Assembly (NCBI RefSeq): GCF_013372125.1
Contig: NZ_CP053826.1
Location: forward strand, 744,001-808,000
Direction: 5' to 3'
DNA length: 64,000 bases
Source of the DNA: Campylobacter curvus
GTDB lineage: Bacteria; Campylobacterota; Campylobacteria; Campylobacterales; Campylobacteraceae
In this document: one piece after another, positions 1-64,000 of the stretch
Layout: each line of letters starts with the position of its first letter
How positions within the stretch are numbered: position 1 is the stretch's first letter
The notes under the pieces: generated by a model
What the model saw: the letters and a program-made list of their open reading frames with translations, nothing else
Databases searched by the model: none
What the model was told of the DNA's origin: nothing
Translations under genes and position numbers: made by a program

Positions 1-229
1 TTTCAGCGAAAATTTTCTTGTAGAATTTCGCATTCACCGCACTTGGCGTGCCTCCGCCTATAAAAACGCTGCTAAATTTTAAAATTTTAAATTTATCTAT
101 TTGAAATTTCAGATCCGCCAAAAGCGCGTCAAAATATCCGCCCGTGAGCGCTTGAGCGTTTGTGACCGAGCCAAAAGCGCAGTAAGGGCATTTGCTCTCG
201 CAAAAAGGGATGTGGATATAAAGCAGCAA
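1..229 (-). CDS. hemW: HemW-like radical SAM protein (N-terminal part, runs off the window)
   Basis: The reverse strand reads LLLYIHIPFCESKCPYCAFG near the start, the CxxxCxxC radical SAM [4Fe-4S] motif of the HemN/HemW family, then a GGGTPS motif that fits SAM binding. Only about 76 residues are in the window. The start appears to be TTG at 229-227 with a weak AGAG upstream; the ATG at 256-254 runs into a stop after four codons. HemW is now regarded as a heme chaperone rather than a coproporphyrinogen oxidase. Family clear, exact role inferred. Confidence 0.8.
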   Translation of the reverse strand, partial: MLLYIHIPFCESKCPYCAFGSVTNAQALTGGYFDALLADLKFQIDKFKILKFSSVFIGGGTPSAVNAKFYKKIFAE

Positions 230-300
230 ATTTTCTCTTTTTTATGTTTTTGACATTGTAGCCAAAATAAATTTAAAGCCGAATATAAAGTCTTTTAGGC

Positions 301-306
301 TAAAAT
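301..306 (+). promoter_or_regulatory. Possible -10 box for the nudH operon
   Basis: TAAAAT lies 34 bp before the GTG start of nudH, in the 110-bp gap between the divergent hemW and nudH genes. Campylobacter vegetative promoters rely mainly on the -10 hexamer in AT-rich DNA. No -35 box is evident, so this is a weak call. Confidence 0.35.
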
Positions 307-339
307 CAGCAAAATTTTTATTTAGATAGGCGGGCGAAG

Positions 340-804
340 GTGCAAAAAAAATATAGGCCAAATGTTGCAGCTGTTATCCTTGCAAGCTCGTATCCCTTCA
401 AATGCGAAATTTTCGTCGCGCGCAGAGTGGATCTCAGCGATGTTTGGCAGTTTCCTCAAGGCGGCATAGACGAGGGCGAGAGCCCTAAAGAGGCGCTATT
501 AAGGGAGCTTGAAGAAGAGATAGGCACGGGCAAAGTGAAAGTGCTGGACGAGTATCCGCAGTGGCTCAGCTATGATTTTCCAAGCGGTGCGGCTAAAAAG
601 ATGTATCCTTTCGACGGGCAGACGCAAAAGTATTTTTTAGTGCGCCTAGATGCCGATGCGAGGATAAATTTAAAGACGAAGCACCCTGAATTTGACGACT
701 ATAAATTCGTGGATGTCAAAAACGTGCTTGACGGGATAAATCACTTCAAAAAGCCGATTTACGTTAAGGTTTTAAGTTATTTTAAAGAGAAAGGATTTTT
801 CTAA
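340..804 (+). CDS. nudH: RNA pyrophosphohydrolase / Nudix hydrolase (NudH/RppH)
   Basis: A 154-residue Nudix hydrolase. The Nudix box spans about residues 41-63 (GG...E...RELEEEIG), preceded by the WQFPQGG signature of RppH/NudH. These enzymes remove pyrophosphate from 5'-triphosphorylated RNA or cleave dinucleoside polyphosphates. Start is GTG at 340; no in-frame ATG gives a full N-terminus. The stop overlaps the lysC start by one base (TAATG). In C. jejuni the same order nudH-lysC-hobA-holB-folP is found, so this is a conserved block. Length is typical for the family. Confidence 0.9.
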   Translation: MQKKYRPNVAAVILASSYPFKCEIFVARRVDLSDVWQFPQGGIDEGESPKEALLRELEEEIGTGKVKVLDEYPQWLSYDFPSGAAKKMYPFDGQTQKYFLVRLDADARINLKTKHPEFDDYKFVDVKNVLDGINHFKKPIYVKVLSYFKEKGFF

Positions 805-2003
805 TGCTGATCGTTCAAAAATTTGGCGGAACTAGCGTGGGAACACTCGAGCGCATAGATGCGGTAGCGCAGCGTGTCATCGAGACTAAAAATAGCGGCG
901 CCGATATCGTCGTGGTCGTCTCTGCGATGAGCGGCGTGACGAACCAGCTCGTGGAGTATTCTGAGTATTTTGGCAAGCACCCGGACCCGGTGGCTACAGA
1001 TATGCTGCTAAGCTCGGGTGAGCAGGTGACTACGGCGCTTCTTACGATAGCTCTAAATGCAAAAGGCTATCCTTGTGTGGCTCTTACGGGTGCGATGGCC
1101 GGCATAGCGACTGATGACGTGCATACTAAAGCTCGCATCGAAGCCATAGACACGACGCGTATGAAAAAGGAGCTAAAAGCGGACAGGATCGTCGTGGTAG
1201 CCGGCTTTCAGGGCATAGACGCTCACGGCGATATAACGACGCTTGGACGAGGCGGTAGTGATCTTAGCGCAGTCGCGATAGCCGGGGCTCTAAACGCTGA
1301 TCTATGTGAAATTTTCACCGATGTAGACGGCGTTTATACGACAGATCCGCGGATAGAAAAAAGAGCCAAAAAGCTTGAAAAAGTAAGCTACGACGAGATG
1401 CTCGAGCTGGCAAGCGCAGGGGCTAAAGTCTTGCAAAATCGCTCGGTAGAGCTGGCAAAAAAACTAAACGTAAAGCTTGTAACTAGAAGTAGTTTCAATC
1501 ACAACGAAGGCACACTCATAGTAAAGGAAGAGGATATGGAAGCAGTTTTGGTAAGCGGCATAGCGCTGGATAAAAATCAAGCAAGAGTAACGCTAAGAGG
1601 CGTAGTCGATAAGCCGGGCATCGCGGCTGAAATTTTCACCGCTCTTGCAAAGAAAAACATAAACGTAGATATGATAATACAAAACGTAGGGCACGACGGC
1701 ACGACAAATTTAGGCTTTACAGTGCCTCAAAACGAGCTGGAGCTCGCAAAAGAGACTATGCAAAAGCTCTCTGCGGCCAGAAACGTGGAGTATGACGATG
1801 CGATAGTGAAGGTATCAGTCGTTGGCGTAGGCATGAAAAGCCACAGCGGCGTAGCGTGTCTTGCGTTTGAGACGCTGGCTAAAGAGGGGATAAATATCCA
1901 AATGATCTCGACTAGCGAGATAAAAATTTCGATGGTAGTCGATCAAAAATATGGCGAGCTGGCCGTTCGCGTACTTCATGAAGCCTATAAGCTAGACAAA
2001 TAA
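804..2003 (+). CDS. lysC: Aspartate kinase
   Basis: A 399-residue monofunctional aspartokinase. It phosphorylates L-aspartate at the entry to lysine/DAP, threonine and methionine synthesis. Visible are the N-terminal KFGGTSVG motif (residues 6-13), the LGRGGSDLSA segment of the kinase domain, and two C-terminal ACT repeats (from about residue 265 and 340) expected to bind lysine or threonine. Its start overlaps nudH by one base and its stop overlaps hobA by one base, indicating translational coupling. thrC elsewhere in the window is in the same pathway. Confidence 0.95.
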   Translation: MLIVQKFGGTSVGTLERIDAVAQRVIETKNSGADIVVVVSAMSGVTNQLVEYSEYFGKHPDPVATDMLLSSGEQVTTALLTIALNAKGYPCVALTGAMAGIATDDVHTKARIEAIDTTRMKKELKADRIVVVAGFQGIDAHGDITTLGRGGSDLSAVAIAGALNADLCEIFTDVDGVYTTDPRIEKRAKKLEKVSYDEMLELASAGAKVLQNRSVELAKKLNVKLVTRSSFNHNEGTLIVKEEDMEAVLVSGIALDKNQARVTLRGVVDKPGIAAEIFTALAKKNINVDMIIQNVGHDGTTNLGFTVPQNELELAKETMQKLSAARNVEYDDAIVKVSVVGVGMKSHSGVACLAFETLAKEGINIQMISTSEIKISMVVDQKYGELAVRVLHEAYKLDK

Positions 2004-2545
2004 TGCAGGACTTCATAAAATGGACGCTTGAGGCGATCAGAGAGGAAAAATCGCTGATGAGCTGGATGGAGGAGTGCCGCGTAGAGTGGACGCCCCTGCT
2101 TGCTTCTAGGCTTAAATTTTTGCTTGAGGGTCGCACCTTTATAGTCATAACCGATGACGAGCGCTCGTGGTTTGAGAGCTATTTGCTAAAAAAGATAAAC
2201 CGCGCCTCAAACGCTCGCCCGCTGTTGCCTTTCGTCAGTCTAAGAGCGCTATATCCCGCGCTTGATGAGATAAACTCCAAAGAGCAAATTTTACTGCTTC
2301 AAGATATGCTGAGTCTCGCATTTCCAAACGGATATGTCTATTTTTATATCGGCAAGAGCATAGACAAGCGCGCCGCGATAGCAAAATCAGCCGAGAGCAG
2401 CTATATGTGGCTCTTTGACGAGCAGGCTCAAAACAGCTTCACGCTAAATTCCGGCGATGAAAATTTAGACGTCAAGTTGCTGACGCTATTTAAGCTCTTT
2501 GACAAGAGCATAGACGCGGTCTTGTTTGCTAAGGTCATCTTATAG
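2003..2545 (+). CDS. hobA: HobA, DnaA-binding initiation factor
   Basis: A 180-residue protein starting MQDFIKWTLEAIREEKSLMSWMEE-like, matching the HobA family, which is confined to Campylobacterota. In Helicobacter pylori HobA forms a tetramer that binds DnaA domains I-II and promotes orisome assembly; it is the structural counterpart of E. coli DiaA. It lies between lysC and holB as in C. jejuni. ATG overlaps the lysC stop (TAATG). Identification rests on N-terminal similarity, length and context, all read from sequence; function is by family. Confidence 0.88.
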   Translation: MQDFIKWTLEAIREEKSLMSWMEECRVEWTPLLASRLKFLLEGRTFIVITDDERSWFESYLLKKINRASNARPLLPFVSLRALYPALDEINSKEQILLLQDMLSLAFPNGYVYFYIGKSIDKRAAIAKSAESSYMWLFDEQAQNSFTLNSGDENLDVKLLTLFKLFDKSIDAVLFAKVIL

Positions 2546-3166
2546 ATGTATAGTAAAATCGTCATCACAAACGATTTTGAGACATTAAAAAAAGAGCTTG
2601 AAGCCGAATTTGGCGTCAAAAATTTGAGATTTTTTATATATGACGAGTTTATGATAGAAAATGCTCGCGAGGTGGTAGCGGAGGCCTATATCGCGGAGGT
2701 CAACGAAAAGCTGCTCGTTATAATGGCTAAAAGCTACCGCATCGAGGCCCAAAACGCGCTTCTTAAAATCATCGAAGAGCCGCCAAGAAACGTGCAGTTT
2801 TTGATCGCGGCAAATAGCAAAAACCTACTGCTTGCGACCATCAGATCGCGTCTGGTGCTGGAAAACAGACTCACCAAAACCGCTCGTATGAGCGTGAATT
2901 TAAACCTAAAAAGCCTAAGCCTCAAAGAAATTTCAAATTTCATAGACGAGTGCATAGAGAGCGAGCGCGCCGATAAACTCGGTAAAAACGAGCTAAAAGA
3001 GCTCATCGCCGCGATAGTCTTAAAAGCCTGCGAGGCGGGCTATAAATTTAGCGCGGACGAGCTTGGATACTTTTACGATCTCGTGCGCCTGGCCGACCTA
3101 AACTCAAAGTCTCACTCTCTTTTGACCCCGCTTTTACTCACTATTTTTGAAAAAGGACGCTCTTGA
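2546..3166 (+). CDS. holB: DNA polymerase III subunit delta'
   Basis: A 206-residue clamp-loader subunit. The segment IEAQNALLKIIEEPP (about residues 67-81) is the SRC-like motif region of delta' proteins, followed by the sensor-like strand and a helical C-terminal part. There is no P-loop, as expected for delta'. It is much shorter than E. coli HolB (334 residues), which is usual in Campylobacterota. It begins directly after the hobA stop, placing two replication proteins together. The stop overlaps folP (TTGA). Confidence 0.85.
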   Translation: MYSKIVITNDFETLKKELEAEFGVKNLRFFIYDEFMIENAREVVAEAYIAEVNEKLLVIMAKSYRIEAQNALLKIIEEPPRNVQFLIAANSKNLLLATIRSRLVLENRLTKTARMSVNLNLKSLSLKEISNFIDECIESERADKLGKNELKELIAAIVLKACEAGYKFSADELGYFYDLVRLADLNSKSHSLLTPLLLTIFEKGRS

Positions 3167-4305
3167 AATTTTATAGGATAAACGAAAATTCGGACTTTAA
3201 CGCCATTTGTAAGCGCATAGCCCCAAGCGTTGGCGGGCTGAAGCTGATGTCTAAAAAATCTCACATAAATTTTATCTTTATAGATGACATCGGCTCGCCT
3301 GCGGCAAATATCCTAAAGCAAGACGCGCTAAGTGCGGGGGCCGAGCTGGTTACGAACAAAGATACGATATTTGGGCGCGAGGAGCGAAGCAGCGCGCTTT
3401 TGATGGGCACAGACGCGCAGTTTGAAATTTTAAGCAAAAAAGAAAAGATGCAGGATTTTGGCTTGAAAAATTTGGCTGATTTTTTAAACCGAAATTTCAA
3501 AAAACCGCGCGAGGCGCAGATAATGGGCGTCCTAAACATCAACGAAGATAGCTTCAATGCCGCAAGTCGCGTAGATGCTAAAAACGCCGTATCAAGGATC
3601 GAGGCGATGATAGAGGAGGGGGCTTGCTACATCGACATCGGCGGAGTGAGCTCCAGACCAGGCAGCGAGTATTGCGGCCGCGAGGAGGAGTTTAGGCGCA
3701 TAGAGCGCGTCGTGGCTGAAATTTACCGCCTTAATTTACACGAAAAGACGAAATTTAGCCTCGATAGCTTTGATGAGTACTGCCTAGAATATGCGCTAGA
3801 TCACGGCTTTGCGATGATAAATGACATCACGGCAAATGTAAATTTAGCCTCCTTAGCGGCACGCTATGACGCGGAATTTTGCATGATGCATATGCAAAAC
3901 GATCCTAAAACGATGCAGTTAGCACCGCATTATGAGGATCTGCTGGGCGAGATGGACGATTTTTTTGCGAGCAAGATCGTAAGGGCGAGCGAGCTTGGGG
4001 CTAAAAAGCTCGTGCTTGATGTTGGTATCGGCTTTGGAAAGACGGCAGAGCAAAATTTGCTACTTATCAAGCATTTGGGGCATTTCTTGCACTTTGGCTA
4101 TCCGCTTTTGGTAGGCGCGAGCAGGAAGTCCGTGATAAATTTTTACAGCCCAAGCGAGGTGAGCCAGCGACTGCCGGGTAGCCTTTATCTACATCTAAAG
4201 GCTCACGAAAACGGCGCGGCGATCATCAGGACGCACGACGTGGCGGAGCATGCGCAGATGTTTGCGCTACAAAATGCGATGAACGAGGTAAATTTATGGA
4301 AGTGA
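3163..4305 (+). CDS. folP: Dihydropteroate synthase
   Basis: A 380-residue dihydropteroate synthase joining p-aminobenzoate and dihydropterin pyrophosphate in folate synthesis. The DHPS core begins near residue 120 (MGVLNINEDSF, the counterpart of LNVTPDSF) and includes DVGIGFGKT and the C-terminal GASRKS pterin-binding motif. About 118 residues precede the core; such an extension occurs in campylobacterial FolP. Start is TTG at 3163 with AAAGGA upstream, overlapping the holB stop. Confidence 0.93.
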   Translation: MKFYRINENSDFNAICKRIAPSVGGLKLMSKKSHINFIFIDDIGSPAANILKQDALSAGAELVTNKDTIFGREERSSALLMGTDAQFEILSKKEKMQDFGLKNLADFLNRNFKKPREAQIMGVLNINEDSFNAASRVDAKNAVSRIEAMIEEGACYIDIGGVSSRPGSEYCGREEEFRRIERVVAEIYRLNLHEKTKFSLDSFDEYCLEYALDHGFAMINDITANVNLASLAARYDAEFCMMHMQNDPKTMQLAPHYEDLLGEMDDFFASKIVRASELGAKKLVLDVGIGFGKTAEQNLLLIKHLGHFLHFGYPLLVGASRKSVINFYSPSEVSQRLPGSLYLHLKAHENGAAIIRTHDVAEHAQMFALQNAMNEVNLWK

Positions 4306-5603
4306 GCGATAAAATCTGCCAAGAGGTTCGCGGTTTTATCGACGAATTTCAAAAAGACGGCTTTAGATCGCCAAATCTTTATGACAAATTTTACGAGCTT
4401 GTGAAGGACGAAGCCAAAATTTACGCATTTTGCGACGAATTTTTGCGACGAATTCCAAGTAGCGCGACTATATTCAACGACGCTTTGAGTTATCTAAATT
4501 TAGAGGATTTTGCCTCACTCATAAAAACGGCAGTGGAAATTTTGCAGGTGGAATTCGACTCGGCAAACGCTCAAAAAAGGCAGTATAAATTTAACGAAAA
4601 CGCCGAGGAGGTCATCGCAAAAGCCAGCCTTGAGTGCGAGTGGCTGCTGCACCCGTATTTGGAGCAAATTTACAAGCTAAAACCAAACGAGGGCACATAC
4701 TACGAGAACTATCCGTGGCGAAATTTAAGCTTTGAGAACGCGCAAATTTACCGCGATATGCTGGTCTTTGGGGGTGCGGACACAGGCAAGCTCTTTGAGT
4801 GTCTAGTCGCCACGGGCGATGAGCGAAATGTTAAATTTGCCTACGAATACGCGCTTGCGAACGATATTTTTGAGAAAAAGGACGGCGCAGCAGAGTATCT
4901 AGCGTGGTATCTGCAAGACTTTGGCTTTATGCTTGAGTGCGGCAAGATCAAAAGCTACTACTCAAACAGCGTGTCTCACATCATCTTTCCAAAAGGCTAT
5001 TTTACCGCCCAGCGCCCTATCTGGCTGCGAAAAGACCTGCATCCCACGTGGAATTTACCCGCTGGCAACAAGCGATATAAATTTGGCGGCGTGCTAGAAG
5101 ATGACGAGAATGACCCGCTTTGCCACATCATCACCTTTGAGGGACTACCGGCGGGGCTTGGCGTCACGGGACTAAGGAGCCTGACGCTGGGCGCGCATCT
5201 AAATCAAATAAACAAAGGTGGCTTGTGCTTTTACCGCCACGACGAGCAAGGCTACCCGCACCTCATCGGCGAGAGAGCACGGATAAGTTGCGCCGTAGAC
5301 AAACCAATAGCCCCGTGCGAAGTCTCGCTCGCAGTTACGCCAAAAAGGTGGCAAAAGCAAGACTGGGGCATGGCAAACGGCAGAGAAAATCTCTTTCGCA
5401 TAGGCGGTGAGCCTTGCTGGATACAAAGTGCCGATGTGCCGACATGTCCGGTCAGCGGTAAGAAAATGCGGTTTTTGATGCAGCTTGACTCAGAGCTTGG
5501 CTGCACGGATGGTGGCGAGATGCTCTTTGGAAGCGGCGGAATCTGCTGTGTGTTTTGGTGTGACGAGAGCAAGACGAGTGCATTTTTTATGCAATGTACT
5601 TAA
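4296..5603 (+). CDS. YwqG/DUF1963-like protein with N-terminal extension
   Basis: A 435-residue cytoplasmic protein overlapping folP by 10 bases. The C-terminal half (from about residue 240) looks like the YwqG/DUF1963 fold: a GxRxLTLG-type segment, then CWIQSADVPTCP, MRFLMQLDSE and a final glycine-rich GGICCVFWC strand. The N-terminal half is helical and unrecognised. Several Cys pairs in the C-terminal half may bind metal (inference). The role of the family is unknown. It sits between folP and ligA but a 190-bp gap separates it from ligA. Confidence 0.6.
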   Translation: MEVSDKICQEVRGFIDEFQKDGFRSPNLYDKFYELVKDEAKIYAFCDEFLRRIPSSATIFNDALSYLNLEDFASLIKTAVEILQVEFDSANAQKRQYKFNENAEEVIAKASLECEWLLHPYLEQIYKLKPNEGTYYENYPWRNLSFENAQIYRDMLVFGGADTGKLFECLVATGDERNVKFAYEYALANDIFEKKDGAAEYLAWYLQDFGFMLECGKIKSYYSNSVSHIIFPKGYFTAQRPIWLRKDLHPTWNLPAGNKRYKFGGVLEDDENDPLCHIITFEGLPAGLGVTGLRSLTLGAHLNQINKGGLCFYRHDEQGYPHLIGERARISCAVDKPIAPCEVSLAVTPKRWQKQDWGMANGRENLFRIGGEPCWIQSADVPTCPVSGKKMRFLMQLDSELGCTDGGEMLFGSGGICCVFWCDESKTSAFFMQCT

Positions 5604-8466
<2,863 letters not shown>

Positions 8467-9294
8467 CATAACCGCCGTTGCGATCGGGCATTTTGACGGC
8501 GTTCATCGTGGACACAGGCAGCTTTTAAAGCAGCTGGGCGAATACGGCGGACTGGTCGTCATCGACAAAAATAAGGCCAACATCACCCCGGGACTAAAAC
8601 GCGCCGAGTACTCGAACTATCCTTGCTTTTTTTATGATTTCGAGAGCATAAAGGGGCTTAGCGGTGAGGAATTCATCGCGCTTTTGAAGCGGGATTTTAA
8701 AAATTTAAAAAAGATCGTCGTTGGGTATGATTTTCGTTTCGGACGAAACAGAGCGTGGGACAAGCACGATCTAAAGCGCCTCTTTGACGGCGAAGTGGTC
8801 GTAGTCGATGAGGTCTGCTTCAACTGCATGGGCGTGCATAGCTCGGCTATCAGAGAGCTCATCAAACAAGGCGACGTCAGCGGCGCTAACCGTCTCATCG
8901 GGCGCGAATACTCGATAGAAGGCGACGTGATAAGCGGGCAGGGGCTTGGCTCAAAAGAGCTCGTGCCGACGCTAAATTTAGATGTAAAAAGCTACCTTTT
9001 GCCAAAAAGCGGCGTCTATGCCACACGCACGCGCATAGGCTACGCGACCTACGGCTCGGTCACCTTCATAGGCAACCGCGTCAGCACGGACGGTAAATTC
9101 AGCGTCGAGACGCACGTTTTAGACGAGATAGACGTTAGTGCGTCGCATGTCGCCGTTTGCTTCATAAAGCGGCTTCGCGATAATATGAAATTTGAAAATT
9201 TAAACGAGCTTAAAGCCAGGATCGAGCTTGATATCAAAGAGGCTCGCACGATGGTGGGGGTTTGCGAGCTATACGGCAACGAAGGACCTTGCAA

Positions 9295-9999
9295 ATGAAA
9301 GATGAAATTTTTAAAGAGCCGATAAAAAAGCAGTTTGAATTTGACGACTTCGTGGTCAGCGTGTTTGACGATATGATAGGGCGTAGCGTGCCGTTTTATG
9401 ACGTCAGCGGCAAGCTTGTGAGTGAAATTTTGGCTAAAATTTTACCTGCTAAAGCTCGCGTGATCGATCTGGGCTGCTCGACTGCTACGAGTCTGCTTTT
9501 GCTAAATCAGCTAAGAAGCGACCTCGTACTAGAGGGCGTGGATAGCTCGAGCGCGATGATAGAAAACGCCCGTAAAAAGGCAAAGGCGTATGGGGCCAGG
9601 ATAAAATTTAGCGTCGGCGACGCACTTGAGAGCCAAATATGCCAAATGGATGCCGTGATGATGAACTATACGCTTCAGTTTATCCGCCCGCCAAAGCGTG
9701 CGCAGCTGGTAAAGAGCATATACGACGGACTAAACGAGGGCGGAGTTTTCGTCTTTAGCGAAAAGATCATCTATGAGGACAAGAAATTTGCCAAAAATAT
9801 GATCGAAATCTATGAAAGCTACAAGGAAAAACAAGGCTACTCGCGCTACGAGATCGCGCAAAAAAGAGAGGCGCTGGAAAACGTGCTCATCCCTTATACC
9901 GAGGAGGAAAACCGCACGCTTGCCTTGGGCGCGGGATTTAAGCGCGTGGAGAGCGTGTTTAAATGGGGGAATTTTATGACGTTTTTGGCATTTAAGTGA
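9295..9999 (+). CDS. cmoA: Carboxy-S-adenosyl-L-methionine synthase
   Basis: A 234-residue SAM-fold enzyme with DLGCSTATSLLLL near residue 58. CmoA converts SAM and prephenate to carboxy-SAM, the cofactor that CmoB (43817-44713 in this window) uses for the wobble base cmo5U34 of tRNA. The start at 9295 is preferred over an in-frame GTG-type start at 9262: it follows GAAGGA and overlaps the ribF stop as ATGA. MNYTLQFI and FSEKI segments are characteristic of CmoA. Confidence 0.92.
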   Translation: MKDEIFKEPIKKQFEFDDFVVSVFDDMIGRSVPFYDVSGKLVSEILAKILPAKARVIDLGCSTATSLLLLNQLRSDLVLEGVDSSSAMIENARKKAKAYGARIKFSVGDALESQICQMDAVMMNYTLQFIRPPKRAQLVKSIYDGLNEGGVFVFSEKIIYEDKKFAKNMIEIYESYKEKQGYSRYEIAQKREALENVLIPYTEEENRTLALGAGFKRVESVFKWGNFMTFLAFK

Positions 10000-10168
10000 A
10001 AATTTGAGCTTTTTATAGAGTGCTGATTTATAAAATTTGGCTCTGTTTTAACGAAGCGTCGGTATCTTAAACAAACGTTTCGTAAATTTTATTTACCTCA
10101 AGAGTGACCCGGTGCGGACGTGGGTGGTGTCTTTGCGGGAGCGAGTGGACTAACAAGAAAGGATCAAA
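10000..10168. other. Intergenic gap with a lone repeat-end-like sequence
   Basis: Near 10041-10049 the sequence GGCTCTGTT matches the outermost bases of the miniature elements found at 29-34 kb and 55-61 kb, but no body or second end follows. It may be a remnant or chance. The gene after it has its own GAAAGGAT ribosome binding site. Confidence 0.3.
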
Positions 10169-10591
10169 ATGCAAGAGTATGAAAATGCTAAATTTATCTA
10201 CGAGCAGTGGCACGAAAGAGCAAAAAGTAGGGACGTGGATGCACTTTTGGAGCTTTATAGCCAGGACGCGGTATTTGAAAGCCCGCTAGTCATGGCCATA
10301 CTAGATGATAAAAAAGATGGAATTTTACGCGGCAAAGCCGAGATAAGACGATTTTTAGAGGCTGGGACGAAAAAGCGGCCAAACGAGCTCGTCAAATGGT
10401 ATCGAAACGGCAAATTCCTAACTGACGGGAGCCTCCTCGTTTGGGAGTATCCTAGACAGACTCCTGACGGCGAGCAGATCGATATTTTAGAGCTTATGGA
10501 GCTAAAGGGACGCTTGATCGTTTATCACAGGATATATTGGGGATTTAAGGGTTGTATGCAGATAGCCGGGTCTTTAGTGAAAAATTCTTAA
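10169..10591 (+). CDS. SnoaL-like (NTF2-fold) protein
   Basis: A 140-residue protein of the NTF2/SnoaL-like superfamily. It begins with a helix followed by DVDALLELYSQDAVFESPL, the typical acidic turn and start of the cone-shaped fold, and ends VYHRIYWGFKG. The family includes ketosteroid-isomerase-like enzymes and many proteins without known substrate, so no reaction can be named. Starts ATG after GAAAGGAT and stands alone as a plus-strand gene. Confidence 0.65.
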   Translation: MQEYENAKFIYEQWHERAKSRDVDALLELYSQDAVFESPLVMAILDDKKDGILRGKAEIRRFLEAGTKKRPNELVKWYRNGKFLTDGSLLVWEYPRQTPDGEQIDILELMELKGRLIVYHRIYWGFKGCMQIAGSLVKNS

Positions 10592-10766
10592 AATTTGTAT
10601 GTTTGTTTATTAAATTCGGCTATATTTTAAAAAGTGTCGAAAATTTTTAAAAGGCTTCGCAAATCTACGGCACGATTTTTTGCTTCGTGCTATGCACTAG
10701 TAACTGCGAATAGACGCGGTCTCATTATGACAGGTTATTTGGATTTGATTTGCCTAAATTTAAAAA
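10592..10766. other. Intergenic segment with possible repeat remnant
   Basis: Between about 10652 and 10732 the phrases GGCTTCGCAAATC, GGCACGATTTTTTGCTTCG and ATTATGACAG resemble the inner parts and right end of the miniature elements, in scrambled order. It has no clear ends or target duplication. The only ORF across it has no ribosome binding site and no protein-like composition. Confidence 0.3.
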
Positions 10767-10787
10767 GCCAGCCCGAGGTGGGCTGGC
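10767..10787 (-). terminator. Rho-independent terminator of fdhF
   Basis: An 8-bp perfect stem GCCAGCCC/GGGCTGGC with loop ACCTC on the minus strand, followed by TTTTTA. It lies six bases beyond the fdhF stop, so it terminates that gene. Confidence 0.85.
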
Positions 10788-10792
10788 AAATT

Positions 10793-13072
10793 TTATTCGT
10801 TTACGGCTGCGGCCGCATCGTGATGATGGAAGTCGTCGTAAATGACCTTTGAAGTTTGGAATTTGATACGTTTTAGCTCACGCACACGTAAAAATTCCGC
10901 CTCGTCTATTTTTTCTATCTGGATCGCGGCTTTAAATGTCGGTGTCTTACTGATGAAGTCCCAGCCGTTGCTGGTTAGCTCGTTGCAGCAGCTCTCCCAG
11001 TAGTGATATGACATTTGTATCACGCCGTCTGGCACGATGTCGGTAACATCGGCTTTTACGACTATGTAGCCGTATCTGCTCCATGCTTTGATGAAGTCGC
11101 CTTGCTTGATGCCGTATCTCTCGGCTAGGCTTGGGTTCATCTCAGCGATAGGTCCTATGCTGTCGCCACCCTCTTCGATAGCTTTTGAACGTCTTGTCAT
11201 TACGCCGCCTGCGTATTGATAGACCTTACGAGTGGTGAGAAGCTGTATCGGATAGACATCGTCTGTCGGCTCGTCCACGCTTCCTGCCATGACTTCCCAA
11301 CCTTCAGGTAAATTTACACGTTTTGCAAATTCTTTTTGTGCCGGCTCGATCTCGGCTACGCTACCAACGTGAAGGCAAGGGATAAATTTACCCTTTCCGT
11401 CAGGCGTAAAGAATTTTTTATCAAGATAAAGGCTTTGACCGCCCATATCGTTTTCATCCGGGCATGGCCAGTGAAGTCCGTGATATTTTTTGAGGCGATA
11501 ATAGCTCATGCCGCCATATCTGCGTGGGTCGCACTTGCGTTGTTCTTCCCAAATTTCCTCAGGTGAGTTGAAGTTAAAGCCCTCGGTAGCTCCCAAACGT
11601 CGTGCTATCTCGCAGATGATCCACCAGTCTTGGCGTGCATCGCCAGGAGGTGTGATGACCGCTTCGTTATGTTGGACGCGGCGCTCTGCGTTAGCGTAAG
11701 TGCCTTCTTTTTCACTACTTGCCACACCCGGAAGGATGACGTCGGCTTTTAGCGAAGTCTCAGTCAAGAAGATGTCTTGAACGACATACATATCGACCTT
11801 TGAGATCGCTTTTAGGAAGTGGTTGGTATTTGGATCGGTCATGACCGGGTTTTCGCCCATCGTCCAGAAGAAATGCACTCTGCCATCAAGTATCGCGTCG
11901 GGTACTTCTGTTTTATGGATACCGATTTTTCCGCTTAATGAGCCTGGCTCTAGGTGCCATACGTTTTCAAACCACTCTCTTTGTTTAGGGTCTGTCACGG
12001 AGCCTAAATTTGAGAATATATTTGGTAACACGCCCATATCGCAGCAGCCTTGGACATTTTCTTGACCGCGTATCGGTAGGTCGCCGCTTCCTAGCTCGCA
12101 GATATTACCTGTAAGCAAGAATAAATTTGAAATATCGCAAACCGCGCCAACACCGTGATTGAAGTGTGTTACACCCATACCGTGAGTGATGACTGCCGGG
12201 CGGATAGTCGCATACATCCTGGCGGCTTTCCTGATGTCATCAGGATTTAAATTCGTATATTTTGCGACGGCTTCTGGCGAATAGTCTTTGACGGCTTCGC
12301 GAACGTATTCGACACCTGTGGTGCATTCGTTTACAAAGTCCCAATTGACTAAATCCTCATCAAAAATGACGTAAAGAAGCGAATTTATAACAGCGATATT
12401 GTGCTCAGGCGCAAGCTGCAAATGCACGTCTGCACGACTGGCAAATTCTGTTTTTATCGGGTCGATGACGATGAGTTTCGCACCGCGGTTTAGTGCTCTT
12501 TGGATATGCATAGCTGCGATCGGGTGTCCGTTTTCCGGGTTTGAGCCGATCATTAGGATACAGTTGCTGTATGGTCCGATCTCTGTAAAGCTATTTGTAG
12601 CAGCTCCGTTTCCGATTGTTTTAGCGAGTCCCGCTACTGTCGGAGCGTGTCAGATGCGTGCACAGTGATCGACGTTGTTTGTTCCTATGACTGCACGCAT
12701 GATCTTTTGAGCGACGTAGTTGTCCTCAAGTGTACAGCGTGCGGAGTAGTTTCCGACTAATGCGTCGGGGCCGTATTTTTCTTTGACCTCTTTCATTTTT
12801 GAAACGACTAGATCAAGCGCCTCGTCCCAGCTAGCCTCTTCGAGATCTCCGTCCTTACTGAATACGCCGTTTTTCTTGCGTATCATCGGTTTGGTAAGTC
12901 TATCAGGAGCTCCTACATAGTCCCAGCCGTAAAAGCCTTTTAGACAAAGATTTCCCTGGTTGATAGGGTTATCTTCGACACCGGTGGCATACTTGATAAC
13001 GTTGTTTTCGACGTGCAACGTTACTTGACAACCCGTCCCGCAATAAGGACAGATTACTTTGCCCTCTTTCAT
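10793..13072 (-). CDS. fdhF: Selenocysteine-containing formate dehydrogenase H-like subunit
   Basis: A 759-residue molybdopterin oxidoreductase with Sec at position 141, read through an in-frame TGA (12652-12650) in ARI-U-HAPTVAGL. The N-terminus has the [4Fe-4S] motif CPYCGTGC and then LCLKGFYGWD, and there is no Tat signal, so it resembles cytoplasmic E. coli FdhF (715 residues) rather than the longer Tat-exported FdhA of respiratory Campylobacter complexes. It oxidises formate to CO2, or the reverse. No hydrogenase, FdhB, FdhC or FdhD gene is adjacent. ATG at 13072 follows AAGGAG. Its electron partner cannot be told from this window. Confidence 0.92.
12611..12644 (-). promoter_or_regulatory. 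Predicted bacterial SECIS element in fdhF mRNA
   Basis: Starting a few bases after the UGA, the minus-strand RNA can form an outer stem UCCGA/UCGGA and an inner stem UAGCG/CGCUA closing a GGACU loop. Placement relative to the UGA and a loop with adjacent G residues match the E. coli fdhF SECIS (loop AGGUCU). This would recruit SelB and tRNA-Sec. Predicted from the sequence only. Confidence 0.75.
12650..12652 (-). other. Selenocysteine codon (UGA) of fdhF
   Basis: TGA at codon 141 of the reading frame; upstream and downstream parts are in the same frame and both match FdhF on either side of Sec140 of E. coli. Confidence 0.93.
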
Positions 13073-13087
13073 TCTTTTCTCCTTCTA

Positions 13088-13104
13088 TGTGCAAAATTTG
13101 CACA
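13088..13104. promoter_or_regulatory. Perfect palindrome in the fdhF leader, candidate operator
   Basis: TGTGCAAAATTTGCACA is an 8+1+8 perfect inverted repeat. It sits just before the fdhF ribosome binding site and downstream of a possible minus-strand -10 (TAAGAT, 13125-13120), a position suited to a repressor or an RNA hairpin. Regulator unknown. Confidence 0.55.
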
Positions 13105-13125
13105 TTGATTTATGGTGTAATCTTA

Positions 13126-13369
13126 GCTCACGTAGTCTTAAATCTTTATTAAAAATTCTTAATTATTTAAATAATAATTTAATTTAAATATTATTTAAGA
13201 TTATATATCTATCGTCACGATATCAGGTATTTTGCGTATGGTTCGTGATGTTGCGAATTTTGTGAATTTAGGCATTGTAAATTTAAAGTAGTTGAGTTTT
13301 CTTATGCAAGATAAAAATATTGATTTAAAATTTTTATAATAGTGAAGATAAAATTTTTAAAATAAAATA
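13126..13369. other. AT-rich intergenic region between fdhF and rpsO
   Basis: No gene is seen. At about 13158-13200 there is a run of nested AT-only inverted repeats beginning CTTAA and ending TTAAG, likely flexible promoter-upstream DNA. The rest shows no recognisable element. Confidence 0.5.
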
Positions 13370-13384
13370 GGGGAGCAAGTCCCC
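13370..13384 (-). terminator. Terminator of rpsO
   Basis: Stem GGGGA/TCCCC with a 5-base loop, followed on the minus strand by TATTTTATTTT, immediately after the rpsO stop. Confidence 0.8.
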
Positions 13385-13389
13385 TGAAA

Positions 13390-13662
13390 TCATTTATCTC
13401 TTATGCCGAGCTCGACGATGAGCTTAGAATATGTAGTGTAGTCTTTGTTTTTGAGATATTTTAGAAGTCTTTTTCTTTGACCTACTAATTTTAAAAGACC
13501 AAGGCGTGAAGAGAAGTCTTTTTTGAAAACCTTAAGGTGTTCGGTGAGTTCTGCTATACGTGCTGTTAGAAGCGCGATCTGAACCTCCGGAGAGCCTGTA
13601 TCTCCCTCTTTTCTAGCGAATTTCGCAACGATTTCTGCTTTTTTAGCCGAATCCAAAGCCAT
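13390..13662 (-). CDS. rpsO: Ribosomal protein uS15
   Basis: A 90-residue S15, binding 16S rRNA in the central domain of the 30S subunit. The motif [17 protein letters not shown] and the C-terminal [16 protein letters not shown] helix are diagnostic. The start at 13662 follows a strong AGGAGG; the longer reading frame upstream is not protein-like. Single gene with its own promoter and terminator, divergent from the Rrf2 regulator as in C. jejuni. Confidence 0.97.
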
Positions 13663-13701
13663 GATGACCTCCTGATTGGTGAATTGAAATTTAAGACGGC
13701 G

Positions 13702-13707
13702 ATTATA
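13702..13707 (-). promoter_or_regulatory. -10 box of the rpsO promoter
   Basis: On the minus strand TGCTATAAT, an extended -10 (TGn-TATAAT), lies 40 bp upstream of the rpsO ATG. Confidence 0.65.
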
Positions 13708-13829
13708 GCATAGAAAACATAAAAATATATAAAATAAGATAAAATTCGGCTTTTTTAAAAAATTAATCAAAAATGCAGTAAAAATTTTATAAAATAGCCA
13801 GCTAATCAAAAGATAAACAAGGAGAGTGC

Positions 13830-14234
13830 GTGCTTTTTACAAAGGCAAGCGAGTATGCTTTACTTTCGCTTATTTTAATATCCCAAAAATCATCTCCGGT
13901 AGATGTCGATACCATTTCAAACGAGCTTAAAATTTCAAAGAGTTTTTTGGCCAAGATCCTTCAAAATTTAGCCAAAGAGCAAATTTTAAAATCCTACAAA
14001 GGTGCAAACGGCGGCTTCGCACTGCAAGCCGATCCTCAAAACATAAGCATAAAAACCATAATAGAATGCGCCGAAAAGCGCGAAGTCAGCGTATTTGAGT
14101 GCTCGACTTCGGCTGATGGCTGTCCGTCCGCCAAGGCCTCGAGCTGTCAAATCTGGCTGATGTTTACGGGACTGCAAAACAAAGTCGACGAGATGCTTGA
14201 CGCGATAAAATTAAGCGATATTATCAAGAAGTAG
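13830..14234 (+). CDS. Rrf2 family transcriptional regulator
   Basis: A 134-residue Rrf2 protein: winged helix in residues 1-65 ([29 protein letters not shown] is the recognition region) and a cysteine cluster C-x6-C-x7-C near residues 90-106, fit to ligate a [2Fe-2S] or [4Fe-4S] cluster as in IscR and NsrR. The expected role is redox, iron-sulfur or NO sensing. Start is GTG at 13830 with AAGGAG upstream. flhA follows two bases after the stop; the same neighbours occur in C. jejuni. Confidence 0.85.
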
Positions 14235-14236
14235 AA

Positions 14237-16411
14237 TTGGCAAAGCAAAAAAATAGCATCCTAACTCTTGTCGCACCCTTTTTGGCGCCTATTTTGAAAT
14301 TTAGAAGTCTTAGCATCGTTGGCGTCATAATCGCCATTTTAGCGATCATCATCGTGCCGCTGCCAAGCACGGTGCTAGACTTTTTTCTGGCGCTTTCGAT
14401 TTCGGTCTCGGTGCTCATCATCTTGATCTCCATTTATGTGCCAAAGCCTACCGATCTTAGCACCTTCCCGACACTGATCCTCATCGTTACGCTCTTTCGT
14501 TTGTCACTAAATATCGCCACGACGCGTATGATACTAAGCGAAGGGCACAACGGCCCCGAGGCGGTCAGCGAGATCATCTCGAGCTTCGGACAGTTCGTCG
14601 TAGGCGGAAACTACGTCATAGGCATCATCGTCTTTTGTATCTTGGTGCTCATAAATTTCATGGTCGTTACCAAAGGCTCGACTCGTGTGAGCGAGGTGCA
14701 AGCGCGCTTCACGTTAGATGCGATGCCCGGTAAGCAAATGGCGATAGATGCGGATCTAAACGCAGGTCTCATCGATGAAAAGACTGCCAGAGAGCGCCGT
14801 CAAGCCATAATCGGCGAGGCGAATTTTTACGGAGCTATGGACGGTTCGTCAAAATTTATCAAAGGCGATGCGGTCGCGGGTATCATAATCACCATAATAA
14901 ACATCATCGGCGGCTTTGCCATAGGCTCGTTCCAGCACGGTCTTGACATGGCGACTTCGGCGCAGTATTACACGATCCTTACGATCGGTGACGGCCTTGT
15001 CAGCCAGATACCAGGACTCATCACATCCACGGCGACAGCGATCATCATCACTCGTGCGAGCAAAGACGACGATAACTTCGCAGAGGGCACGTTACACCAG
15101 CTTTTGGGCGATTATAAAACGCTTTTGATCGTTGGCTTCATACTGTTTATGTTTGCGCTAGTTCCTGGTCTGCCGACGCTCTCGCTTGGCTTCATTGCCG
15201 TTTTATTTTTGGGGCTTGGTTATATCGTAAAGCAGACGCAAGAGGGAAATTTATCCATCACGCCTCAAGGTAAAGCTAAAATCGGAGCAAAACCCCAAAC
15301 TGGCGGCGAGAGCGCGACACCGACCGCCGCAAAACCGCCTAAAAAAAGTGACGAAGAGATCGCCAGAGAAGAAGAGACTAAGATAAACGATATTTTAAAG
15401 CTTGAAATTTTAGAGCTTGATTTGGGCTACGGACTGTTGAAACTGGCCGACGTCGATCTTATAGAGCGCATACGTGCTATGCGGCGAAACATCGCCTCGC
15501 AGCTAGGCTTCTTGATGCCAAAAATTCGTATCCGCGACAACCTCCAGCTGCCGCCTAACGAGTATCGCTTCAAGCTAAAAGGCATCGTGATAGGCCAGGG
15601 CGAAATTTACGCCGATAAATTCCTCGCGATGGATAGCGGGCTAGTGAGCGAAGATATCGAGGGTATCCCGACAAAAGAGCCGGCGTTTGGCCTTGATGCG
15701 CTTTGGGTCGATGCCAGCGTCAAAGAGGACGCCATACTTAGCGGCTATACTATCGTAGATCCCGCCAGCGTCATCTCTACGCATATGAGTGAGCTCATAA
15801 AACAAAACGCAGCCGAGCTTCTAACGCGTCAAGAGACGCAAAATTTACTCGACAAACTAAAGCAAGACTACCCGGTCGTAGTCGAGGATACGCTCAGGAT
15901 CGCGCCTATCAGCCTTATTCAAAAGGTACTAAAAGCCCTGCTTAAAGACAATATCCCGATAAAAGATCTTTTAAGCATACTCGAAGCGCTGAGCGACATC
16001 GCTGAGGTCAGTAAAAATTTAGACATGATAATCGAACACGTGCGCGCGGCACTCTCACGTGTCATCACCTCGCTTTACACGGACGAGCACGGAGCGCTGA
16101 ATTTTTACATCTTGGAGACTTCCGTGCAGCAAAAGCTGATGGACGCGGTGCAGTATAAAGACGGTGCGTATCATTTGATGATAAATGTCGCGCAGACTTC
16201 GGCCATAGTGCAGGCCTTGCGCCATGAAAAAGAGAAGCGCCCGCTCAGTCAGCATGGAGCGATGATACTTTGCGTCGAGCCTAGCCTACGTAAATTTATA
16301 GCAAATATCTGCACGAATTTCGGCATCGATATCGTGGTGCTGAGCTTTGCTGAAATTTCGCCAAATACGCCGTTTGAAACCGTCGGCGTCATCGAAGTCG
16401 AAAATTTATAG
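14237..16411 (+). CDS. flhA: Flagellar type III export protein FlhA
   Basis: A 724-residue FlhA. The N-terminal half carries about eight membrane segments and the FHIPEP signature region (residues around 140-165, SEVQARFTLDAMPGKQMAID). The C-terminal half is the cytoplasmic domain that docks chaperone-substrate complexes. Start is TTG at 14237, two bases after the Rrf2 stop. In Campylobacter FlhA is needed for flagellar export and for FlgSR-sigma54 activation of rod and hook genes such as flgF at 58693. Confidence 0.96.
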   Translation: MAKQKNSILTLVAPFLAPILKFRSLSIVGVIIAILAIIIVPLPSTVLDFFLALSISVSVLIILISIYVPKPTDLSTFPTLILIVTLFRLSLNIATTRMILSEGHNGPEAVSEIISSFGQFVVGGNYVIGIIVFCILVLINFMVVTKGSTRVSEVQARFTLDAMPGKQMAIDADLNAGLIDEKTARERRQAIIGEANFYGAMDGSSKFIKGDAVAGIIITIINIIGGFAIGSFQHGLDMATSAQYYTILTIGDGLVSQIPGLITSTATAIIITRASKDDDNFAEGTLHQLLGDYKTLLIVGFILFMFALVPGLPTLSLGFIAVLFLGLGYIVKQTQEGNLSITPQGKAKIGAKPQTGGESATPTAAKPPKKSDEEIAREEETKINDILKLEILELDLGYGLLKLADVDLIERIRAMRRNIASQLGFLMPKIRIRDNLQLPPNEYRFKLKGIVIGQGEIYADKFLAMDSGLVSEDIEGIPTKEPAFGLDALWVDASVKEDAILSGYTIVDPASVISTHMSELIKQNAAELLTRQETQNLLDKLKQDYPVVVEDTLRIAPISLIQKVLKALLKDNIPIKDLLSILEALSDIAEVSKNLDMIIEHVRAALSRVITSLYTDEHGALNFYILETSVQQKLMDAVQYKDGAYHLMINVAQTSAIVQALRHEKEKRPLSQHGAMILCVEPSLRKFIANICTNFGIDIVVLSFAEISPNTPFETVGVIEVENL

Positions 16412-16424
16412 ATTAAGGAAATAT

Positions 16425-17441
16425 ATGAAATTTTATCACCTCTCACACACTGATCTCGATGGATACGGCGCGCAGGTAATCACGAATTTTTATTTTAAGG
16501 GCGTGAAATTTTTAAATTCTAATTACGGGCGCGAGATCGATGAGAAATTTGCCGCCATCGTGAGTGAGCTTGACGGCGAAGAGGCGCTTATCTTGATAAC
16601 GGATCTAAATTTAACGATGGCTCAGTGCGAGGAGTTTGAGTCCATGCTAAAGGGCAAAAACGCCAAAATTTTCCTTTTGGATCATCATCAAAGCGGCGCT
16701 GAATGCGCGAGTGCGTTCGAGTGGTATCTGCTGGATAGCTCAAGGTGCGCGACAAAGATAACGCACGACTTTTTCGCGTCGATGTTTGGTGAGGAGCGGG
16801 AGCTTAAAATTTTTAGCGATGTCGTAAATGCAGTCGATATCTGGCTAAAAGACGATAAAAATTTTGAGATGGGCAAGGTCTGCCTCGGGCTCATCGCAAA
16901 TGCAAAAGAGATAAACAAGGTGATGTTCGAGGAGCAAAACAGCCTTTATATGTTTCATCTTTTGCGCGAGGCGGCGAAATTTTTTAATGATAAAAACGAC
17001 TACATCGGGCTTGATATGCAGATCCACGCGATAAAAAAAGCCTTTTTTATGACGGATAAAGACGATACGCTGAGCAATCTCATCTCAAGCTATGTCGTGG
17101 GGCTACTTGGCGCAAATAAAGAAAAATTTAGGATCGATTATAAAGATAAAAAGGGCGTGCTTACCTATAATATAGGAAATACCTCGGTCATCGGAAACGA
17201 TTTTTTGGTCGCAAATCCAGAATTTGACTTTTTCATCGACATCACGAATAAAAAAACGATGAGCTTTCGAGCTAACGGTAACGTAGATGTGAGCGCGATG
17301 GCAAAGCATCTAGTGGGCGGCGGCGGACACGTCAGTGCAAGCGGAGGGCTGTTTACAAATTTTAAGGACGGATTTAGCTATGAAGCGATAAAAGCACAGG
17401 TGGTAGAGCTGATAAACAAAAAAACGCAGGAGGAGATATGA
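16425..17441 (+). CDS. DHH/DHHA1 family phosphoesterase
   Basis: A 338-residue DHH-superfamily enzyme. Motifs read in order: SHTDLDG near the N-terminus, DLNL, LLDHHQSG (the DHH motif), DAVDIW-like segment, and the C-terminal DHHA1 signature GGGGHVSASGG. Such enzymes hydrolyse short RNA (nanoRNase), cyclic dinucleotides or pAp; the substrate here is not decided. ATG at 16425 follows AAGGAAAT; the frame extends into flhA but without a better start. ATGA overlap with the next gene. Confidence 0.82.
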   Translation: MKFYHLSHTDLDGYGAQVITNFYFKGVKFLNSNYGREIDEKFAAIVSELDGEEALILITDLNLTMAQCEEFESMLKGKNAKIFLLDHHQSGAECASAFEWYLLDSSRCATKITHDFFASMFGEERELKIFSDVVNAVDIWLKDDKNFEMGKVCLGLIANAKEINKVMFEEQNSLYMFHLLREAAKFFNDKNDYIGLDMQIHAIKKAFFMTDKDDTLSNLISSYVVGLLGANKEKFRIDYKDKKGVLTYNIGNTSVIGNDFLVANPEFDFFIDITNKKTMSFRANGNVDVSAMAKHLVGGGGHVSASGGLFTNFKDGFSYEAIKAQVVELINKKTQEEI

Positions 17442-17668
17442 GAGAAGAAGACGTTAGCGTAGAGGAGCTTAGCTACGAGCTGAGCGTGGTTTTGGAGGCG
17501 TTGATGCATTATGCCGGCGTAAAGAGATCAAAGCTCGAGGAGGCGGCGCAAACGTATGTCGAATGCATAGACGACGCGCTGGAAAATTCGCAGGCCGAGG
17601 GCGTGGACGAGGTCATCGAGATAGTCGAATTTATGAAAAAGCGACATCCTAAGCTATTTGAGAAATAA
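17438..17668 (+). CDS. Small acidic conserved hypothetical protein
   Basis: A 76-residue, Glu-rich, mostly helical protein. It is translationally coupled to the DHH phosphoesterase by an ATGA overlap and preceded by GGAGGAG inside that gene. I recognise no domain. The coupling suggests a partner or regulator of the phosphoesterase (inference). Confidence 0.65.
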   Translation: MREEDVSVEELSYELSVVLEALMHYAGVKRSKLEEAAQTYVECIDDALENSQAEGVDEVIEIVEFMKKRHPKLFEK

Positions 17669-17684
17669 AATTTAAAGGATAGAT

Positions 17685-18083
17685 ATGAAAAAGATCACTA
17701 CACTGTTTTTGGCGGTAGGTGCGCTTGCGCTCGGAGCGAATGAAAATTTCGACAAAGCGCAGGAGCTTTACGGAAGTAAGAAATTTGAGGAGGCTTACAC
17801 GCTTTTTAATAAAGCTTGCGGCGAAGGCGTGAAAAAGGGCTGCACGATGAACGCGATAATGCTCTTTAATGGCGACGGCGTGAAAAAAGATAGGATTCAA
17901 GCCGAGCAAATTTTCACAAAAGCCTGCGATGAGAACGAGCCGATGGCGTGCGCAAAGCTTGGCGAGATGCAGGCGTTTGGAATTTCGCAAAACAAAGTAA
18001 AAGACGAGGAGAAGACTAGGGCGCTTTTCAAAAAGGCGTGTGACGGCGGTTATGAGCCGGCTTGTGTTTTGGTAGGTAAATAG
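17685..18083 (+). CDS. Secreted cysteine-rich Sel1-repeat protein
   Basis: A 132-residue protein with an N-terminal signal peptide (MKKITTLFLAVGALALGA) and three Sel1-like repeats, each with a CX7C-type cysteine pair (ACGEGVKKGC, ACDENEPMAC, ACDGGYEPAC). This is the pattern of the Helicobacter cysteine-rich Hcp family, where each pair forms a disulfide across a helix hairpin in the periplasm. Function unknown; possible partner-binding scaffold. Ribosome binding site AAAGGAT. Confidence 0.78.
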   Translation: MKKITTLFLAVGALALGANENFDKAQELYGSKKFEEAYTLFNKACGEGVKKGCTMNAIMLFNGDGVKKDRIQAEQIFTKACDENEPMACAKLGEMQAFGISQNKVKDEEKTRALFKKACDGGYEPACVLVGK

Positions 18084-18097
18084 CTAAAGGAGCTAAA

Positions 18098-19027
18098 ATG
18101 GGCTATAAACATAAGGATCTGCTGGGCACTAGAGGGCTTAGCAAAGAGGAAATTTTGTATTTTTTAGACGCTGCGAAGGAATTTAAAGAGCTAAATTTAA
18201 AGGATGTAAAAAAATGCGAGTATCTGCGCGGCAAGACCACGATAAACGCATTTTATGAAAATTCCACTCGCACACGCACTAGCTTTGAGATAGCTGCAAA
18301 GAGGCTTGGCGCGGATACGATAAATTTCACCGCTTCAAACTCGAGCGTCAAAAAGGGCGAGACGCTAAACGATACGATGAACAACATGGCTGCGATGAAA
18401 ACAGATATCATCGTGCTTCGTCATCCAAGCTCTGGTGCAGCTAAATTTGCAGCTGCCAGGACCGATGCTAGCGTCGTAAATGCAGGAGACGGCACGAACG
18501 AGCATCCCTCTCAGGCTCTGCTCGATCTTTTTACTCTGCTTGAATACGGCAAAAGCCTCGATAAAAACACGACCGTCTCTATCATCGGCGATATAGCAAG
18601 GAGCCGCGTGGCGCGCTCTGATATCTGGGCGATGAAGAAATTTGGCATAAACGTGAAGCTCTTTGCTCCAAAGATGATGATACCAAAAGATGCCGAGGTG
18701 TTCGAGTCTGAAATTTGCAAAAATATGGAAGAGGCATGCGAGGGAAGCGACGTCATCATAATGCTAAGGATCCAGCTCGAGCGCGCGGACGGAGACGTGG
18801 CATTTCCAAGCTCTAGGGAGTATTCGAAATTTTTCGGGCTGAATAAAAATAGGATAAAATTAGCCAAACCTGACGCCATAGTCTTGCACCCGGGACCGAT
18901 AAACCGCGGCGTGGAGCTAAATTCCGACGTGGCCGACGGCACTCACTCGGTCATTTTAAATCAAGTAGAAAACGGCGTTGCCGTGCGAATGGCGATCCTA
19001 AACACACTAATAAACAATCGAGGCTGA
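18098..19027 (+). CDS. pyrB: Aspartate carbamoyltransferase catalytic subunit
   Basis: A 309-residue PyrB that condenses carbamoyl phosphate with aspartate in pyrimidine synthesis. The carbamoyl-phosphate motif STRTRTSFE, the HPSQALLD segment and the C-terminal HPGPINRGVE loop are visible. No pyrI regulatory subunit is adjacent. It is followed two bases later by pyrC, forming a short pyrimidine operon. Confidence 0.96.
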   Translation: MGYKHKDLLGTRGLSKEEILYFLDAAKEFKELNLKDVKKCEYLRGKTTINAFYENSTRTRTSFEIAAKRLGADTINFTASNSSVKKGETLNDTMNNMAAMKTDIIVLRHPSSGAAKFAAARTDASVVNAGDGTNEHPSQALLDLFTLLEYGKSLDKNTTVSIIGDIARSRVARSDIWAMKKFGINVKLFAPKMMIPKDAEVFESEICKNMEEACEGSDVIIMLRIQLERADGDVAFPSSREYSKFFGLNKNRIKLAKPDAIVLHPGPINRGVELNSDVADGTHSVILNQVENGVAVRMAILNTLINNRG

Positions 19028-19029
19028 TC

Positions 19030-20307
19030 ATGAAAATAGCTATAAAAAACGCAACCGTCGTAAATCATGATAAGAAATTTAAAGCAAACGTGCTGATAGA
19101 CGGCGAAAAGATAGCGCGCATAACGAGCGAGGATATCGATGCCGATACCGTCATAGACGCTACTGGCAAGCTAGTGGTGCCAGGACTCATAGACATGCAC
19201 GTACATTTTAGAGATCCCGGGTACGAATATAAAGACGATATCATCTCAGGCTCCGAGGCTGCAGTCGCTGGCGGCGTGACGACCTGCCTTTGCATGGCAA
19301 ACACAAACCCGGTAAACGATAACGCCTCCATAACGCGCGCGATGATAGCAAAAGCCAAAGCCTGCGGGCTCATAGACTTGCTGCCTATAGCTGCGATCAG
19401 CAAGGGGCTTGGTGGCAACGAGATAGTCGAGATGGGCGATCTCATAGAGGCCGGTGCCGTCGCTTTTAGCGATGACGGCCTGCCCGTGACTAGCTCTAGC
19501 GTGATGAGGGCGGCACTGGAGTATTCGAGCATGTTTGGTAGCTTTTGTATCAGTCACTCGGAGGACTGCTCGCTTTGCAGACAAGGCGTCATGCACGAGG
19601 GCAAAGTCTCGGCGATACTGGGCCTTAAAGGCATGGCACGCGAAAAAGAGGAGATCGCCGTGAGCCGCGACATGCTTTTAGCAAAGCTGACTAAAGCGCA
19701 TATCCATATCGCGCACGTAAGCTCGCAGTATTCGCTAAAGATCATCGAAATGGGCCGAAAAGAGGGCATACACATCACCTGCGAGGCTACGCCGCATCAC
19801 TTTAGCTTTAGCGATGATGAAATTTTGAAAAACAACTATGACGCAAATTTCAAAATGTCGCCTCCGCTTCGTGAAATAAGCGACGTCATGGCCGTCAGAG
19901 AGGCGCTAAAAAGCGGTCTGATCGACGTCATCGCGACCGATCACGCTCCGCATCACAGCGATGAAAAAGAGGTGGAATTTGACAAAGCACCTTTTGGTAT
20001 CATCGGACTTCAAACGCTCGTACCGCTTACATTAAAGCTCGTGAATGAGGGCGTCATAAGCCTTGAGCGAATGGTCGAGCTCACCTCGACAAACGCCGCA
20101 AAAATGCTAAATTTAAAGGATAAAGGCGAAGTGGCCGAGGGGATGCTGGCTGATATCGCTATCATCGATCCGGAGATAGAATACATCTACGATGAAAAGA
20201 TCAATCGCTCGAAATCTACGAATTCTCCGCTATTTGGCAAAAAGCTGAAGGGAGCTGCCGTAGTTACGATAAAAAGCGGCAGGATCGTGCATAAATTTGG
20301 TGAATGA
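19030..20307 (+). CDS. pyrC: Dihydroorotase (class I)
   Basis: A 425-residue class I dihydroorotase. Metal ligands are visible in HVHFRDPG (residues about 59-66) and later in HIAHVSS, and the catalytic Asp in ATDHAPHH. It catalyses the third pyrimidine step next to pyrB. The class I type (over 400 residues) often associates with PyrB in a complex; whether that occurs here is not visible. A terminator follows. Confidence 0.95.
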   Translation: MKIAIKNATVVNHDKKFKANVLIDGEKIARITSEDIDADTVIDATGKLVVPGLIDMHVHFRDPGYEYKDDIISGSEAAVAGGVTTCLCMANTNPVNDNASITRAMIAKAKACGLIDLLPIAAISKGLGGNEIVEMGDLIEAGAVAFSDDGLPVTSSSVMRAALEYSSMFGSFCISHSEDCSLCRQGVMHEGKVSAILGLKGMAREKEEIAVSRDMLLAKLTKAHIHIAHVSSQYSLKIIEMGRKEGIHITCEATPHHFSFSDDEILKNNYDANFKMSPPLREISDVMAVREALKSGLIDVIATDHAPHHSDEKEVEFDKAPFGIIGLQTLVPLTLKLVNEGVISLERMVELTSTNAAKMLNLKDKGEVAEGMLADIAIIDPEIEYIYDEKINRSKSTNSPLFGKKLKGAAVVTIKSGRIVHKFGE

Positions 20308-20313
20308 TCTCGT

Positions 20314-20340
20314 ATCCATCGGCCTTTTTAGCCGGTGGAT
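20314..20340 (+). terminator. Terminator of pyrBC
   Basis: Inverted repeat ATCCATCGGC/GCCGGTGGAT (one G-T pair) with a 7-base loop, followed by ATTTGTTT, starting seven bases after the pyrC stop. Confidence 0.7.
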
Positions 20341-20592
20341 ATTTGTTTGGTTCATCAAACGCTGCTTGTAAATTCCTTGTTAGCAGAGTGGGAGCGAGTA
20401 GCCGTTGCTGTGCTTGCAAAAGTGGAGAGAATGTGAATAAGCGTTTATGCTGGGTAAGTAAGCGAGTGCAAGTGTGTGATGCGATTTTTGCTTTGGCCCT
20501 ATCCCGTAGTCCTTCTAGACGCTTCGCATGGCATACTAGCAGCTACTTTTGAAAGGCTACCGACCGAGTGAAGTAGGCCTTGTTTATATCTT
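20341..20592. other. Gene-free segment resembling the inside of the 430-bp repeat
   Basis: The stretch has phrases such as GGGAGCGAGTAG, GCGATTTTTGCTTT and TCTAGACGCTTCGCATGGCATACTAG that recall the interior of the element at 55977-56406 (CACGATTTTTTCTGTTTCGC, AAGACGCTTCGTTGCACTACT). No terminal repeats or duplications are present. It may be an eroded copy. Confidence 0.3.
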
Positions 20593-20763
20593 TTATTTTA
20601 AAATTTTGCTCTTTTTTAGTCTAAATTTAAAAGTATGAAATTTTGAGAGTGCGACGGAGTAAAATTCCTTATAAAACTGAAAAAATTTAGACTCTTTTTT
20701 TGTATAAATCGCTGCAAAAACGTTCTCTAGCTCTATACGCTCTTTTTGTGTCAGATTATCCAT
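20593..20763 (-). CDS. 56-residue basic, aromatic-rich small protein
   Basis: Begins ATG at 20763 directly after the TAG of the XRE gene and after AGGAGAG, with ATG-to-TAA of 57 codons. The product starts MDNLTQKERIELENVFAAIY and ends in a Lys-rich tail (RLKKSKILK); it has seven Phe and three Tyr residues. No domain recognised. The tight coupling to a DNA-binding protein and a good ribosome binding site support translation; function unknown. Confidence 0.55.
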   Translation of the reverse strand: MDNLTQKERIELENVFAAIYTKKESKFFQFYKEFYSVALSKFHTFKFRLKKSKILK

Positions 20764-21009
20764 CTACTCTCCTAGTAATTTTTTCATTTTTTTTACAACA
20801 AACAATATCTCATCATCGTCAAGCTCGCACAAGAGCTGACAAACGGCCAATGCAGCTTGAGGCTTTGAGTTGCCAAGACGCCAGTCCTGATACGTCCTCA
20901 TCGAAATGCCAAGATGTTTTGCCATTTGCGCTTGTGAAATTTTCTTACCGATATTTTTGGATTCAATCGCATTATGAAGCAGATTGAAAATGTCGTTCGT
21001 TTCTATCAT
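20764..21009 (-). CDS. Small XRE-type helix-turn-helix regulator
   Basis: An 81-residue protein whose middle (SQAQMAKHLGISMRTYQDWR, about residues 25-44) is a clear helix-turn-helix with a recognition helix, followed by PQAALAVCQLL. ATG at 21009 is chosen; a TTG five codons upstream is possible. It is followed without a gap by the 56-residue gene. Small HTH plus small partner may be an antitoxin-toxin or a phage-type regulator remnant, but nothing further supports either. Confidence 0.7.
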   Translation of the reverse strand: MIETNDIFNLLHNAIESKNIGKKISQAQMAKHLGISMRTYQDWRLGNSKPQAALAVCQLLCELDDDEILFVVKKMKKLLGE

Positions 21010-21216
21010 CGGGAAATTATACAAATTATTTCATTAAATATACATAAAATTTAATATAAACATATTAATTTAGTATATATAATGTTGATTATATTATAAA
21101 AAATCAAATAAAATATATAAATTATACGAAAAAATGTATAATATCCAAAAATTTTATAGTCAAACTTGAGTTTATAATGCTAAGAATAAATAAATTTATT
21201 TTTTTAACTTTACTAC

Positions 21217-21246
21217 TTGACAATACCATACTCAATATTGTATAAT
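21217..21246 (+). promoter_or_regulatory. hrcA-grpE-dnaK promoter
   Basis: TTGACA at 21217-21222 and TATAAT at 21241-21246 with an 18-bp spacer. A consensus -35 is unusual in Campylobacter, whose vegetative promoters normally lack one. It lies directly upstream of the CIRCE-like site. Confidence 0.75.
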
Positions 21247-21250
21247 TCTG

Positions 21251-21277
21251 TTAGCAATTAAAAAGAAAGAGTGCTAA
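21251..21277 (+). promoter_or_regulatory. CIRCE operator for HrcA
   Basis: TTAGCAATT, nine bases, GAGTGCTAA: the right half is consensus CIRCE, the left half has mismatches in its last three positions. The site ends on the base before the hrcA GTG, so it covers the likely transcription start and the hrcA ribosome binding region. HrcA repression with GroEL-dependent feedback is known for this operator family. Confidence 0.88.
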
Positions 21278-22072
21278 GTGAATAAGACGAACAAACGCGA
21301 TATGATCTTAAATTCCATCATCGAAGCGTATCTGAGCGACAATATCCCGATAGGCTCGAGCGAGCTTGGATCGCGTATGAATATCTCGATGCCGGCATCT
21401 ACAATACGTGTTTATTTCAAAAAGCTCTCCGACGAGGGCGAGATAACGAAGCTTCATATAAGCGGCGGTCGCATACCGACCATAACTGCGATGAGGAGGT
21501 ATTGGAGCGAGACTTTAGACCTAGATGACGTTAATATCAGCGTAAGTGATGGTTATAATCTAAAGATGCTTTGCGATAGGTTCGAGCTTTATTGTATGGT
21601 TTTTGGCAGTTTGGATACGCGCCTGCTTGAAATTTTAAATTTAAACGATAGATTTTTGATCTTAAATTTGGATAGCGACGAGATCGTCATCAGATATGAT
21701 GCGCGCATCGAGAAGTTTCTACAAAATTTGCTTGGCGTTGGTTTAAACAAGCTTGAGACGATTTGCGCTCAGGTTGGTTTAAGCGAACTTAGAAGCAAGA
21801 TAAGGGAGCTTAAAAGAACCAAAATTTACTTCCAAGAGAACGAAATTTTGGCCTTTAAAATGTTTGGCGATGAGCGTTTTAAGATGATGCTTGAGCCCGG
21901 ATTTGCCGCGCAGATGAACGAGGGACTTACGTTTTCTCCGTTATTTGACGAGGGATTTATGGGGCTAAAGCTTAAAATGACTTATCTTGGCTATCCGTGC
22001 GAGATGATATGCGCGGGCAGTATTTATAGTGATTATGTGAAATTTTTAAATAAAATAAAGGAGGCAGCGTGA
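21278..22072 (+). CDS. hrcA: Heat-inducible transcription repressor HrcA
   Basis: A 264-residue HrcA, shorter than the usual 340 of Bacillus but normal for Campylobacter. The N-terminal winged helix has DNIPIGSSELGSR and MPASTIRVYFKKLSDEGEI, then the C-terminal GAF-like and dimerisation part. It represses its own operon via the CIRCE site. Start GTG at 21278 abuts the operator. GTGA overlap with grpE. Confidence 0.93.
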   Translation: MNKTNKRDMILNSIIEAYLSDNIPIGSSELGSRMNISMPASTIRVYFKKLSDEGEITKLHISGGRIPTITAMRRYWSETLDLDDVNISVSDGYNLKMLCDRFELYCMVFGSLDTRLLEILNLNDRFLILNLDSDEIVIRYDARIEKFLQNLLGVGLNKLETICAQVGLSELRSKIRELKRTKIYFQENEILAFKMFGDERFKMMLEPGFAAQMNEGLTFSPLFDEGFMGLKLKMTYLGYPCEMICAGSIYSDYVKFLNKIKEAA

Positions 22073-22608
22073 GCGAAGAGATAAAAGAGCAAAACGTGCA
22101 GGATGCTCAAAATGAAAATTTAGCGCCTGATAGCGTAAATTTTGACGGCTTGAGCGATGCAGCGAAAGTTGCGGAGCTTGAAAACAAGCTTAGCGAGCTG
22201 ACGGATAAATATTATAGAGCAAATGCGGAATTTGAAAACATCAAAAAGCGTTTCGAGAAAGAAAAGGCCGATATCGCAAGCTATGCAAACGAGAAATTTG
22301 CACGCGATTTGCTCCCGGTGATCGACGCTTTGGAGATCGCAGCAAATTTCGACCCTGACGACGATGAGTTTGCCAAAAATGTCAAAGAGGGCGTGCTCAT
22401 CACGATAAATCAGTTCAAAAAATGCTTTGAAAAACATGGCATGAGCGAGATCGACACTAGCGGTGAGTTTGACCCGAATGTCCATAATGCGGTACTTCGC
22501 GTCGATAGCGAGGATCATACTAGCGGTCAGATCGTGCAAGTCATGCAAAAAGGATACATCATAAACGGTAGAGTCTTGCGCCCTGCGATGGTGAGCGTTG
22601 CAAATTGA
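22069..22608 (+). CDS. grpE: Nucleotide exchange factor GrpE
   Basis: A 179-residue GrpE. A charged N-terminal region is followed by a long helix (AELENKLSELTDKYYRANAE onward) and the beta-domain that ends in QKGYIINGRVLRPAMVSVAN. It releases ADP from DnaK. Start GTG at 22069 overlaps the hrcA stop, after AAGGAGG. Confidence 0.95.
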   Translation: MSEEIKEQNVQDAQNENLAPDSVNFDGLSDAAKVAELENKLSELTDKYYRANAEFENIKKRFEKEKADIASYANEKFARDLLPVIDALEIAANFDPDDDEFAKNVKEGVLITINQFKKCFEKHGMSEIDTSGEFDPNVHNAVLRVDSEDHTSGQIVQVMQKGYIINGRVLRPAMVSVAN

Positions 22609-22622
22609 TACGAAATTTAGTC

Positions 22623-22653
22623 GTCCGCAGGTATTTAGTGAGATTCGGCGGAC
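22623..22653 (+). other. Stem-loop in the grpE-dnaK spacer
   Basis: GTCCGC and GCGGAC form a 6-bp stem with a 19-base loop in the 129-bp gap between grpE and dnaK. It could be an mRNA processing or stability signal that adjusts DnaK relative to GrpE. No T-tract, so not a clear terminator. Confidence 0.35.
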
Positions 22654-22737
22654 AGGTGATTTTGATGAGTCGGCTAAATTTAAGGCCGGTCGCAATCGAT
22701 ATAAACGAAATTTAAAAACCAAAATAAAGGAAAACAA

Positions 22738-24615
22738 ATGGCAAAAGTAATAGGAATCGACCTAGGAACGACAAACTCTTGCGTGAGCGTCTATGAGCGC
22801 GGTGAGAGCAAGGTCATACCGAACAAAGAGGGCAAAAACACGACTCCATCGGTCGTAGCGTTTACTGACAAGGGAGAGGTTTTAGTAGGTGACGTGGCAA
22901 AACGTCAAGCGGTCACCAACCCTGAAAAGACGATATATTCGATCAAGCGTATCATGGGACTTATGAGCAATGAGAAAAACGCCCAAGAGGCGAAAGCTCG
23001 CTTGCCTTATCACGTCGTCGATAGAAACGGTGCGTGCGCCGTCGAGATCGCCGGTAAGGTCTATACCCCACAAGAAATTTCGGCCAAAATTTTGATGAAA
23101 TTAAAAGAAGACGCCGAAGCATATCTTGGCGAAAAGGTCGTAGATGCGGTCATCACGGTGCCTGCTTATTTCAACGACAGCCAAAGAAAGGCGACAAAAG
23201 AGGCGGGAACTATAGCCGGACTAAACGTGCTTCGTATCATAAATGAGCCGACAGCTGCGGCGCTTGCTTATGGTCTTGATAAAAAAGAGGCCGAGAAAAT
23301 TTTAGTTTATGACCTAGGCGGCGGAACGTTCGACGTTACCGTGCTTGAGACCGGCGACAGCGTAGTCGAAGTTTTAGCCACGGGCGGTAACGCTTTCCTC
23401 GGCGGTGATGACTTTGATAACCTTATCATTGATTGGCTCGTAAATGAGTTTAAAAATGAGACCGGTATCGACCTTAAAAAGGATGTCATGGCTAGCCAAC
23501 GCCTAAAAGAAGCTGCAGAAAACGCTAAAAAAGAGCTTAGCTCGGCTCAAGAAACCGAGATAAATTTACCGTTCATCACGGCTGACGCTACTGGTCCAAA
23601 ACACCTCGTCAAAAAGCTCACTCGTGCAAAATTTGAGGGCATGATAGAGTCACTCGTAGCCGAGACTATCACAAAGATCAACGAGGTCGTAAAAGAGGCT
23701 GGCCTTAGCAAGAGCGATGTAAAAGAGGTCGTGATGGTCGGTGGCTCTACTCGTGTGCCACTAGTTCAAGAAGAGGTCAAAAAGGCCTTTGGCAAAGAGC
23801 TGAACAAGAGCGTGAACCCTGATGAGGTCGTGGCTATCGGTGCTGCCATCCAAGGCGCGGTCATAAAAGGCGACGTAAAAGACGTGCTACTCCTAGACGT
23901 TACTCCGCTTAGTCTTGGTATCGAGACACTTGGTGGCGTGATGACAAAGATCATCGAAAAAGGCACTACGATCCCTGTCAAGAAAAATCAAACATTCTCG
24001 ACTGCAGAGGACAACCAAAGTGCTGTGACTATCCACGTGCTTCAAGGTGAGCGTGAATTTGCAAGGGATAACAAGTCTTTAGGACAATTCAACCTAGAGG
24101 GCATCCCGTCAGCCCCACGCGGCGTGCCTCAAATAGAAGTAGAATTTGACATCGACGCAAACGGAATTTTGACCGTCTCGGCAAAAGATAAGGCGACCGG
24201 CAAAGCTCAAAACATCACGATATCCGGTTCAAGCGGACTAAGCGAGGACGAGATAAACAACATGGTAAAAGACGCCGAACTTCACAAAGAGGACGACAAA
24301 AAGCGCAAAGAGGCGGTCGAGGCCAGAAATTCAGCCGACGCTTTGGTACATCAAACCGAAAAAAGCATGAACGAGCTAGGAGAGAAGGTGCCTGCCGAGG
24401 ATAGAAGCAACATCGAGGCTGCGCTAAACGATCTAAAAGAGACGCTAAAAGACGAGAACGCAAGCAAGGAGCAAATCGACGCAAAAGTCCAAGCTCTAAG
24501 TGCTGCCAGCCACAAACTAGCCGAGGCGATGTATAAAAAAGATGACAACGCCAGCGGCGAGCAATCAGGTGGCAAGAAAAAAGACGACGACGTCATCGAC
24601 GCTGAAGTCGAGTAA
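22738..24615 (+). CDS. dnaK: Chaperone DnaK (Hsp70)
   Basis: A 625-residue Hsp70. ATPase domain motifs [21 protein letters not shown] and VGGSTRVP are present, then the linker [12 protein letters not shown], substrate-binding domain and a helical lid ending in [13 protein letters not shown]. It completes the heat-shock operon with hrcA and grpE. dnaJ is not adjacent, as in other campylobacters. Ribosome binding site AAAGGAAAAC. Confidence 0.98.
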
Positions 24616-24624
24616 TATCTAAAT

Positions 24625-24648
24625 TTAGAGCCACGAGCGTGGCTCTAA
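24625..24648. terminator. Bidirectional terminator between dnaK and ppk2
   Basis: A perfect TTAGAGCCA/TGGCTCTAA stem with the CGAGCG loop lies between the convergent dnaK and ppk2 stops. On both strands the flanks are AT-rich but a full T-tract is lacking. Confidence 0.65.
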
Positions 24649-24654
24649 GCAAAT

Positions 24655-25464
24655 CTATTCGATACTTTTTATCCTGTCTTTATTCAGCCCCTCTTCGATA
24701 CGTTTTATCTCTTCGTTGCCGCCTCTGACGACGTTCTTGTCATAGTGCAGACGTTCGACTATCTTTTTTGGATACTCCACGTTGCTTAGTATAAATTTAA
24801 ACACATTGAGCCTCGCCTCTTTTTTGTTGTCAGAAGCCACGATGACCCACGGTGAGATGGCGTTATGAGAGGCTAGCAGCATCGAGTATTTGGCGATGGA
24901 GTATTGATCCCACAGCTCTTGAGCCTTTTGATCTACCGGAGAGATCTTAAACTGCTTGAGCGGGTCGGTCATGCGCTCTTTAAAGCGCCTTTTTTGCTCT
25001 TCTTTGCTGATAGAGAGGTAAAATTTAAAGAAAATTATGCCCGAGTTTATGACCATTTCTTCAAATTTCGGCACTTCTCGCAAAAATTCCTTATGCTCCT
25101 CTTGAGTGCAAAAACCCATCACAGGCTCGACTCCGGCGCGGTTATACCAGCTTCTATCAAAGATCACGATCTCGCCAGCGCTTGGTAGGTGCGTGACGTA
25201 TCGCTGGAAATACCACTGCGTCTTTTCGACGTCGCTAGGTTTTGTCAGCGCGACTATCCGACATCCGCGTGGGTTTAGATGCTCGGTTAGGCGTTTTATC
25301 GTGCCGCCTTTGCCCGCCGCGTCGCGCCCCTCCATCAGCATCAGCACTCTTAAGCCCTTTTCTTTGACGTAGTTTTGAAATTTTAAAAGCTCGATCTGAA
25401 GCAGCCTTAGCTCTTGCTCGTAGCCCAGTTTAGCACCTTTTACGTGTTTTTTCTCTTTTGGCAT
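24655..25464 (-). CDS. ppk2: Polyphosphate kinase 2
   Basis: A 269-residue PPK2. The Walker A motif GRDAAGKGG (near residue 47) and the Walker B/lid region FDRSWYNRAGVEPVMG are diagnostic. PPK2 phosphorylates nucleoside diphosphates with polyphosphate; in C. jejuni ppk2 affects GTP pools and stress survival. A single gene convergent with dnaK; start ATG after AAAGGAT. Confidence 0.94.
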   Translation of the reverse strand: MPKEKKHVKGAKLGYEQELRLLQIELLKFQNYVKEKGLRVLMLMEGRDAAGKGGTIKRLTEHLNPRGCRIVALTKPSDVEKTQWYFQRYVTHLPSAGEIVIFDRSWYNRAGVEPVMGFCTQEEHKEFLREVPKFEEMVINSGIIFFKFYLSISKEEQKRRFKERMTDPLKQFKISPVDQKAQELWDQYSIAKYSMLLASHNAISPWVIVASDNKKEARLNVFKFILSNVEYPKKIVERLHYDKNVVRGGNEEIKRIEEGLNKDRIKSIE

Positions 25465-25601
25465 GGTTTATCCTTTAAATTTCATAAATTCACGTTCGTT
25501 TCGTAATTTTACAACAATAAAGCTGATTTCACGCCCACTTAACGGTTTTACAATAAATTTAATAAAATTTATTAAAATCACGTAAATCAAAAAGGAACGC
25601 T

Positions 25602-27314
25602 ATGGTTTTTAAAATTCTCGTCTCATTTTTCGCATTTTGTCTGGCTTGCTTCGGTGAGGTTCTTGATGTCAGTAAGGCATTTGACATCAGCACCGCCCAA
25701 GATAGCCAAAATTTAGAGATAAAATTTAAATTCGGCGAAAATATCTACATCTATCAAGAGACCTTTGAGATAAAGCTAAATGGCGAGACGATCAACTCTC
25801 TTTTAAATATGCCAAAGCCAGAATCAGTAGGCGATCACGAGATCATATTGCAGGATTTCTCGATCCTTGTGCCGTTTAAGCTAGTTGGTGAAAATTTAAA
25901 AGACGATAAAGCCCGGCTTGAAATTTTATATCAAGGCTGCGCTAAAAACGGCATTTGCTACCGTCCGCAAAGTAAAATTTACACTATCACCAAAGTAGAT
26001 GATAAATTTAGCGTTGTGGCTGCCGACAAGCAGGACACAAATCAGCTTTCAGACGAGGAGAACATCGCCAGCGAGCTTGATAGTAGCGGCTTTTTGCTCT
26101 CTTTGGCTACGTTTTTTGGTTACGGGCTTTTGCTGGCTTTCACGCCTTGCGTTTTCCCGATGATACCGATCCTCTCAAGCATCATCGTCTCAAAAAGTGG
26201 ACGAAATTTAAACGCCAAAACCGGCTTTGTACTGTCGCTGGTTTATGTCGTGGCGTCGAGCCTTGCTTACGCGCTTGCGGGCGTTGCGGCGAGCTTGCTT
26301 GGCTTTGGTGTCCTGGGCGCATTACAAAATGTCTGGGTGCTTAGCGTATTTGCGCTGTTTTTTGTCCTGCTTGCGTTTAGTATGTTTGGCTTTTACGACA
26401 TAAAGCTACCATCGAAATTTGAAAATCTCATAAGCAAGAAATCCCAAAATAGTAGCGGTCTGATCGGCGTTTTCATCATGGGCTTCGCCTCGGCGCTCAT
26501 AGTATCTCCGTGCGTCGCCGCACCGCTTGCAGGGGCGCTACTTTACATAGCTCAAAGCGGAGATACGTTTTATGGCGGCACCATGCTTTTTGGCATGGGG
26601 CTTGGCATGGGAGTCCCGCTGCTTGTCATAGGGGCTAGCTCGGGTAAAATTTTACCAAAGCCGGGCGCTTGGATGGACGGTATAAAGAGCCTTTTTGGCT
26701 TTTTGATGCTGATAATGGCCGTTTGGCTCATGGCTAGAATTTTTGGCTCATTTTTCGAGCTGGTAGGATACGGCGTCATAGGCGTGTTCATGGCGGTATA
26801 TTTTGGAGCTTTCGAGGCGGCCGCGAGCGGGGCTATGAAATTTAAAAAGGCACTTGCTATTTTGGTCTTTGTCTATTCTATCATGCTTATCGTAGGCGGA
26901 TTTTTGGGCTCGAGAGACGCTCTCTCGCCTATTAGCGGGCTAAATTTTACAAGCTTTGATCAAGCGCAGCTAAATTTTCGCTCGGTCAAAAATTTAAACG
27001 AGCTAAAAGATCTCATCAAAAATGCCGACAAGCCCGTGATGGTCGATTTTTATGCTGATTGGTGCGCAAGCTGCAAAGAGATAGAAAAGATCACTTTTAA
27101 AGATAGCGCCGTAGCCGGCAAACTTGGCGATTTTACTCTCGTGCGCGTGGATGTCACACAAAGCGGCGAGCAAAACGATGCGATGCTAAGAGAATTTGGC
27201 CTTATCGACCCGCCTGCGCTTTTATTTTTTAAAGGCGGCGAGGAGCTTAAGCCTTTACGAACGATCGGCTTTATCTCGCCTGAGAAATTTTTGGAGAAAA
27301 TTTCAAAAATTTGA
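25602..27314 (+). CDS. dsbD: Thiol:disulfide interchange protein DsbD
   Basis: A 570-residue DsbD carrying reducing power from cytoplasmic thioredoxin to the periplasm. In order: signal peptide (residues 1-18), periplasmic alpha domain with CAKNGICY, a membrane domain of about eight segments with TPCVFPMIP and SPCVAAP (the redox Cys pair), and a C-terminal thioredoxin-like gamma domain with ADWCASCKE (near 485). All three Cys pairs are intact. Ribosome binding site AAAAGGAA. It serves cytochrome c maturation and DsbC-like repair. Confidence 0.95.
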
Positions 27315-27337
27315 CAATCTTTCATAAGGAGCAAAAC

Positions 27338-28969
27338 ATGAAAAGAGGGTATGAAATTTTAAACGATCCGTTCTTGAACAAAGGGACGGCATTTAGCAAG
27401 GTCGAGCGTGAGCAGCTCGGGCTAGATGGGCTTTTACCGCCGCACATCCAAAGCATCTAGGAGCAGGCCAGTCAGGCGTATTTGCACTTTAAAACAAAGG
27501 GCGAAGAGAATAGAAAAGCGTAAATTTTTGATGCAAATTTTTGACACCAACCGCACGCTATTTTACTACCTTTTCAACGAGCATGTGGTCGAATTTATGC
27601 CGATAGTTTATGATCCGGTGATCGCCAAGAGTATAGAAAATTACAGCGAATTTTTCGTCAATCCTCAAAATGCGGCTTTCATCTCGATAGAAAACAGTGA
27701 CGATATAGAGGAAATTTTGAAAAATGCGGCTAGCGGCAGGGAGATCCGCCTCATCGTAGCGACCGATGCGGAGGGCATTTTAGGCATAGGAGACTGGGGC
27801 ACGAACGGCGTTGATATATCGGTGGGCAAGCTAATGGTTTATAGCGCGGCCGCTGGGATAGATCCCAAGATGGTACTACCTGTCGTGCTTGATGTGGGAA
27901 CGAACAGACAAAGCCTTCTGGACGATCCGCTTTATCTAGGCAATCGCTTTAAGCGTGTAAGAGGCGATAAATACTACGAATTTATCGATAAATTCGTGCA
28001 TGCGGACAGAAAGGTCTTTCCTAGATTGTATCTTCACTGGGAGGATTTTGGTCGCTCAAATGCCGCCAATATACTTAAAAATACACTAAAAGCATACCGA
28101 CTTTCAATGACGACATGCAAGGCACAGGCATCATCACCTTAGCCGCTATCTTGTGCGGGCTTGAAATTTCAAAAGAAAAGCTAAAAGATCAAATTTACGT
28201 CTGCTTTGGCGCGGGGACTGCAGGAGCGGGCATAGTAAATCGCGTCTATCTCGAGATGCTACAACAAGGCGTGAGCGAGACCGAGGCGAAGTCTAAATTT
28301 TATCTAGTAGATAAGCAAGGGCTGCTCTTTGACGATATGGACGATCTTACGCCGGAGCAAAAGTCTTTTGCAAGGAAACGAGAGGAATTTATGGATCCGG
28401 ATACTCTCATAAGCCTCGCTGCAGTCGTCAAAAGAGTGCATCCGACGATCCTTGTAGGCACATCGACCACGCCTCATACATTTACCAAAGAGATAGTCCA
28501 AGAGATGTCAAAGCACACGGCGCGCCCTATGATATTTCCTCTAAGCAACCCGACCGAGCTAGCCGAAGCTACGGCGAACGACCTTATAGCGTGGAGCGAC
28601 GGCAAGGCGCTAGTAGCCACCGGCATCCCGGTAGAGCCGGTCGTTTATAAGGGCGTTACATACGAGATAGGACAGGCGAATAACGCGCTGATGTATCCTG
28701 GCCTCGGGCTTGGAGTGATGTCTGTCGACGCTTCGTTGCTCACTGATAAAATGATAAGTGCGGCGGCACACTCCCTAAAAGGCATGATAGATACCGATAA
28801 GCTGGGGGCTGCACTCTTGCCGCCTGTATCGAGATTGACGCAGTTTTCTCAGGTCGTAGCCGAGGCGGTGGCTACTACCGCAATCGCTCAGGGCTTAAAT
28901 AAAGACAAGGTAAAAGACGCCAAAACAGCTGTTTTAAATTTTAGATGGAAGCCTGCTTACGAGGCTTAG
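27338..28969 (+). pseudogene. NAD(P)-dependent malic enzyme, broken by one stop and two frameshifts
   Basis: The three-piece frame aligns in order with E. coli MaeA-type malic enzyme. Piece 1: ATG 27338, ...[22 protein letters not shown], ending at an in-frame TAG at 27458-27460; the same frame then continues [20 protein letters not shown] and stops. Piece 2 is in another frame from about 27520 ([20 protein letters not shown] to LKAYR). Piece 3 returns to the first frame near 28100 ([12 protein letters not shown], with the GAGTAGAG NAD-binding loop). The C-terminus LVATGIPVEP is complete. Without three corrections no active enzyme is made. It has a ribosome binding site (AAGGAGC) 24 bp after dsbD. 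Confidence 0.88.
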
Positions 28970-29007
28970 CTTGATGTCGCGGAGGTGAGATCCATCTCCA
29001 CGGCTTT

Positions 29008-29210
29008 ATTAAAATGGCTCTGTTACAATATTTCATTGATTTTAACTTTCAAAAGCGAAGTCAAACCTTGTGAAGCGACGCTATCACCGCCGATTTTCAG
29101 AGAAGCCAAAGGTTGAACGCGAAAATCGTGCTATATGTTCGGTGCTTTGCGGAGCGAGCAGGGTTTGCGAAGCAAGTGTCAATGATTTATTATAACAAAG
29201 TCATTAAAAA
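29008..29210 (+). repeat. Miniature inverted-repeat element, copy A, with target duplication
   Basis: The element proper is 29016-29202 (187 bp). It starts GGCTCTGTTACAATATTTCA and ends with a 24-bp inverted copy (TCAATGATTTATTATAACAA..). It is flanked by ATTAAAAT (left) and ATTAAAAA (right), a 7/8 direct repeat. The centre forms CGATTTTC/GAAAATCG. No ORF. It belongs to the family listed at 31118, 33790, 55977 and 60482. Confidence 0.85.
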
Positions 29211-29450
29211 TTTATCCTTATCTGCGATGTTTCAAAAAGTAGCATCATAAAATTTCTCACGAGGCTATCACATTTTAAAGGCGGAATTTGATGACTAAAA
29301 TTCGCTCGGACAAGGTTTTGATTTACTATTTTTTGTAAGGTTAAATTCAAGATATCGACTTTTGTCGCGGTTTTTAATATTGATTCTATCAAAAGATGAT
29401 AAAGCGCGCAAAATTTCTATCCGTTTTAAAATATAAAATTAAAATTTCAT
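29211..29450. other. Gene-free AT-rich segment before the flavoprotein gene
   Basis: No gene or repeat recognised. It leads into the promoter of the flavoprotein gene at 29451. Confidence 0.5.
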
Positions 29451-29456
29451 TATAAT
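29451..29456 (+). promoter_or_regulatory. -10 box for the flavoprotein gene
   Basis: TATAAT 28 bp before the ATG at 29485 within an A/T-only stretch, typical of a Campylobacter vegetative promoter. Confidence 0.6.
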
Positions 29457-29484
29457 AAACTTACAAACTTCTAAAGGAGACAAC

Positions 29485-31020
29485 ATGGCAAACAAGATCT
29501 CAAGACGCGATATGCTCAAAATGAGCATGGTCGGTGCCGGTGCGCTCGCACTAAGCGGCGTAAATGCAGTAGCGGCATCAAGCGAAAAAGACGTCAAATT
29601 TGACGAGGAGTATGACATAGTCATCGTAGGAACGGGCTTTGCAGGGCTCTCAGCCGCCTTAAAAGCCAGCGAGCGCGGCAAGAAGGTTTTGATAGTCGAG
29701 AAAATGGGCCGTGCGGGCGGAAATTCCGTCATAAACGGCGGAAATATGGCTGCTCCTATGAACAAATACCAAGTCGCTCAAGGCATAAAAGATAGCAAAG
29801 AGCTATTTATCGCTGATGCCGTAAAAGACGGGCTTGGACTAAATCACACCGAGCTTTTGAGCACGATGTTTGATAAAAGCAACGATGCCGTCGCACTCCT
29901 TGAAAAATGCGGCGCTCAGTTTTCAGATAAGCTGATATTTGAGAGCGGTCACAGCGTGGCTAGAAGCTTGCAAGCCACAAACGCTTCAGGCTCTGGCTAT
30001 ATCCAGCCTATGTTAAAAGTGCTTGGCGAGGATAAAAACGTCACTATCAAAACGAGGACGAAATTTGACGACTTCGTGCTAAACGACGCCGGGAAAGTGG
30101 TAGGAATTTTAGCTCGCGAGAACTATAAATTTGACGCCAAGCTCTTTAGCGACGACATGGAAAATACAAGCGGCGATAAAAAGGCCTATAAGGCTAAAGA
30201 CGGCGTATTGCTGGCTGCAGGCGGCTTTGGACGCGACCTCTGGTATCGCCAGATCCAAGATCCTCGCATAGTGCCTACGATAGACAGCACCAACCAACAA
30301 GGCTCAAGCGCGGGAGCGATGCTAAAAGCGACCGATCTAGGCGCTATCACGCTTCAGACTTCGTGGATACAGTTCTTGCCATACTGCTCGCCTGATGAAA
30401 AGGGCTTTGGCGCAGCTGTGAATTTCACCAACCACTGCTGCAACACTTACGGCATAACGGTAAATCCAAAAACAGGCAAGCGCTTCATGAACGAGCATGC
30501 CGGTCGTAAGATCAAGTCAGACGCGTGCTTTGCAGTCATCGGCAAAGACGAGAACTACCCGGTCAACCTTTGCGACCAACAAGCAGTAGACGCGAGAAAT
30601 CCTATCTACACATCTCGCCCGTTAGAGGCCGGCGTCATCTGGAAATTTGATACCCTTGACGCGCTCGCCGCGCATTTTAAGATCCCTGCTGATGCGCTCA
30701 AAGAAAGCGTCAAAAAATATAACGAAGGAGTAGCCGCAGGAAAAGACGAATTTGGCAAGCCGGTGGATAAACTAGGTGGCATAAACATCTCAAAACCACC
30801 ATTTTATGCGAGTCGCACTATGCCAAAAGTCCACCACACTTGCGGAGGCCTCGAGATAAACACAAAGGCTCAAGTGATCTCTTATAAAACGCATAAGCCA
30901 ATAGATGGTCTATATGCTGCAGGCGAGATAACAGGCGGTGTGCATGGAGCCAGCCGTCTGGGAACATACGCGATACTTGATTGTATGGTGTTTGGTATGA
31001 TCGTCGGAGAGACGATGTAA
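29485..31020 (+). CDS. Tat-exported flavocytochrome c / fumarate reductase-like flavoprotein
   Basis: A 511-residue FAD protein with an N-terminal Tat signal (SRRDMLKM then a hydrophobic stretch to about residue 30). FAD-binding motif VIVGTGFAGLSAALKA (about 46-61), then VEKMGRAGGNSVINGG and the catalytic-type Arg/His residues near the middle, ending LYAAGEITGGVHGASRLG. This is the soluble periplasmic fumarate/urocanate/methacrylate-type reductase family. It lacks the heme domain of FccA, so it needs an external cytochrome; none is adjacent. Ribosome binding site AAAGGAGA. Substrate not known. Flanked by two copies of the repeat. Confidence 0.85.
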   Translation: MANKISRRDMLKMSMVGAGALALSGVNAVAASSEKDVKFDEEYDIVIVGTGFAGLSAALKASERGKKVLIVEKMGRAGGNSVINGGNMAAPMNKYQVAQGIKDSKELFIADAVKDGLGLNHTELLSTMFDKSNDAVALLEKCGAQFSDKLIFESGHSVARSLQATNASGSGYIQPMLKVLGEDKNVTIKTRTKFDDFVLNDAGKVVGILARENYKFDAKLFSDDMENTSGDKKAYKAKDGVLLAAGGFGRDLWYRQIQDPRIVPTIDSTNQQGSSAGAMLKATDLGAITLQTSWIQFLPYCSPDEKGFGAAVNFTNHCCNTYGITVNPKTGKRFMNEHAGRKIKSDACFAVIGKDENYPVNLCDQQAVDARNPIYTSRPLEAGVIWKFDTLDALAAHFKIPADALKESVKKYNEGVAAGKDEFGKPVDKLGGINISKPPFYASRTMPKVHHTCGGLEINTKAQVISYKTHKPIDGLYAAGEITGGVHGASRLGTYAILDCMVFGMIVGETM

Positions 31021-31028
31021 AAAAGCAC

Positions 31029-31068
31029 AAAGGATCGATTTGCCGCGCTTTTGGCAAATCGGCCCTTT
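31029..31068 (+). terminator. Terminator of the flavoprotein gene
   Basis: Stem CGATTTGCC/GGCAAATCG extended by AAAGG/CCTTT, followed by ATTTTAT. It lies just after the stop at 31020. Confidence 0.8.
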
Positions 31069-31109
31069 ATTTTATATGTTTGGCTGCTTGCTCTCGCGCA
31101 AGCGACTAC

Positions 31110-31312
31110 TAAAAATAGGCTCTGTTGCAATATTTAATTGATTTTTAACTTTCAAAAGCGAAGTCAAATCCTGTGAAGCGACGCTATCGCCGCCGATTTA
31201 CAGGGAAGCGGTAGCTGACTGCGTAAATCGTGCTATACGTTCGGCGCCTTGCGGAGTGAGCAGGGTTTGCAAAGCGAGTACCAATGGTTTATTATGACAG
31301 AGTCTAAAAACA
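31110..31312 (+). repeat. Miniature inverted-repeat element, copy B, with target duplication
   Basis: The element is 31118-31304 (187 bp), in the same orientation as copy A, starting GGCTCTGTTGCAATATTTAA. It is flanked by TAAAAATA and TAAAAACA (7/8). The centre has CGATTTAC and GTAAATCG around GCGGTAGCTGACTGC. Confidence 0.85.
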
Positions 31313-31336
31313 TTAAAATGCCATTATCGTAGCGGG

Positions 31337-32464
31337 CTAAGCCTTGCTAAATTTCACTTCAAAGGATGTGAGCTTTTCATCGCTTTGGCAGGTTATTTTA
31401 AAATTCAGCTCGTCGCAAAATTTCTTTACGATATTCAGCCCTATGCCAAAGCCGCCGTTTTGCTCGTCAAATCTCGTATAAAGCTCGAAAATATGCGGTA
31501 AATTTTGCTTTGCGATACCTTTGCCGCTATTTTTTATATTTAGCTCGCCGGGGGTTAAATTTACGCTGATATTTCCGCCTTCGTTGCAGTATTTTACGGC
31601 GTTTGAGAGTAGGTTGTCGATGATCTTTCTTAGCTTGAATTTCGAGGTGAAAAGCGATACGTCGTTTGCTAGATCAAGCTTTAAATTTATATTTTTTTGC
31701 TCGATGCTGGTGCTAAAATACTCTATCCTCTCGCTTAGCATCCGAGTTAAATCCAGCCGCTCTTTTTCATCATTTGCACCGTTTTTCAGTCTCAAAGCGA
31801 CTAGGTCCTCGTAAAGATTTGCTATCGTAGTGGCCGCGGTTTTGATGTTGCTTAGGTATTTGGCGGGATCGCTCTTAAAAAGCTCTATACTCATCAAAAT
31901 GACGCTTAAAGGCGTGTTTATCTCGTGCGTGGTGTCGCGTATGAAACCATCTAGGAATTCTATCCTTTCATAAAGCGGGCGCAAAGAGAGCCTGATGATA
32001 AAATAAGCTATCAGTAAGACCGCCGCCAAAACGCCCAGCGAGGCGAATAAAATTTTAAGCTTGAGCCTGAAAAGCTTCGTTTTCACGCCGGTCGTTTTGA
32101 TGGCTATGTAGTATTCATTTTGAGCGTTTTTATCGGCGATGTTAAACTGCACGACCAGGCTGTTGCCATCCTCGTAGCTACTTGGCATATTTGGCCTTAC
32201 ATCAAAGTCGTCTTCGATGACATCGCCTGTTTTTAGATCCACGACATACGCCTCAAAGTCATCGAAATCATCATCGTCAAGCTCGCCGTGTTTGTCGAGC
32301 TTGATCTGAAGTTCGCGTCTTAGGTCTCTTAGCTCGAATGTGTCTTTATCGATGATGAACATCTTTTCGTTTTGATAAAATATGCCCGCAAAAAGGACGG
32401 TAAATGTGATGCTCGTTAAAAAATATAATAAGAAAATAGGCAGGACATGGCGTTTGTTAAGCAT
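31337..32464 (-). CDS. Sensor histidine kinase
   Basis: A 375-residue membrane kinase: TM1 about residues 8-30, a periplasmic acidic segment (DDDDFDDF near residue 63), TM2 about 138-158, then HisKA with the phospho-acceptor H180 in DTTHEINTPLS and a HATPase domain with GFGIGLNIVKKF. It overlaps the response regulator by 8 bases, so the two are one system. The short acidic sensor domain may bind metal or a cationic ligand (inference). Confidence 0.92.
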   Translation of the reverse strand: MLNKRHVLPIFLLYFLTSITFTVLFAGIFYQNEKMFIIDKDTFELRDLRRELQIKLDKHGELDDDDFDDFEAYVVDLKTGDVIEDDFDVRPNMPSSYEDGNSLVVQFNIADKNAQNEYYIAIKTTGVKTKLFRLKLKILFASLGVLAAVLLIAYFIIRLSLRPLYERIEFLDGFIRDTTHEINTPLSVILMSIELFKSDPAKYLSNIKTAATTIANLYEDLVALRLKNGANDEKERLDLTRMLSERIEYFSTSIEQKNINLKLDLANDVSLFTSKFKLRKIIDNLLSNAVKYCNEGGNISVNLTPGELNIKNSGKGIAKQNLPHIFELYTRFDEQNGGFGIGLNIVKKFCDELNFKITCQSDEKLTSFEVKFSKA

Positions 32465-33119
32465 ATTTGTATCCGAGCTTAGACTGGCTGATGATGCGCT
32501 CCTTGCCTAAAATTTTCCTAAGTCCCGTGATGTAGACTCGAAGGCTTAGCTCGCTAGGGCTCTCATCGTAGCTCCAAATTTCACTATAAATTTCATCTCG
32601 GCTTAGGAATTTGTCTTTGTTTTTAAGCAGCAAGCTTAGCAGTTTGGCTTGTTTTTTAGGCATCGACACGATATCATCGCCTTTAAATAAAACTCCCTGG
32701 GCCATGTCAAAGCTGAAATTTTCATCTATGCGTTCTCTGGTTTTTGGATTATGCACGAAGGTGCGCCGCAGGATGTTATTGACGCGCAAAAGCAGCTCTT
32801 TAAGCTCAAATGGCTTTTTGATGTAGTCGTCGCAACCGCTTACGAAGCCATCTTGCACGTCTTTTAGGGTATTTAGCGAGGTCGTGAATATACAAGGCGT
32901 GTTGCGGCCGGTCTCTCTTAGTTCTTTAAGCAGCCTAAAGCCGTTGCCACCGATGATCTTGACGTCAAATATCCACAGATCAAAGCATTTTTCATAGGCT
33001 AAATTTAGTGCGTCTTCGTAGTTTTTTACGCTTGTGACGTCAAAATTTTCGCTTTTTAGATACGTGCTCATCATATCAAGCAGCATATTTTCGTCTTCTA
33101 CGATCAAAATTTTATTCAT
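32457..33119 (-). CDS. OmpR-family response regulator
   Basis: A 220-residue regulator with a receiver domain (phospho-acceptor D52 in WIFDVKIIGG) and a C-terminal winged helix (residues about 130-218, LSRDEIYSEIWSYDESPSELSLRVYI). It is upstream of and overlaps its kinase. Likely targets include the neighbouring DUF1104 gene 90 bases upstream (inference from position). Confidence 0.93.
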   Translation of the reverse strand: MNKILIVEDENMLLDMMSTYLKSENFDVTSVKNYEDALNLAYEKCFDLWIFDVKIIGGNGFRLLKELRETGRNTPCIFTTSLNTLKDVQDGFVSGCDDYIKKPFELKELLLRVNNILRRTFVHNPKTRERIDENFSFDMAQGVLFKGDDIVSMPKKQAKLLSLLLKNKDKFLSRDEIYSEIWSYDESPSELSLRVYITGLRKILGKERIISQSKLGYKYA

Positions 33120-33209
33120 GGCTTCTCCAAAACATCAAATTATACTTAAAATTTTGCCTGTTTTGTAGCGTTAGGGTAGGCCTTGCTCATCGCAAAGCCT
33201 AAATTCGCA

Positions 33210-33626
33210 TCAGTCGTGCTTTTTGTCAAATTTTTTACCGTCCATAAAGCCACCCTCATGACGATGTTTGTCAAAGTCATCATCCATTTTCTTGAGCTCT
33301 ATGTCTAGCCTGTCGGCATCTTTTACACTTAGAGCCGAGACTTTTTCGTTGTAGCCGGTTCTAAAATCCTGCATAAATTTATACCTGTCAGCCGCGCTCA
33401 TGGCCTCAAGCTTCTTTCTCATTTCAGACTTGAAGCCTCTTTTGGTGTCCTTTATCTGGGCTTTTAGCTCACCCACGCGCTTGTCTATCTCAAAGGCTAT
33501 GTCGCTTAGCGTTTTTGCATCGGCGTTTGCCATCATCGCGTAAAGCTCCTCGTTCGTGCTCTTCTCAAGTGAAGCGGCAAACATACTTCCAGCCATCAAG
33601 ACGGCTACTAAAACTATTTTTTTCAT
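33210..33626 (-). CDS. Periplasmic DUF1104 family protein
   Basis: A 138-residue protein with a signal peptide (MKKIVLVAVLMAGSMFAAS) and a helical body: DAKTLSDIAFEIDKRVGELKAQ, then YKFMQDFRTGYNEKVSALSVKDADRL and a His/Lys-rich tail. It is the DUF1104 family common in Campylobacter and Helicobacter, of unknown function; in C. jejuni some two-component systems control such secreted proteins. It precedes the response regulator and is read in the same direction. A shortened paralog lies at 34053. Confidence 0.8.
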   Translation of the reverse strand: MKKIVLVAVLMAGSMFAASLEKSTNEELYAMMANADAKTLSDIAFEIDKRVGELKAQIKDTKRGFKSEMRKKLEAMSAADRYKFMQDFRTGYNEKVSALSVKDADRLDIELKKMDDDFDKHRHEGGFMDGKKFDKKHD

Positions 33627-33781
33627 CTTTTCTCCTTTAAAAAATATGAGTGTATTTTAAATAAAACTTGTGAAGAAAAGGTTAAATCATATGGGGTAAA
33701 TTTTTAAAGGTTGCATCTTAATACAGTGCTGATTTTAAAATTCTAGAATATTGTAACGTCGTTTTATAAGATTTGACTATT

Positions 33782-33984
33782 TTATATTTGGCTTTGTTAA
33801 GATACTTCATTGATTTTTAACTTTCAAGAGCGAAGTCAAACCTTGTGAAGCGACGCTATCGCCGCCGATTTACAGGGAAGCGGTAGCTGACCGCGTAAAT
33901 CGTGCTATATGTTCGGCGCTTTGCGGAGCGAACAGGGTTTGCGAAGCAAGTGTCAATGATTTATTATAATATAGCCTTATATTT
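33782..33984 (+). repeat. Miniature inverted-repeat element, copy C, with perfect target duplication
   Basis: The element is 33790-33976 (187 bp), starting GGCTTTGTTAAGATACTTCA and ending ATTATAATATAGCC. TTATATTT flanks it on both sides (8/8). The hairpin CGATTTAC, GCGGTAGCTGACCGC, GTAAATCG is perfect. It separates the two DUF1104 genes. The bases between it and the neighbouring genes (33627-33781, 33985-34052) show no gene. Confidence 0.9.
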
Positions 33985-34052
33985 TGTAGCGATGGATTAA
34001 AATCGGCCGAATAGAATTCGGCCTGAATTTTAGGAGTGGAGTGTGGTGATGT

Positions 34053-34451
34053 TTAGTCGTTTTTGGCTTTTTCTTCGGGTTCGTCTTTTTTAGTGATATC
34101 CCAAATTTCAGCCTCTTTTATGCTTAGAGCACAGACTCTTTCGTTGTATCTTGCGCTAAAATCTCTCACGAAGTCATCTCTTTGTTCTTTAGCAAGAGTC
34201 TCGAGCTTGTTTTGCATTTTGGCTTCAAATGCCGCTTTTGCAGTATTTGCTTGCGCTTTTAGCTTGCCAAATCTTTTATCTATCTCAAACGCCATATCGG
34301 CAAGTGTTTTAGCGTCAGATCTCGTGATCATTTTTCCAAAGCCAACTTCTTTTGCTTTTGCAAATATCGCCAAAAGATAAGCCTTTGAAGCTATCAGAAG
34401 CGTCGGTAGACTTATTTTGTTCTGGCATATCGCTGCAGTTTGATCGCTCAT
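34053..34451 (-). CDS. DUF1104 paralog without a proper signal peptide
   Basis: A 132-residue protein whose body (DAKTLADMAFEIDKRFGKLKAQ ... DFSARYNERVCALSIKEAEIWDI) matches the 33210-33626 protein but whose first 40 residues do not form a signal peptide and whose His-rich tail is lost. A good ribosome binding site (AAAGGAGAAAA) remains. It may be a decaying duplicate or a cytoplasmic form. Located between copy C of the repeat and the YgbA-like gene. Confidence 0.6.
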   Translation of the reverse strand: MSDQTAAICQNKISLPTLLIASKAYLLAIFAKAKEVGFGKMITRSDAKTLADMAFEIDKRFGKLKAQANTAKAAFEAKMQNKLETLAKEQRDDFVRDFSARYNERVCALSIKEAEIWDITKKDEPEEKAKND

Positions 34452-34521
34452 TTTTTCTCCTTTATTTAAAATGTAGGAGAATTGTAGAAAGAATTTGTGA
34501 AAGAAAGGTTAAGCCGCGGGG

Positions 34522-34881
34522 TTAGTCGCCGCCTCTTAAAAATAGTTTTTTGATCTTGTTAAGCCCTAGCTTCATGCCGCTATATTTCATCATTTTAGCC
34601 ATCTTTTTCCACATGTCAAGCTCGTAGCAAGGATGCGGACAGCGGTGACAGCGCGGTTTTTCTATATGAGGGCAGGCTTGAAGTCTGGCGTAAGCGTATC
34701 TGACCATATGCTCACACTCTTTGCAAAGCTCAAATTCCACGCTCGTTATATTTGCTTCGCCGTTGTAGCTCAGGCTTTGCGTGCATTTGTGCTTTGGCTC
34801 GTCTTTGTGTTTGTCGGTGCAGTAAATTTGTATGAATTTCGTGACTGTCGCGACCTCGTAGCAAAATTTCTCTCTTGTCAT
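34522..34881 (-). CDS. YgbA-like cysteine-rich protein
   Basis: A 119-residue protein starting MTREKFCYEVATVTKF with Cys-rich clusters CKECEHM and CPHIEKPRCHRCPHPCYEL, matching the YgbA family (called nitrous oxide-stimulated promoter in Pfam; E. coli ygbA is induced by NO). The cysteines suggest metal binding. The start at 34881 follows AAAAGGAGAATAGT and is preferred over an upstream in-frame start. Single gene. Confidence 0.75.
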   Translation of the reverse strand: MTREKFCYEVATVTKFIQIYCTDKHKDEPKHKCTQSLSYNGEANITSVEFELCKECEHMVRYAYARLQACPHIEKPRCHRCPHPCYELDMWKKMAKMMKYSGMKLGLNKIKKLFLRGGD

Positions 34882-34962
34882 ACTATTCTCCTTTTTGGAA
34901 ATAGTAGCCAAAAAGCGTGAAATTTGATTTGAGATAAATCAAGATATTTTTAGTCCCAAATG

Positions 34963-35679
34963 TCACAGATCGTTCCGAAATTTCGCCAATGCTCTTTTAT
35001 AGTCATCCTCGCTGTCTATGCCAATACTCTGGCTTGAGACCTCCAGCATCGCTATGCGCTTGCCGTTTTCAAGAGCGCGCAGCTGTTCTAGCTTTTCGGT
35101 ACTTTCAAGATGTGAGGTGCGAAGTGAGCAAAATTCGCGTAAATTTAGCGCGCTGTATCCGTAGATGCCAAGGTGAGCTTTGTATTCGTCGCATTTAGCA
35201 CGGTCAAAAGGTATACGCGAGCGTGAAAAATATAGCGCAAAGCCGTCAAAATCAGTAACGACTTTGACTAGGTTTTTGTCATCGGCAAATTCGCCGCTAA
35301 CTAGTTTGTAGCATGAAAACATAAAGGCTTTTTCGCGTTTAGCCTCACAAAAGGCTTTGAATTTAGCGATATTTTCAGGCTCTATGAAGGGCTCGTCGGC
35401 TTGGACGTTGATGATGATCTCGCGCTCGTCTAGCCCTAAAATTTGCGCCGCTTCGTTTATGCGGTCTGTCCCGCTTTGATGATCTTTGCTCGTCATCACG
35501 GCCTTTAGTTCGTGTTTTTGTGCGATGTCAAAGACACTTTCATCATCGACCGCTACTACCACATCATCGCAGCTACTAACGCGTCTAGCCGTAGCCACAA
35601 ACATCGGCACCCCACCGATATCGCATAAAATTTTATCCTTAAACCTAGTCGAGGCCAGTCGGGCCGGTATGATTATCAT
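34963..35679 (-). CDS. kdsB: CMP-KDO synthetase
   Basis: A 238-residue 3-deoxy-manno-octulosonate cytidylyltransferase. MIIIPARLASTRFKDK is the family start and NVQADEPFIEPENI the nucleotide-binding segment. It activates KDO for lipid A core synthesis. Start at 35679 forms an ATGA overlap with thrC and follows GGATC; a start four codons earlier lacks a binding site. Last gene of the argB-cutA-thrC-kdsB operon. Confidence 0.93.
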   Translation of the reverse strand: MIIIPARLASTRFKDKILCDIGGVPMFVATARRVSSCDDVVVAVDDESVFDIAQKHELKAVMTSKDHQSGTDRINEAAQILGLDEREIIINVQADEPFIEPENIAKFKAFCEAKREKAFMFSCYKLVSGEFADDKNLVKVVTDFDGFALYFSRSRIPFDRAKCDEYKAHLGIYGYSALNLREFCSLRTSHLESTEKLEQLRALENGKRIAMLEVSSQSIGIDSEDDYKRALAKFRNDL

Positions 35680-37139
35680 TTTTTGATCCATTCTAAAATT
35701 TTATTTTCGATCTGGTTTTGGGCTATCACTTCAGGGTGTAGGATCGGCGCGTCAAATAGCGCATCTATCGCCTCAGGCACTGTGTCGTTTAAAATTTCAG
35801 CCATCTTTTTTAGCCCCTCTTTTTCGCCGCCTTTTACCTTCACGTCGCAGGCTTTTAGCATACTTGGCGTAAATTTCACCCAGTGCGCGGTCGAGGTTAT
35901 GACGTTTATACGGGAGCTGTCTACCATTTTTAGGCATGTTGCGGTATGCGGGTCGATCGCTACGCCTTTTTTAGCCCAGGAGCTTATGTAGCTTTCACAC
36001 TCCTTGTCGGTGCAAAAGTCCGCCTCAAAGTCCTCTTTTAGCGCTGCTAGTTCGTGTGCCTTGAGCTTGTAAAATTTATTTTTATTAAGCTCGTCCATGA
36101 GCTCTTTCGTGCGCACGGAGCCAAATTTATCAAAGAGTAGGCGCTCGATGTTAGAGCTTAACAAGATATCCATGGCCGGGCTTATGGTCTTGACTAAGGT
36201 TTTGTTCCTTAGATCGTAAATGCCCGTCGTAAAAAGCTCGGTCAAGATATTGTTGGCGTTTGAAGAGATCTTTATCTTGCCTATTTTCGCGCCCATTTTT
36301 TTAGCGTAATAAGCCCCCAAGGCGTTGCCGAAATTCCCGCTTGGCACGATGATGTCAAAGCTCTCGTTTTTGCCTAGTTTGCCAAGCTTTAAAAGGCGTG
36401 CGTAGGCGTATGCGTGGTAGATGATCTGAAACAAAATCCTGCCAAAATTTACGGAGTTTGCCGCGCTTAGCAAAAGACGATTTTTAGCCAGTTCGCTTTT
36501 AAAATTTTCACTTGCCAGAAGCGTTTTTAATGCGCGCTGAGCGTCGTCGAAGTTACCTTTTATGCCAAAGACCTTTAAATTTTCGCCGGGCATGCAGACC
36601 ATTTGGAGTCGCTGGACCTCGCTCGTGCCGCCCGTAGGATACAAGCAGATGGCTTTTATATTTTTAGCGTCTGCGAAGGTTTGTAGAGTCGCCGGACCGG
36701 TGTCGCCGCTCGTGGCGCACATTATGAGGTAGTTTTCGCCTCGTTTTTGCGCGAGCTTGCTTAAAATTTCACCGAAAGGCTGAAGCGCCATATCCTTAAA
36801 AGCGCGTGTGGGCCCATGATAAAGCTCGTTTATGTATAGATTTTTATCAAGTCTTTTAAACTCGGCCGGCGTATTTGGTCGGTCGAAATTTTTATAGCGT
36901 CTCAAGGCCTTTTTAAAGCTTGCCTCGTCGATGTCGAATTTAAAGAGCGAGATGATAGCCAGTGCCAGCTTTTCGTAGCTTAACGCGCTTAGATCTCGCC
37001 ATGCTTTAGCGCTTATCTTTGGAAGCTTCGTCGGTGCGTAAAGTCCGCCGTGGACGCTGCTTGGATTTAGCAGTGCGGTACTTAAATTTACATTTTTTAC
37101 CTTTTCGTTTTTGTCCGCTCTTGTGGGTGTGAGTCTCAT
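35676..37139 (-). CDS. thrC: Threonine synthase
   Basis: A 487-residue PLP enzyme converting O-phosphohomoserine to threonine. The N-terminal family motif GGLYAP, YHGPTRAFKDMA (with the PLP Lys in FKD), CATSGDTGPA and PSGNFGNALGAYYAKKMG are visible. Start at 37139 overlaps the cutA stop as ATGA; an in-frame ATG ten codons earlier lies inside cutA. Both neighbours are coupled by overlaps. Confidence 0.94.
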   Translation of the reverse strand: MRLTPTRADKNEKVKNVNLSTALLNPSSVHGGLYAPTKLPKISAKAWRDLSALSYEKLALAIISLFKFDIDEASFKKALRRYKNFDRPNTPAEFKRLDKNLYINELYHGPTRAFKDMALQPFGEILSKLAQKRGENYLIMCATSGDTGPATLQTFADAKNIKAICLYPTGGTSEVQRLQMVCMPGENLKVFGIKGNFDDAQRALKTLLASENFKSELAKNRLLLSAANSVNFGRILFQIIYHAYAYARLLKLGKLGKNESFDIIVPSGNFGNALGAYYAKKMGAKIGKIKISSNANNILTELFTTGIYDLRNKTLVKTISPAMDILLSSNIERLLFDKFGSVRTKELMDELNKNKFYKLKAHELAALKEDFEADFCTDKECESYISSWAKKGVAIDPHTATCLKMVDSSRINVITSTAHWVKFTPSMLKACDVKVKGGEKEGLKKMAEILNDTVPEAIDALFDAPILHPEVIAQNQIENKILEWIKK

Positions 37140-37447
37140 TTTTTGCCTTTTGTTTGATTTTTTACCCAAATTTTGTATTTTTTATAGATATCTTTTGGCT
37201 TGAAAGATAGAATTTCAGGTAGCTCGTAGTCGTGATTTGCTTTTATGAATTTAGCTATTTTTTTAAATTTAGCGTCCGTCTTGATGAGTAGAATTCTCTC
37301 TTTCTCGTCGCAAATTTTATCGTCCCAGACGTAAAGACTATCTGCTTTTGTGCTACTGACGCAAGCGGCCAAGCCATTTTTGATGAGCTTTTTGCCTAGC
37401 ATTTTGGCCGCCTTTTTATCAGCGACCGAGGTCATTAAAATTTTCAT
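37136..37447 (-). CDS. cutA: CutA-like divalent-cation tolerance protein
   Basis: A 103-residue protein of the CutA1 family: LIKNGLAACVSSTKADSLYVWDDKI, then ERILLIKTDAKFKKIAKFI and YELPEILSF, which match the trimeric PII-like fold. Role in metal tolerance is debated. Translationally coupled to argB upstream and to thrC downstream (ATGA overlaps). Confidence 0.88.
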   Translation of the reverse strand: MKILMTSVADKKAAKMLGKKLIKNGLAACVSSTKADSLYVWDDKICDEKERILLIKTDAKFKKIAKFIKANHDYELPEILSFKPKDIYKKYKIWVKNQTKGKK

Positions 37448-38289
37448 CCTTTTATCATCGTCCCTATGCCGTCATCGGTAAAGAGCTCTAGTAGCAGCGA
37501 ATGAGGCAGCCTGCCGTCAAGTATGTGTGCATTTGCGACGCCGTTTTTGACGCATTCAAGTGCCGCATCGACCTTTGGTATCATGCCGCCGTTTATCGTG
37601 CCGTCCTCTTTTAGTGCGGTTATATGTGCCTCGTTTAGTTTGCTGATCAAATTTCCGTCTTTATCCAGTATCCCGCGTGTGTCGGTGAGAAATATCACGC
37701 GTTCGGCCTTTAGCGCGCTTGCTATCTTGCTCGCGCACAAATCGGCGTTTATGTTGTAGCTGTTGGCCTCGTCGTCAGTGGCGACAGGAGCGACGACCGG
37801 GATCAGGCCGTTTTCGAGCAGGCCGTTTAAGACGTAGGTATTTACGCGCTCTATCTCGCCCACAAAGCCGTATTTGCCGTTATTTAAAATTCTTGCCTTG
37901 AGTAAATTCGCATCTTTGCCGCTCACGCCGATCGCTCTTGCGCCGTTTTTGTTCAAAAGCGCGGTGATCTCTTTGTTGATATTGCCGCTAAGTACCATTT
38001 CGACGATCTCCATAGCCTCTTTGTCGGTCACGCGAAGCCCGTCTACGAACTCACTTTTTATATGCAAACGATCAAGGTAGGAATTTATCTTTTTACCGCC
38101 GCCATGCACGACCACGACTTTGCAACCTACAAGCTGAAGCAGCGCTATATCGCGAACGAAGTCGTTTTTGAGCGTATCATCTATCTGTGCGGAGCCGCCG
38201 TATTTGACGATGAAAATTTTATTGCGAAATTTTTGAATATAAGGCAGGGCCGAGATGATGACCTGCGCGACTTGTAGTGAATTTTGCAC
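37444..38289 (-). CDS. argB: Acetylglutamate kinase
   Basis: A 281-residue N-acetylglutamate kinase, second step of arginine synthesis. KYGGSAQIDD near residue 29, VVVHGGGKKIN, and the C-terminal DGTINGGMIPKVDAAL are present. Start GTG at 38289 follows AAGGATC. Heads the argB-cutA-thrC-kdsB run of overlapping genes. Confidence 0.94.
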   Translation of the reverse strand: MQNSLQVAQVIISALPYIQKFRNKIFIVKYGGSAQIDDTLKNDFVRDIALLQLVGCKVVVVHGGGKKINSYLDRLHIKSEFVDGLRVTDKEAMEIVEMVLSGNINKEITALLNKNGARAIGVSGKDANLLKARILNNGKYGFVGEIERVNTYVLNGLLENGLIPVVAPVATDDEANSYNINADLCASKIASALKAERVIFLTDTRGILDKDGNLISKLNEAHITALKEDGTINGGMIPKVDAALECVKNGVANAHILDGRLPHSLLLELFTDDGIGTMIKG

Positions 38290-38331
38290 TTCGATCCTTC
38301 GCTAAAAATGTCAGATTATAACAAAATGCGC

Positions 38332-39255
38332 TTAAATTTTAGATTGTATCAGCGTTTTAAACTCTTGACTAAGCGTCGTTTCTAACGTAATGAGCGAGAT
38401 CGGCAGGCCAAAGTCTCGCACCTTTACGTAGTCCTTTCGCGTCATCAAAAGCGAGCTTGCCTCATGCTCTTTTAAAATTTGAGTGAGCTCGTCCTTGCAA
38501 AAGCTGTAATGATCGGGGTAAAATACCTGCGCTAGCGTATCTTTAAAAAACGGCTCTAAGCGCGCCGGGTTGGCTATGCCGGTCACTAGCACCATTTTTG
38601 GTGTGGGATTTTCGATCCTGCTCTTTCTAAAGTGCGTCTGGTCCGGTTCGGCGATAAAGTCTGCAAATTTATAAAAGCTTACCGGATAGCGGTAAGCGCC
38701 GCTAGGGATAGTGAAATTTAGCGTGGGCTTTGGAGTAGGGCGCAACAAGATGTCAAATTTTTTGATATGAAATTTACCAAAGCCATCGTCCATCAGGACA
38801 TATCTGGCGCCGGCGTTTTTGGCAAATTCTATCGCCTCATCGCGGTTTTCGCTGACGATGACGTTTGCATCTTTGACGCTTATGGCGTATTCCATGGCCT
38901 CATCGCCGCTCGTGCGTGTGTCTGCTAAAATTTCACCGTTTTTGCAGACTACCAGCATGCCCTTAGAGGCTCTTTTGTAGCCTCTTAGCACGATGAATGC
39001 ACCTTTAAATTCATTTGCAATGGCGATGCAAAGCGGAGTTTTGCCGCTTCCACCAAGGCTTAAATTCCCCACGCTTAAAATTTTGATGCCAAAGTCTTTT
39101 TTGCGGCTTAAAATTTTTTTGATCCAAATGATGGCGGTATAAACGAGACTAAGCGGTAAAAGTGCGTAGGCCAGCAGCTTTTGAGGGAGGCTTGGGCGAT
39201 AAAAATATCCGTTCGCCCAAGCGTGTAAAATTTGCTCGAAGCTGCTTTTAGGCAC
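38332..39255 (-). CDS. lpxK: Tetraacyldisaccharide 4'-kinase
   Basis: A 307-residue LpxK phosphorylating the lipid A disaccharide at the inner membrane. The N-terminus has one membrane segment (about 27-45, [16 protein letters not shown]) and the Walker A motif [14 protein letters not shown], then [11 protein letters not shown]. Start GTG at 39255 overlaps the DegT-like gene by 8 bases. A short gap separates it from argB. Confidence 0.93.
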
Positions 39256-40384
39256 GATTTTTCAGTATCTCTTTTATCGTGTCGCAGATATAGTAAACGT
39301 CCTCGTCTTTCAGCCCGTCGTAGATAGGCAGCGAAAGCACCTGCTGATAGACCTTTAGCGCAGTTGGGAAGTCATTTACTTTAAGCGCATATTTATTTTT
39401 ATAATAGCTTAGCAGGTGTATCGGGATATAATGTAAAGACGTGTGTATGCCGCGTTCTAGTAGCTCTCTTGCAAAGCCGTCACGATTTTTATTTACTTTT
39501 ATGATGTATTGAGAGTAGATGTGATCGCGTTTTTTTACAGGCGTGGCGATCTGCGGATAGCCTGCTAGCTCCTTATCGTAGATCGCAGCTATCTCTCGCT
39601 GGCGTTTTATGAAGCCGTCGTTTTTTTCTAGCTGGGCTAGTGAAAATGCTGCATTCAGCGCGTTTATATCGTATTTTAGTCCGATATCCACGACGTCGTA
39701 GATGTAGCTTAGGTTGCCGTATTTATCGATGCCATTTACCAGCGCGTAGTTGCGAAGCAGCCTAGCATTTTTGGCGATCTCGTCGTCATTTGTCGTGAAA
39801 AATCCGGCTGTGGAGATTGGATTTTGCACTTGAGAATTTGTCTGAAAGCACGATAAAAACGAGTCTTTACTGCCTACTTTCTTGCCATTGTAAGTAAATC
39901 CTATAGCCCTGTTTGCATCGTCTAAAATTTGAACATCATAGCGTTCGCCTATCTCCTTTATCTCGTCCATTTGCGCACTTTGACCGGCTATATGAGTGAC
40001 GAAGGCGCATTTTAGCTTTTTGTGGTTTTGCTCTTTTAAAATTTTCTCGAGTGCATCGGGGTTGATATTAAAATCATCCTCATTTATATCCACGAATATC
40101 GGCTCCGCATCAAAATGGCGGATCGCCTGAGCCACGCTAGGAAAGGCATTTACCGAGCAGATTATCTTATCGCCACGCTTGATGTGCATGGCGCTAAGCG
40201 CCAGATGGTGCGCCGCCGCGCTGTTGTTTGTCGTGATAACATGTTTTGCGTCAAAATACTTCTTCAGAGCCTCTTCAAATTTGTCTATTATGCTGTTTGG
40301 ATCTTGTCCGTATAGGACCTCTTTGATAAGCTCACTTTCGCGCTCTGTGACTGTTGGTTTGTAAAATGAAATTTCTTTCATCAT
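39248..40384 (-). CDS. DegT/DnrJ/EryC1/StrS-family protein lacking the usual catalytic Lys
   Basis: A 378-residue PLP-fold type I enzyme. It has [14 protein letters not shown] (residues 53-66), the PLP-ring Asp in [10 protein letters not shown] (D155/D156) and the C-terminal [10 protein letters not shown]. At the position of the internal-aldimine Lys (FHPVK-N-TTGEGG) it reads [18 protein letters not shown], with Gln187 where Lys is expected. So it may not be a standard aminotransferase; ColD-type enzymes have His there. The context between nadE and lpxK suggests sugar or lipid A modification (inference). Two adjacent ATG starts (40384, 40381) are possible after AAAGGAT. Confidence 0.75.
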
Positions 40385-40392
40385 AAATCCTT

Positions 40393-41145
40393 TTAAATTT
40401 TTGCTATCAACGGCATTTGTCGCTTAAATTTATTCGATTCTACCCTTTTTACGATCTCGTCGACCGTATCTTGTCCAAATTTATCGACGCTTGCGCCTAA
40501 ATTCCCTCCTGCTATACCTTTTAATATCTCATCTATCGTTTCATAAGTGTATCCGATGTCGTCCTCGTCGCTTTGACCATCCCAAAGATCGGCGCTTGGC
40601 GCTTTGTTTATGATGTTTTCATCGACTCCAAGATACTTTGCGAATTCAAAAATTTCAGTTTTATAAAGCTCGCCGATAGGATTTATCGCACATGCCAGGT
40701 CACCAAAGATAGTGCCGTATCCTAGCATCAGCTCGCTTTTGTTGCTGGTGCCTACGACTAGAGCGTTTATGCTGGCCGAGTAGTCATACAGCAGACTCAT
40801 GCGCACCCTTGCGCTTAAATTTCCTTTACGAAGTTTGTCTATGTTTTCGCCTATAGAGTCGCCAAATGCGTCAAGGATGGCTTGGATATTTAAAATTTTA
40901 AAATTTAAGCCAAGTTTTTTACATAAATTTAACGCATCGTCTATATTTTTGGCACTTGAAGCACTTGTTGGCATTATGAGAGCGTGGGTGTTTTTTGGCA
41001 TAGCAGTCGCGCACAAAGTGGCTACTACCGCAGAGTCTATACCTCCACTCACACCTATAAGCAGATTTTTAGATTTGCTTTTTTTTGTAATGTAATCTTT
41101 TAAGAATTCAACTAAAATTTTCTTTATGCTTTCGTAATTTCTCAT
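40393..41145 (-). CDS. nadE: NAD synthetase
   Basis: A 250-residue ammonia-dependent NAD+ synthetase. P-loop motif GVSGGIDSAVVATL (about residues 34-47) and the later GTSNKSELMLGYGT segment are diagnostic. No glutaminase domain. In C. jejuni nadE, lpxK, thrC and kdsB form the same cluster; here the DegT-like gene and argB-cutA are added between. Confidence 0.94.
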   Translation of the reverse strand: MRNYESIKKILVEFLKDYITKKSKSKNLLIGVSGGIDSAVVATLCATAMPKNTHALIMPTSASSAKNIDDALNLCKKLGLNFKILNIQAILDAFGDSIGENIDKLRKGNLSARVRMSLLYDYSASINALVVGTSNKSELMLGYGTIFGDLACAINPIGELYKTEIFEFAKYLGVDENIINKAPSADLWDGQSDEDDIGYTYETIDEILKGIAGGNLGASVDKFGQDTVDEIVKRVESNKFKRQMPLIAKI

Positions 41146-41259
41146 CTTTGTACCGATTTATTTTTATGAGTTCAATTATACTAGTTTTATTTTAAAATTT
41201 TCCTTTAAGTTTAAGGAATTTATTGTAAAATTCTTAAAAATTTAAATTAAAGTATAAAA

Positions 41260-41862
41260 ATGCAAGTTTTATCTAAAAATTTCGGGCCGTATATGACAAA
41301 TTGCTACATCGTAAAAACTCCTGGCGGCGATATCATCATAGACCCCGGAGAGGGTGCGAAAGAGTGGGTCAAGCAAAATGCAAAAGATGCAAAAGCCATA
41401 CTTTGTACGCATGGGCACTTTGATCATATATTTGACGTAAAAGCCCTAAAAGACGAGCTTGGTTTGCCTGTTTATATCAATGAAAATGACGCATTTATGG
41501 TGCAAAGCGATGTCTTTGGCTACGGATACGAGTGTTTTACCGCCGATGTCTTGATCAGCGGTGATAAGGAGATCATGATCGGTGATATGAGTGTGAGATT
41601 TTATCTGTTTAGCGGACATACGCCGGGATGCTCGATGATACAAATCGGCGAGGCTATGTTTAGCGGTGATTTTTTATTTAAAGATAGCATCGGTAGGTGG
41701 GATTTCCCGTATTCTAACAAGGAAGACATGATAAAAAGTCTTGAAAAATGTAAGAATTTAAGAGGCGATTTTATCTTACACCCCGGACACGGCGAGCCTA
41801 GCACACTTAAGAGAGAACAAGAAAATTTAGATATGTGGATAAGATATGTAAGAAAGAGTTGA
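41260..41862 (+). CDS. Metallo-beta-lactamase fold hydrolase
   Basis: A 200-residue MBL-fold protein. Zinc ligands in THGHFDHIFD (HxHxDH, near residue 50), SGHTPGCSM (H) , SGDFLF (D) and HPGHGE (H). Similar to glyoxalase II-like proteins; C. jejuni has a homolog (Cj0809c) divergent from nadE as here. Substrate not known. Divergent from nadE by about 115 bp. Confidence 0.88.
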   Translation: MQVLSKNFGPYMTNCYIVKTPGGDIIIDPGEGAKEWVKQNAKDAKAILCTHGHFDHIFDVKALKDELGLPVYINENDAFMVQSDVFGYGYECFTADVLISGDKEIMIGDMSVRFYLFSGHTPGCSMIQIGEAMFSGDFLFKDSIGRWDFPYSNKEDMIKSLEKCKNLRGDFILHPGHGEPSTLKREQENLDMWIRYVRKS

Positions 41863-41891
41863 TATCCGAGCAGGTTTTATACTCGGATATC
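41861..41891. terminator. Bidirectional terminator between the MBL gene and the porin
   Basis: A perfect 10-bp stem GATATCCGAG/CTCGGATATC with an 11-base loop lies between two convergent stops. Confidence 0.75.
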
Positions 41892-41898
41892 AAGTGGA

Positions 41899-43143
41899 TT
41901 AGAAGCTATATTTTGCTTCGAACCTGATCCTGTCCATTTTGGCTGTCTCGCCATCTTTTTTCTCTTTAGCAGCTGCATACCAAGTCATGAAATTTAGCTT
42001 TTTGCTATATTTGTAGTCAAGTTGGCCGTACCACTCGTTTCTTTTGGCTCTTGTTACATCATTACCACTAGTGCTTAGCATATAGCCATACCCTTTACCT
42101 GCAGTGTATCCGGCACCGATACCAAATTTATCATATACGTATTTAGCATTTACGAACCAATAGTCGTTTTTGTCTTTGATATTGGTATAGAAATCTGATA
42201 TGACACCGTTCAAAATTTTACTTGGCTTTATGAGTTTTCCGCTATTTTCTAGAGCAACAAATGATGTTCCTACCGCTCCACCTTCTGCATCATCGGCTTT
42301 ATAGTTTACATATCCTGCATCAAGGCTAGCACCAAATGCGCCTACGCCGGCTTTTACTCCATAGAAGTTAGCGTCTGTATATTTGTCTTGGTCCGAATCT
42401 GCCTCGTTATGAGCATATTGAGCTTGTAAATTGAGCTTCACATCATTTATATTAAAATTTAAAGCGGCATCGCCGGCAAATAAGTTTGCTACTTCATGAA
42501 GGTTTGCATACCAAATTTTAAATGCAACCGGATCGAAAGAACCCATAGCGCCTATCGCATATAAATTTGATGATTTGTTTAAACTATCTAAGCCGCCGCT
42601 ACCGCTTTTTAGCAATACACCATCTACATCAGGATCGTCAATAGCCAAGGCATCAAATGCAGCAGCCATCAAAGTAACGCCGGGAATATCTTTATTCATT
42701 ATTTTGACACCTGTACCAAAGACATCTTCGTCAAAATATGTGCTGATTAGTTGTTTACCTGCTGTTATGGTAGTATTTTCGTATTTGTAGCCTAGATAGA
42801 ATTCTCTAACACCAAAGCTTCCAGTTGTATTTGTTGTGTCTGTTTTGGCGTCTTTATGGCCTGAGGTGTCATTGGCTTGATATCTTAAGCCTAAAACTCC
42901 AAAGAAGTTATCATCAATAGCCGCTTTAAAGTTTGTAATCATTTTAAATTGATGATTTGCTGATGTATTTTCTTTTGCTGGTTTTGATTTATAATTCTCG
43001 CCTTTATCGCTAGTATAACGATACCTTGCAAAGCCAGAAAGATCAACGTTTTTTATAGCCTCTTCAAGTGGTGTCGCACTTGCAACGCTTGAAAATGCAC
43101 CTAAAGCAACCAAAGCCGCTAGACTAATTTTGGTCAGTTTCAT
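41899..43143 (-). CDS. Campylobacter-type major outer membrane porin
   Basis: A 414-residue beta-barrel with a signal peptide (MKLTKISLAALVALGAFSSVASA) and a C-terminal Phe (MDRIRFEAKYSF), the standard barrel assembly signal. Repeated alternating strands and the segment VDLSGFARYRYTSDKGENY match the Campylobacter MOMP/porin family. It forms a trimeric channel. Ribosome binding site AAAGGAGT. It is preceded by AT-rich DNA to 43274. Whether it is the main MOMP or a paralog cannot be told. Confidence 0.88.
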   Translation of the reverse strand: MKLTKISLAALVALGAFSSVASATPLEEAIKNVDLSGFARYRYTSDKGENYKSKPAKENTSANHQFKMITNFKAAIDDNFFGVLGLRYQANDTSGHKDAKTDTTNTTGSFGVREFYLGYKYENTTITAGKQLISTYFDEDVFGTGVKIMNKDIPGVTLMAAAFDALAIDDPDVDGVLLKSGSGGLDSLNKSSNLYAIGAMGSFDPVAFKIWYANLHEVANLFAGDAALNFNINDVKLNLQAQYAHNEADSDQDKYTDANFYGVKAGVGAFGASLDAGYVNYKADDAEGGAVGTSFVALENSGKLIKPSKILNGVISDFYTNIKDKNDYWFVNAKYVYDKFGIGAGYTAGKGYGYMLSTSGNDVTRAKRNEWYGQLDYKYSKKLNFMTWYAAAKEKKDGETAKMDRIRFEAKYSF

Positions 43144-43274
43144 TAAGACTCCTTTAATAAAAGTTTAATGAGAATATTACCATATAAAATTAGTTTTGTA
43201 GCTTAATATAAAATTAAATATTTTAAAAAATTACCGTTTATTTACTAAAAGGTGCTAAGCGGATAAAAAGCCTC

Positions 43275-43808
43275 CTATTTAGCCCCATCTTTTTCTTGTT
43301 TTTCTTTAGCGCGTCTTATCGCGGCTTCTTTTTGTATATTTTTTTGCTGGGCGTCAAAGATATGCTCGTCCAAGGTAACCAGCTGAAACGTCCCCTCAAA
43401 AATTTTGATCTCTTTTGTATGGCCGGTCACTCGCACTTCGCGTTTTCTGTTTTCGTCAAAGTGCGCTTTAGCTTCAAATTCTACGATATCACCAAGCTTC
43501 AATGGGCCGAAAAAATTTATACGAGCGCCGATAGTTACGCAAAATTCCTCATTTATAGCCACAAGTGCGGCGTAGTTTGCCGCCGAAAAGATAAACCCGC
43601 TGTGTATGAGCCCTCTGTCGTCCGCGACCATGTCGGCATTGGTGTAAAATTTTGTCTTTGCGTGATTTTTTTCCAAAAAGGTGGTCGTTCCGCTTAAATT
43701 CAGCTTTATAGCAGGAGATGTCTTGATGTCGTTTCTAAACGGATTTTCATCCTCGGGCAAGACTATTTGACTCTCTTCGCTAGCTTCGTAAATATTATCA
43801 TCAGCCAT
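43275..43808 (-). CDS. Hotdog-fold protein (Cj0977-like)
   Basis: A 177-residue hotdog-fold protein: GLIHSGFIFSAANYAALVAIN is the central helix and FFGPLKLGDIVEFEAKAHF the following strands, with a Lys/Glu-rich tail. Cj0977 of C. jejuni, a sigma28-dependent virulence factor without the thioesterase catalytic residues, sits beside cmoB in the same way. The start at 43808 follows AAGGAT; the in-frame extension upstream overlaps cmoB and lacks a binding site. Function inferred from context. Confidence 0.78.
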   Translation of the reverse strand: MADDNIYEASEESQIVLPEDENPFRNDIKTSPAIKLNLSGTTTFLEKNHAKTKFYTNADMVADDRGLIHSGFIFSAANYAALVAINEEFCVTIGARINFFGPLKLGDIVEFEAKAHFDENRKREVRVTGHTKEIKIFEGTFQLVTLDEHIFDAQQKNIQKEAAIRRAKEKQEKDGAK

Positions 43809-43816
43809 TTTTATCC

Positions 43817-44713
43817 TTAAATTTTGATTTTTACATATACTCGTTTTGGTGCGGGATAGCCCTCTATCGTTTTGGCGCTGTCGTTTGGATCGAGGAAATT
43901 TTGCAAGCTTTGCCCGTCTATCCATGGCGTCTTTCGCTGTTCGCTCATATCCGTTTGCTTCGTGGCTAAAATTTCAAAATCTTTAAATTTCGCCCTCTCG
44001 CACCAGCCTTGCAGGGCCTCTATCGTAGGCACGAAATAGATATTTGGTATCTTGGAATAGGTATTTTTGGGGCTTAGGGCAAATTCTCCCCGCATATCGA
44101 TATACATCGTGTCTAAAAATACCTCTCCGCCCGGATTTAGCGCGCTTTTTAGCTCTTTTAGCATTTTTATCGGATCGCTTCTATGATAGATCACGCCAAG
44201 GCAAAAAATAGTGTCGAATTTACTCTCAAAAAACGGCAAATGCTCTACGCCAAGCATTTCGTAAGCGATATTTGTTTTGGCAAAATGGTTTATAAATTTA
44301 AACTGAAGCGCCGTGTGGACGCTCGGATCAAAGCCGATCATCTTTTTAGGAGCGAAATTTAGCATCCTAAACATATAATAGCCGTTGTTGCAGCCCACGT
44401 CAGCGACGCTTTTGCCGTCTAAATTCAGATGCGGCGCCAAGAGATTAAATTTAATAAAGCTTTGCCACTCGGTGTCGATAAATATATCATCTATCTTAAA
44501 AGGCCCTTTACGCCAAGGTTTTAGCGACTTTGCAACGGCGTAAATTTCATCTTTTTTCTTGGCGCTCAAATTTTGAAATTTTATATTTATCGTATCGTTA
44601 AATTCACACTCGCAGCAAAGATCTCCAAGCGCCTCTATCGCGCGTGAAATTTCTAAATTTTTACCGCTGTTTAGCTCGTCGAATTTAGCTTTTCTGGCCT
44701 TATTTATATCCAT
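43817..44713 (-). CDS. cmoB: tRNA cmo5U34 methyltransferase (carboxymethyltransferase)
   Basis: A 298-residue CmoB with WRKGPFKIDDIFIDTEWQSFIKF in the N-terminal half, the SAM motif VADVGCNNGYYMFRML and FCLGVIYHRSDP. It uses carboxy-SAM made by CmoA (9295-9999) to convert ho5U34 to cmo5U34. Shorter than E. coli CmoB (323). cmoA and cmoB are not linked in this organism. Forms an operon with the downstream hotdog gene and the upstream lipoprotein gene. Confidence 0.92.
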   Translation of the reverse strand: MDINKARKAKFDELNSGKNLEISRAIEALGDLCCECEFNDTINIKFQNLSAKKKDEIYAVAKSLKPWRKGPFKIDDIFIDTEWQSFIKFNLLAPHLNLDGKSVADVGCNNGYYMFRMLNFAPKKMIGFDPSVHTALQFKFINHFAKTNIAYEMLGVEHLPFFESKFDTIFCLGVIYHRSDPIKMLKELKSALNPGGEVFLDTMYIDMRGEFALSPKNTYSKIPNIYFVPTIEALQGWCERAKFKDFEILATKQTDMSEQRKTPWIDGQSLQNFLDPNDSAKTIEGYPAPKRVYVKIKI

Positions 44714-44881
44714 TTATTTCCAGTCGATCATATTGTGCGGACACTCTTTTTGATACGTCCCTGTCGCGTCATAATACTCTTTGCAGTCGTTGTAGTATTG
44801 CGTCGAAACCCCGCGGTCGTTTAGGTAGATACAACCGTTGAAACTAGCCGCGATAATGGCTAAAAAAATAATCTTTTTCAT
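44714..44881 (-). CDS. Small lipoprotein-like hypothetical protein
   Basis: A 55-residue protein: MKKIIFLAIIAASFNGCIYLND, a signal with a Cys at the cleavage position though the lipobox (FNGC) is not ideal. The rest has two more Cys (DC, EC). C. jejuni has a small lipoprotein gene (Cj0978c) at this site next to cmoB. The start at 44881 is chosen because the signal begins there. Confidence 0.65.
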   Translation of the reverse strand: MKKIIFLAIIAASFNGCIYLNDRGVSTQYYNDCKEYYDATGTYQKECPHNMIDWK

Positions 44882-44926
44882 AGCGCGGATTTTATCATAA
44901 AACAGCCAAAATGCCAAAATTTATGC

Positions 44927-44932
44927 TACAAT
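44927..44932 (+). promoter_or_regulatory. Extended -10 for the Tat transglutaminase operon
   Basis: TGCTACAAT 46 bp upstream of the ATG at 44978; TGn extended motif plus a -10-like hexamer. Confidence 0.55.
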
Positions 44933-44977
44933 AAGCCACCAAGGGCTGAGGTCAGCTAGAAAAAATAAAGGCAATCC

Positions 44978-46063
44978 ATGCAAAGAAGAGATTTTTTTAA
45001 ATTTAGTGGTATTTTAGGTGCGGCCAGTCTGCTTCCAAACGCTATCCTGGCGAGCGAAAACGGCGCTTTAGAGCCAAGAAAGAGGATGTTTGACGTTAGC
45101 TTCAAGCATCAGCTCGTAGAAAAGGGCGAAATTTCAAAAATTTGGGTACCCCTCACGCTTCACAGCGAGTATCAGCATCTAGTAAAAGACTACGCGATCA
45201 ACACGACCGCAAATAACGCTTTCATCTCGGATACGCAGATACCGACTCTTTTTGGAGAATTTGCGCCAAATGAGCAAAGACCAGTGCTAAATGTTGATTT
45301 TAGGATAGAGACGATCGAGCGAAATACCGATTTTAGCAAAGTAAACTACGATCCTAACGAAAAACTAGAGCCGTCGATACTGGAATTTTTAAAGCCGACC
45401 TCGCACATCCCGACTACGGGCGTGGTAAAAGATAAGGCGCTTGAGATAATAGGCGACGTAAAAGGCGATCTAGAGCGTGCAAGAGCGATATATACGTGGG
45501 TCGCAAACAATATGCAGCGCGACAACAGCGTATTAGGATGCGGGCTTGGCGATGTCAAAGCCATACTTGAAAGCGGCAAGCTGACCGGCAAATGCACCGA
45601 TATAAACTCCGTTTTCGTCGGGCTTTGCAGATCGGTCGGCATACCTGCGCGCGAAGTTTTTGGCATCAGGGTAGGGCAGTCGAGATTTTCCGATCAGATG
45701 GGCAGCGCAAAGGACGGACTGGCTAAAATTTCAGGCGGACAACACTGCAGGGCTGAATTTTATCTAAAAGGCTACGGCTGGATACCAGTCGATCCTGCCG
45801 ACGTTACGAAGGTGCGCCTAGGAGAGAAGCTCTCTAACGACGACAGCAAGCTAGCGCACATACGCGAATATCTCTTTGGCAACTGGGAGATGTGCTGGAT
45901 AGCCTTCAACTACGGACGCGACTTTGTCTTGACGCCGGAGCCTGCGCAGTCTCCGCTAAACAACTTTGGCTATCCGTATGCCGAAGTGGACGGCAACACT
46001 CAAAACTACTACTCTCCAAAAGAATTCAGCTACGACTACACATCTTTGGAGATCAAGGGTTGA
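44978..46063 (+). CDS. Tat-exported transglutaminase-like (papain-fold) protein
   Basis: A 361-residue periplasmic protein. Tat signal QRRDFFKFSGILGAASLLP at the N-terminus. The core has the transglutaminase-like triad: Cys in GKCTDINSVFVGLCRSVGIP, His in GGQHCRAEFYLKGYGWIPVD and the Asp just after. Such enzymes act as peptidases or amidases on peptides or peptidoglycan stems; the substrate is unknown. The stop is shared with the TTG start of the MerT-like gene. Confidence 0.8.
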   Translation: MQRRDFFKFSGILGAASLLPNAILASENGALEPRKRMFDVSFKHQLVEKGEISKIWVPLTLHSEYQHLVKDYAINTTANNAFISDTQIPTLFGEFAPNEQRPVLNVDFRIETIERNTDFSKVNYDPNEKLEPSILEFLKPTSHIPTTGVVKDKALEIIGDVKGDLERARAIYTWVANNMQRDNSVLGCGLGDVKAILESGKLTGKCTDINSVFVGLCRSVGIPAREVFGIRVGQSRFSDQMGSAKDGLAKISGGQHCRAEFYLKGYGWIPVDPADVTKVRLGEKLSNDDSKLAHIREYLFGNWEMCWIAFNYGRDFVLTPEPAQSPLNNFGYPYAEVDGNTQNYYSPKEFSYDYTSLEIKG

Positions 46064-46383
46064 AGCCTATTTGGCTCATATTGACATCGCTAGGTAGCGC
46101 ATTTGCCGCTACCTTGTGCTGTTTACCCGCGCTTTTGTTTTTGCTATTTGGCACATCGTTTTCTTTTTTGTCTTGGACGCAAGGACTTTATGAGTATAGA
46201 ACGCTGTTTTCGGTGCTTGCACTCGTCTCTTTCGTGCTTTGCGGTATTTTTATATTTTATAAGCCAAAAAGCTGCGCGCTAGGAGTCGGCCGCAAAAAAT
46301 GGCTGTTTATCTACATCATATCAGGAGCGATCGTGCTGTGCTTGCTATTCTATCCTGAAATTTTAGGGAAATTTTATGCGTAA
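46060..46383 (+). CDS. MerT-like membrane transport protein
   Basis: A 107-residue inner membrane protein with three predicted helices and the adjacent Cys pair in TLCCLPALL of helix one, typical of MerT. A second Cys is in KPKSCALG. TTG at 46060 overlaps the stop of the transglutaminase gene and follows GGAGATC. The following MerP-like gene overlaps by 8 bases. No MerR or MerA gene is near, so mercury resistance in the classical sense is not shown. Confidence 0.75.
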   Translation: MKPIWLILTSLGSAFAATLCCLPALLFLLFGTSFSFLSWTQGLYEYRTLFSVLALVSFVLCGIFIFYKPKSCALGVGRKKWLFIYIISGAIVLCLLFYPEILGKFYA

Positions 46384-46630
46384 AATTTTACTCATCACAC
46401 TACTTTGCGTGGGGGCGTTCGCCCAAACGATAAGTATCTACATCGAGTCGATGCACTGTCCGCTTTGCACCGCTATCGTGAGGAAAGCGCTACTGGGTGT
46501 TGCCGGCGTGCAAAGGGCTAACGTCTCGCTAAAAACGCGCACGGCGGTGGTTGAGGCGGATGAAAATGTCGATAAAGACGCGATGCTTGAGGCGATAAAA
46601 GCGACCGGATATCCTGGCATCATAAAATAA
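46376..46630 (+). CDS. MerP-like periplasmic metal-binding protein
   Basis: An 84-residue HMA-domain protein with a signal peptide (to about residue 16). The metal site MHCPLCT keeps the CxxC of GMTCxxC but with His before the first Cys. The rest follows the ferredoxin-like fold (VRKALLGVAGVQRANVSL ... AIKATGYPGIIK). Together with the MerT-like protein it would take up a thiophilic metal or chaperone it. Confidence 0.78.
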   Translation: MRKILLITLLCVGAFAQTISIYIESMHCPLCTAIVRKALLGVAGVQRANVSLKTRTAVVEADENVDKDAMLEAIKATGYPGIIK

Positions 46631-46639
46631 GGAGAAAAT

Positions 46640-47923
46640 ATGTCAAAAGATGAAATTCTGGCTAAATTTGAAACTCTTAGCAAAATTCCGCATTGTAGTT
46701 TTGAGACCAAGCAGATGCGAGAATTTTTAGCGGATTTTGCACGTTCACACGGGTGTAAGGTCGATATCGACGAGGTAGGCAACATCCACGCCGTAAAGGG
46801 CGAGCCTAAAATTTGCCTACAAAGCCACTACGATATGGTCTGCATGGGCGACGCGCCAAATATCAAGATCAGATACGACGATGACGGCTTTATGCGGGCT
46901 CATAACTCCTCTCTTGGCGCTGACAACGGTATAGGCGTAGCCATAATGATGCAAATGCTTGGCGAATTTAAAAATATCGAGTGTCTCTTTACCAACGACG
47001 AAGAGGTCGGTTTGATCGGTGCGAACGGCTTTAAGGGCCAACTGATCTCTAAAAAACTCCTAAATTTAGACAGTGAGGATGATAACGAGGTCATCATAGG
47101 CTGTGCCGGCGGTATAAACGTCTTTGCCGCGATGGATGTGCGAGATAAGCACGAGGCGCAGGGCGAGCTTTACGAAGTGCGAGTGAGTGGCTATCCTGGC
47201 GGACATTCTGGAAACGAGATACATAAGGACATACCAAACGCGATCAAAATTTTAGCTAGATTTTTACGCGAAAACGGCTGCAAGATCGTGAAATTCGAGG
47301 GTGGCGAGAGGAGCAACTCCATACCGACATCAGCCAGTGCGCTTTTGATGAGCCAAAAGGATCTGCAAAGCGAAAATGAAAAGATAGCCATAAAAAAACT
47401 AGGCGGCAAAGCTGAAATTTTAGCCGACGGGGATAAAATTTTAGCCCTTGTGAATTCGTTTTCTCAAGGCGTGCGAAGCTTTAGCAAGGAGCTTAATATG
47501 CCAAACGATAGCGTAAATTTATCTATCGTGAAATTTGACGAGGACAAGGTCGAGGCGGAATTTTTCGCTCGCTCGGTCAGCTTTGAAGGGCTAAAAAGGA
47601 TGGAATTCGAGCTTAGCGAGCTTGCCAAGGCGCTTGGCTTTGACGTGCGGGTGCAGGATCGCTCTGCGCCGTGGAAGCCGGTCGGAGGAGAATTTGCAGA
47701 CGATGTTTTAAAAGAGCTTCAAAAATTCTGCCCAAATGCCGTCATAACAGCTATACACGCCGGGCTTGAATGCGGGGTGCTTTTAGAAAAACACAAAAAT
47801 TTAGAGGCTGCATCGATCGGGCCGAACATCTACTCGCCTCACTCCGTAAATGAGCGCTGCGAGATCGCATCCGTAGGTGTGATAACACAGGTCGTGCGAA
47901 ATATAATGACAAAAAATCAGTGA
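46640..47923 (+). CDS. pepD: M20/PepD-type dipeptidase
   Basis: A 427-residue aminoacyl-histidine dipeptidase-like enzyme. Zinc-site motifs LQSHYDMV, SLGADNGIG and TNDEEVGLIG are present, then the GYPGGHSGNEIH segment and the dimerisation domain and the C-terminal HAGLECGVL. Hydrolyses Xaa-His or other dipeptides in the cytoplasm. ATG after AAGGAG. Confidence 0.9.
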   Translation: MSKDEILAKFETLSKIPHCSFETKQMREFLADFARSHGCKVDIDEVGNIHAVKGEPKICLQSHYDMVCMGDAPNIKIRYDDDGFMRAHNSSLGADNGIGVAIMMQMLGEFKNIECLFTNDEEVGLIGANGFKGQLISKKLLNLDSEDDNEVIIGCAGGINVFAAMDVRDKHEAQGELYEVRVSGYPGGHSGNEIHKDIPNAIKILARFLRENGCKIVKFEGGERSNSIPTSASALLMSQKDLQSENEKIAIKKLGGKAEILADGDKILALVNSFSQGVRSFSKELNMPNDSVNLSIVKFDEDKVEAEFFARSVSFEGLKRMEFELSELAKALGFDVRVQDRSAPWKPVGGEFADDVLKELQKFCPNAVITAIHAGLECGVLLEKHKNLEAASIGPNIYSPHSVNERCEIASVGVITQVVRNIMTKNQ

Positions 47924-47930
47924 GGGAATT

Positions 47931-48566
47931 TCACTCTGAGATTTTATCCTTGCTTTTGCAAAGGTCGTTTAGGATGCACTGCGCACACAGCGGCTTTTGC
48001 GCCTTACAGGTGTAGCGTCCAAAGAGCACCATCGCCTGGTGTAGCTTGCCAAGCTCGGTTTTAAAAATTTCGCTCAGATCCGCCTCCGTGGCTTCGGGGG
48101 TCTTTGCTCTGCTTAGACCTAGTCTGTGCGATACGCGAAATACATGCGTATCCACAGCCATCACGTTTGCGCCTGTCGCCTCTAAGAGGACGACGTGAGC
48201 GGTCTTTTGTCCGACGCCGGCTAGCTTTATCAGCTTGCTTCCATCAAGCGGGATCTTGCCGTCATGCTCGGCCATGACGCTTTTTGCCATTTTTATGAGG
48301 TTTTGAGCTTTGTTGTTAAAAAAGCTGCATGAATTTATAAGCAGCTTCACGCTGGCTAAATTCGCGTTCGCCATCGCTTTGACGTTCGGATAGGCCTCAA
48401 AAAGTGCCGGAGTGATGAGATTTACGCGCTTGTCGGTGCATTGAGCCGAGAGTATGACGCAAACTATCAGCTCGTAAGGGCTTTTGAACCTTAGCTCGCT
48501 TTTTGCGTCCTTGTAGGCTAAAAGCAGCCTGCTTTTTATCTGTGAAATATCTTTTTTACTTCTCAT
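47931..48566 (-). CDS. nth: Endonuclease III (DNA glycosylase/AP lyase)
   Basis: A 211-residue Nth. The HhH motif LAGVGQKTAHVVL carries the catalytic Lys and the following VDTHVFRVSHRLG the catalytic Asp; the [4Fe-4S] cysteines are CTCKAQKPLCAQCILNDLC near the end. Repairs oxidised pyrimidines. Convergent with pepD. The neighbour peb4-fba is as in C. jejuni. Confidence 0.95.
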   Translation of the reverse strand: MRSKKDISQIKSRLLLAYKDAKSELRFKSPYELIVCVILSAQCTDKRVNLITPALFEAYPNVKAMANANLASVKLLINSCSFFNNKAQNLIKMAKSVMAEHDGKIPLDGSKLIKLAGVGQKTAHVVLLEATGANVMAVDTHVFRVSHRLGLSRAKTPEATEADLSEIFKTELGKLHQAMVLFGRYTCKAQKPLCAQCILNDLCKSKDKISE

Positions 48567-48620
48567 TTTGGTATTTTATCAAATTTTATAAGTTAAATGA
48601 AAAGTTATGGCTTTATTTGG

Positions 48621-48626
48621 TATAAT
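48621..48626 (+). promoter_or_regulatory. Extended -10 for peb4
   Basis: TTTGGTATAAT, a TGn-TATAAT extended -10, 35 bp upstream of the ATG at 48661. Confidence 0.65.
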
Positions 48627-48660
48627 GACCGCCTAAAATCAATTTTTCTAAAGGATTTGT

Positions 48661-49479
48661 ATGAAAAAATTTTTATTTCCAGCTATTTTGAGTTTGGCTG
48701 CTGCTATCAGCCTAAATGCCGCTGTCGTGGCAACTGTTGACGGAGAAAACATAAATGATACGGATATTTCTGCACTTTTGGCTGCCGCTATGCCCGGATT
48801 TGACGCCAGCAAGCTTCAACCTAACGAGAAAAAACGCATCATAGACGATCTCATAAACAGAAAGCTTCTTTTAAAAGACGCTAAGGCATCAGGTATCGAA
48901 AAAGATCCGGAGTATATAAAAGCTGTTCAAGCCGCGCAAGAAGGCATCGCGGTAGAGCTTTATATGAGAAAAATTTTTGACGGTATCAAAACGAGTGACG
49001 ATGAGCTTAGAAATTTCTACAATAAAAACAAAGATAGCCTAAATCAACCGGCTCAAGCGCGTGCCAGCCATATCCTAGTCGAGGATGAGAAGACTGCAAA
49101 TGCGATCATAGCTCAGCTTAAAAATTTAAAGGGCGATGCTTTGGCTAAGAAATTTGCCGAGCTTGCACAAGCGGATTCTATCGACAAGGGCTCTGCGGCT
49201 CACGGCGGCGAGCTTGGATGGTTTGGACAAAGCCAAATGGTAAAACCTTTCGCGGACGCGGTATTTTCGATGAGCAAAGGCAGTGTATCTACTAAACCTG
49301 TCAAATCTCAATTCGGATACCACATCATCTTGAAAGAGGACTCAAAACCGGCCGGCGTCGTAAGCTTCGAGCAGGCTAAACCTCAAATCGAGCAAGCCGT
49401 CAAAATGGAGAAATTTCAAAACACTATAAGACAAAAAGGCGATGCACTTCGCGCGAAAGCCAAAATAGAGTATAAATAA
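48661..49479 (+). CDS. peb4: PEB4-type periplasmic peptidyl-prolyl isomerase/chaperone
   Basis: A 272-residue periplasmic protein with a signal peptide (to about residue 20), a SurA/PpiD-like N-terminal chaperone part and a parvulin domain (about 134-235: ARASHILVEDEKTAN ... GGELGWFGQSQMVKPFADAVF ... FGYHIILKED). PEB4 supports outer membrane protein folding in C. jejuni. It precedes fba as in C. jejuni, separated by 16 bases. Confidence 0.92.
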   Translation: MKKFLFPAILSLAAAISLNAAVVATVDGENINDTDISALLAAAMPGFDASKLQPNEKKRIIDDLINRKLLLKDAKASGIEKDPEYIKAVQAAQEGIAVELYMRKIFDGIKTSDDELRNFYNKNKDSLNQPAQARASHILVEDEKTANAIIAQLKNLKGDALAKKFAELAQADSIDKGSAAHGGELGWFGQSQMVKPFADAVFSMSKGSVSTKPVKSQFGYHIILKEDSKPAGVVSFEQAKPQIEQAVKMEKFQNTIRQKGDALRAKAKIEYK

Positions 49480-49495
49480 AATTTCGGAGGATAAA

Positions 49496-50560
49496 ATGGG
49501 CGTTTTAGATGTTGTAAAAGCAGGCGTTTTGAGTGGTGAGGACGTAAATAAACTATACGCTTTTGCAAAGGAACAAGGCTTTGCGATACCGGCTGTAAAT
49601 GTTGTGGGAAACAACTCTGTAAATGCCGTCCTGGAGGCTGCCAAGACGGCAAATTCGCCCGTTATCATCCAGTTTAGCAACGGTGGAGCCAGCTTTTACG
49701 CTGGCAAATCATGCCCTAAGGCCGATGTTTTAGGTGCGATAGCCGGCGCAAAGCACGTGCATTTGCTGGCCCGTGAATACGGCGTGCCTGTGGTGCTTCA
49801 TACCGACCATGCCGCAAGAAAGCTACTGCCTTGGATAGACGCTCTCATCAAGGCTAGCCGTGAGCATAAGCGCGCATTTGGCGTGCCTCTTTTTAGCTCG
49901 CATATGCTTGATCTTAGCGAGGAGAGCCTTGATGAAAATTTAAGCACTTGCGAAAAATACCTAAAAGAGCTCAGCGAGCTTGGCATCAGCCTGGAGATCG
50001 AGCTTGGTGTGACGGGTGGCGAAGAGGACGGCGTGGATAACACTAGCGTTGATAACGCGCTTCTTTATACGCAACCTGAGGACGTCGCGCTTGCTTACGA
50101 GAGACTTGGTAAGATCAGCGATAAATTCAGTATCGCAGCCAGCTTTGGTAACGTTCATGGCGTCTATAAGCCAGGAAATGTCGTGCTAAGGCCTGAAATT
50201 TTAAAAAATTCTCAAGCTTACGTGGCTAAGAAATTTAATACCAAAAACGACAAGCCCGTAAATTTCGTATTTCACGGCGGTAGCGGTAGCGAGCTGAAGG
50301 ATATCAAAGATGCGGTGAGCTACGGCGTCATAAAGATGAATATCGACACCGACACGCAGTGGGCGTTTTGGGACGGAGTGCGTGAGTATGAGGCCAAAAA
50401 TCACGGCTATTTGCAAGGGCAAATCGGCAATCCGGAAGGCGAAGATAAGCCTAACAAAAAATATTACGACCCGCGCAAGTGGCTAAGATGTGGTGAGGAG
50501 AGTATGGTTAGGCGCTTGCAGACCGCATTTAGTGACCTAAACTGCATCGATAGGAACTAA
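49496..50560 (+). CDS. fba: Fructose-bisphosphate aldolase, class II
   Basis: A 354-residue class II zinc aldolase with VLHTDHA (zinc ligand and catalytic Asp), FAIPAVNVVGNNSVNAVLEAA, FGNVHGVYKPG and FHGGSGS. Serves glycolysis/gluconeogenesis. Start ATG after GGAGGAT. Followed three bases later by the MotA-like gene. Confidence 0.96.
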   Translation: MGVLDVVKAGVLSGEDVNKLYAFAKEQGFAIPAVNVVGNNSVNAVLEAAKTANSPVIIQFSNGGASFYAGKSCPKADVLGAIAGAKHVHLLAREYGVPVVLHTDHAARKLLPWIDALIKASREHKRAFGVPLFSSHMLDLSEESLDENLSTCEKYLKELSELGISLEIELGVTGGEEDGVDNTSVDNALLYTQPEDVALAYERLGKISDKFSIAASFGNVHGVYKPGNVVLRPEILKNSQAYVAKKFNTKNDKPVNFVFHGGSGSELKDIKDAVSYGVIKMNIDTDTQWAFWDGVREYEAKNHGYLQGQIGNPEGEDKPNKKYYDPRKWLRCGEESMVRRLQTAFSDLNCIDRN

Positions 50561-50563
50561 TTT

Positions 50564-51892
50564 ATGCAAAATCAAAACGATTTTAGCGACCTTACTATGC
50601 CTAAAGCGCAGGCTGGTCGCTCTACCTTTGTCTTTTTTAAAATCATCTTTTTCCCGCTCGCGATCTATGTTTTAGCTTTACTGGCCTATTTTGGTTTTAT
50701 AAATTTTCAAATGAAGCTTCATACGATCGTGATGATGGGCGTTATTTTATTTGTAGCGCTTCTTTTTACGCGTCATAGCGCAGAGCTGGCATATAGCCTT
50801 TTTGCGTCTAAGATAGACGATTTTAGAGCCAGTCTCAAAGAGTTTATCATCTCGCGTCTGCTTGAAATTTCAGGCATAAAAAAATCAAACGCGAAATTTG
50901 ACGATTTTTTAGAGCTTTACACCAGAGATTTTAGAAATGACAATCTAGCCAGCATCGGTGCTGCCGTTTTTCCGATGCTTGGAATTTTAGGCACTTTCAT
51001 AAGCATCGCCATCTCGATGCCAAGCTTTAGCTCAAGCACATCAGGAGAGCTGGAAAAAGAGATCGGAGTACTTTTAAACGGCGTAGGAACGGCATTTTAC
51101 GTTTCGATTTACGGTATTTTCCTGGCGCTTTGGTGGATGTTTTTTGAAAAGATCGGGATGAGCAAATTTGAAAAATTTGCAAATGAGCAAAGGGAGCTCA
51201 GCCGTCAGTTTTTCTGGCAAAAAGATGAGCTGGAGCAGCGATATATGAGCGCGGCTACGAGTCACTTTGACGATATAAAAAATATGTTCAAACGAGTCAG
51301 CAACGAGGAATTTTTTGGTAGATTAGATGACATGATCGAGTCTAAATTCAGCTCGTATATGCAGCTTCAAGATCTAGAAAAGCAAATCATCAGCGAAGCT
51401 AGAGTTGGGCTGGAACAAGGCGTGAATTTACTGAATAAAACCGCCAGCAAGCAAGATGAATTTATCAAAATTCACTCCGATATCTTAAAGGTGATCTCGG
51501 GATTTAGTGCTGGCATAAAGGAAATGGAGCTAAATTTACTGACCGGATACAATAAGCTAAGCGACATCTCGCAGGAGCGTTCGCATACGCTAGATAAAAA
51601 CGCGGCTAAATTCGAGCAGGGTCTAAAGATGCTTGAAACAAGCCTTAAAGAATTCTCTCTAAAGCTCATAAACGAGCAAGAAAGCGCTATGCGAGCCTTT
51701 AAAGAGAGCATGCTTCAAGGTGTGGGCGCTTTTAAAAACGCTTATGAGCAAGAGATCAAAAACGGTGAGCGCGATAAAGAGCGCGAAGCCCTTATCGCCG
51801 AGCTCAAAAAAAGCATAGACGAGATAGACAAAGAGGCTAGCCTCGTGATCAAAAAAATAGAAAATGCAAATTTGATAGATGAAGATAGATAA
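50564..51892 (+). CDS. MotA/TolQ/ExbB-like (ZorA-like) motor subunit with long cytoplasmic tail
   Basis: A 442-residue membrane protein: TM1-2 near residues 22-68, the MotA/TolQ/ExbB core TM3-4 near 132-195 (SIGAAVFPMLGILGTFISIA ... GVLLNGVGTAFYVSIYGIFLALWW), then a 240-residue coiled-coil tail rich in Lys/Glu. C. jejuni Cj0598 is in this position. The layout (short N-terminus, four TMs, long tail) resembles ZorA of the Zorya defence system. Its 3' end overlaps the MotB-like gene by 14 bases. Confidence 0.8.
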   Translation: MQNQNDFSDLTMPKAQAGRSTFVFFKIIFFPLAIYVLALLAYFGFINFQMKLHTIVMMGVILFVALLFTRHSAELAYSLFASKIDDFRASLKEFIISRLLEISGIKKSNAKFDDFLELYTRDFRNDNLASIGAAVFPMLGILGTFISIAISMPSFSSSTSGELEKEIGVLLNGVGTAFYVSIYGIFLALWWMFFEKIGMSKFEKFANEQRELSRQFFWQKDELEQRYMSAATSHFDDIKNMFKRVSNEEFFGRLDDMIESKFSSYMQLQDLEKQIISEARVGLEQGVNLLNKTASKQDEFIKIHSDILKVISGFSAGIKEMELNLLTGYNKLSDISQERSHTLDKNAAKFEQGLKMLETSLKEFSLKLINEQESAMRAFKESMLQGVGAFKNAYEQEIKNGERDKEREALIAELKKSIDEIDKEASLVIKKIENANLIDEDR

Positions 51893-52979
51893 AAGCGATC
51901 AAAATTCCTCCACGTTTTGGGTCTCGTATGCTGACTTGATGGCGGGATTGCTTTTTGTCTTTATGCTACTGATAGGCGCCATAGTCGTAAAATACGTCCT
52001 CTCACAAAACACACTTGCCGATAAAGAGCAGGCTATCATCCTAGCCCTTGCAAATTTAAAGGACGAGCAGGGTAAAAATTTTACTCTCGATCAGCTAAAT
52101 TCAGCCCTAAAAAACGAGCTCGCAAAGATAAGCGACGAAAATTTGAACCTTAAAAAATCAAACGATATCTTTGTGATCCAGATAGACGCACTAAAACAAA
52201 AGCTAAAGCAGCTCATCGAGGAAAATGCCGATGCTAACGCCAGTATAGCAGATCTCAACGCCAGCATTTTTAGTCTTAATCAAAAAATGATCGTTTTAAA
52301 CGACGATCTGGCCGCCAGAGATAGTGCACTTGAGGAGGCGAACGCCAGCAATGAGAAAAATTTAGCCAAGATAGCCTTTTTACTGGAGCAAGTAAGCGCC
52401 AAAGAGGCTAGATATGACGAGCTTTTGCGTGATCTAAACGTTACTAAAAATCGCATAAAAAATCTGACCGGTATCCGCGTGAAAGTCATCTCCGAGCTTA
52501 AGGACAAGCTAGGCGGCAGTATAGCGATCGATCCAAACTCGGGTGCGCTGAAGCTTAGCTCCTCGGTGCTCTTTGACAAGGGCAGGGCGGAGCTCAAAGA
52601 GGAGGTCAAAGATGAGCTAAAGGCCACGCTTGAAAAGTATTTTGACGTGCTTTTAAACGACCCCCAGATCAGTAAAAACATCGATCAAATCATGATAGAG
52701 GGCTTTACCGATAGCGACGGCAGCTATCTTTATAACCTCGAGCTCTCGCAGCGCAGAGCCTATGCGGTGATGGACTTTATAAACTCATACAACAAAGACG
52801 CCAGACTGCAAAAGCTCTTAGTCGCTAGCGGACGTAGCTACAACGAGCTTATTATGAGGGACGGAGCCGAGGACAAGGACGCATCGCGCCGTATCGAGAT
52901 AAAATTTTCGATCTCCAACAAAGACGCCATAAACGAGATAGAGAAATTTTTGGAGCTAAAGAGTGATAGAGCCTTTTAG
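51879..52979 (+). CDS. MotB/OmpA-like (ZorB-like) peptidoglycan-binding motor subunit
   Basis: A 366-residue protein: one N-terminal TM with the proton-binding-type Asp19 in VSYADLMAGLLFVFMLL, a long helical linker (about 50-200), and a C-terminal OmpA domain (about 225-352) with GFTDSDGSYLYNLELSQRRA and DASRRIEIKFSI for peptidoglycan. The TM motif matches MotB (YADLM) and ZorB. Overlaps the desulfhydrase gene by 17 bases. It is in a housekeeping run, C. jejuni Cj0599-like. Confidence 0.8.
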   Translation: MKIDKSDQNSSTFWVSYADLMAGLLFVFMLLIGAIVVKYVLSQNTLADKEQAIILALANLKDEQGKNFTLDQLNSALKNELAKISDENLNLKKSNDIFVIQIDALKQKLKQLIEENADANASIADLNASIFSLNQKMIVLNDDLAARDSALEEANASNEKNLAKIAFLLEQVSAKEARYDELLRDLNVTKNRIKNLTGIRVKVISELKDKLGGSIAIDPNSGALKLSSSVLFDKGRAELKEEVKDELKATLEKYFDVLLNDPQISKNIDQIMIEGFTDSDGSYLYNLELSQRRAYAVMDFINSYNKDARLQKLLVASGRSYNELIMRDGAEDKDASRRIEIKFSISNKDAINEIEKFLELKSDRAF

Positions 52980-53823
52980 CTTTCACGGGCATGAATTTTA
53001 TCTTTTAAGAGATGATTTGCTGGGAGATTTCAACGGCAACAAAGCCAGAAAGCTCGAATACTTTCTAAACGCCGATCTTAGCGGCTTTAAACGTATCGTT
53101 TCGCATGGATCCAGTCAGTCGAATGCGATGTACTCGCTAAGCCTTTTTTCAAAGATGAAAAATTTAGAATTTTGCTATGTCGTTTCGCATCTAAATTCGA
53201 ATTTAAAGCAAAATCCGGTCGGGAATTTCAAATTCGCCCTTGAAAACGGCATGAAAATTTTCGTAGCCGAGGATAGGGTGAAATTTGCAAAAGAGCTTGC
53301 CGATACGGCGGATGCGCTTTTTATAAACGAGGGCGTAGCCCAAAGCGAAGCGGAGTACGGCTTTAAAACGCAGGCTGATGAAATTTTGGCTTGGAGTGAA
53401 AAAAGTGGCGTGAGGCCGGATATTTTTCTGCCTTCAGGCACCGGCACGAGCGCTACATATCTAGCCAAACATATAGATCTAAACGTCTTTACCTGCCCGT
53501 GCGTAGGAGACGCGAAGTATCTGCGAGAGGAGATCGCGGCGCTTGATGAGCACTCGCGGGTCAAAATTTTAACTCCGCCCAAAAAATATCATTTTGGCGA
53601 TCTAAAGCTCGAGCTTTATGAAATTTGGCAAGAGCTCAAGGCTAGTGGCGTGGAATTCGAGCTTATTTATGACCCGGTCGGATTTATCACGATGTTTGCA
53701 AATTTAAAAGAATTCAAAAACGAAATTTTATATATCCATCAAGGTGGGTTGCTCGGCAACATAAGCCAAAAAATGAGATATGAAAGAAAATTTAAAAACC
53801 ATTTCAAAAAGGATCAAGGATGA
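52963..53823 (+). CDS. PLP-dependent ACC deaminase/D-cysteine desulfhydrase-like enzyme
   Basis: A 286-residue fold type II PLP protein. GNKARKLEYFL (PLP Lys), HGSSQSNAM, and SGTGTSATYLA are the family motifs of 1-aminocyclopropane-1-carboxylate deaminase and D-cysteine desulfhydrase. It is shorter than the usual 330. Substrate not decided. Start GTG at 52963 within the end of the MotB-like gene. ATGA overlap with hisD. Confidence 0.75.
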   Translation: MIEPFSFHGHEFYLLRDDLLGDFNGNKARKLEYFLNADLSGFKRIVSHGSSQSNAMYSLSLFSKMKNLEFCYVVSHLNSNLKQNPVGNFKFALENGMKIFVAEDRVKFAKELADTADALFINEGVAQSEAEYGFKTQADEILAWSEKSGVRPDIFLPSGTGTSATYLAKHIDLNVFTCPCVGDAKYLREEIAALDEHSRVKILTPPKKYHFGDLKLELYEIWQELKASGVEFELIYDPVGFITMFANLKEFKNEILYIHQGGLLGNISQKMRYERKFKNHFKKDQG

Positions 53824-55112
53824 AATTTTTACATTCTACGGACAGTGATTTTAGGGCGAAATTTATGCAGCTTGTGAAGCGATCGGATATGGATATGAGC
53901 GGTGTTTTGCCTGTTGTCACGCAGATAATCGATGAGGTGAAAAACGGCGGAGATGAGGCGCTTTTTGCGCAGATCGCTAAATTTGACAAATTTAGCCCGA
54001 CTAGCAAAAACGACCTGATGATCGGCGTAGACGAGATGTCTCGCGCCTACGACGGCCTCGATAATTCGCTGAGGCTAGCGCTAAATTTAGCCTATGAGCG
54101 CATAAAATCATATCACGAGCGCTCAAAGCCCGCTACTTGGACGTTTAAAGATGATCATGGTATCTTGCTGGGCGCAAAATACACACCGGTAGATCGCGCG
54201 GGGCTTTATATTCCGGGCGGCAAGGCGGCCTATCCCAGCTCGCTTTTGATGAACGCCGTGCCCGCGATAGTAGCCGGCGTAAAAGAGATCGTAGTCTGCA
54301 CACCGGCCATCGGTGGCAAGGTAAATCCTCTCTTGCTTGCTGCGATGCATCTTTGCGGTATAAAAACTGCCTTTAAGATAGGCGGAGCCAGCGCTATCGC
54401 CGCGATGGCATACGGCACACAAAGCGTGCCTAAAGTGGACGTGATAACAGGCCCCGGAAACATCTACGTCGCTACGGCTAAAAAGCTAGTTTATGGTGAA
54501 GTAAATATCGATATGATAGCAGGTCCTAGCGAGATAGGCATCATCGCCGATGAGAGCGCGGACGCCCGCCATGTAGCTATCGATCTACTCTCTCAAGCCG
54601 AGCATGACGAGCTTGCCAGCAGCTTTTTGATAACGCCGGTGGAGGCCTTTGGCAGACAGGTGCAAAGATATGTCGAGGACGAGCTAAAGACGCTAAAACG
54701 CGAGCCTATCGCATCTGTGAGTATGCGAAACAAGGCCGCTATCATCATCGCAAAGGACATGAAAGAGTGCGTGGGGCTGATGAACGAACTGGCAGTAGAG
54801 CACCTCGAAATCGCTACGAACGACGCGCTTAGCTATCTTGACGAGATAAAACATGCCGGAGCGATATTTTTCGGACATTTTACGCCTGAGGCGATGGGAG
54901 ACTATCTGGCCGGACCAAATCACACTTTGCCAACCGGTGGTAGCGCGCGTTTCTACTCGCCTTTGGGGGTTGAAAATTTCATGAAAAGAAGCTCGATAAT
55001 CTCCGTCAATAGAAAAGGCATAAAAGAGCTCGGCAAGGCCTGCATGCAGCTAGCTCAGGCCGAGGGGCTGGGCGCTCACGAGAGATCGATCAGAGTGCGT
55101 CTAGACGACTGA
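53820..55112 (+). CDS. hisD: Histidinol dehydrogenase
   Basis: A 430-residue zinc enzyme for the last two steps of histidine synthesis. GLYIPGGKAAYPSSLLMNA, VITGPGNIYVATAKKLVYG and DMIAGPSEI are strong matches, and HTLPTGGSARFYSPL near the C-terminus carries the zinc ligand. Isolated from other his genes in the window, coupled to the upstream PLP gene. Ribosome binding site AAGGATCAAGG. Confidence 0.96.
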   Translation: MKFLHSTDSDFRAKFMQLVKRSDMDMSGVLPVVTQIIDEVKNGGDEALFAQIAKFDKFSPTSKNDLMIGVDEMSRAYDGLDNSLRLALNLAYERIKSYHERSKPATWTFKDDHGILLGAKYTPVDRAGLYIPGGKAAYPSSLLMNAVPAIVAGVKEIVVCTPAIGGKVNPLLLAAMHLCGIKTAFKIGGASAIAAMAYGTQSVPKVDVITGPGNIYVATAKKLVYGEVNIDMIAGPSEIGIIADESADARHVAIDLLSQAEHDELASSFLITPVEAFGRQVQRYVEDELKTLKREPIASVSMRNKAAIIIAKDMKECVGLMNELAVEHLEIATNDALSYLDEIKHAGAIFFGHFTPEAMGDYLAGPNHTLPTGGSARFYSPLGVENFMKRSSIISVNRKGIKELGKACMQLAQAEGLGAHERSIRVRLDD

Positions 55113-55169
55113 TAAAGCTGAAATTTATAAATTTTAAGCTATCATCAAGCAAAATTTAAAGGACAAGAA

Positions 55170-55928
55170 ATGCAAATAAACGGAACGTCGGTGGGCTCTG
55201 GATACAATGCCTCACAAAGAGCAGAAGAGCAAAAGACACAGCAGGAAAAGGCTTTGCAAAATATCTCCGCCGTGCGTGCATTAAGCGGGATCGACGGGGC
55301 GAATTTAGCGATCGCGGACTCTTTGCTAAGTCAAAGCAACACTCTAGAGCAAGGCATCGCAAATGCAAATGACGCGATAGGGATGCTAAATATCGCTGAC
55401 TCTACGCTTTCAAATTTAAGCCAAAGTGCAAACCGTATAAACGAGCTCTCTGTATCTTTAGGCAGTGCGGCGCTAAACAGCGATCAAAGGTCGATGATAC
55501 AAAAAGAGATAAGCTCGCTTTCGCACTCTATGTCACAAAGCGTACAAAATGCTACGTTTAACGGCAAAAGCGTATTTGGCTCTGAGCTAAATTTCGTGAC
55601 GGGCGAGGGCGTGCAAAGCATAAATTTAAGCACCGAGTCTATCACAAATGTAGCGGTGGACGGCTCAAATGCAAATGATATAAGGCAAAATATAAATTCT
55701 TTACGCACGAATATCGGCTCTGCTCAAAACGGCATAGCCGCAGGCATCAACGCCTCGATCGCTCAAAGCATAGCGCTTCGTCAAAGTGAAAGCGGACTAC
55801 AAAACAACGATATCGCTAAAAACGTAAATGACTTACAGCAAGCAAATTTAAACATAGATGCTAGTATCCTCGCTCAAGTGCACAATATCTCAAATCTACA
55901 AAGCCAAATGGACAGACTTTTGGCCTAA
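55170..55928 (+). CDS. flaC: FlaC-like secreted flagellin
   Basis: A 252-residue flagellin-family protein: QKALQNISAVRALSGIDGANLAIADSL at the N-terminal D0/D1 helix and ASILAQVHNISNLQSQMDRLLA at the C-terminus, without the variable middle of FlaA/FlaB. FlaC of C. jejuni (249 residues) is secreted through the flagellar export system, not used in the filament, and interacts with TLR5. No clear sigma28 site seen upstream. A terminator follows. Confidence 0.88.
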   Translation: MQINGTSVGSGYNASQRAEEQKTQQEKALQNISAVRALSGIDGANLAIADSLLSQSNTLEQGIANANDAIGMLNIADSTLSNLSQSANRINELSVSLGSAALNSDQRSMIQKEISSLSHSMSQSVQNATFNGKSVFGSELNFVTGEGVQSINLSTESITNVAVDGSNANDIRQNINSLRTNIGSAQNGIAAGINASIAQSIALRQSESGLQNNDIAKNVNDLQQANLNIDASILAQVHNISNLQSQMDRLLA

Positions 55929-55935
55929 ATTTTAT

Positions 55936-55965
55936 CCAAGCCGCCTTTGGCTTGGGTATTTTTTA
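55936..55965 (+). terminator. Terminator of flaC
   Basis: Stem CCAAGCC/GGCTTGG with a 6-base loop followed by GTATTTTTT, starting 8 bases after the flaC stop. Confidence 0.8.
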
Positions 55966-55968
55966 AAT

Positions 55969-56414
55969 TTCTTTTTTGCTCTGTTATAATAAATCATTGA
56001 CGCTTGTTTCGCTTCTATTTTGCAGTTGCGAACAAAGTGAAGCAAAACCCTGTTCGCTCCAGGAGCGATCTAGCGCGGACACGAACAGCATCTGTGCGGA
56101 GCGAGTAGGCGTTCTAGAGCTTACGAGAGTAGCGAGCGAAGCCTTAGCACGATTTTTTCTGTTTCGCGTTGCTCGCATCTTTTCAAGACGCTTCGTTGCA
56201 CTACTCAAACGCTGTTCGCGTTTTCCCTGCAAGCAGACTGCGGTCAGCTACCGCTTCCCTGTCCTCGTAGCGAAGTCTCGTTACGAGTGCGTAGTACGAA
56301 GTAAAAATCGGCAGCTATAGCGTCGCTTCACAAGGTTTTTACAGGGATGCTGTTCGCATTCTCCTGCTTTAAGAGCTGAAAATCAATGAAATATTGTAAC
56401 AGAGCCTTCTTTTT
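55969..56414 (-). repeat. Long (430-bp) relative of the miniature inverted-repeat element, copy E
   Basis: The element is 55977-56406, in the opposite orientation to copies A-D. The left end is TGCTCTGTTATAATAAATCA and the right end TGAAATATTGTAACAGAGCC, so the ends match the shorter copies. TTCTTTTT flanks it exactly on both sides (8/8). Its interior has the same landmarks as the short copies (CCTTGTGAAGCGACGCTAT, ACAGGGAAGCGGTAGCTGACCGC, GAGCGAACAGGGTTT), with extra sequence between. No ORF longer than 114 residues and none with a ribosome binding site. Confidence 0.85.
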
Positions 56415-56680
56415 TAAAAAGCATTGATAAATTTTTAAAAGCTTCATTTTTGTTCTATTTTATTTCGTTTGTAGCTTTTTAAGAAATAGCCGTGCAGTAA
56501 AATAAGATGAGAGCAAAGAGCAGGATGCCTAATTTTAGCGCACTCTACTAGCAGTTGCGAGACGGAGTCGAAGCACAGAAAATAACCGCCGATTTTCACG
56601 ACAAGCCGCTAGACCAAGCGTGGTCTGTTAAATTACGAGTGCAAAGTATCATATTAAATTCAAGTGAAATTTTAGGAGAG
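56415..56680. other. Gene-free segment between the long element and rpoD
   Basis: It carries scattered phrases resembling the element interior (GACGGAGTCGAAGCACAG, ACCGCCGATTTTCACGAC) but no ends, hinting at an older, eroded insertion. No gene is seen; the only plus-strand ORF (62 codons) has no binding site. Confidence 0.35.
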
Positions 56681-56701
56681 GAGGGGCTAAATTTACCCCT
56701 C
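56681..56701 (-). terminator. Possible terminator of rpoD
   Basis: GAGGGG/CCCCTC stem with a 9-base loop overlapping the last codons of rpoD on the minus strand. No strong T-tract. Confidence 0.4.
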
Positions 56702-58537
56702 GATATAGTTTTTGAGCTTTCTGCCTACTTTGGGATGTTTTAGCTTTTTGATAGCTGAGCTTTCGATCTGACGGACGCGCTCGCGAGTCACGTTTAGAGC
56801 TTTGCCTATCTCTTCAAGAGTGCGGTCGCTCTCGTCTTCAAGCAGCCCAAATCTCATACAAATAACAGCCTTCTCGCGGTCGTTTAGCTGCGACAAGACA
56901 TCATCTATTTGCTCTCTTAGATCGCCTTTTAAAATCTGCTCTATCGGCGAAAGTGAGCTTTTATCCTCTACAAAATCGCCAAATTTACCGTCCTCTTCGT
57001 TTGCAATAGGGGCTTCGAGGCTGATAGGCTCTTTTGTTATTTTTATGACCTGCTTTACTTTGTCGACGCTTAGCCCGACCTCTTTTGCGATGACGCTCAC
57101 ATCAGGTTCTTTACCCTCTTCTTGCAGATATTTGCGGTTGATTTTATTGATACGGTTTATCGTCTCTATCATGTGTATCGGTATGCGGATAGTGCGAGCT
57201 TGATCGGCTATGGCACGGCTGATAGCTTGGCGTATCCACCATGTGGCATAGGTGGAAAATTTATATCCTTTGCGGTATTCGAATTTATCGACGGCTTTCA
57301 TGAGGCCGATATTGCCCTCTTGTATGAGGTCCAAAAACGGCAAGCCGCGGTTCGTATAGCGCTTGGCGATAGATACCACAAGGCGTAAATTCGACTTTGC
57401 CATACGGGCCTTGGCTTCGTCTGAAATTTTCTTACCGCGCTTGATCTGCTCTAAAATTTCCTTTAAGCGTGCGGGCTCCAGGTCAAAGCCTTGTTTGCTG
57501 GCTTCTTTTGTTGTAAAGAGCTTTTTGATCTCGACATAAGTAGAAACCATCGTCGCCTCAGGCACGCGAGCTGCGATCTCCTCCTTGTTTAGTTTGATGA
57601 TGTCTTTTAGTATGCTTTTGTGATTTTTCTTGAGCTCATCGCTAAACATCGGCAAGCGATACTCCAGGCGCTTTAGCTCGCGGTCAAACTCATCATCGCT
57701 TTTTAGAGCGGTCTCCATGGACTTTACGATCTCGCTTATGAGCTTACTGGTCGGCCCTAGATCCATCAGCTTGTCTTTTAAAATTTTCTTTTTAAAAGCG
57801 AGAGTGAGCTTTGACATAGTGTCCTCTACTTCGACCTTTTCTTGCTTATTTACGGTTTTTAGCCACTCTTTTTTTGCTTTTTCAAGAGCCTTAAAGCTTT
57901 CGATGACCTTTTCTGCACGTTTATCGTTTTTAAGCGATTTTTTCGGCGTTTCCTCGTCTTCGCTCTCTTCGTCCTCATCGCTTTCTATGTCCTCGTCTTC
58001 GCTCTCGCTCTCGTCTTCAAAGCTTTTAAAAAGCTCTTTGACGCGGCGCTCCCTGTTGATGAGCGGCTCTTTGTAGTCAAGTATGAAATCTATCAAAAAA
58101 GGAACCGAGCAAAAGGCGTCTATGATGATATCCTCGCCAAGCTCGATCTTTTTACTGATCTCGACCTCTTCGTCTTTTGTAAGCAGTGAAATTTGCCCCA
58201 TTTCTCTTAGATACATCCTCACCGGACTATCCGAGCGCGACCACTCTAAAAAGTCGTTGTCACTTGTCAGATCGAGGTCTTCTTCGATGTTCACATCCGT
58301 TTTTTGTGTATTTTCAAGGCGCTTTTTCGCATCGGCGATATTTCTCATCTTTGCGATCTCGGCAGCTGTCATCAGCTGGACTTTATGTGTTTTAGCAAGC
58401 TGCTCTATCTTTTTTATCATCGTCGCCGTAGGCGCTTTGTCTAATAATTTTACGAGTTTTTCATAGGTGAGAAAACCTTTTGCATTTTCAGTGAAAAGCT
58501 CCTCTATTTGGCTCAAAGCTTCTTTTGCGGCACTCAT
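56693..58537 (-). CDS. rpoD: Primary sigma factor RpoD
   Basis: A 614-residue sigma70. Region 1.2/2 ([19 protein letters not shown]), the core [37 protein letters not shown], region 3 and region 4 ([31 protein letters not shown]) are intact. The acidic insertion (about residues 185-215) is the non-conserved region. Start at 58537 follows AAGGAAATTTT and is preferred over an ATG eight codons upstream without a binding site. Single gene. Confidence 0.96.
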
Positions 58538-58638
58538 AAAATTTCCTTTCTGATTTTGCATTTTGTGTATCGTAAATCTTTTGTTAAAGAAGAAAATGGA
58601 TTATACCCAAATTTTATTAAATGTTTATAAAAGAAAAG

Positions 58639-58656
58639 TTGGAACGCATTTTGCTT
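58639..58656 (+). promoter_or_regulatory. Sigma54 promoter for flgF-flgG
   Basis: TTGGAACGCATTTTGCTT carries the -24 GG and -12 GC separated by ten bases, as in Campylobacter RpoN promoters of rod and hook genes. It lies 37 bp before the ATG at 58693. Confidence 0.85.
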
Positions 58657-58692
58657 CATACTCGTAAAAATCAAAATTTATAGGAAATTTCC

Positions 58693-59514
58693 ATGCAAAA
58701 CGGCTACTATCAGGCCACTGCCGGAATGGTGACGCAGTTTAACAGATTAAACGTCATATCAAACAACTTAGCCAACGTAAATACGATAGGATTTAAGCGA
58801 AATGACGTTGTTATCGGGGATTTTGAGAGAATTTTCAAAGATACTCAAGACGAGCTGCCACTAAAAAATCACACCAAAGACGCGGCAAAATTTCTAAACA
58901 GGACTCTTGATCGTGTCCCGCAAGTGAGCGAAGAATACACCGATTTTAGTGCCGGAGGCTTTAAATACAGCTCCAATACGCTAGATTTTGCTATCAAGCG
59001 CGAGGATATGTTTTTTCTAGTAGATACCCCAAATGGCGTGAGACTGACAAAAAACGGCTCGTTTAACCTCGATGAGGACGGCTTTATCGTGACAAAAGAG
59101 GGATACCGCGTGTTGCCAAACAACTATCAGACCTTAGCTCCAGAGCAAAGAGGCATCCAAGTGCCACTAGATCGCAGTCTAAGCGTCGATAAAAACGGAA
59201 ATATCTATACGATGGACGAGGGTGAAAGTGAGCAAATTTCAAAATTTTTCATCGCTCAACCACGTGAGATAAGAGAGCTCAAAAAGATAGGAGACAACCT
59301 TTTTGAGCCTAAAAATTTAGACGATGTGATAGATATCGACGATGCCGACACTCTGATGCAAGGCTACGTGCAAATGTCAAACGTAAATCCCGTTACCGAG
59401 ATGGTCGGACTAATCGAGACGCAGCGCCTTGTGGATATGTATCAAAAGGTCATGACAAGCCATATGACCGACCTTAACCAAGACGCAGTTCAAAAATTAG
59501 CGCTTAAAGCTTAA
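58693..59514 (+). CDS. flgF: Flagellar basal-body rod protein FlgF (FlgG2)
   Basis: A 273-residue rod protein. The N-terminus MQNGYYQATAGMVTQFNRLNVISNNLANVNTIGFKRN is the rod/hook N-domain and the C-terminus QGYVQMSNVNPVTEMVGLIETQR the matching C-domain. C. jejuni calls it FlgG2/FlgF. The sigma54 promoter directs class-2 flagellar expression. flgG follows in 12 bases. Confidence 0.92.
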   Translation: MQNGYYQATAGMVTQFNRLNVISNNLANVNTIGFKRNDVVIGDFERIFKDTQDELPLKNHTKDAAKFLNRTLDRVPQVSEEYTDFSAGGFKYSSNTLDFAIKREDMFFLVDTPNGVRLTKNGSFNLDEDGFIVTKEGYRVLPNNYQTLAPEQRGIQVPLDRSLSVDKNGNIYTMDEGESEQISKFFIAQPREIRELKKIGDNLFEPKNLDDVIDIDDADTLMQGYVQMSNVNPVTEMVGLIETQRLVDMYQKVMTSHMTDLNQDAVQKLALKA

Positions 59515-59525
59515 AGGATAAAGAC

Positions 59526-60314
59526 ATGATGAGATCACTTTATACGGCTGCTACGGGCATGATCGCTCAGCAGACACAAATAGACGTTACTTCAAACAAC
59601 ATAGCAAACGTAAATACCTACGGATATAAGAAAAATCGCGCTGAATTTGCCGATTTGATGTATCAAGTCATGGAATACGCTGGCACGGCGACTAGCCAAA
59701 CGACTACTAGCCCGACTGGTATCGAGGTGGGACTGGGCGTCAGGCCTACGGCGATAAATAAAATTTTCTCTCAGGGCTACTTTAAGGAAACTAGCAACAA
59801 CCTTGACATGGTCATCGCCGGAAACGGCTTTTTCCAGCTTCAGCTACCTGACGGCACTACGGCATACACTAGAAACGGTGCGTTCAAGCTTGACTCCAAC
59901 GGAACGATCGTAAATTCCGACGGTTATCAGCTCATTCCTCAGATCGTCGTGCCTGCAAATGCTACGCAAATTTCGATCGGTACGGATGGAACGGTCTCGG
60001 TTTTGCAGGCAGGAGAGACTAATATGGCGCAAATAGGCCAGATACAAATAGCAAATTTCATCAACCCGGCCGGCCTTCATTCGATGGGTGATAACAACTA
60101 TCTAGAAACCGCAGCGAGCGGGGACGCGGTAGTGGGCGTAGCAGGGCTTGACGGGCTTGGCACGATCAGGCAAGGCTTTGTCGAGATGAGTAACGTGCAA
60201 CTAGTCGAGGAGATGACCGACCTCATCACGGGTCAGCGTGCCTACGAGGCCAACTCTAAGGCGATCACGACGAGCGACTCGATGCTTGAGATCGTAAACG
60301 GACTTAAAAGGTAG
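59526..60314 (+). CDS. flgG: Flagellar basal-body rod protein FlgG
   Basis: A 262-residue distal rod protein. MMRSLYTAATGMIAQQTQIDVTSNNIANVNT and the C-terminal QGFVEMSNVQLVEEMTDLITGQRAYEAN are the FlgG/FlgE-type ends. Assembled outside the cell membrane by the flagellar type III system. Ribosome binding site AAGGATAAAG. Confidence 0.96.
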   Translation: MMRSLYTAATGMIAQQTQIDVTSNNIANVNTYGYKKNRAEFADLMYQVMEYAGTATSQTTTSPTGIEVGLGVRPTAINKIFSQGYFKETSNNLDMVIAGNGFFQLQLPDGTTAYTRNGAFKLDSNGTIVNSDGYQLIPQIVVPANATQISIGTDGTVSVLQAGETNMAQIGQIQIANFINPAGLHSMGDNNYLETAASGDAVVGVAGLDGLGTIRQGFVEMSNVQLVEEMTDLITGQRAYEANSKAITTSDSMLEIVNGLKR

Positions 60315-60317
60315 AAA

Positions 60318-60440
60318 ATGATCGTGATGCTTAGTATAGTCGGCTTCATCTTGCTTATTTGGGTCGTTGATGTGCTTTATTTTTCACAAGACGACTCCTC
60401 GGCCAGTGAGAGTAAAGACCGCAAAAAGGCCTTAAACTAA
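60318..60440 (+). CDS. 40-residue single-pass membrane protein after flgG
   Basis: ATG at 60318, 3 bases after the flgG stop, with AAAGG upstream. The product begins MIVMLSIVGFILLIWVVDVL, a single membrane helix, and ends in a charged tail (SASESKDRKKALN). It shares the flgF-flgG transcript. No family known to me. The good ribosome site and coupling make translation likely. Confidence 0.5.
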   Translation: MIVMLSIVGFILLIWVVDVLYFSQDDSSASESKDRKKALN

Positions 60441-60473
60441 AATTTCACTTCTATTTTGATCAAAGGATGAAAT

Positions 60474-60674
60474 TTAAAATTGATTCTGTTACAATATTTC
60501 ATTGATTTTTGGATTTCAAAGTGAAGTCAAACCTTGTGAAGCGACGCTATCGCCGCCGATTTACAGGGAAGCGATAGCTGACCGCGTAAATCGTGCTATA
60601 TGTTCGGCGCCTTGCGGAGCGAACAGGGTTTGCGAAGCAAACGTCAATGATTATCATAACGGAGCCTTAAAATT
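60474..60674 (+). repeat. Miniature inverted-repeat element, copy D, with perfect target duplication
   Basis: The element is 60482-60666 (185 bp), starting GATTCTGTTACAATATTTCA and ending TCATAACGGAGCC. TTAAAATT flanks it on both sides (8/8). It has the CGATTTAC...GTAAATCG hairpin. It lies between the flgG operon and azlC. The bases up to the azlC start (60675-60752) hold no gene. Confidence 0.9.
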
Positions 60675-60752
60675 TCGCCCTTTGATCCGCTACGTTTTAG
60701 CCAAAATTTCTCAAATTTTAGATACTATTTGCGCTTAAATTTAAGGAAAAAT

Positions 60753-61415
60753 ATGTCGTTTAACTACGTTTTTAAGCTTAGCATACCGATATTTATGGGC
60801 TATTTTCCGCTGGGTGTGGCGTTTGGGATACTGGCAAACAGCATGGGGGTGAGCACGCTTATCGCGATGGCTCTTAGCATGCTCGCATACGGCGGCGCGG
60901 CGCAGTTTATGATGCTCTCGCTTTTTAGCGCGGGCACGGGGCTTGTTGAGGTTTTCATCGTCTCTTATCTCGTAAATTTACGCCACACGTTTTACGCACT
61001 TGCGCTATTAAAAGAATATAACAGGCTGAAATTTCGCCTCTTTAATATCGCCACGCTCACGGACGAGACCTTTGCTATCTTTAAAACGCTTAAAATTTCA
61101 GGCGCCGCCGAGCGCAGTTTCATTTTTACTTGGCTAAATTTCCTCTCGTGGCTTTACTGGGCACTTGGCACGCTCGTTGGCTGCGTGGCTGGCGGCCTCA
61201 TCAAAGTCGATATGAGCGGGCTTGAATTCTCCCTCACGGCGCTTTTTATCGTGATCGTTATAGAGATGTTTAAAAACGATAAAAATTTTAAAGTCCTTTT
61301 TGCCGCGTGCTTTTTTGGCGTAGTGGGCGTGGCGCTCATGCCCGCAAAGGCTCTGCTCGTGGGCTCGATGGCGCTTTGCTTCGTGTTTATTTTGGTGTTT
61401 AAGGAGCGACTATGA
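60753..61415 (+). CDS. azlC: AzlC-family branched-chain amino acid exporter subunit
   Basis: A 220-residue membrane protein with five or six helices. IPIFMGYFPLGVAFGILANSMG and the YLVNLRHTFYAL motif are those of AzlC. AzlCD exports branched-chain amino acids. The start at 60753 follows AAGGAAAA. ATGA overlap with azlD. Confidence 0.9.
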   Translation: MSFNYVFKLSIPIFMGYFPLGVAFGILANSMGVSTLIAMALSMLAYGGAAQFMMLSLFSAGTGLVEVFIVSYLVNLRHTFYALALLKEYNRLKFRLFNIATLTDETFAIFKTLKISGAAERSFIFTWLNFLSWLYWALGTLVGCVAGGLIKVDMSGLEFSLTALFIVIVIEMFKNDKNFKVLFAACFFGVVGVALMPAKALLVGSMALCFVFILVFKERL

Positions 61416-61747
61416 TAAGCGTAAATTCTAGCGAGTGGCTCGTTTTTGTCGCGGTTTTAGTGAGTGCGCTCGCGACCTTTCTCACGCGGGCGATGCCCTT
61501 TTACGCGGTCAAAAACTACAAGCCAAGCCCGTGGCTAAGCGCTGTTGAGCGGCACATGGGGCTGATGATAATGGTGATTTTGGTCTTTTACGCGCTAAAA
61601 GATACTAAATTTAGCGTCTTTCCATACGGACTGAACGAAGCCGTCGGCGTGCTGAGTGCGGTGCTGATTCATCTAAAATTTAAAAATACCTTGCTTAGCA
61701 TTGTGATTTCGACAGCGATTTATATGATTATGATAAGAATTTTTTAA
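61412..61747 (+). CDS. azlD: AzlD-family partner membrane protein
   Basis: A 111-residue protein with three membrane helices and the conserved ATFLTRAMPFYA near residue 21, then WLSAVERHMGLMIMVIL. Small subunit of the AzlCD exporter. Overlaps azlC by four bases. Confidence 0.9.
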   Translation: MISVNSSEWLVFVAVLVSALATFLTRAMPFYAVKNYKPSPWLSAVERHMGLMIMVILVFYALKDTKFSVFPYGLNEAVGVLSAVLIHLKFKNTLLSIVISTAIYMIMIRIF

Positions 61748-61794
61748 AAAAATATAAAATTTAAAAATTAATATGGAATTTAAGTGTCAAACGC

Positions 61795-61800
61795 TATAAT
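61795..61800 (+). promoter_or_regulatory. -10 box for ansA
   Basis: CGCTATAAT, 32 bp before the asparaginase ATG at 61832, in AT-rich DNA. Confidence 0.6.
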
Positions 61801-61807
61801 CTTTTAG

Positions 61808-62878
<1,071 letters not shown>

Positions 62879-62883
62879 AATTT

Positions 62884-62907
62884 AAAGGCGGTAAATTTGC
62901 CGCCTTT
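62884..62907 (+). terminator. Terminator of the asparaginase gene
   Basis: Stem AAAGGCGG/CCGCCTTT with an 8-base loop followed by ATTTGATTT, six bases after the stop. Confidence 0.8.
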
Positions 62908-63024
62908 ATTTGATTTATACAACTTTGTTTCAGCAAAGATCTTAAAAACCAAAATTTTGTTAAAATAGAGCCTAAATTTATGATTTTAGACTTAAAATTT
63001 CGCAGTTGAATTTTTGGGGCTGTT

Positions 63025-63621
63025 ATGAATTCATTGCTTTTTGTCATCACGTTTTTGCCTATCAGCCTGATGCCGGGCATCAACATGACGCTCGCACTTA
63101 GCTTTGGCATGGCTCTTGGCTACCGCCGCACTCTGCCGATGCTAGCTGGGCAGGTGTTTTCGCTCCTATTTATCGCGGTTTTATGTATATTTGGCATCGG
63201 CGCGCTACTCATCAAATACACTCTTGCTTTTAGCGCTTTTAAAATTTGCAGCGGAATTTATCTCATCTGCCTTGGCGTAAAGGGCTTTTTAAGGCGCGGC
63301 GGCGTCAGTGTCAAAAGCGTCAAAGGCGATAAAAGCGGCGTAGGGCTTTTTGTAAAAGGCGCGCTCATATCGCTGTCAAATCCAAACGCGTGGATATTTC
63401 TAGCCGCGATCTTGCCGGCGTTTTTAAATAAAGCCGACCCATTTGGTAGCGATATGTATCTGCTTTTATTTTTGCTTTTTGTCGTGGAGATTTTCGCGCT
63501 AAACGTCTATGCACTGGGCGGTATGGCGTTTAAAAAACTGCTCGCAAACCACTTGCGGATTTTGGAAGTCGTATCCGCATTTTTGATGTGTTTTATCGGC
63601 GTTTGGATGATCGTGAATTAA
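63025..63621 (+). CDS. LysE/RhtB-family amino acid exporter
   Basis: A 198-residue inner membrane protein of six predicted helices. [20 protein letters not shown] is the LysE N-terminal signature and [23 protein letters not shown] the second half. Substrate unknown. No clear ribosome binding site beyond GGGGCTGTT. Stands next to the azlCD exporter and leuD. Confidence 0.85.
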
Positions 63622-63640
63622 AAATTTAGCTTTGTTTTGT

Positions 63641-63646
63641 TACAAT
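63641..63646 (+). promoter_or_regulatory. -10-like box for leuD
   Basis: TTTTGTTACAAT, a TACAAT with upstream TG, 28 bp before the leuD ATG. Confidence 0.5.
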
Positions 63647-63673
63647 CGCTCAAATTTAAATTTAAGGTCAAAA

Positions 63674-64000
63674 ATGACAGGCAAAGTCTGGAAATTCGGC
63701 GATAACATCGACACCGACATCATCATCGCCGCGCGCTATCTAAACACATCCGACGAAAACGAGCTCGCAAAGCACATCATGGAGGACGCCGATCCCAAAT
63801 TTAGCTCCAAGATCGCAAAAGGCGACATCATCGTAGCGGGCGAAAATTTTGGCTGCGGCAGCTCGCGCGAGCACGCACCGCTGGCCCTCAAAGCCGCCGG
63901 TATCGGGGCTGTCGTGGCAAAGAGCTATGCGAGGATCTTTTACCGAAATAGCTTTAATACCGGGCTTTTAATCCTCGAAGTCCCACAAACTGACGAGCTA
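63674..64000 (+). CDS. leuD: 3-isopropylmalate dehydratase small subunit (start only)
   Basis: The first 109 residues begin [23 protein letters not shown], with the [17 protein letters not shown] swivel-domain motif that binds substrate in the LeuCD aconitase family. It isomerises 2- to 3-isopropylmalate in leucine synthesis. ATG after AAGGTC; the rest lies beyond the window. Confidence 0.94.

Follow-up and report, generated by a model that had tools for sequence, protein, structure and literature searches.

About fifty gene-less small transposons in this Campylobacter curvus genome apparently rely on a transposase encoded by larger transposons, which are seen in related species. They are, with a probability of about 0.87, miniature inverted-repeat transposable elements (MITEs), i.e. 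non-autonomous DNA transposons, of the ISCaje5 group of the IS1595 family, moved by a transposase that a partner supplies. Between their ends lies a folded core whose pairing has been preserved by compensatory changes in element types that differ in their ends.

Elements in the window and across the genome

All five elements reported in the earlier note on the window, i.e. the whole 64,000-nucleotide stretch analysed, were recovered at exactly the positions given there. They are 185-430 bp long, lack a transposase gene and have imperfect inverted ends of approximately 24 bp, as is characteristic of MITEs. The four short copies, grouped as one family by a repeat finder, have type-A ends and lie with their cores on the plus strand: element 1 at 29016-29202 (187 bp; 29008..29210 with flanks), element 2 at 31118-31304 (187 bp; 31110..31312), element 3 at 33790-33976 (187 bp; 33782..33984) and element 4 at 60482-60666 (185 bp; 60474..60674). 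Their folded cores, at 29059..29173, 31162..31275, 33834..33947 and 60525..60638, scored 133.2, 128.7, 139.7 and 138.6 bits respectively against the covariance model R1, matches that arise by construction since all four sequences are members of the model. The long relative at 55977-56406 (430 bp; 55969..56414 with flanks, minus strand) has additional palindromic stretches in its core region and matches R1 weakly (minus strand 56200-56342, 15 bits, E 0.25).

The 8-bp direct repeats were as claimed, being perfect at element 3 (TTATATTT), element 4 (TTAAAATT) and the long relative (TTCTTTTT), and matching at 7/8 positions at element 1 (ATTAAAAT at 29008-29015, ATTAAAAA at 29203-29210) and element 2 (TAAAAATA/TAAAAACA). 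The common end sequence GGCTCTGTTA held only in part: it is exact at two ends, the left one of the element at 29016 and the right one of the 430-bp element, and the other eight ends have one or two mismatches to it within ten bases, the element at 60482 starting GATTCTGTTA.

Three further fragments, all on the minus strand, had been overlooked: a decayed type-B fragment at 10011..10154 (best E 2.7e-17, blastn against other copies), of which 10039-10154 is the minus-strand part and 10011-10038 resembles a plus-strand left arm; a second decayed fragment at 10618..10715, in two halves (blastn E 2.8e-6 and 6.8e-6); and a short remnant of a type-B arm at 33754..33779 (blastn 92% over 25 bp, E 6.6e-5). 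The last lies next to element 3, which seems to have landed beside or within an older element.

Genome-wide, copy number and end recurrence are far above chance. There are at least 51 cores, and a whole-genome blastn search returned 49 matches, some of which are pieces of one element; the 24-bp end occurs 45 times at up to three mismatches, compared with no occurrence of the reversed pattern. Ends were chosen for 50 of the 51 cores by end similarity alone with a small length penalty, and 22 of these 50 elements have a perfect 8-bp duplication, representing 20 distinct sequences that are 98% A/T, against a chance mean of 0.86 and maximum of 5 over 2000 re-pairings. Every other duplication length from 5 to 12 is found in at most one element. 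Under this automatic choice 28/50 elements have no perfect duplication, in several cases because the script plainly picked the wrong ends. The gap that holds element 3, 426 bp here, measures 183 bp in G045 and 202 bp in G046, both without element or core. The orthologous-site comparison proposed earlier shows element 3 to be absent from these two relatives at the level of gaps rather than of bases, and together with the duplications this upholds the view that the sequences are non-autonomous and duplicate 8 bp of an A/T target on insertion.

Larger transposons with matching ends

A search for complete insertion sequences with the same ends, also proposed earlier, yielded six larger transposons with like ends: five in relatives within the genus and an annotated ISCaje5 on the C. 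coli plasmid NZ_CP082875.1. Each encodes an IS1595 transposase of approximately 340 aa together with DNA-methyltransferase cargo, the 2.9-5.2 kb elements carrying methyltransferase or restriction-type genes, and five of the six have perfect 8-bp A/T duplications. These are the transposons of G014 (3627 bp, AATATAAA twice), G041 (2999 bp, TTTTACTT twice), G004 (5215 bp, ATTTTTTT twice) and G043 (3832 bp, AATTTTTA twice) and the plasmid ISCaje5 (2899 bp, ATTAATTT twice); the sixth, in G039 (5242 bp), has lost its left flank to a contig edge. The type-A end matches those of the G014 transposon at 20/24 positions and those of the other four genus partners at 16-19/24, and the G014 transposase matches the IS1595 models of both NCBIfam (184 bits, cut-off 75) and Pfam. 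For type B the agreement with the partners drops to 13-16/24 positions, leaving this end type without an identified partner. On this evidence the parent is very probably of the IS1595 family, ISCaje5 group.

The earlier note had suggested an IS6-type or IS1595-type origin. The second part stands, on the ends, duplication length and target preference of the larger ISCaje5-like transposons; the first does not. IS6 and ISL3 also produce 8-bp duplications, and the GGCTCT start recurs in a motif beside ISL3-type transposases of relatives, but membership of either family is highly improbable: the IS6 transposase domain (PF13610) has no match in this genome, although the same search was positive in 5/14 control genomes; the ISL3 domain (PF01610) is likewise absent here and found in 7/48 genomes across the genus; the candidate ISL3 end shares 13/24 positions with type A, fewer than the 20 shared by the best of the ISCaje5-like partners; and a second ISL3 end was not found at the three loci tried. 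Both were rejected as parents. The statement that no transposase lies in the window is correct for the three families tested (IS1595, IS6 and ISL3). The genome has one IS1595 transposase match, outside the window; the single resident IS1595 element (746 bp, L031:1423-2168, duplication AAATCTTA twice) was rejected as parent because its ends differ, agreeing with type A at 8-9/24 positions.

The elements, judged on their sequences, are not deletion derivatives of the partners examined, since blastn against the five genus partners, the set compared, gave significant similarity at the ends only, and the core model matches none of the six larger transposons. The mobilising enzyme would be an IS1595 transposase of the ISCaje5 group. 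In the proposed mechanism, a larger transposon would supply the transposase of about 340 aa, which would recognise ends made up of GGCTCTGTT, approximately ten type-specific bases and then ATTGA or a near variant, make an 8-bp staggered cut in an A/T-rich target and insert the element there, the 8-bp duplication being the expected product of gap repair. The module of about 115 nt that the small elements carry between their ends is predicted to form a single long hairpin, its internal loops being conserved, and is missing from the six partners examined. An ISCaje5-type transposase was not found in this genome in a search to E 10 run without a positive control. With partners in related species and none found here, the elements look stranded, or amplified by a partner that has since been lost.

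A folded core under two-sided change

The core of approximately 115 nt, a single long hairpin shared by element types with different ends, is an additional feature that the earlier note did not describe. In the core alignment 97.7% of cells are paired, 15 of the 35 pairs show two-sided change compared with 2-3 in slid controls, and covariation is 0.288 against 0.137 when shuffled (0/500 shuffles as high). Two-sided changes are also present within each sub-type (10/35 and 12/35 pairs). The core of element 3 has a free energy of -48.8 kcal/mol (z -3.76, equalled by 0/200 shuffles).

The favoured reading, still tentative, is that the core acts as a transcribed RNA hairpin. In a bolder and rather improbable extension of it, several end types, each presumably with its own IS1595 transposase, would carry and exchange one selected module as a structured RNA cargo, which would work when a neighbouring gene transcribes it, for example by shielding or marking mRNA ends or by binding protein. 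If so, the persisting unit would be the module and not the transposase.

Also rather improbable is that the covariation is an artefact at the DNA level, in which template switching corrects one palindrome arm from the other and produces paired changes without function. The core is indeed one long palindrome, many changes leave its arms matched, and neighbouring pairs have changed jointly (A-T flips at columns 36-38). However, there is almost no variation in the internal loops or the tandem G-A mismatches, though such correction should remove them, unpaired columns are variable less often than paired ones (34% vs 57%), G-U intermediates are present, and two-sided changes extend across all four helices.

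A similarly doubtful alternative is that transposition, or the handling of replication, requires the hairpin as DNA, either single-stranded or cruciform, rather than as RNA. Outside mobile elements the core was hardly ever found, and it persists across their types, as would fit such a role; so would the minus-strand fold, which beats shuffles in three of the four copies examined (z -2.7 to -3.8, and -0.35 in the remaining one). Against this, the larger partners with similar ends are mobile although they have no core, and the plus strand of the window gives the more stable fold in 26/26 copies. Core strand is also independent of contig half (7+/13- and 13+/18-, taking the halves as replication arms by assumption). 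Core sense agrees with that of the upstream gene in 35/51 cases (p 0.011), and in 23/34 gaps between genes of the same direction (p 0.058), a bias that fits transcription weakly. An excess of G-U over A-C (41 to 7 cells, 19 to 5 events) was considered as a further argument for RNA, but these counts are biased by the choice of strand folded, and a control restricted to the 16 pairs that the folds of the two strands share weakens the argument, giving only 6 to 2.

A diverged core was detected in G001 (32.5 bits, L124:1501-1604), just upstream of an mrp-like gene. The possibility that the core is an old fixed leader of this gene was rejected, as G001 alone had a core among the 30 mrp loci scanned (30 of the 48 matching genomes, including this one). 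There were no Rfam 15 matches at gathering score in the window, and permissive searches with one window copy and L091 gave sub-threshold matches only, none in the core. A blastn search of plasmids and phages and two pattern searches of viral contigs returned nothing. A pattern scan of genome contigs hit one Opitutaceae contig, taken for chance; its ill-chosen pattern missed the letters of the G014 copy, and the collection may omit this genome.

Bacterial MITEs are often viewed as relics, with their fold a consequence of palindromic make-up. In this family, element types that differ in their ends share a core whose fold has survived two-sided changes, and selection on MITE cargo therefore becomes directly testable. 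The transposon group of the same genus carries DNA methyltransferase and restriction-type genes, and is a plausible route for the spread of such genes.

Comparison with known systems

A literature search for MITE plus Campylobacter returned nothing on Campylobacter MITEs by title, and one for ISCaje5 found nothing. The small elements resemble the IS1595/ISCaje5 group in their ends (GGCTCTGTT...ATTGA or near it) and 8-bp A/T-rich duplications, and differ from its larger members, which are 2.9-5.2 kb in length, encode a transposase with methyltransferase or restriction-type genes and have no folded core. Among the tblastn matches listed, ISSag10 and ISCco2 are at 44-45% identity. Plasmid repeats of Borrelia are likewise intergenic, with stems that keep their pairing through two-sided changes, and are likened to MITEs in the part of PMC2674063 available; there, however, the stems are mostly short and the repeats are not presented as transposons bounded by end repeats and flanked by target duplications. 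In Streptococcus pneumoniae, BOX elements are similarly modular intergenic repeats with a predicted RNA fold and length variation through inserted modules, but have a different host and parent, and covariation or compensation is unmentioned in the available portion of PMC3049150. From the accessible text of PMC3852290, the IS1595-linked MITE of Haloquadratum walsbyi (ISHwa6; 165 bp, 7 copies, IR 25, DR 8) falls in the same size class and agrees in the lengths of its ends and duplications, whereas the family described here has at least 51 cores and several end types around one covarying core.

Target duplications and copies in the host genome

The coordinates and 8-bp flanks of the five elements proposed in the earlier note (29016-29202, 31118-31304, 33790-33976, 60482-60666 and a 430-bp relative at 55977-56406) were all recovered on re-reading the sequence, as were its three perfect 8-bp duplications, the remaining two matching at 7/8 positions. 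Across the host genome (1,974,918 bases, one contig, with the window at 744001-808000), blastn with the 33790 copy returned 49 matches, single elements being in some cases split over more than one match, and the 24-bp end occurred 45 times at ≤3 mismatches versus 0 for the reversed control. A loose seed motif for the central core module gave 111 matches in the fetched stretches, from which two filters kept 51 cores. This figure is a lower bound, as no fewer than five more element cores, among them the one at 165334 used in the core alignment, did not pass the filters.

Ends were picked for 50 of the 51 cores (1242258 excepted) blind to the flanks, on their resemblance to GGCTCTGTT and to one another, greater length being slightly penalised. 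Perfect 8-bp duplications flanked 22/50 elements, the other 28 including several plainly mis-ended by the script, and 27/50 had at most one mismatch; random re-pairing of flanks gave a mean of 0.86 perfect duplications and a maximum of 5 (2000 trials). Other duplication lengths from 5 to 12 yielded at most one perfect case each. The 22 perfect duplications comprise 20 sequences and are 98% A/T. By reading, 17 of these elements carry type-A ends, as do the window's four short copies, one type B and four type C, so the 8-bp duplication is common to different end types.

The comparison with sites lacking the insertion, made for the 33790-33976 element only, stood at the level of the gap. The genes on either side of this element (33210-33626 and 34053-34451) are related to each other and are separated by 426 bp in the host and by 183 bp and 202 bp in relatives G045 and G046, where the corresponding gaps contain no element and no match to the core model and have diverged too far to show an empty site at base level. 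The stretches fetched from two further relatives, G037 and G003, contained one gene of the flanking pair, not both, and the element had no blastn match in G037.

Parent family and larger partner transposons

The earlier note had left the parent as IS6-type or IS1595-type. Going by ends and duplications, the family very probably (about 0.87) consists of MITEs of the IS1595 family, ISCaje5 group. In the search for full elements with the same ends, five genus loci proved to hold larger transposons with GGCTCTGTT-like ends and an IS1595 transposase of ~340 aa (by Pfam in G014, G041 and G004, and by NCBIfam in G014). Perfect 8-bp duplications bound those of G014 (L118:137-3763, 3627 bp; 20/24 positions versus the type-A end), G043 (L121:58-3889, 3832 bp; 18-19/24), G041 (L117:9271-12269, 2999 bp; 17-18/24) and G004 (L119 261-5475, reverse, 5215 bp; 16/24), and the left flank of that of G039 (L120:1-5242, 5242 bp; 16/24) falls beyond the contig edge. 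Agreement of the five with type B was 13-16/24. In tblastn against plasmids, the nearest annotated relative was ISCaje5 of C. coli (65% identity), whose plasmid copy spans 2899 bp with the duplication ATTAATTT and has a DNA methyltransferase aboard.

The IS1595 domain has one match in the host genome and is present in 23/48 genus genomes. The host match, a resident 746-bp element (L031) with a 233-aa transposase and the duplication AAATCTTA, was considered as the parent and rejected, its ends being unlike those of the MITE (8-9/24 positions). An ISL3 parent was rejected as the ISL3 domain, present in 7/48 genus genomes, had no match in the host, and the IS6 half of the earlier proposal fell away likewise, with no IS6 domain match in the host. 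A search of the host genome with the G014 transposase, run without a positive control, gave no match at E values of up to 10.

Several observations concern these other elements. The resident IS1595 element appears, on reading L031:1286-2168, to be inserted in a decayed type-B MITE with its core at L031:1288-1399, and elements with the same ends as the resident occur in G037 and G012. The G037 genome (2.57 Mb) has 26 IS1595 matches, several stop-broken. Among nine loci with ISL3-type transposases, seven (L106-L110, L112 and L113) show a GGCTCTTTT motif close to one of their sides; a second end was not found in the three loci tried.

One or two cargo genes follow the transposase in each of the five genus partners. 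N6-methyltransferase or Eco57I domains were found in 5/8 scanned cargo proteins (two with HSDR_N and one with Methylase_S), Pfam gave no match for the other three, and some cargo proteins showed below-threshold similarity to MADS defence proteins. At a related H. pylori plasmid locus, an AlwI-type restriction gene adjoins the transposase; its ends could not be defined. In the five relatives, each transposon has DNA methyltransferase or restriction-type cargo, differing in length and domains, beside a similar transposase, and the partner group seems to spread such genes.

A conserved fold in the core

A conserved fold of the core is well supported. In an alignment of 26 compact cores (25 host, one G014), built without structure, the consensus hairpin has 35 pairs at -45 kcal/mol, with pairing in 97.7% of cells, although the copies are related and cell counts are not independent events. 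Two-sided changes occur at 15/35 pairs and in all four helices, dropping to 2-3 pairs when the partner is slid by 1-3 columns; they recur within each sub-type (10/35 pairs in 14 sequences and 12/35 in 12), and parsimony counts 21 double changes. The covariation score was 0.288 versus 0.137 when shuffled, with 0/500 shuffles reaching 0.288. Among gap-free columns, 57% of 70 paired columns were variable versus 34% of 41 unpaired columns (p 0.014), and tandem G-A mismatches and the bulge TAYAYGTTC were near-invariant.

The more stable fold is that of the window's plus strand in 26/26 cores, for which a G-U excess is partly built in from folding that same strand; z-scores of four copies were -2.4 to -4.0 on the plus strand and -0.35 to -3.8 on the minus strand. 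We put the chance that the core works as RNA at about even, and in our working reading its hairpin would act on the transcripts next to it. In a script test, ORFs of 80 aa or more contained none of the 51 cores, one copy being overlapped by a small 93-aa ORF. With mechanical ORF calls, the upstream gene, relative to the core, was in the same sense in 35/51 cases (p 0.011), cores in same-direction gaps were 23 sense and 11 antisense (p 0.058), and 12 cores lay in convergent and five in divergent gaps (p 0.14). These orientation counts fit, weakly, a placement in transcribed 3' regions.

Distribution and relation to known repeats

Under strict filters, the core model matched 3/398 genomes of the order (the host, G014 and G001), in a list naming 17 genomes of the genus, and blastn matched 2/48 genus genomes. 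The G014 copy has, by reading, the duplication AATTTTTA. G001 has a single diverged core without clear ends (L124:1501-1604, 32.5 bits) in the leader of a gene called mrp-like from reading the protein, without a family search. The model found nothing in six larger transposons, namely the five genus partners and C. coli ISCaje5. Variant copies were also seen in the host: two decayed MITE fragments lie on either side of a SnoaL-like gene at 10169-10591 (window 10011-10715), and the copy at 1718097-1718283 looks by eye chimeric, with a type-A left arm and a type-B right arm.

Longer copies (67802, 110018, 478730, 1452510 and 1628027) have, by eye, extra palindromic stretches inside the hairpin, which recall BOX modules. 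IS1595-linked MITEs (PMC3852290) and repeats with conserved RNA folds (PMC3049150, PMC2674063) are already published, and a term search of a review of bacterial MITEs found neither IS1595 nor Campylobacter named. As far as literature listings go, the MITE family, its partners and the sharing of a single covarying core by several end types are new.
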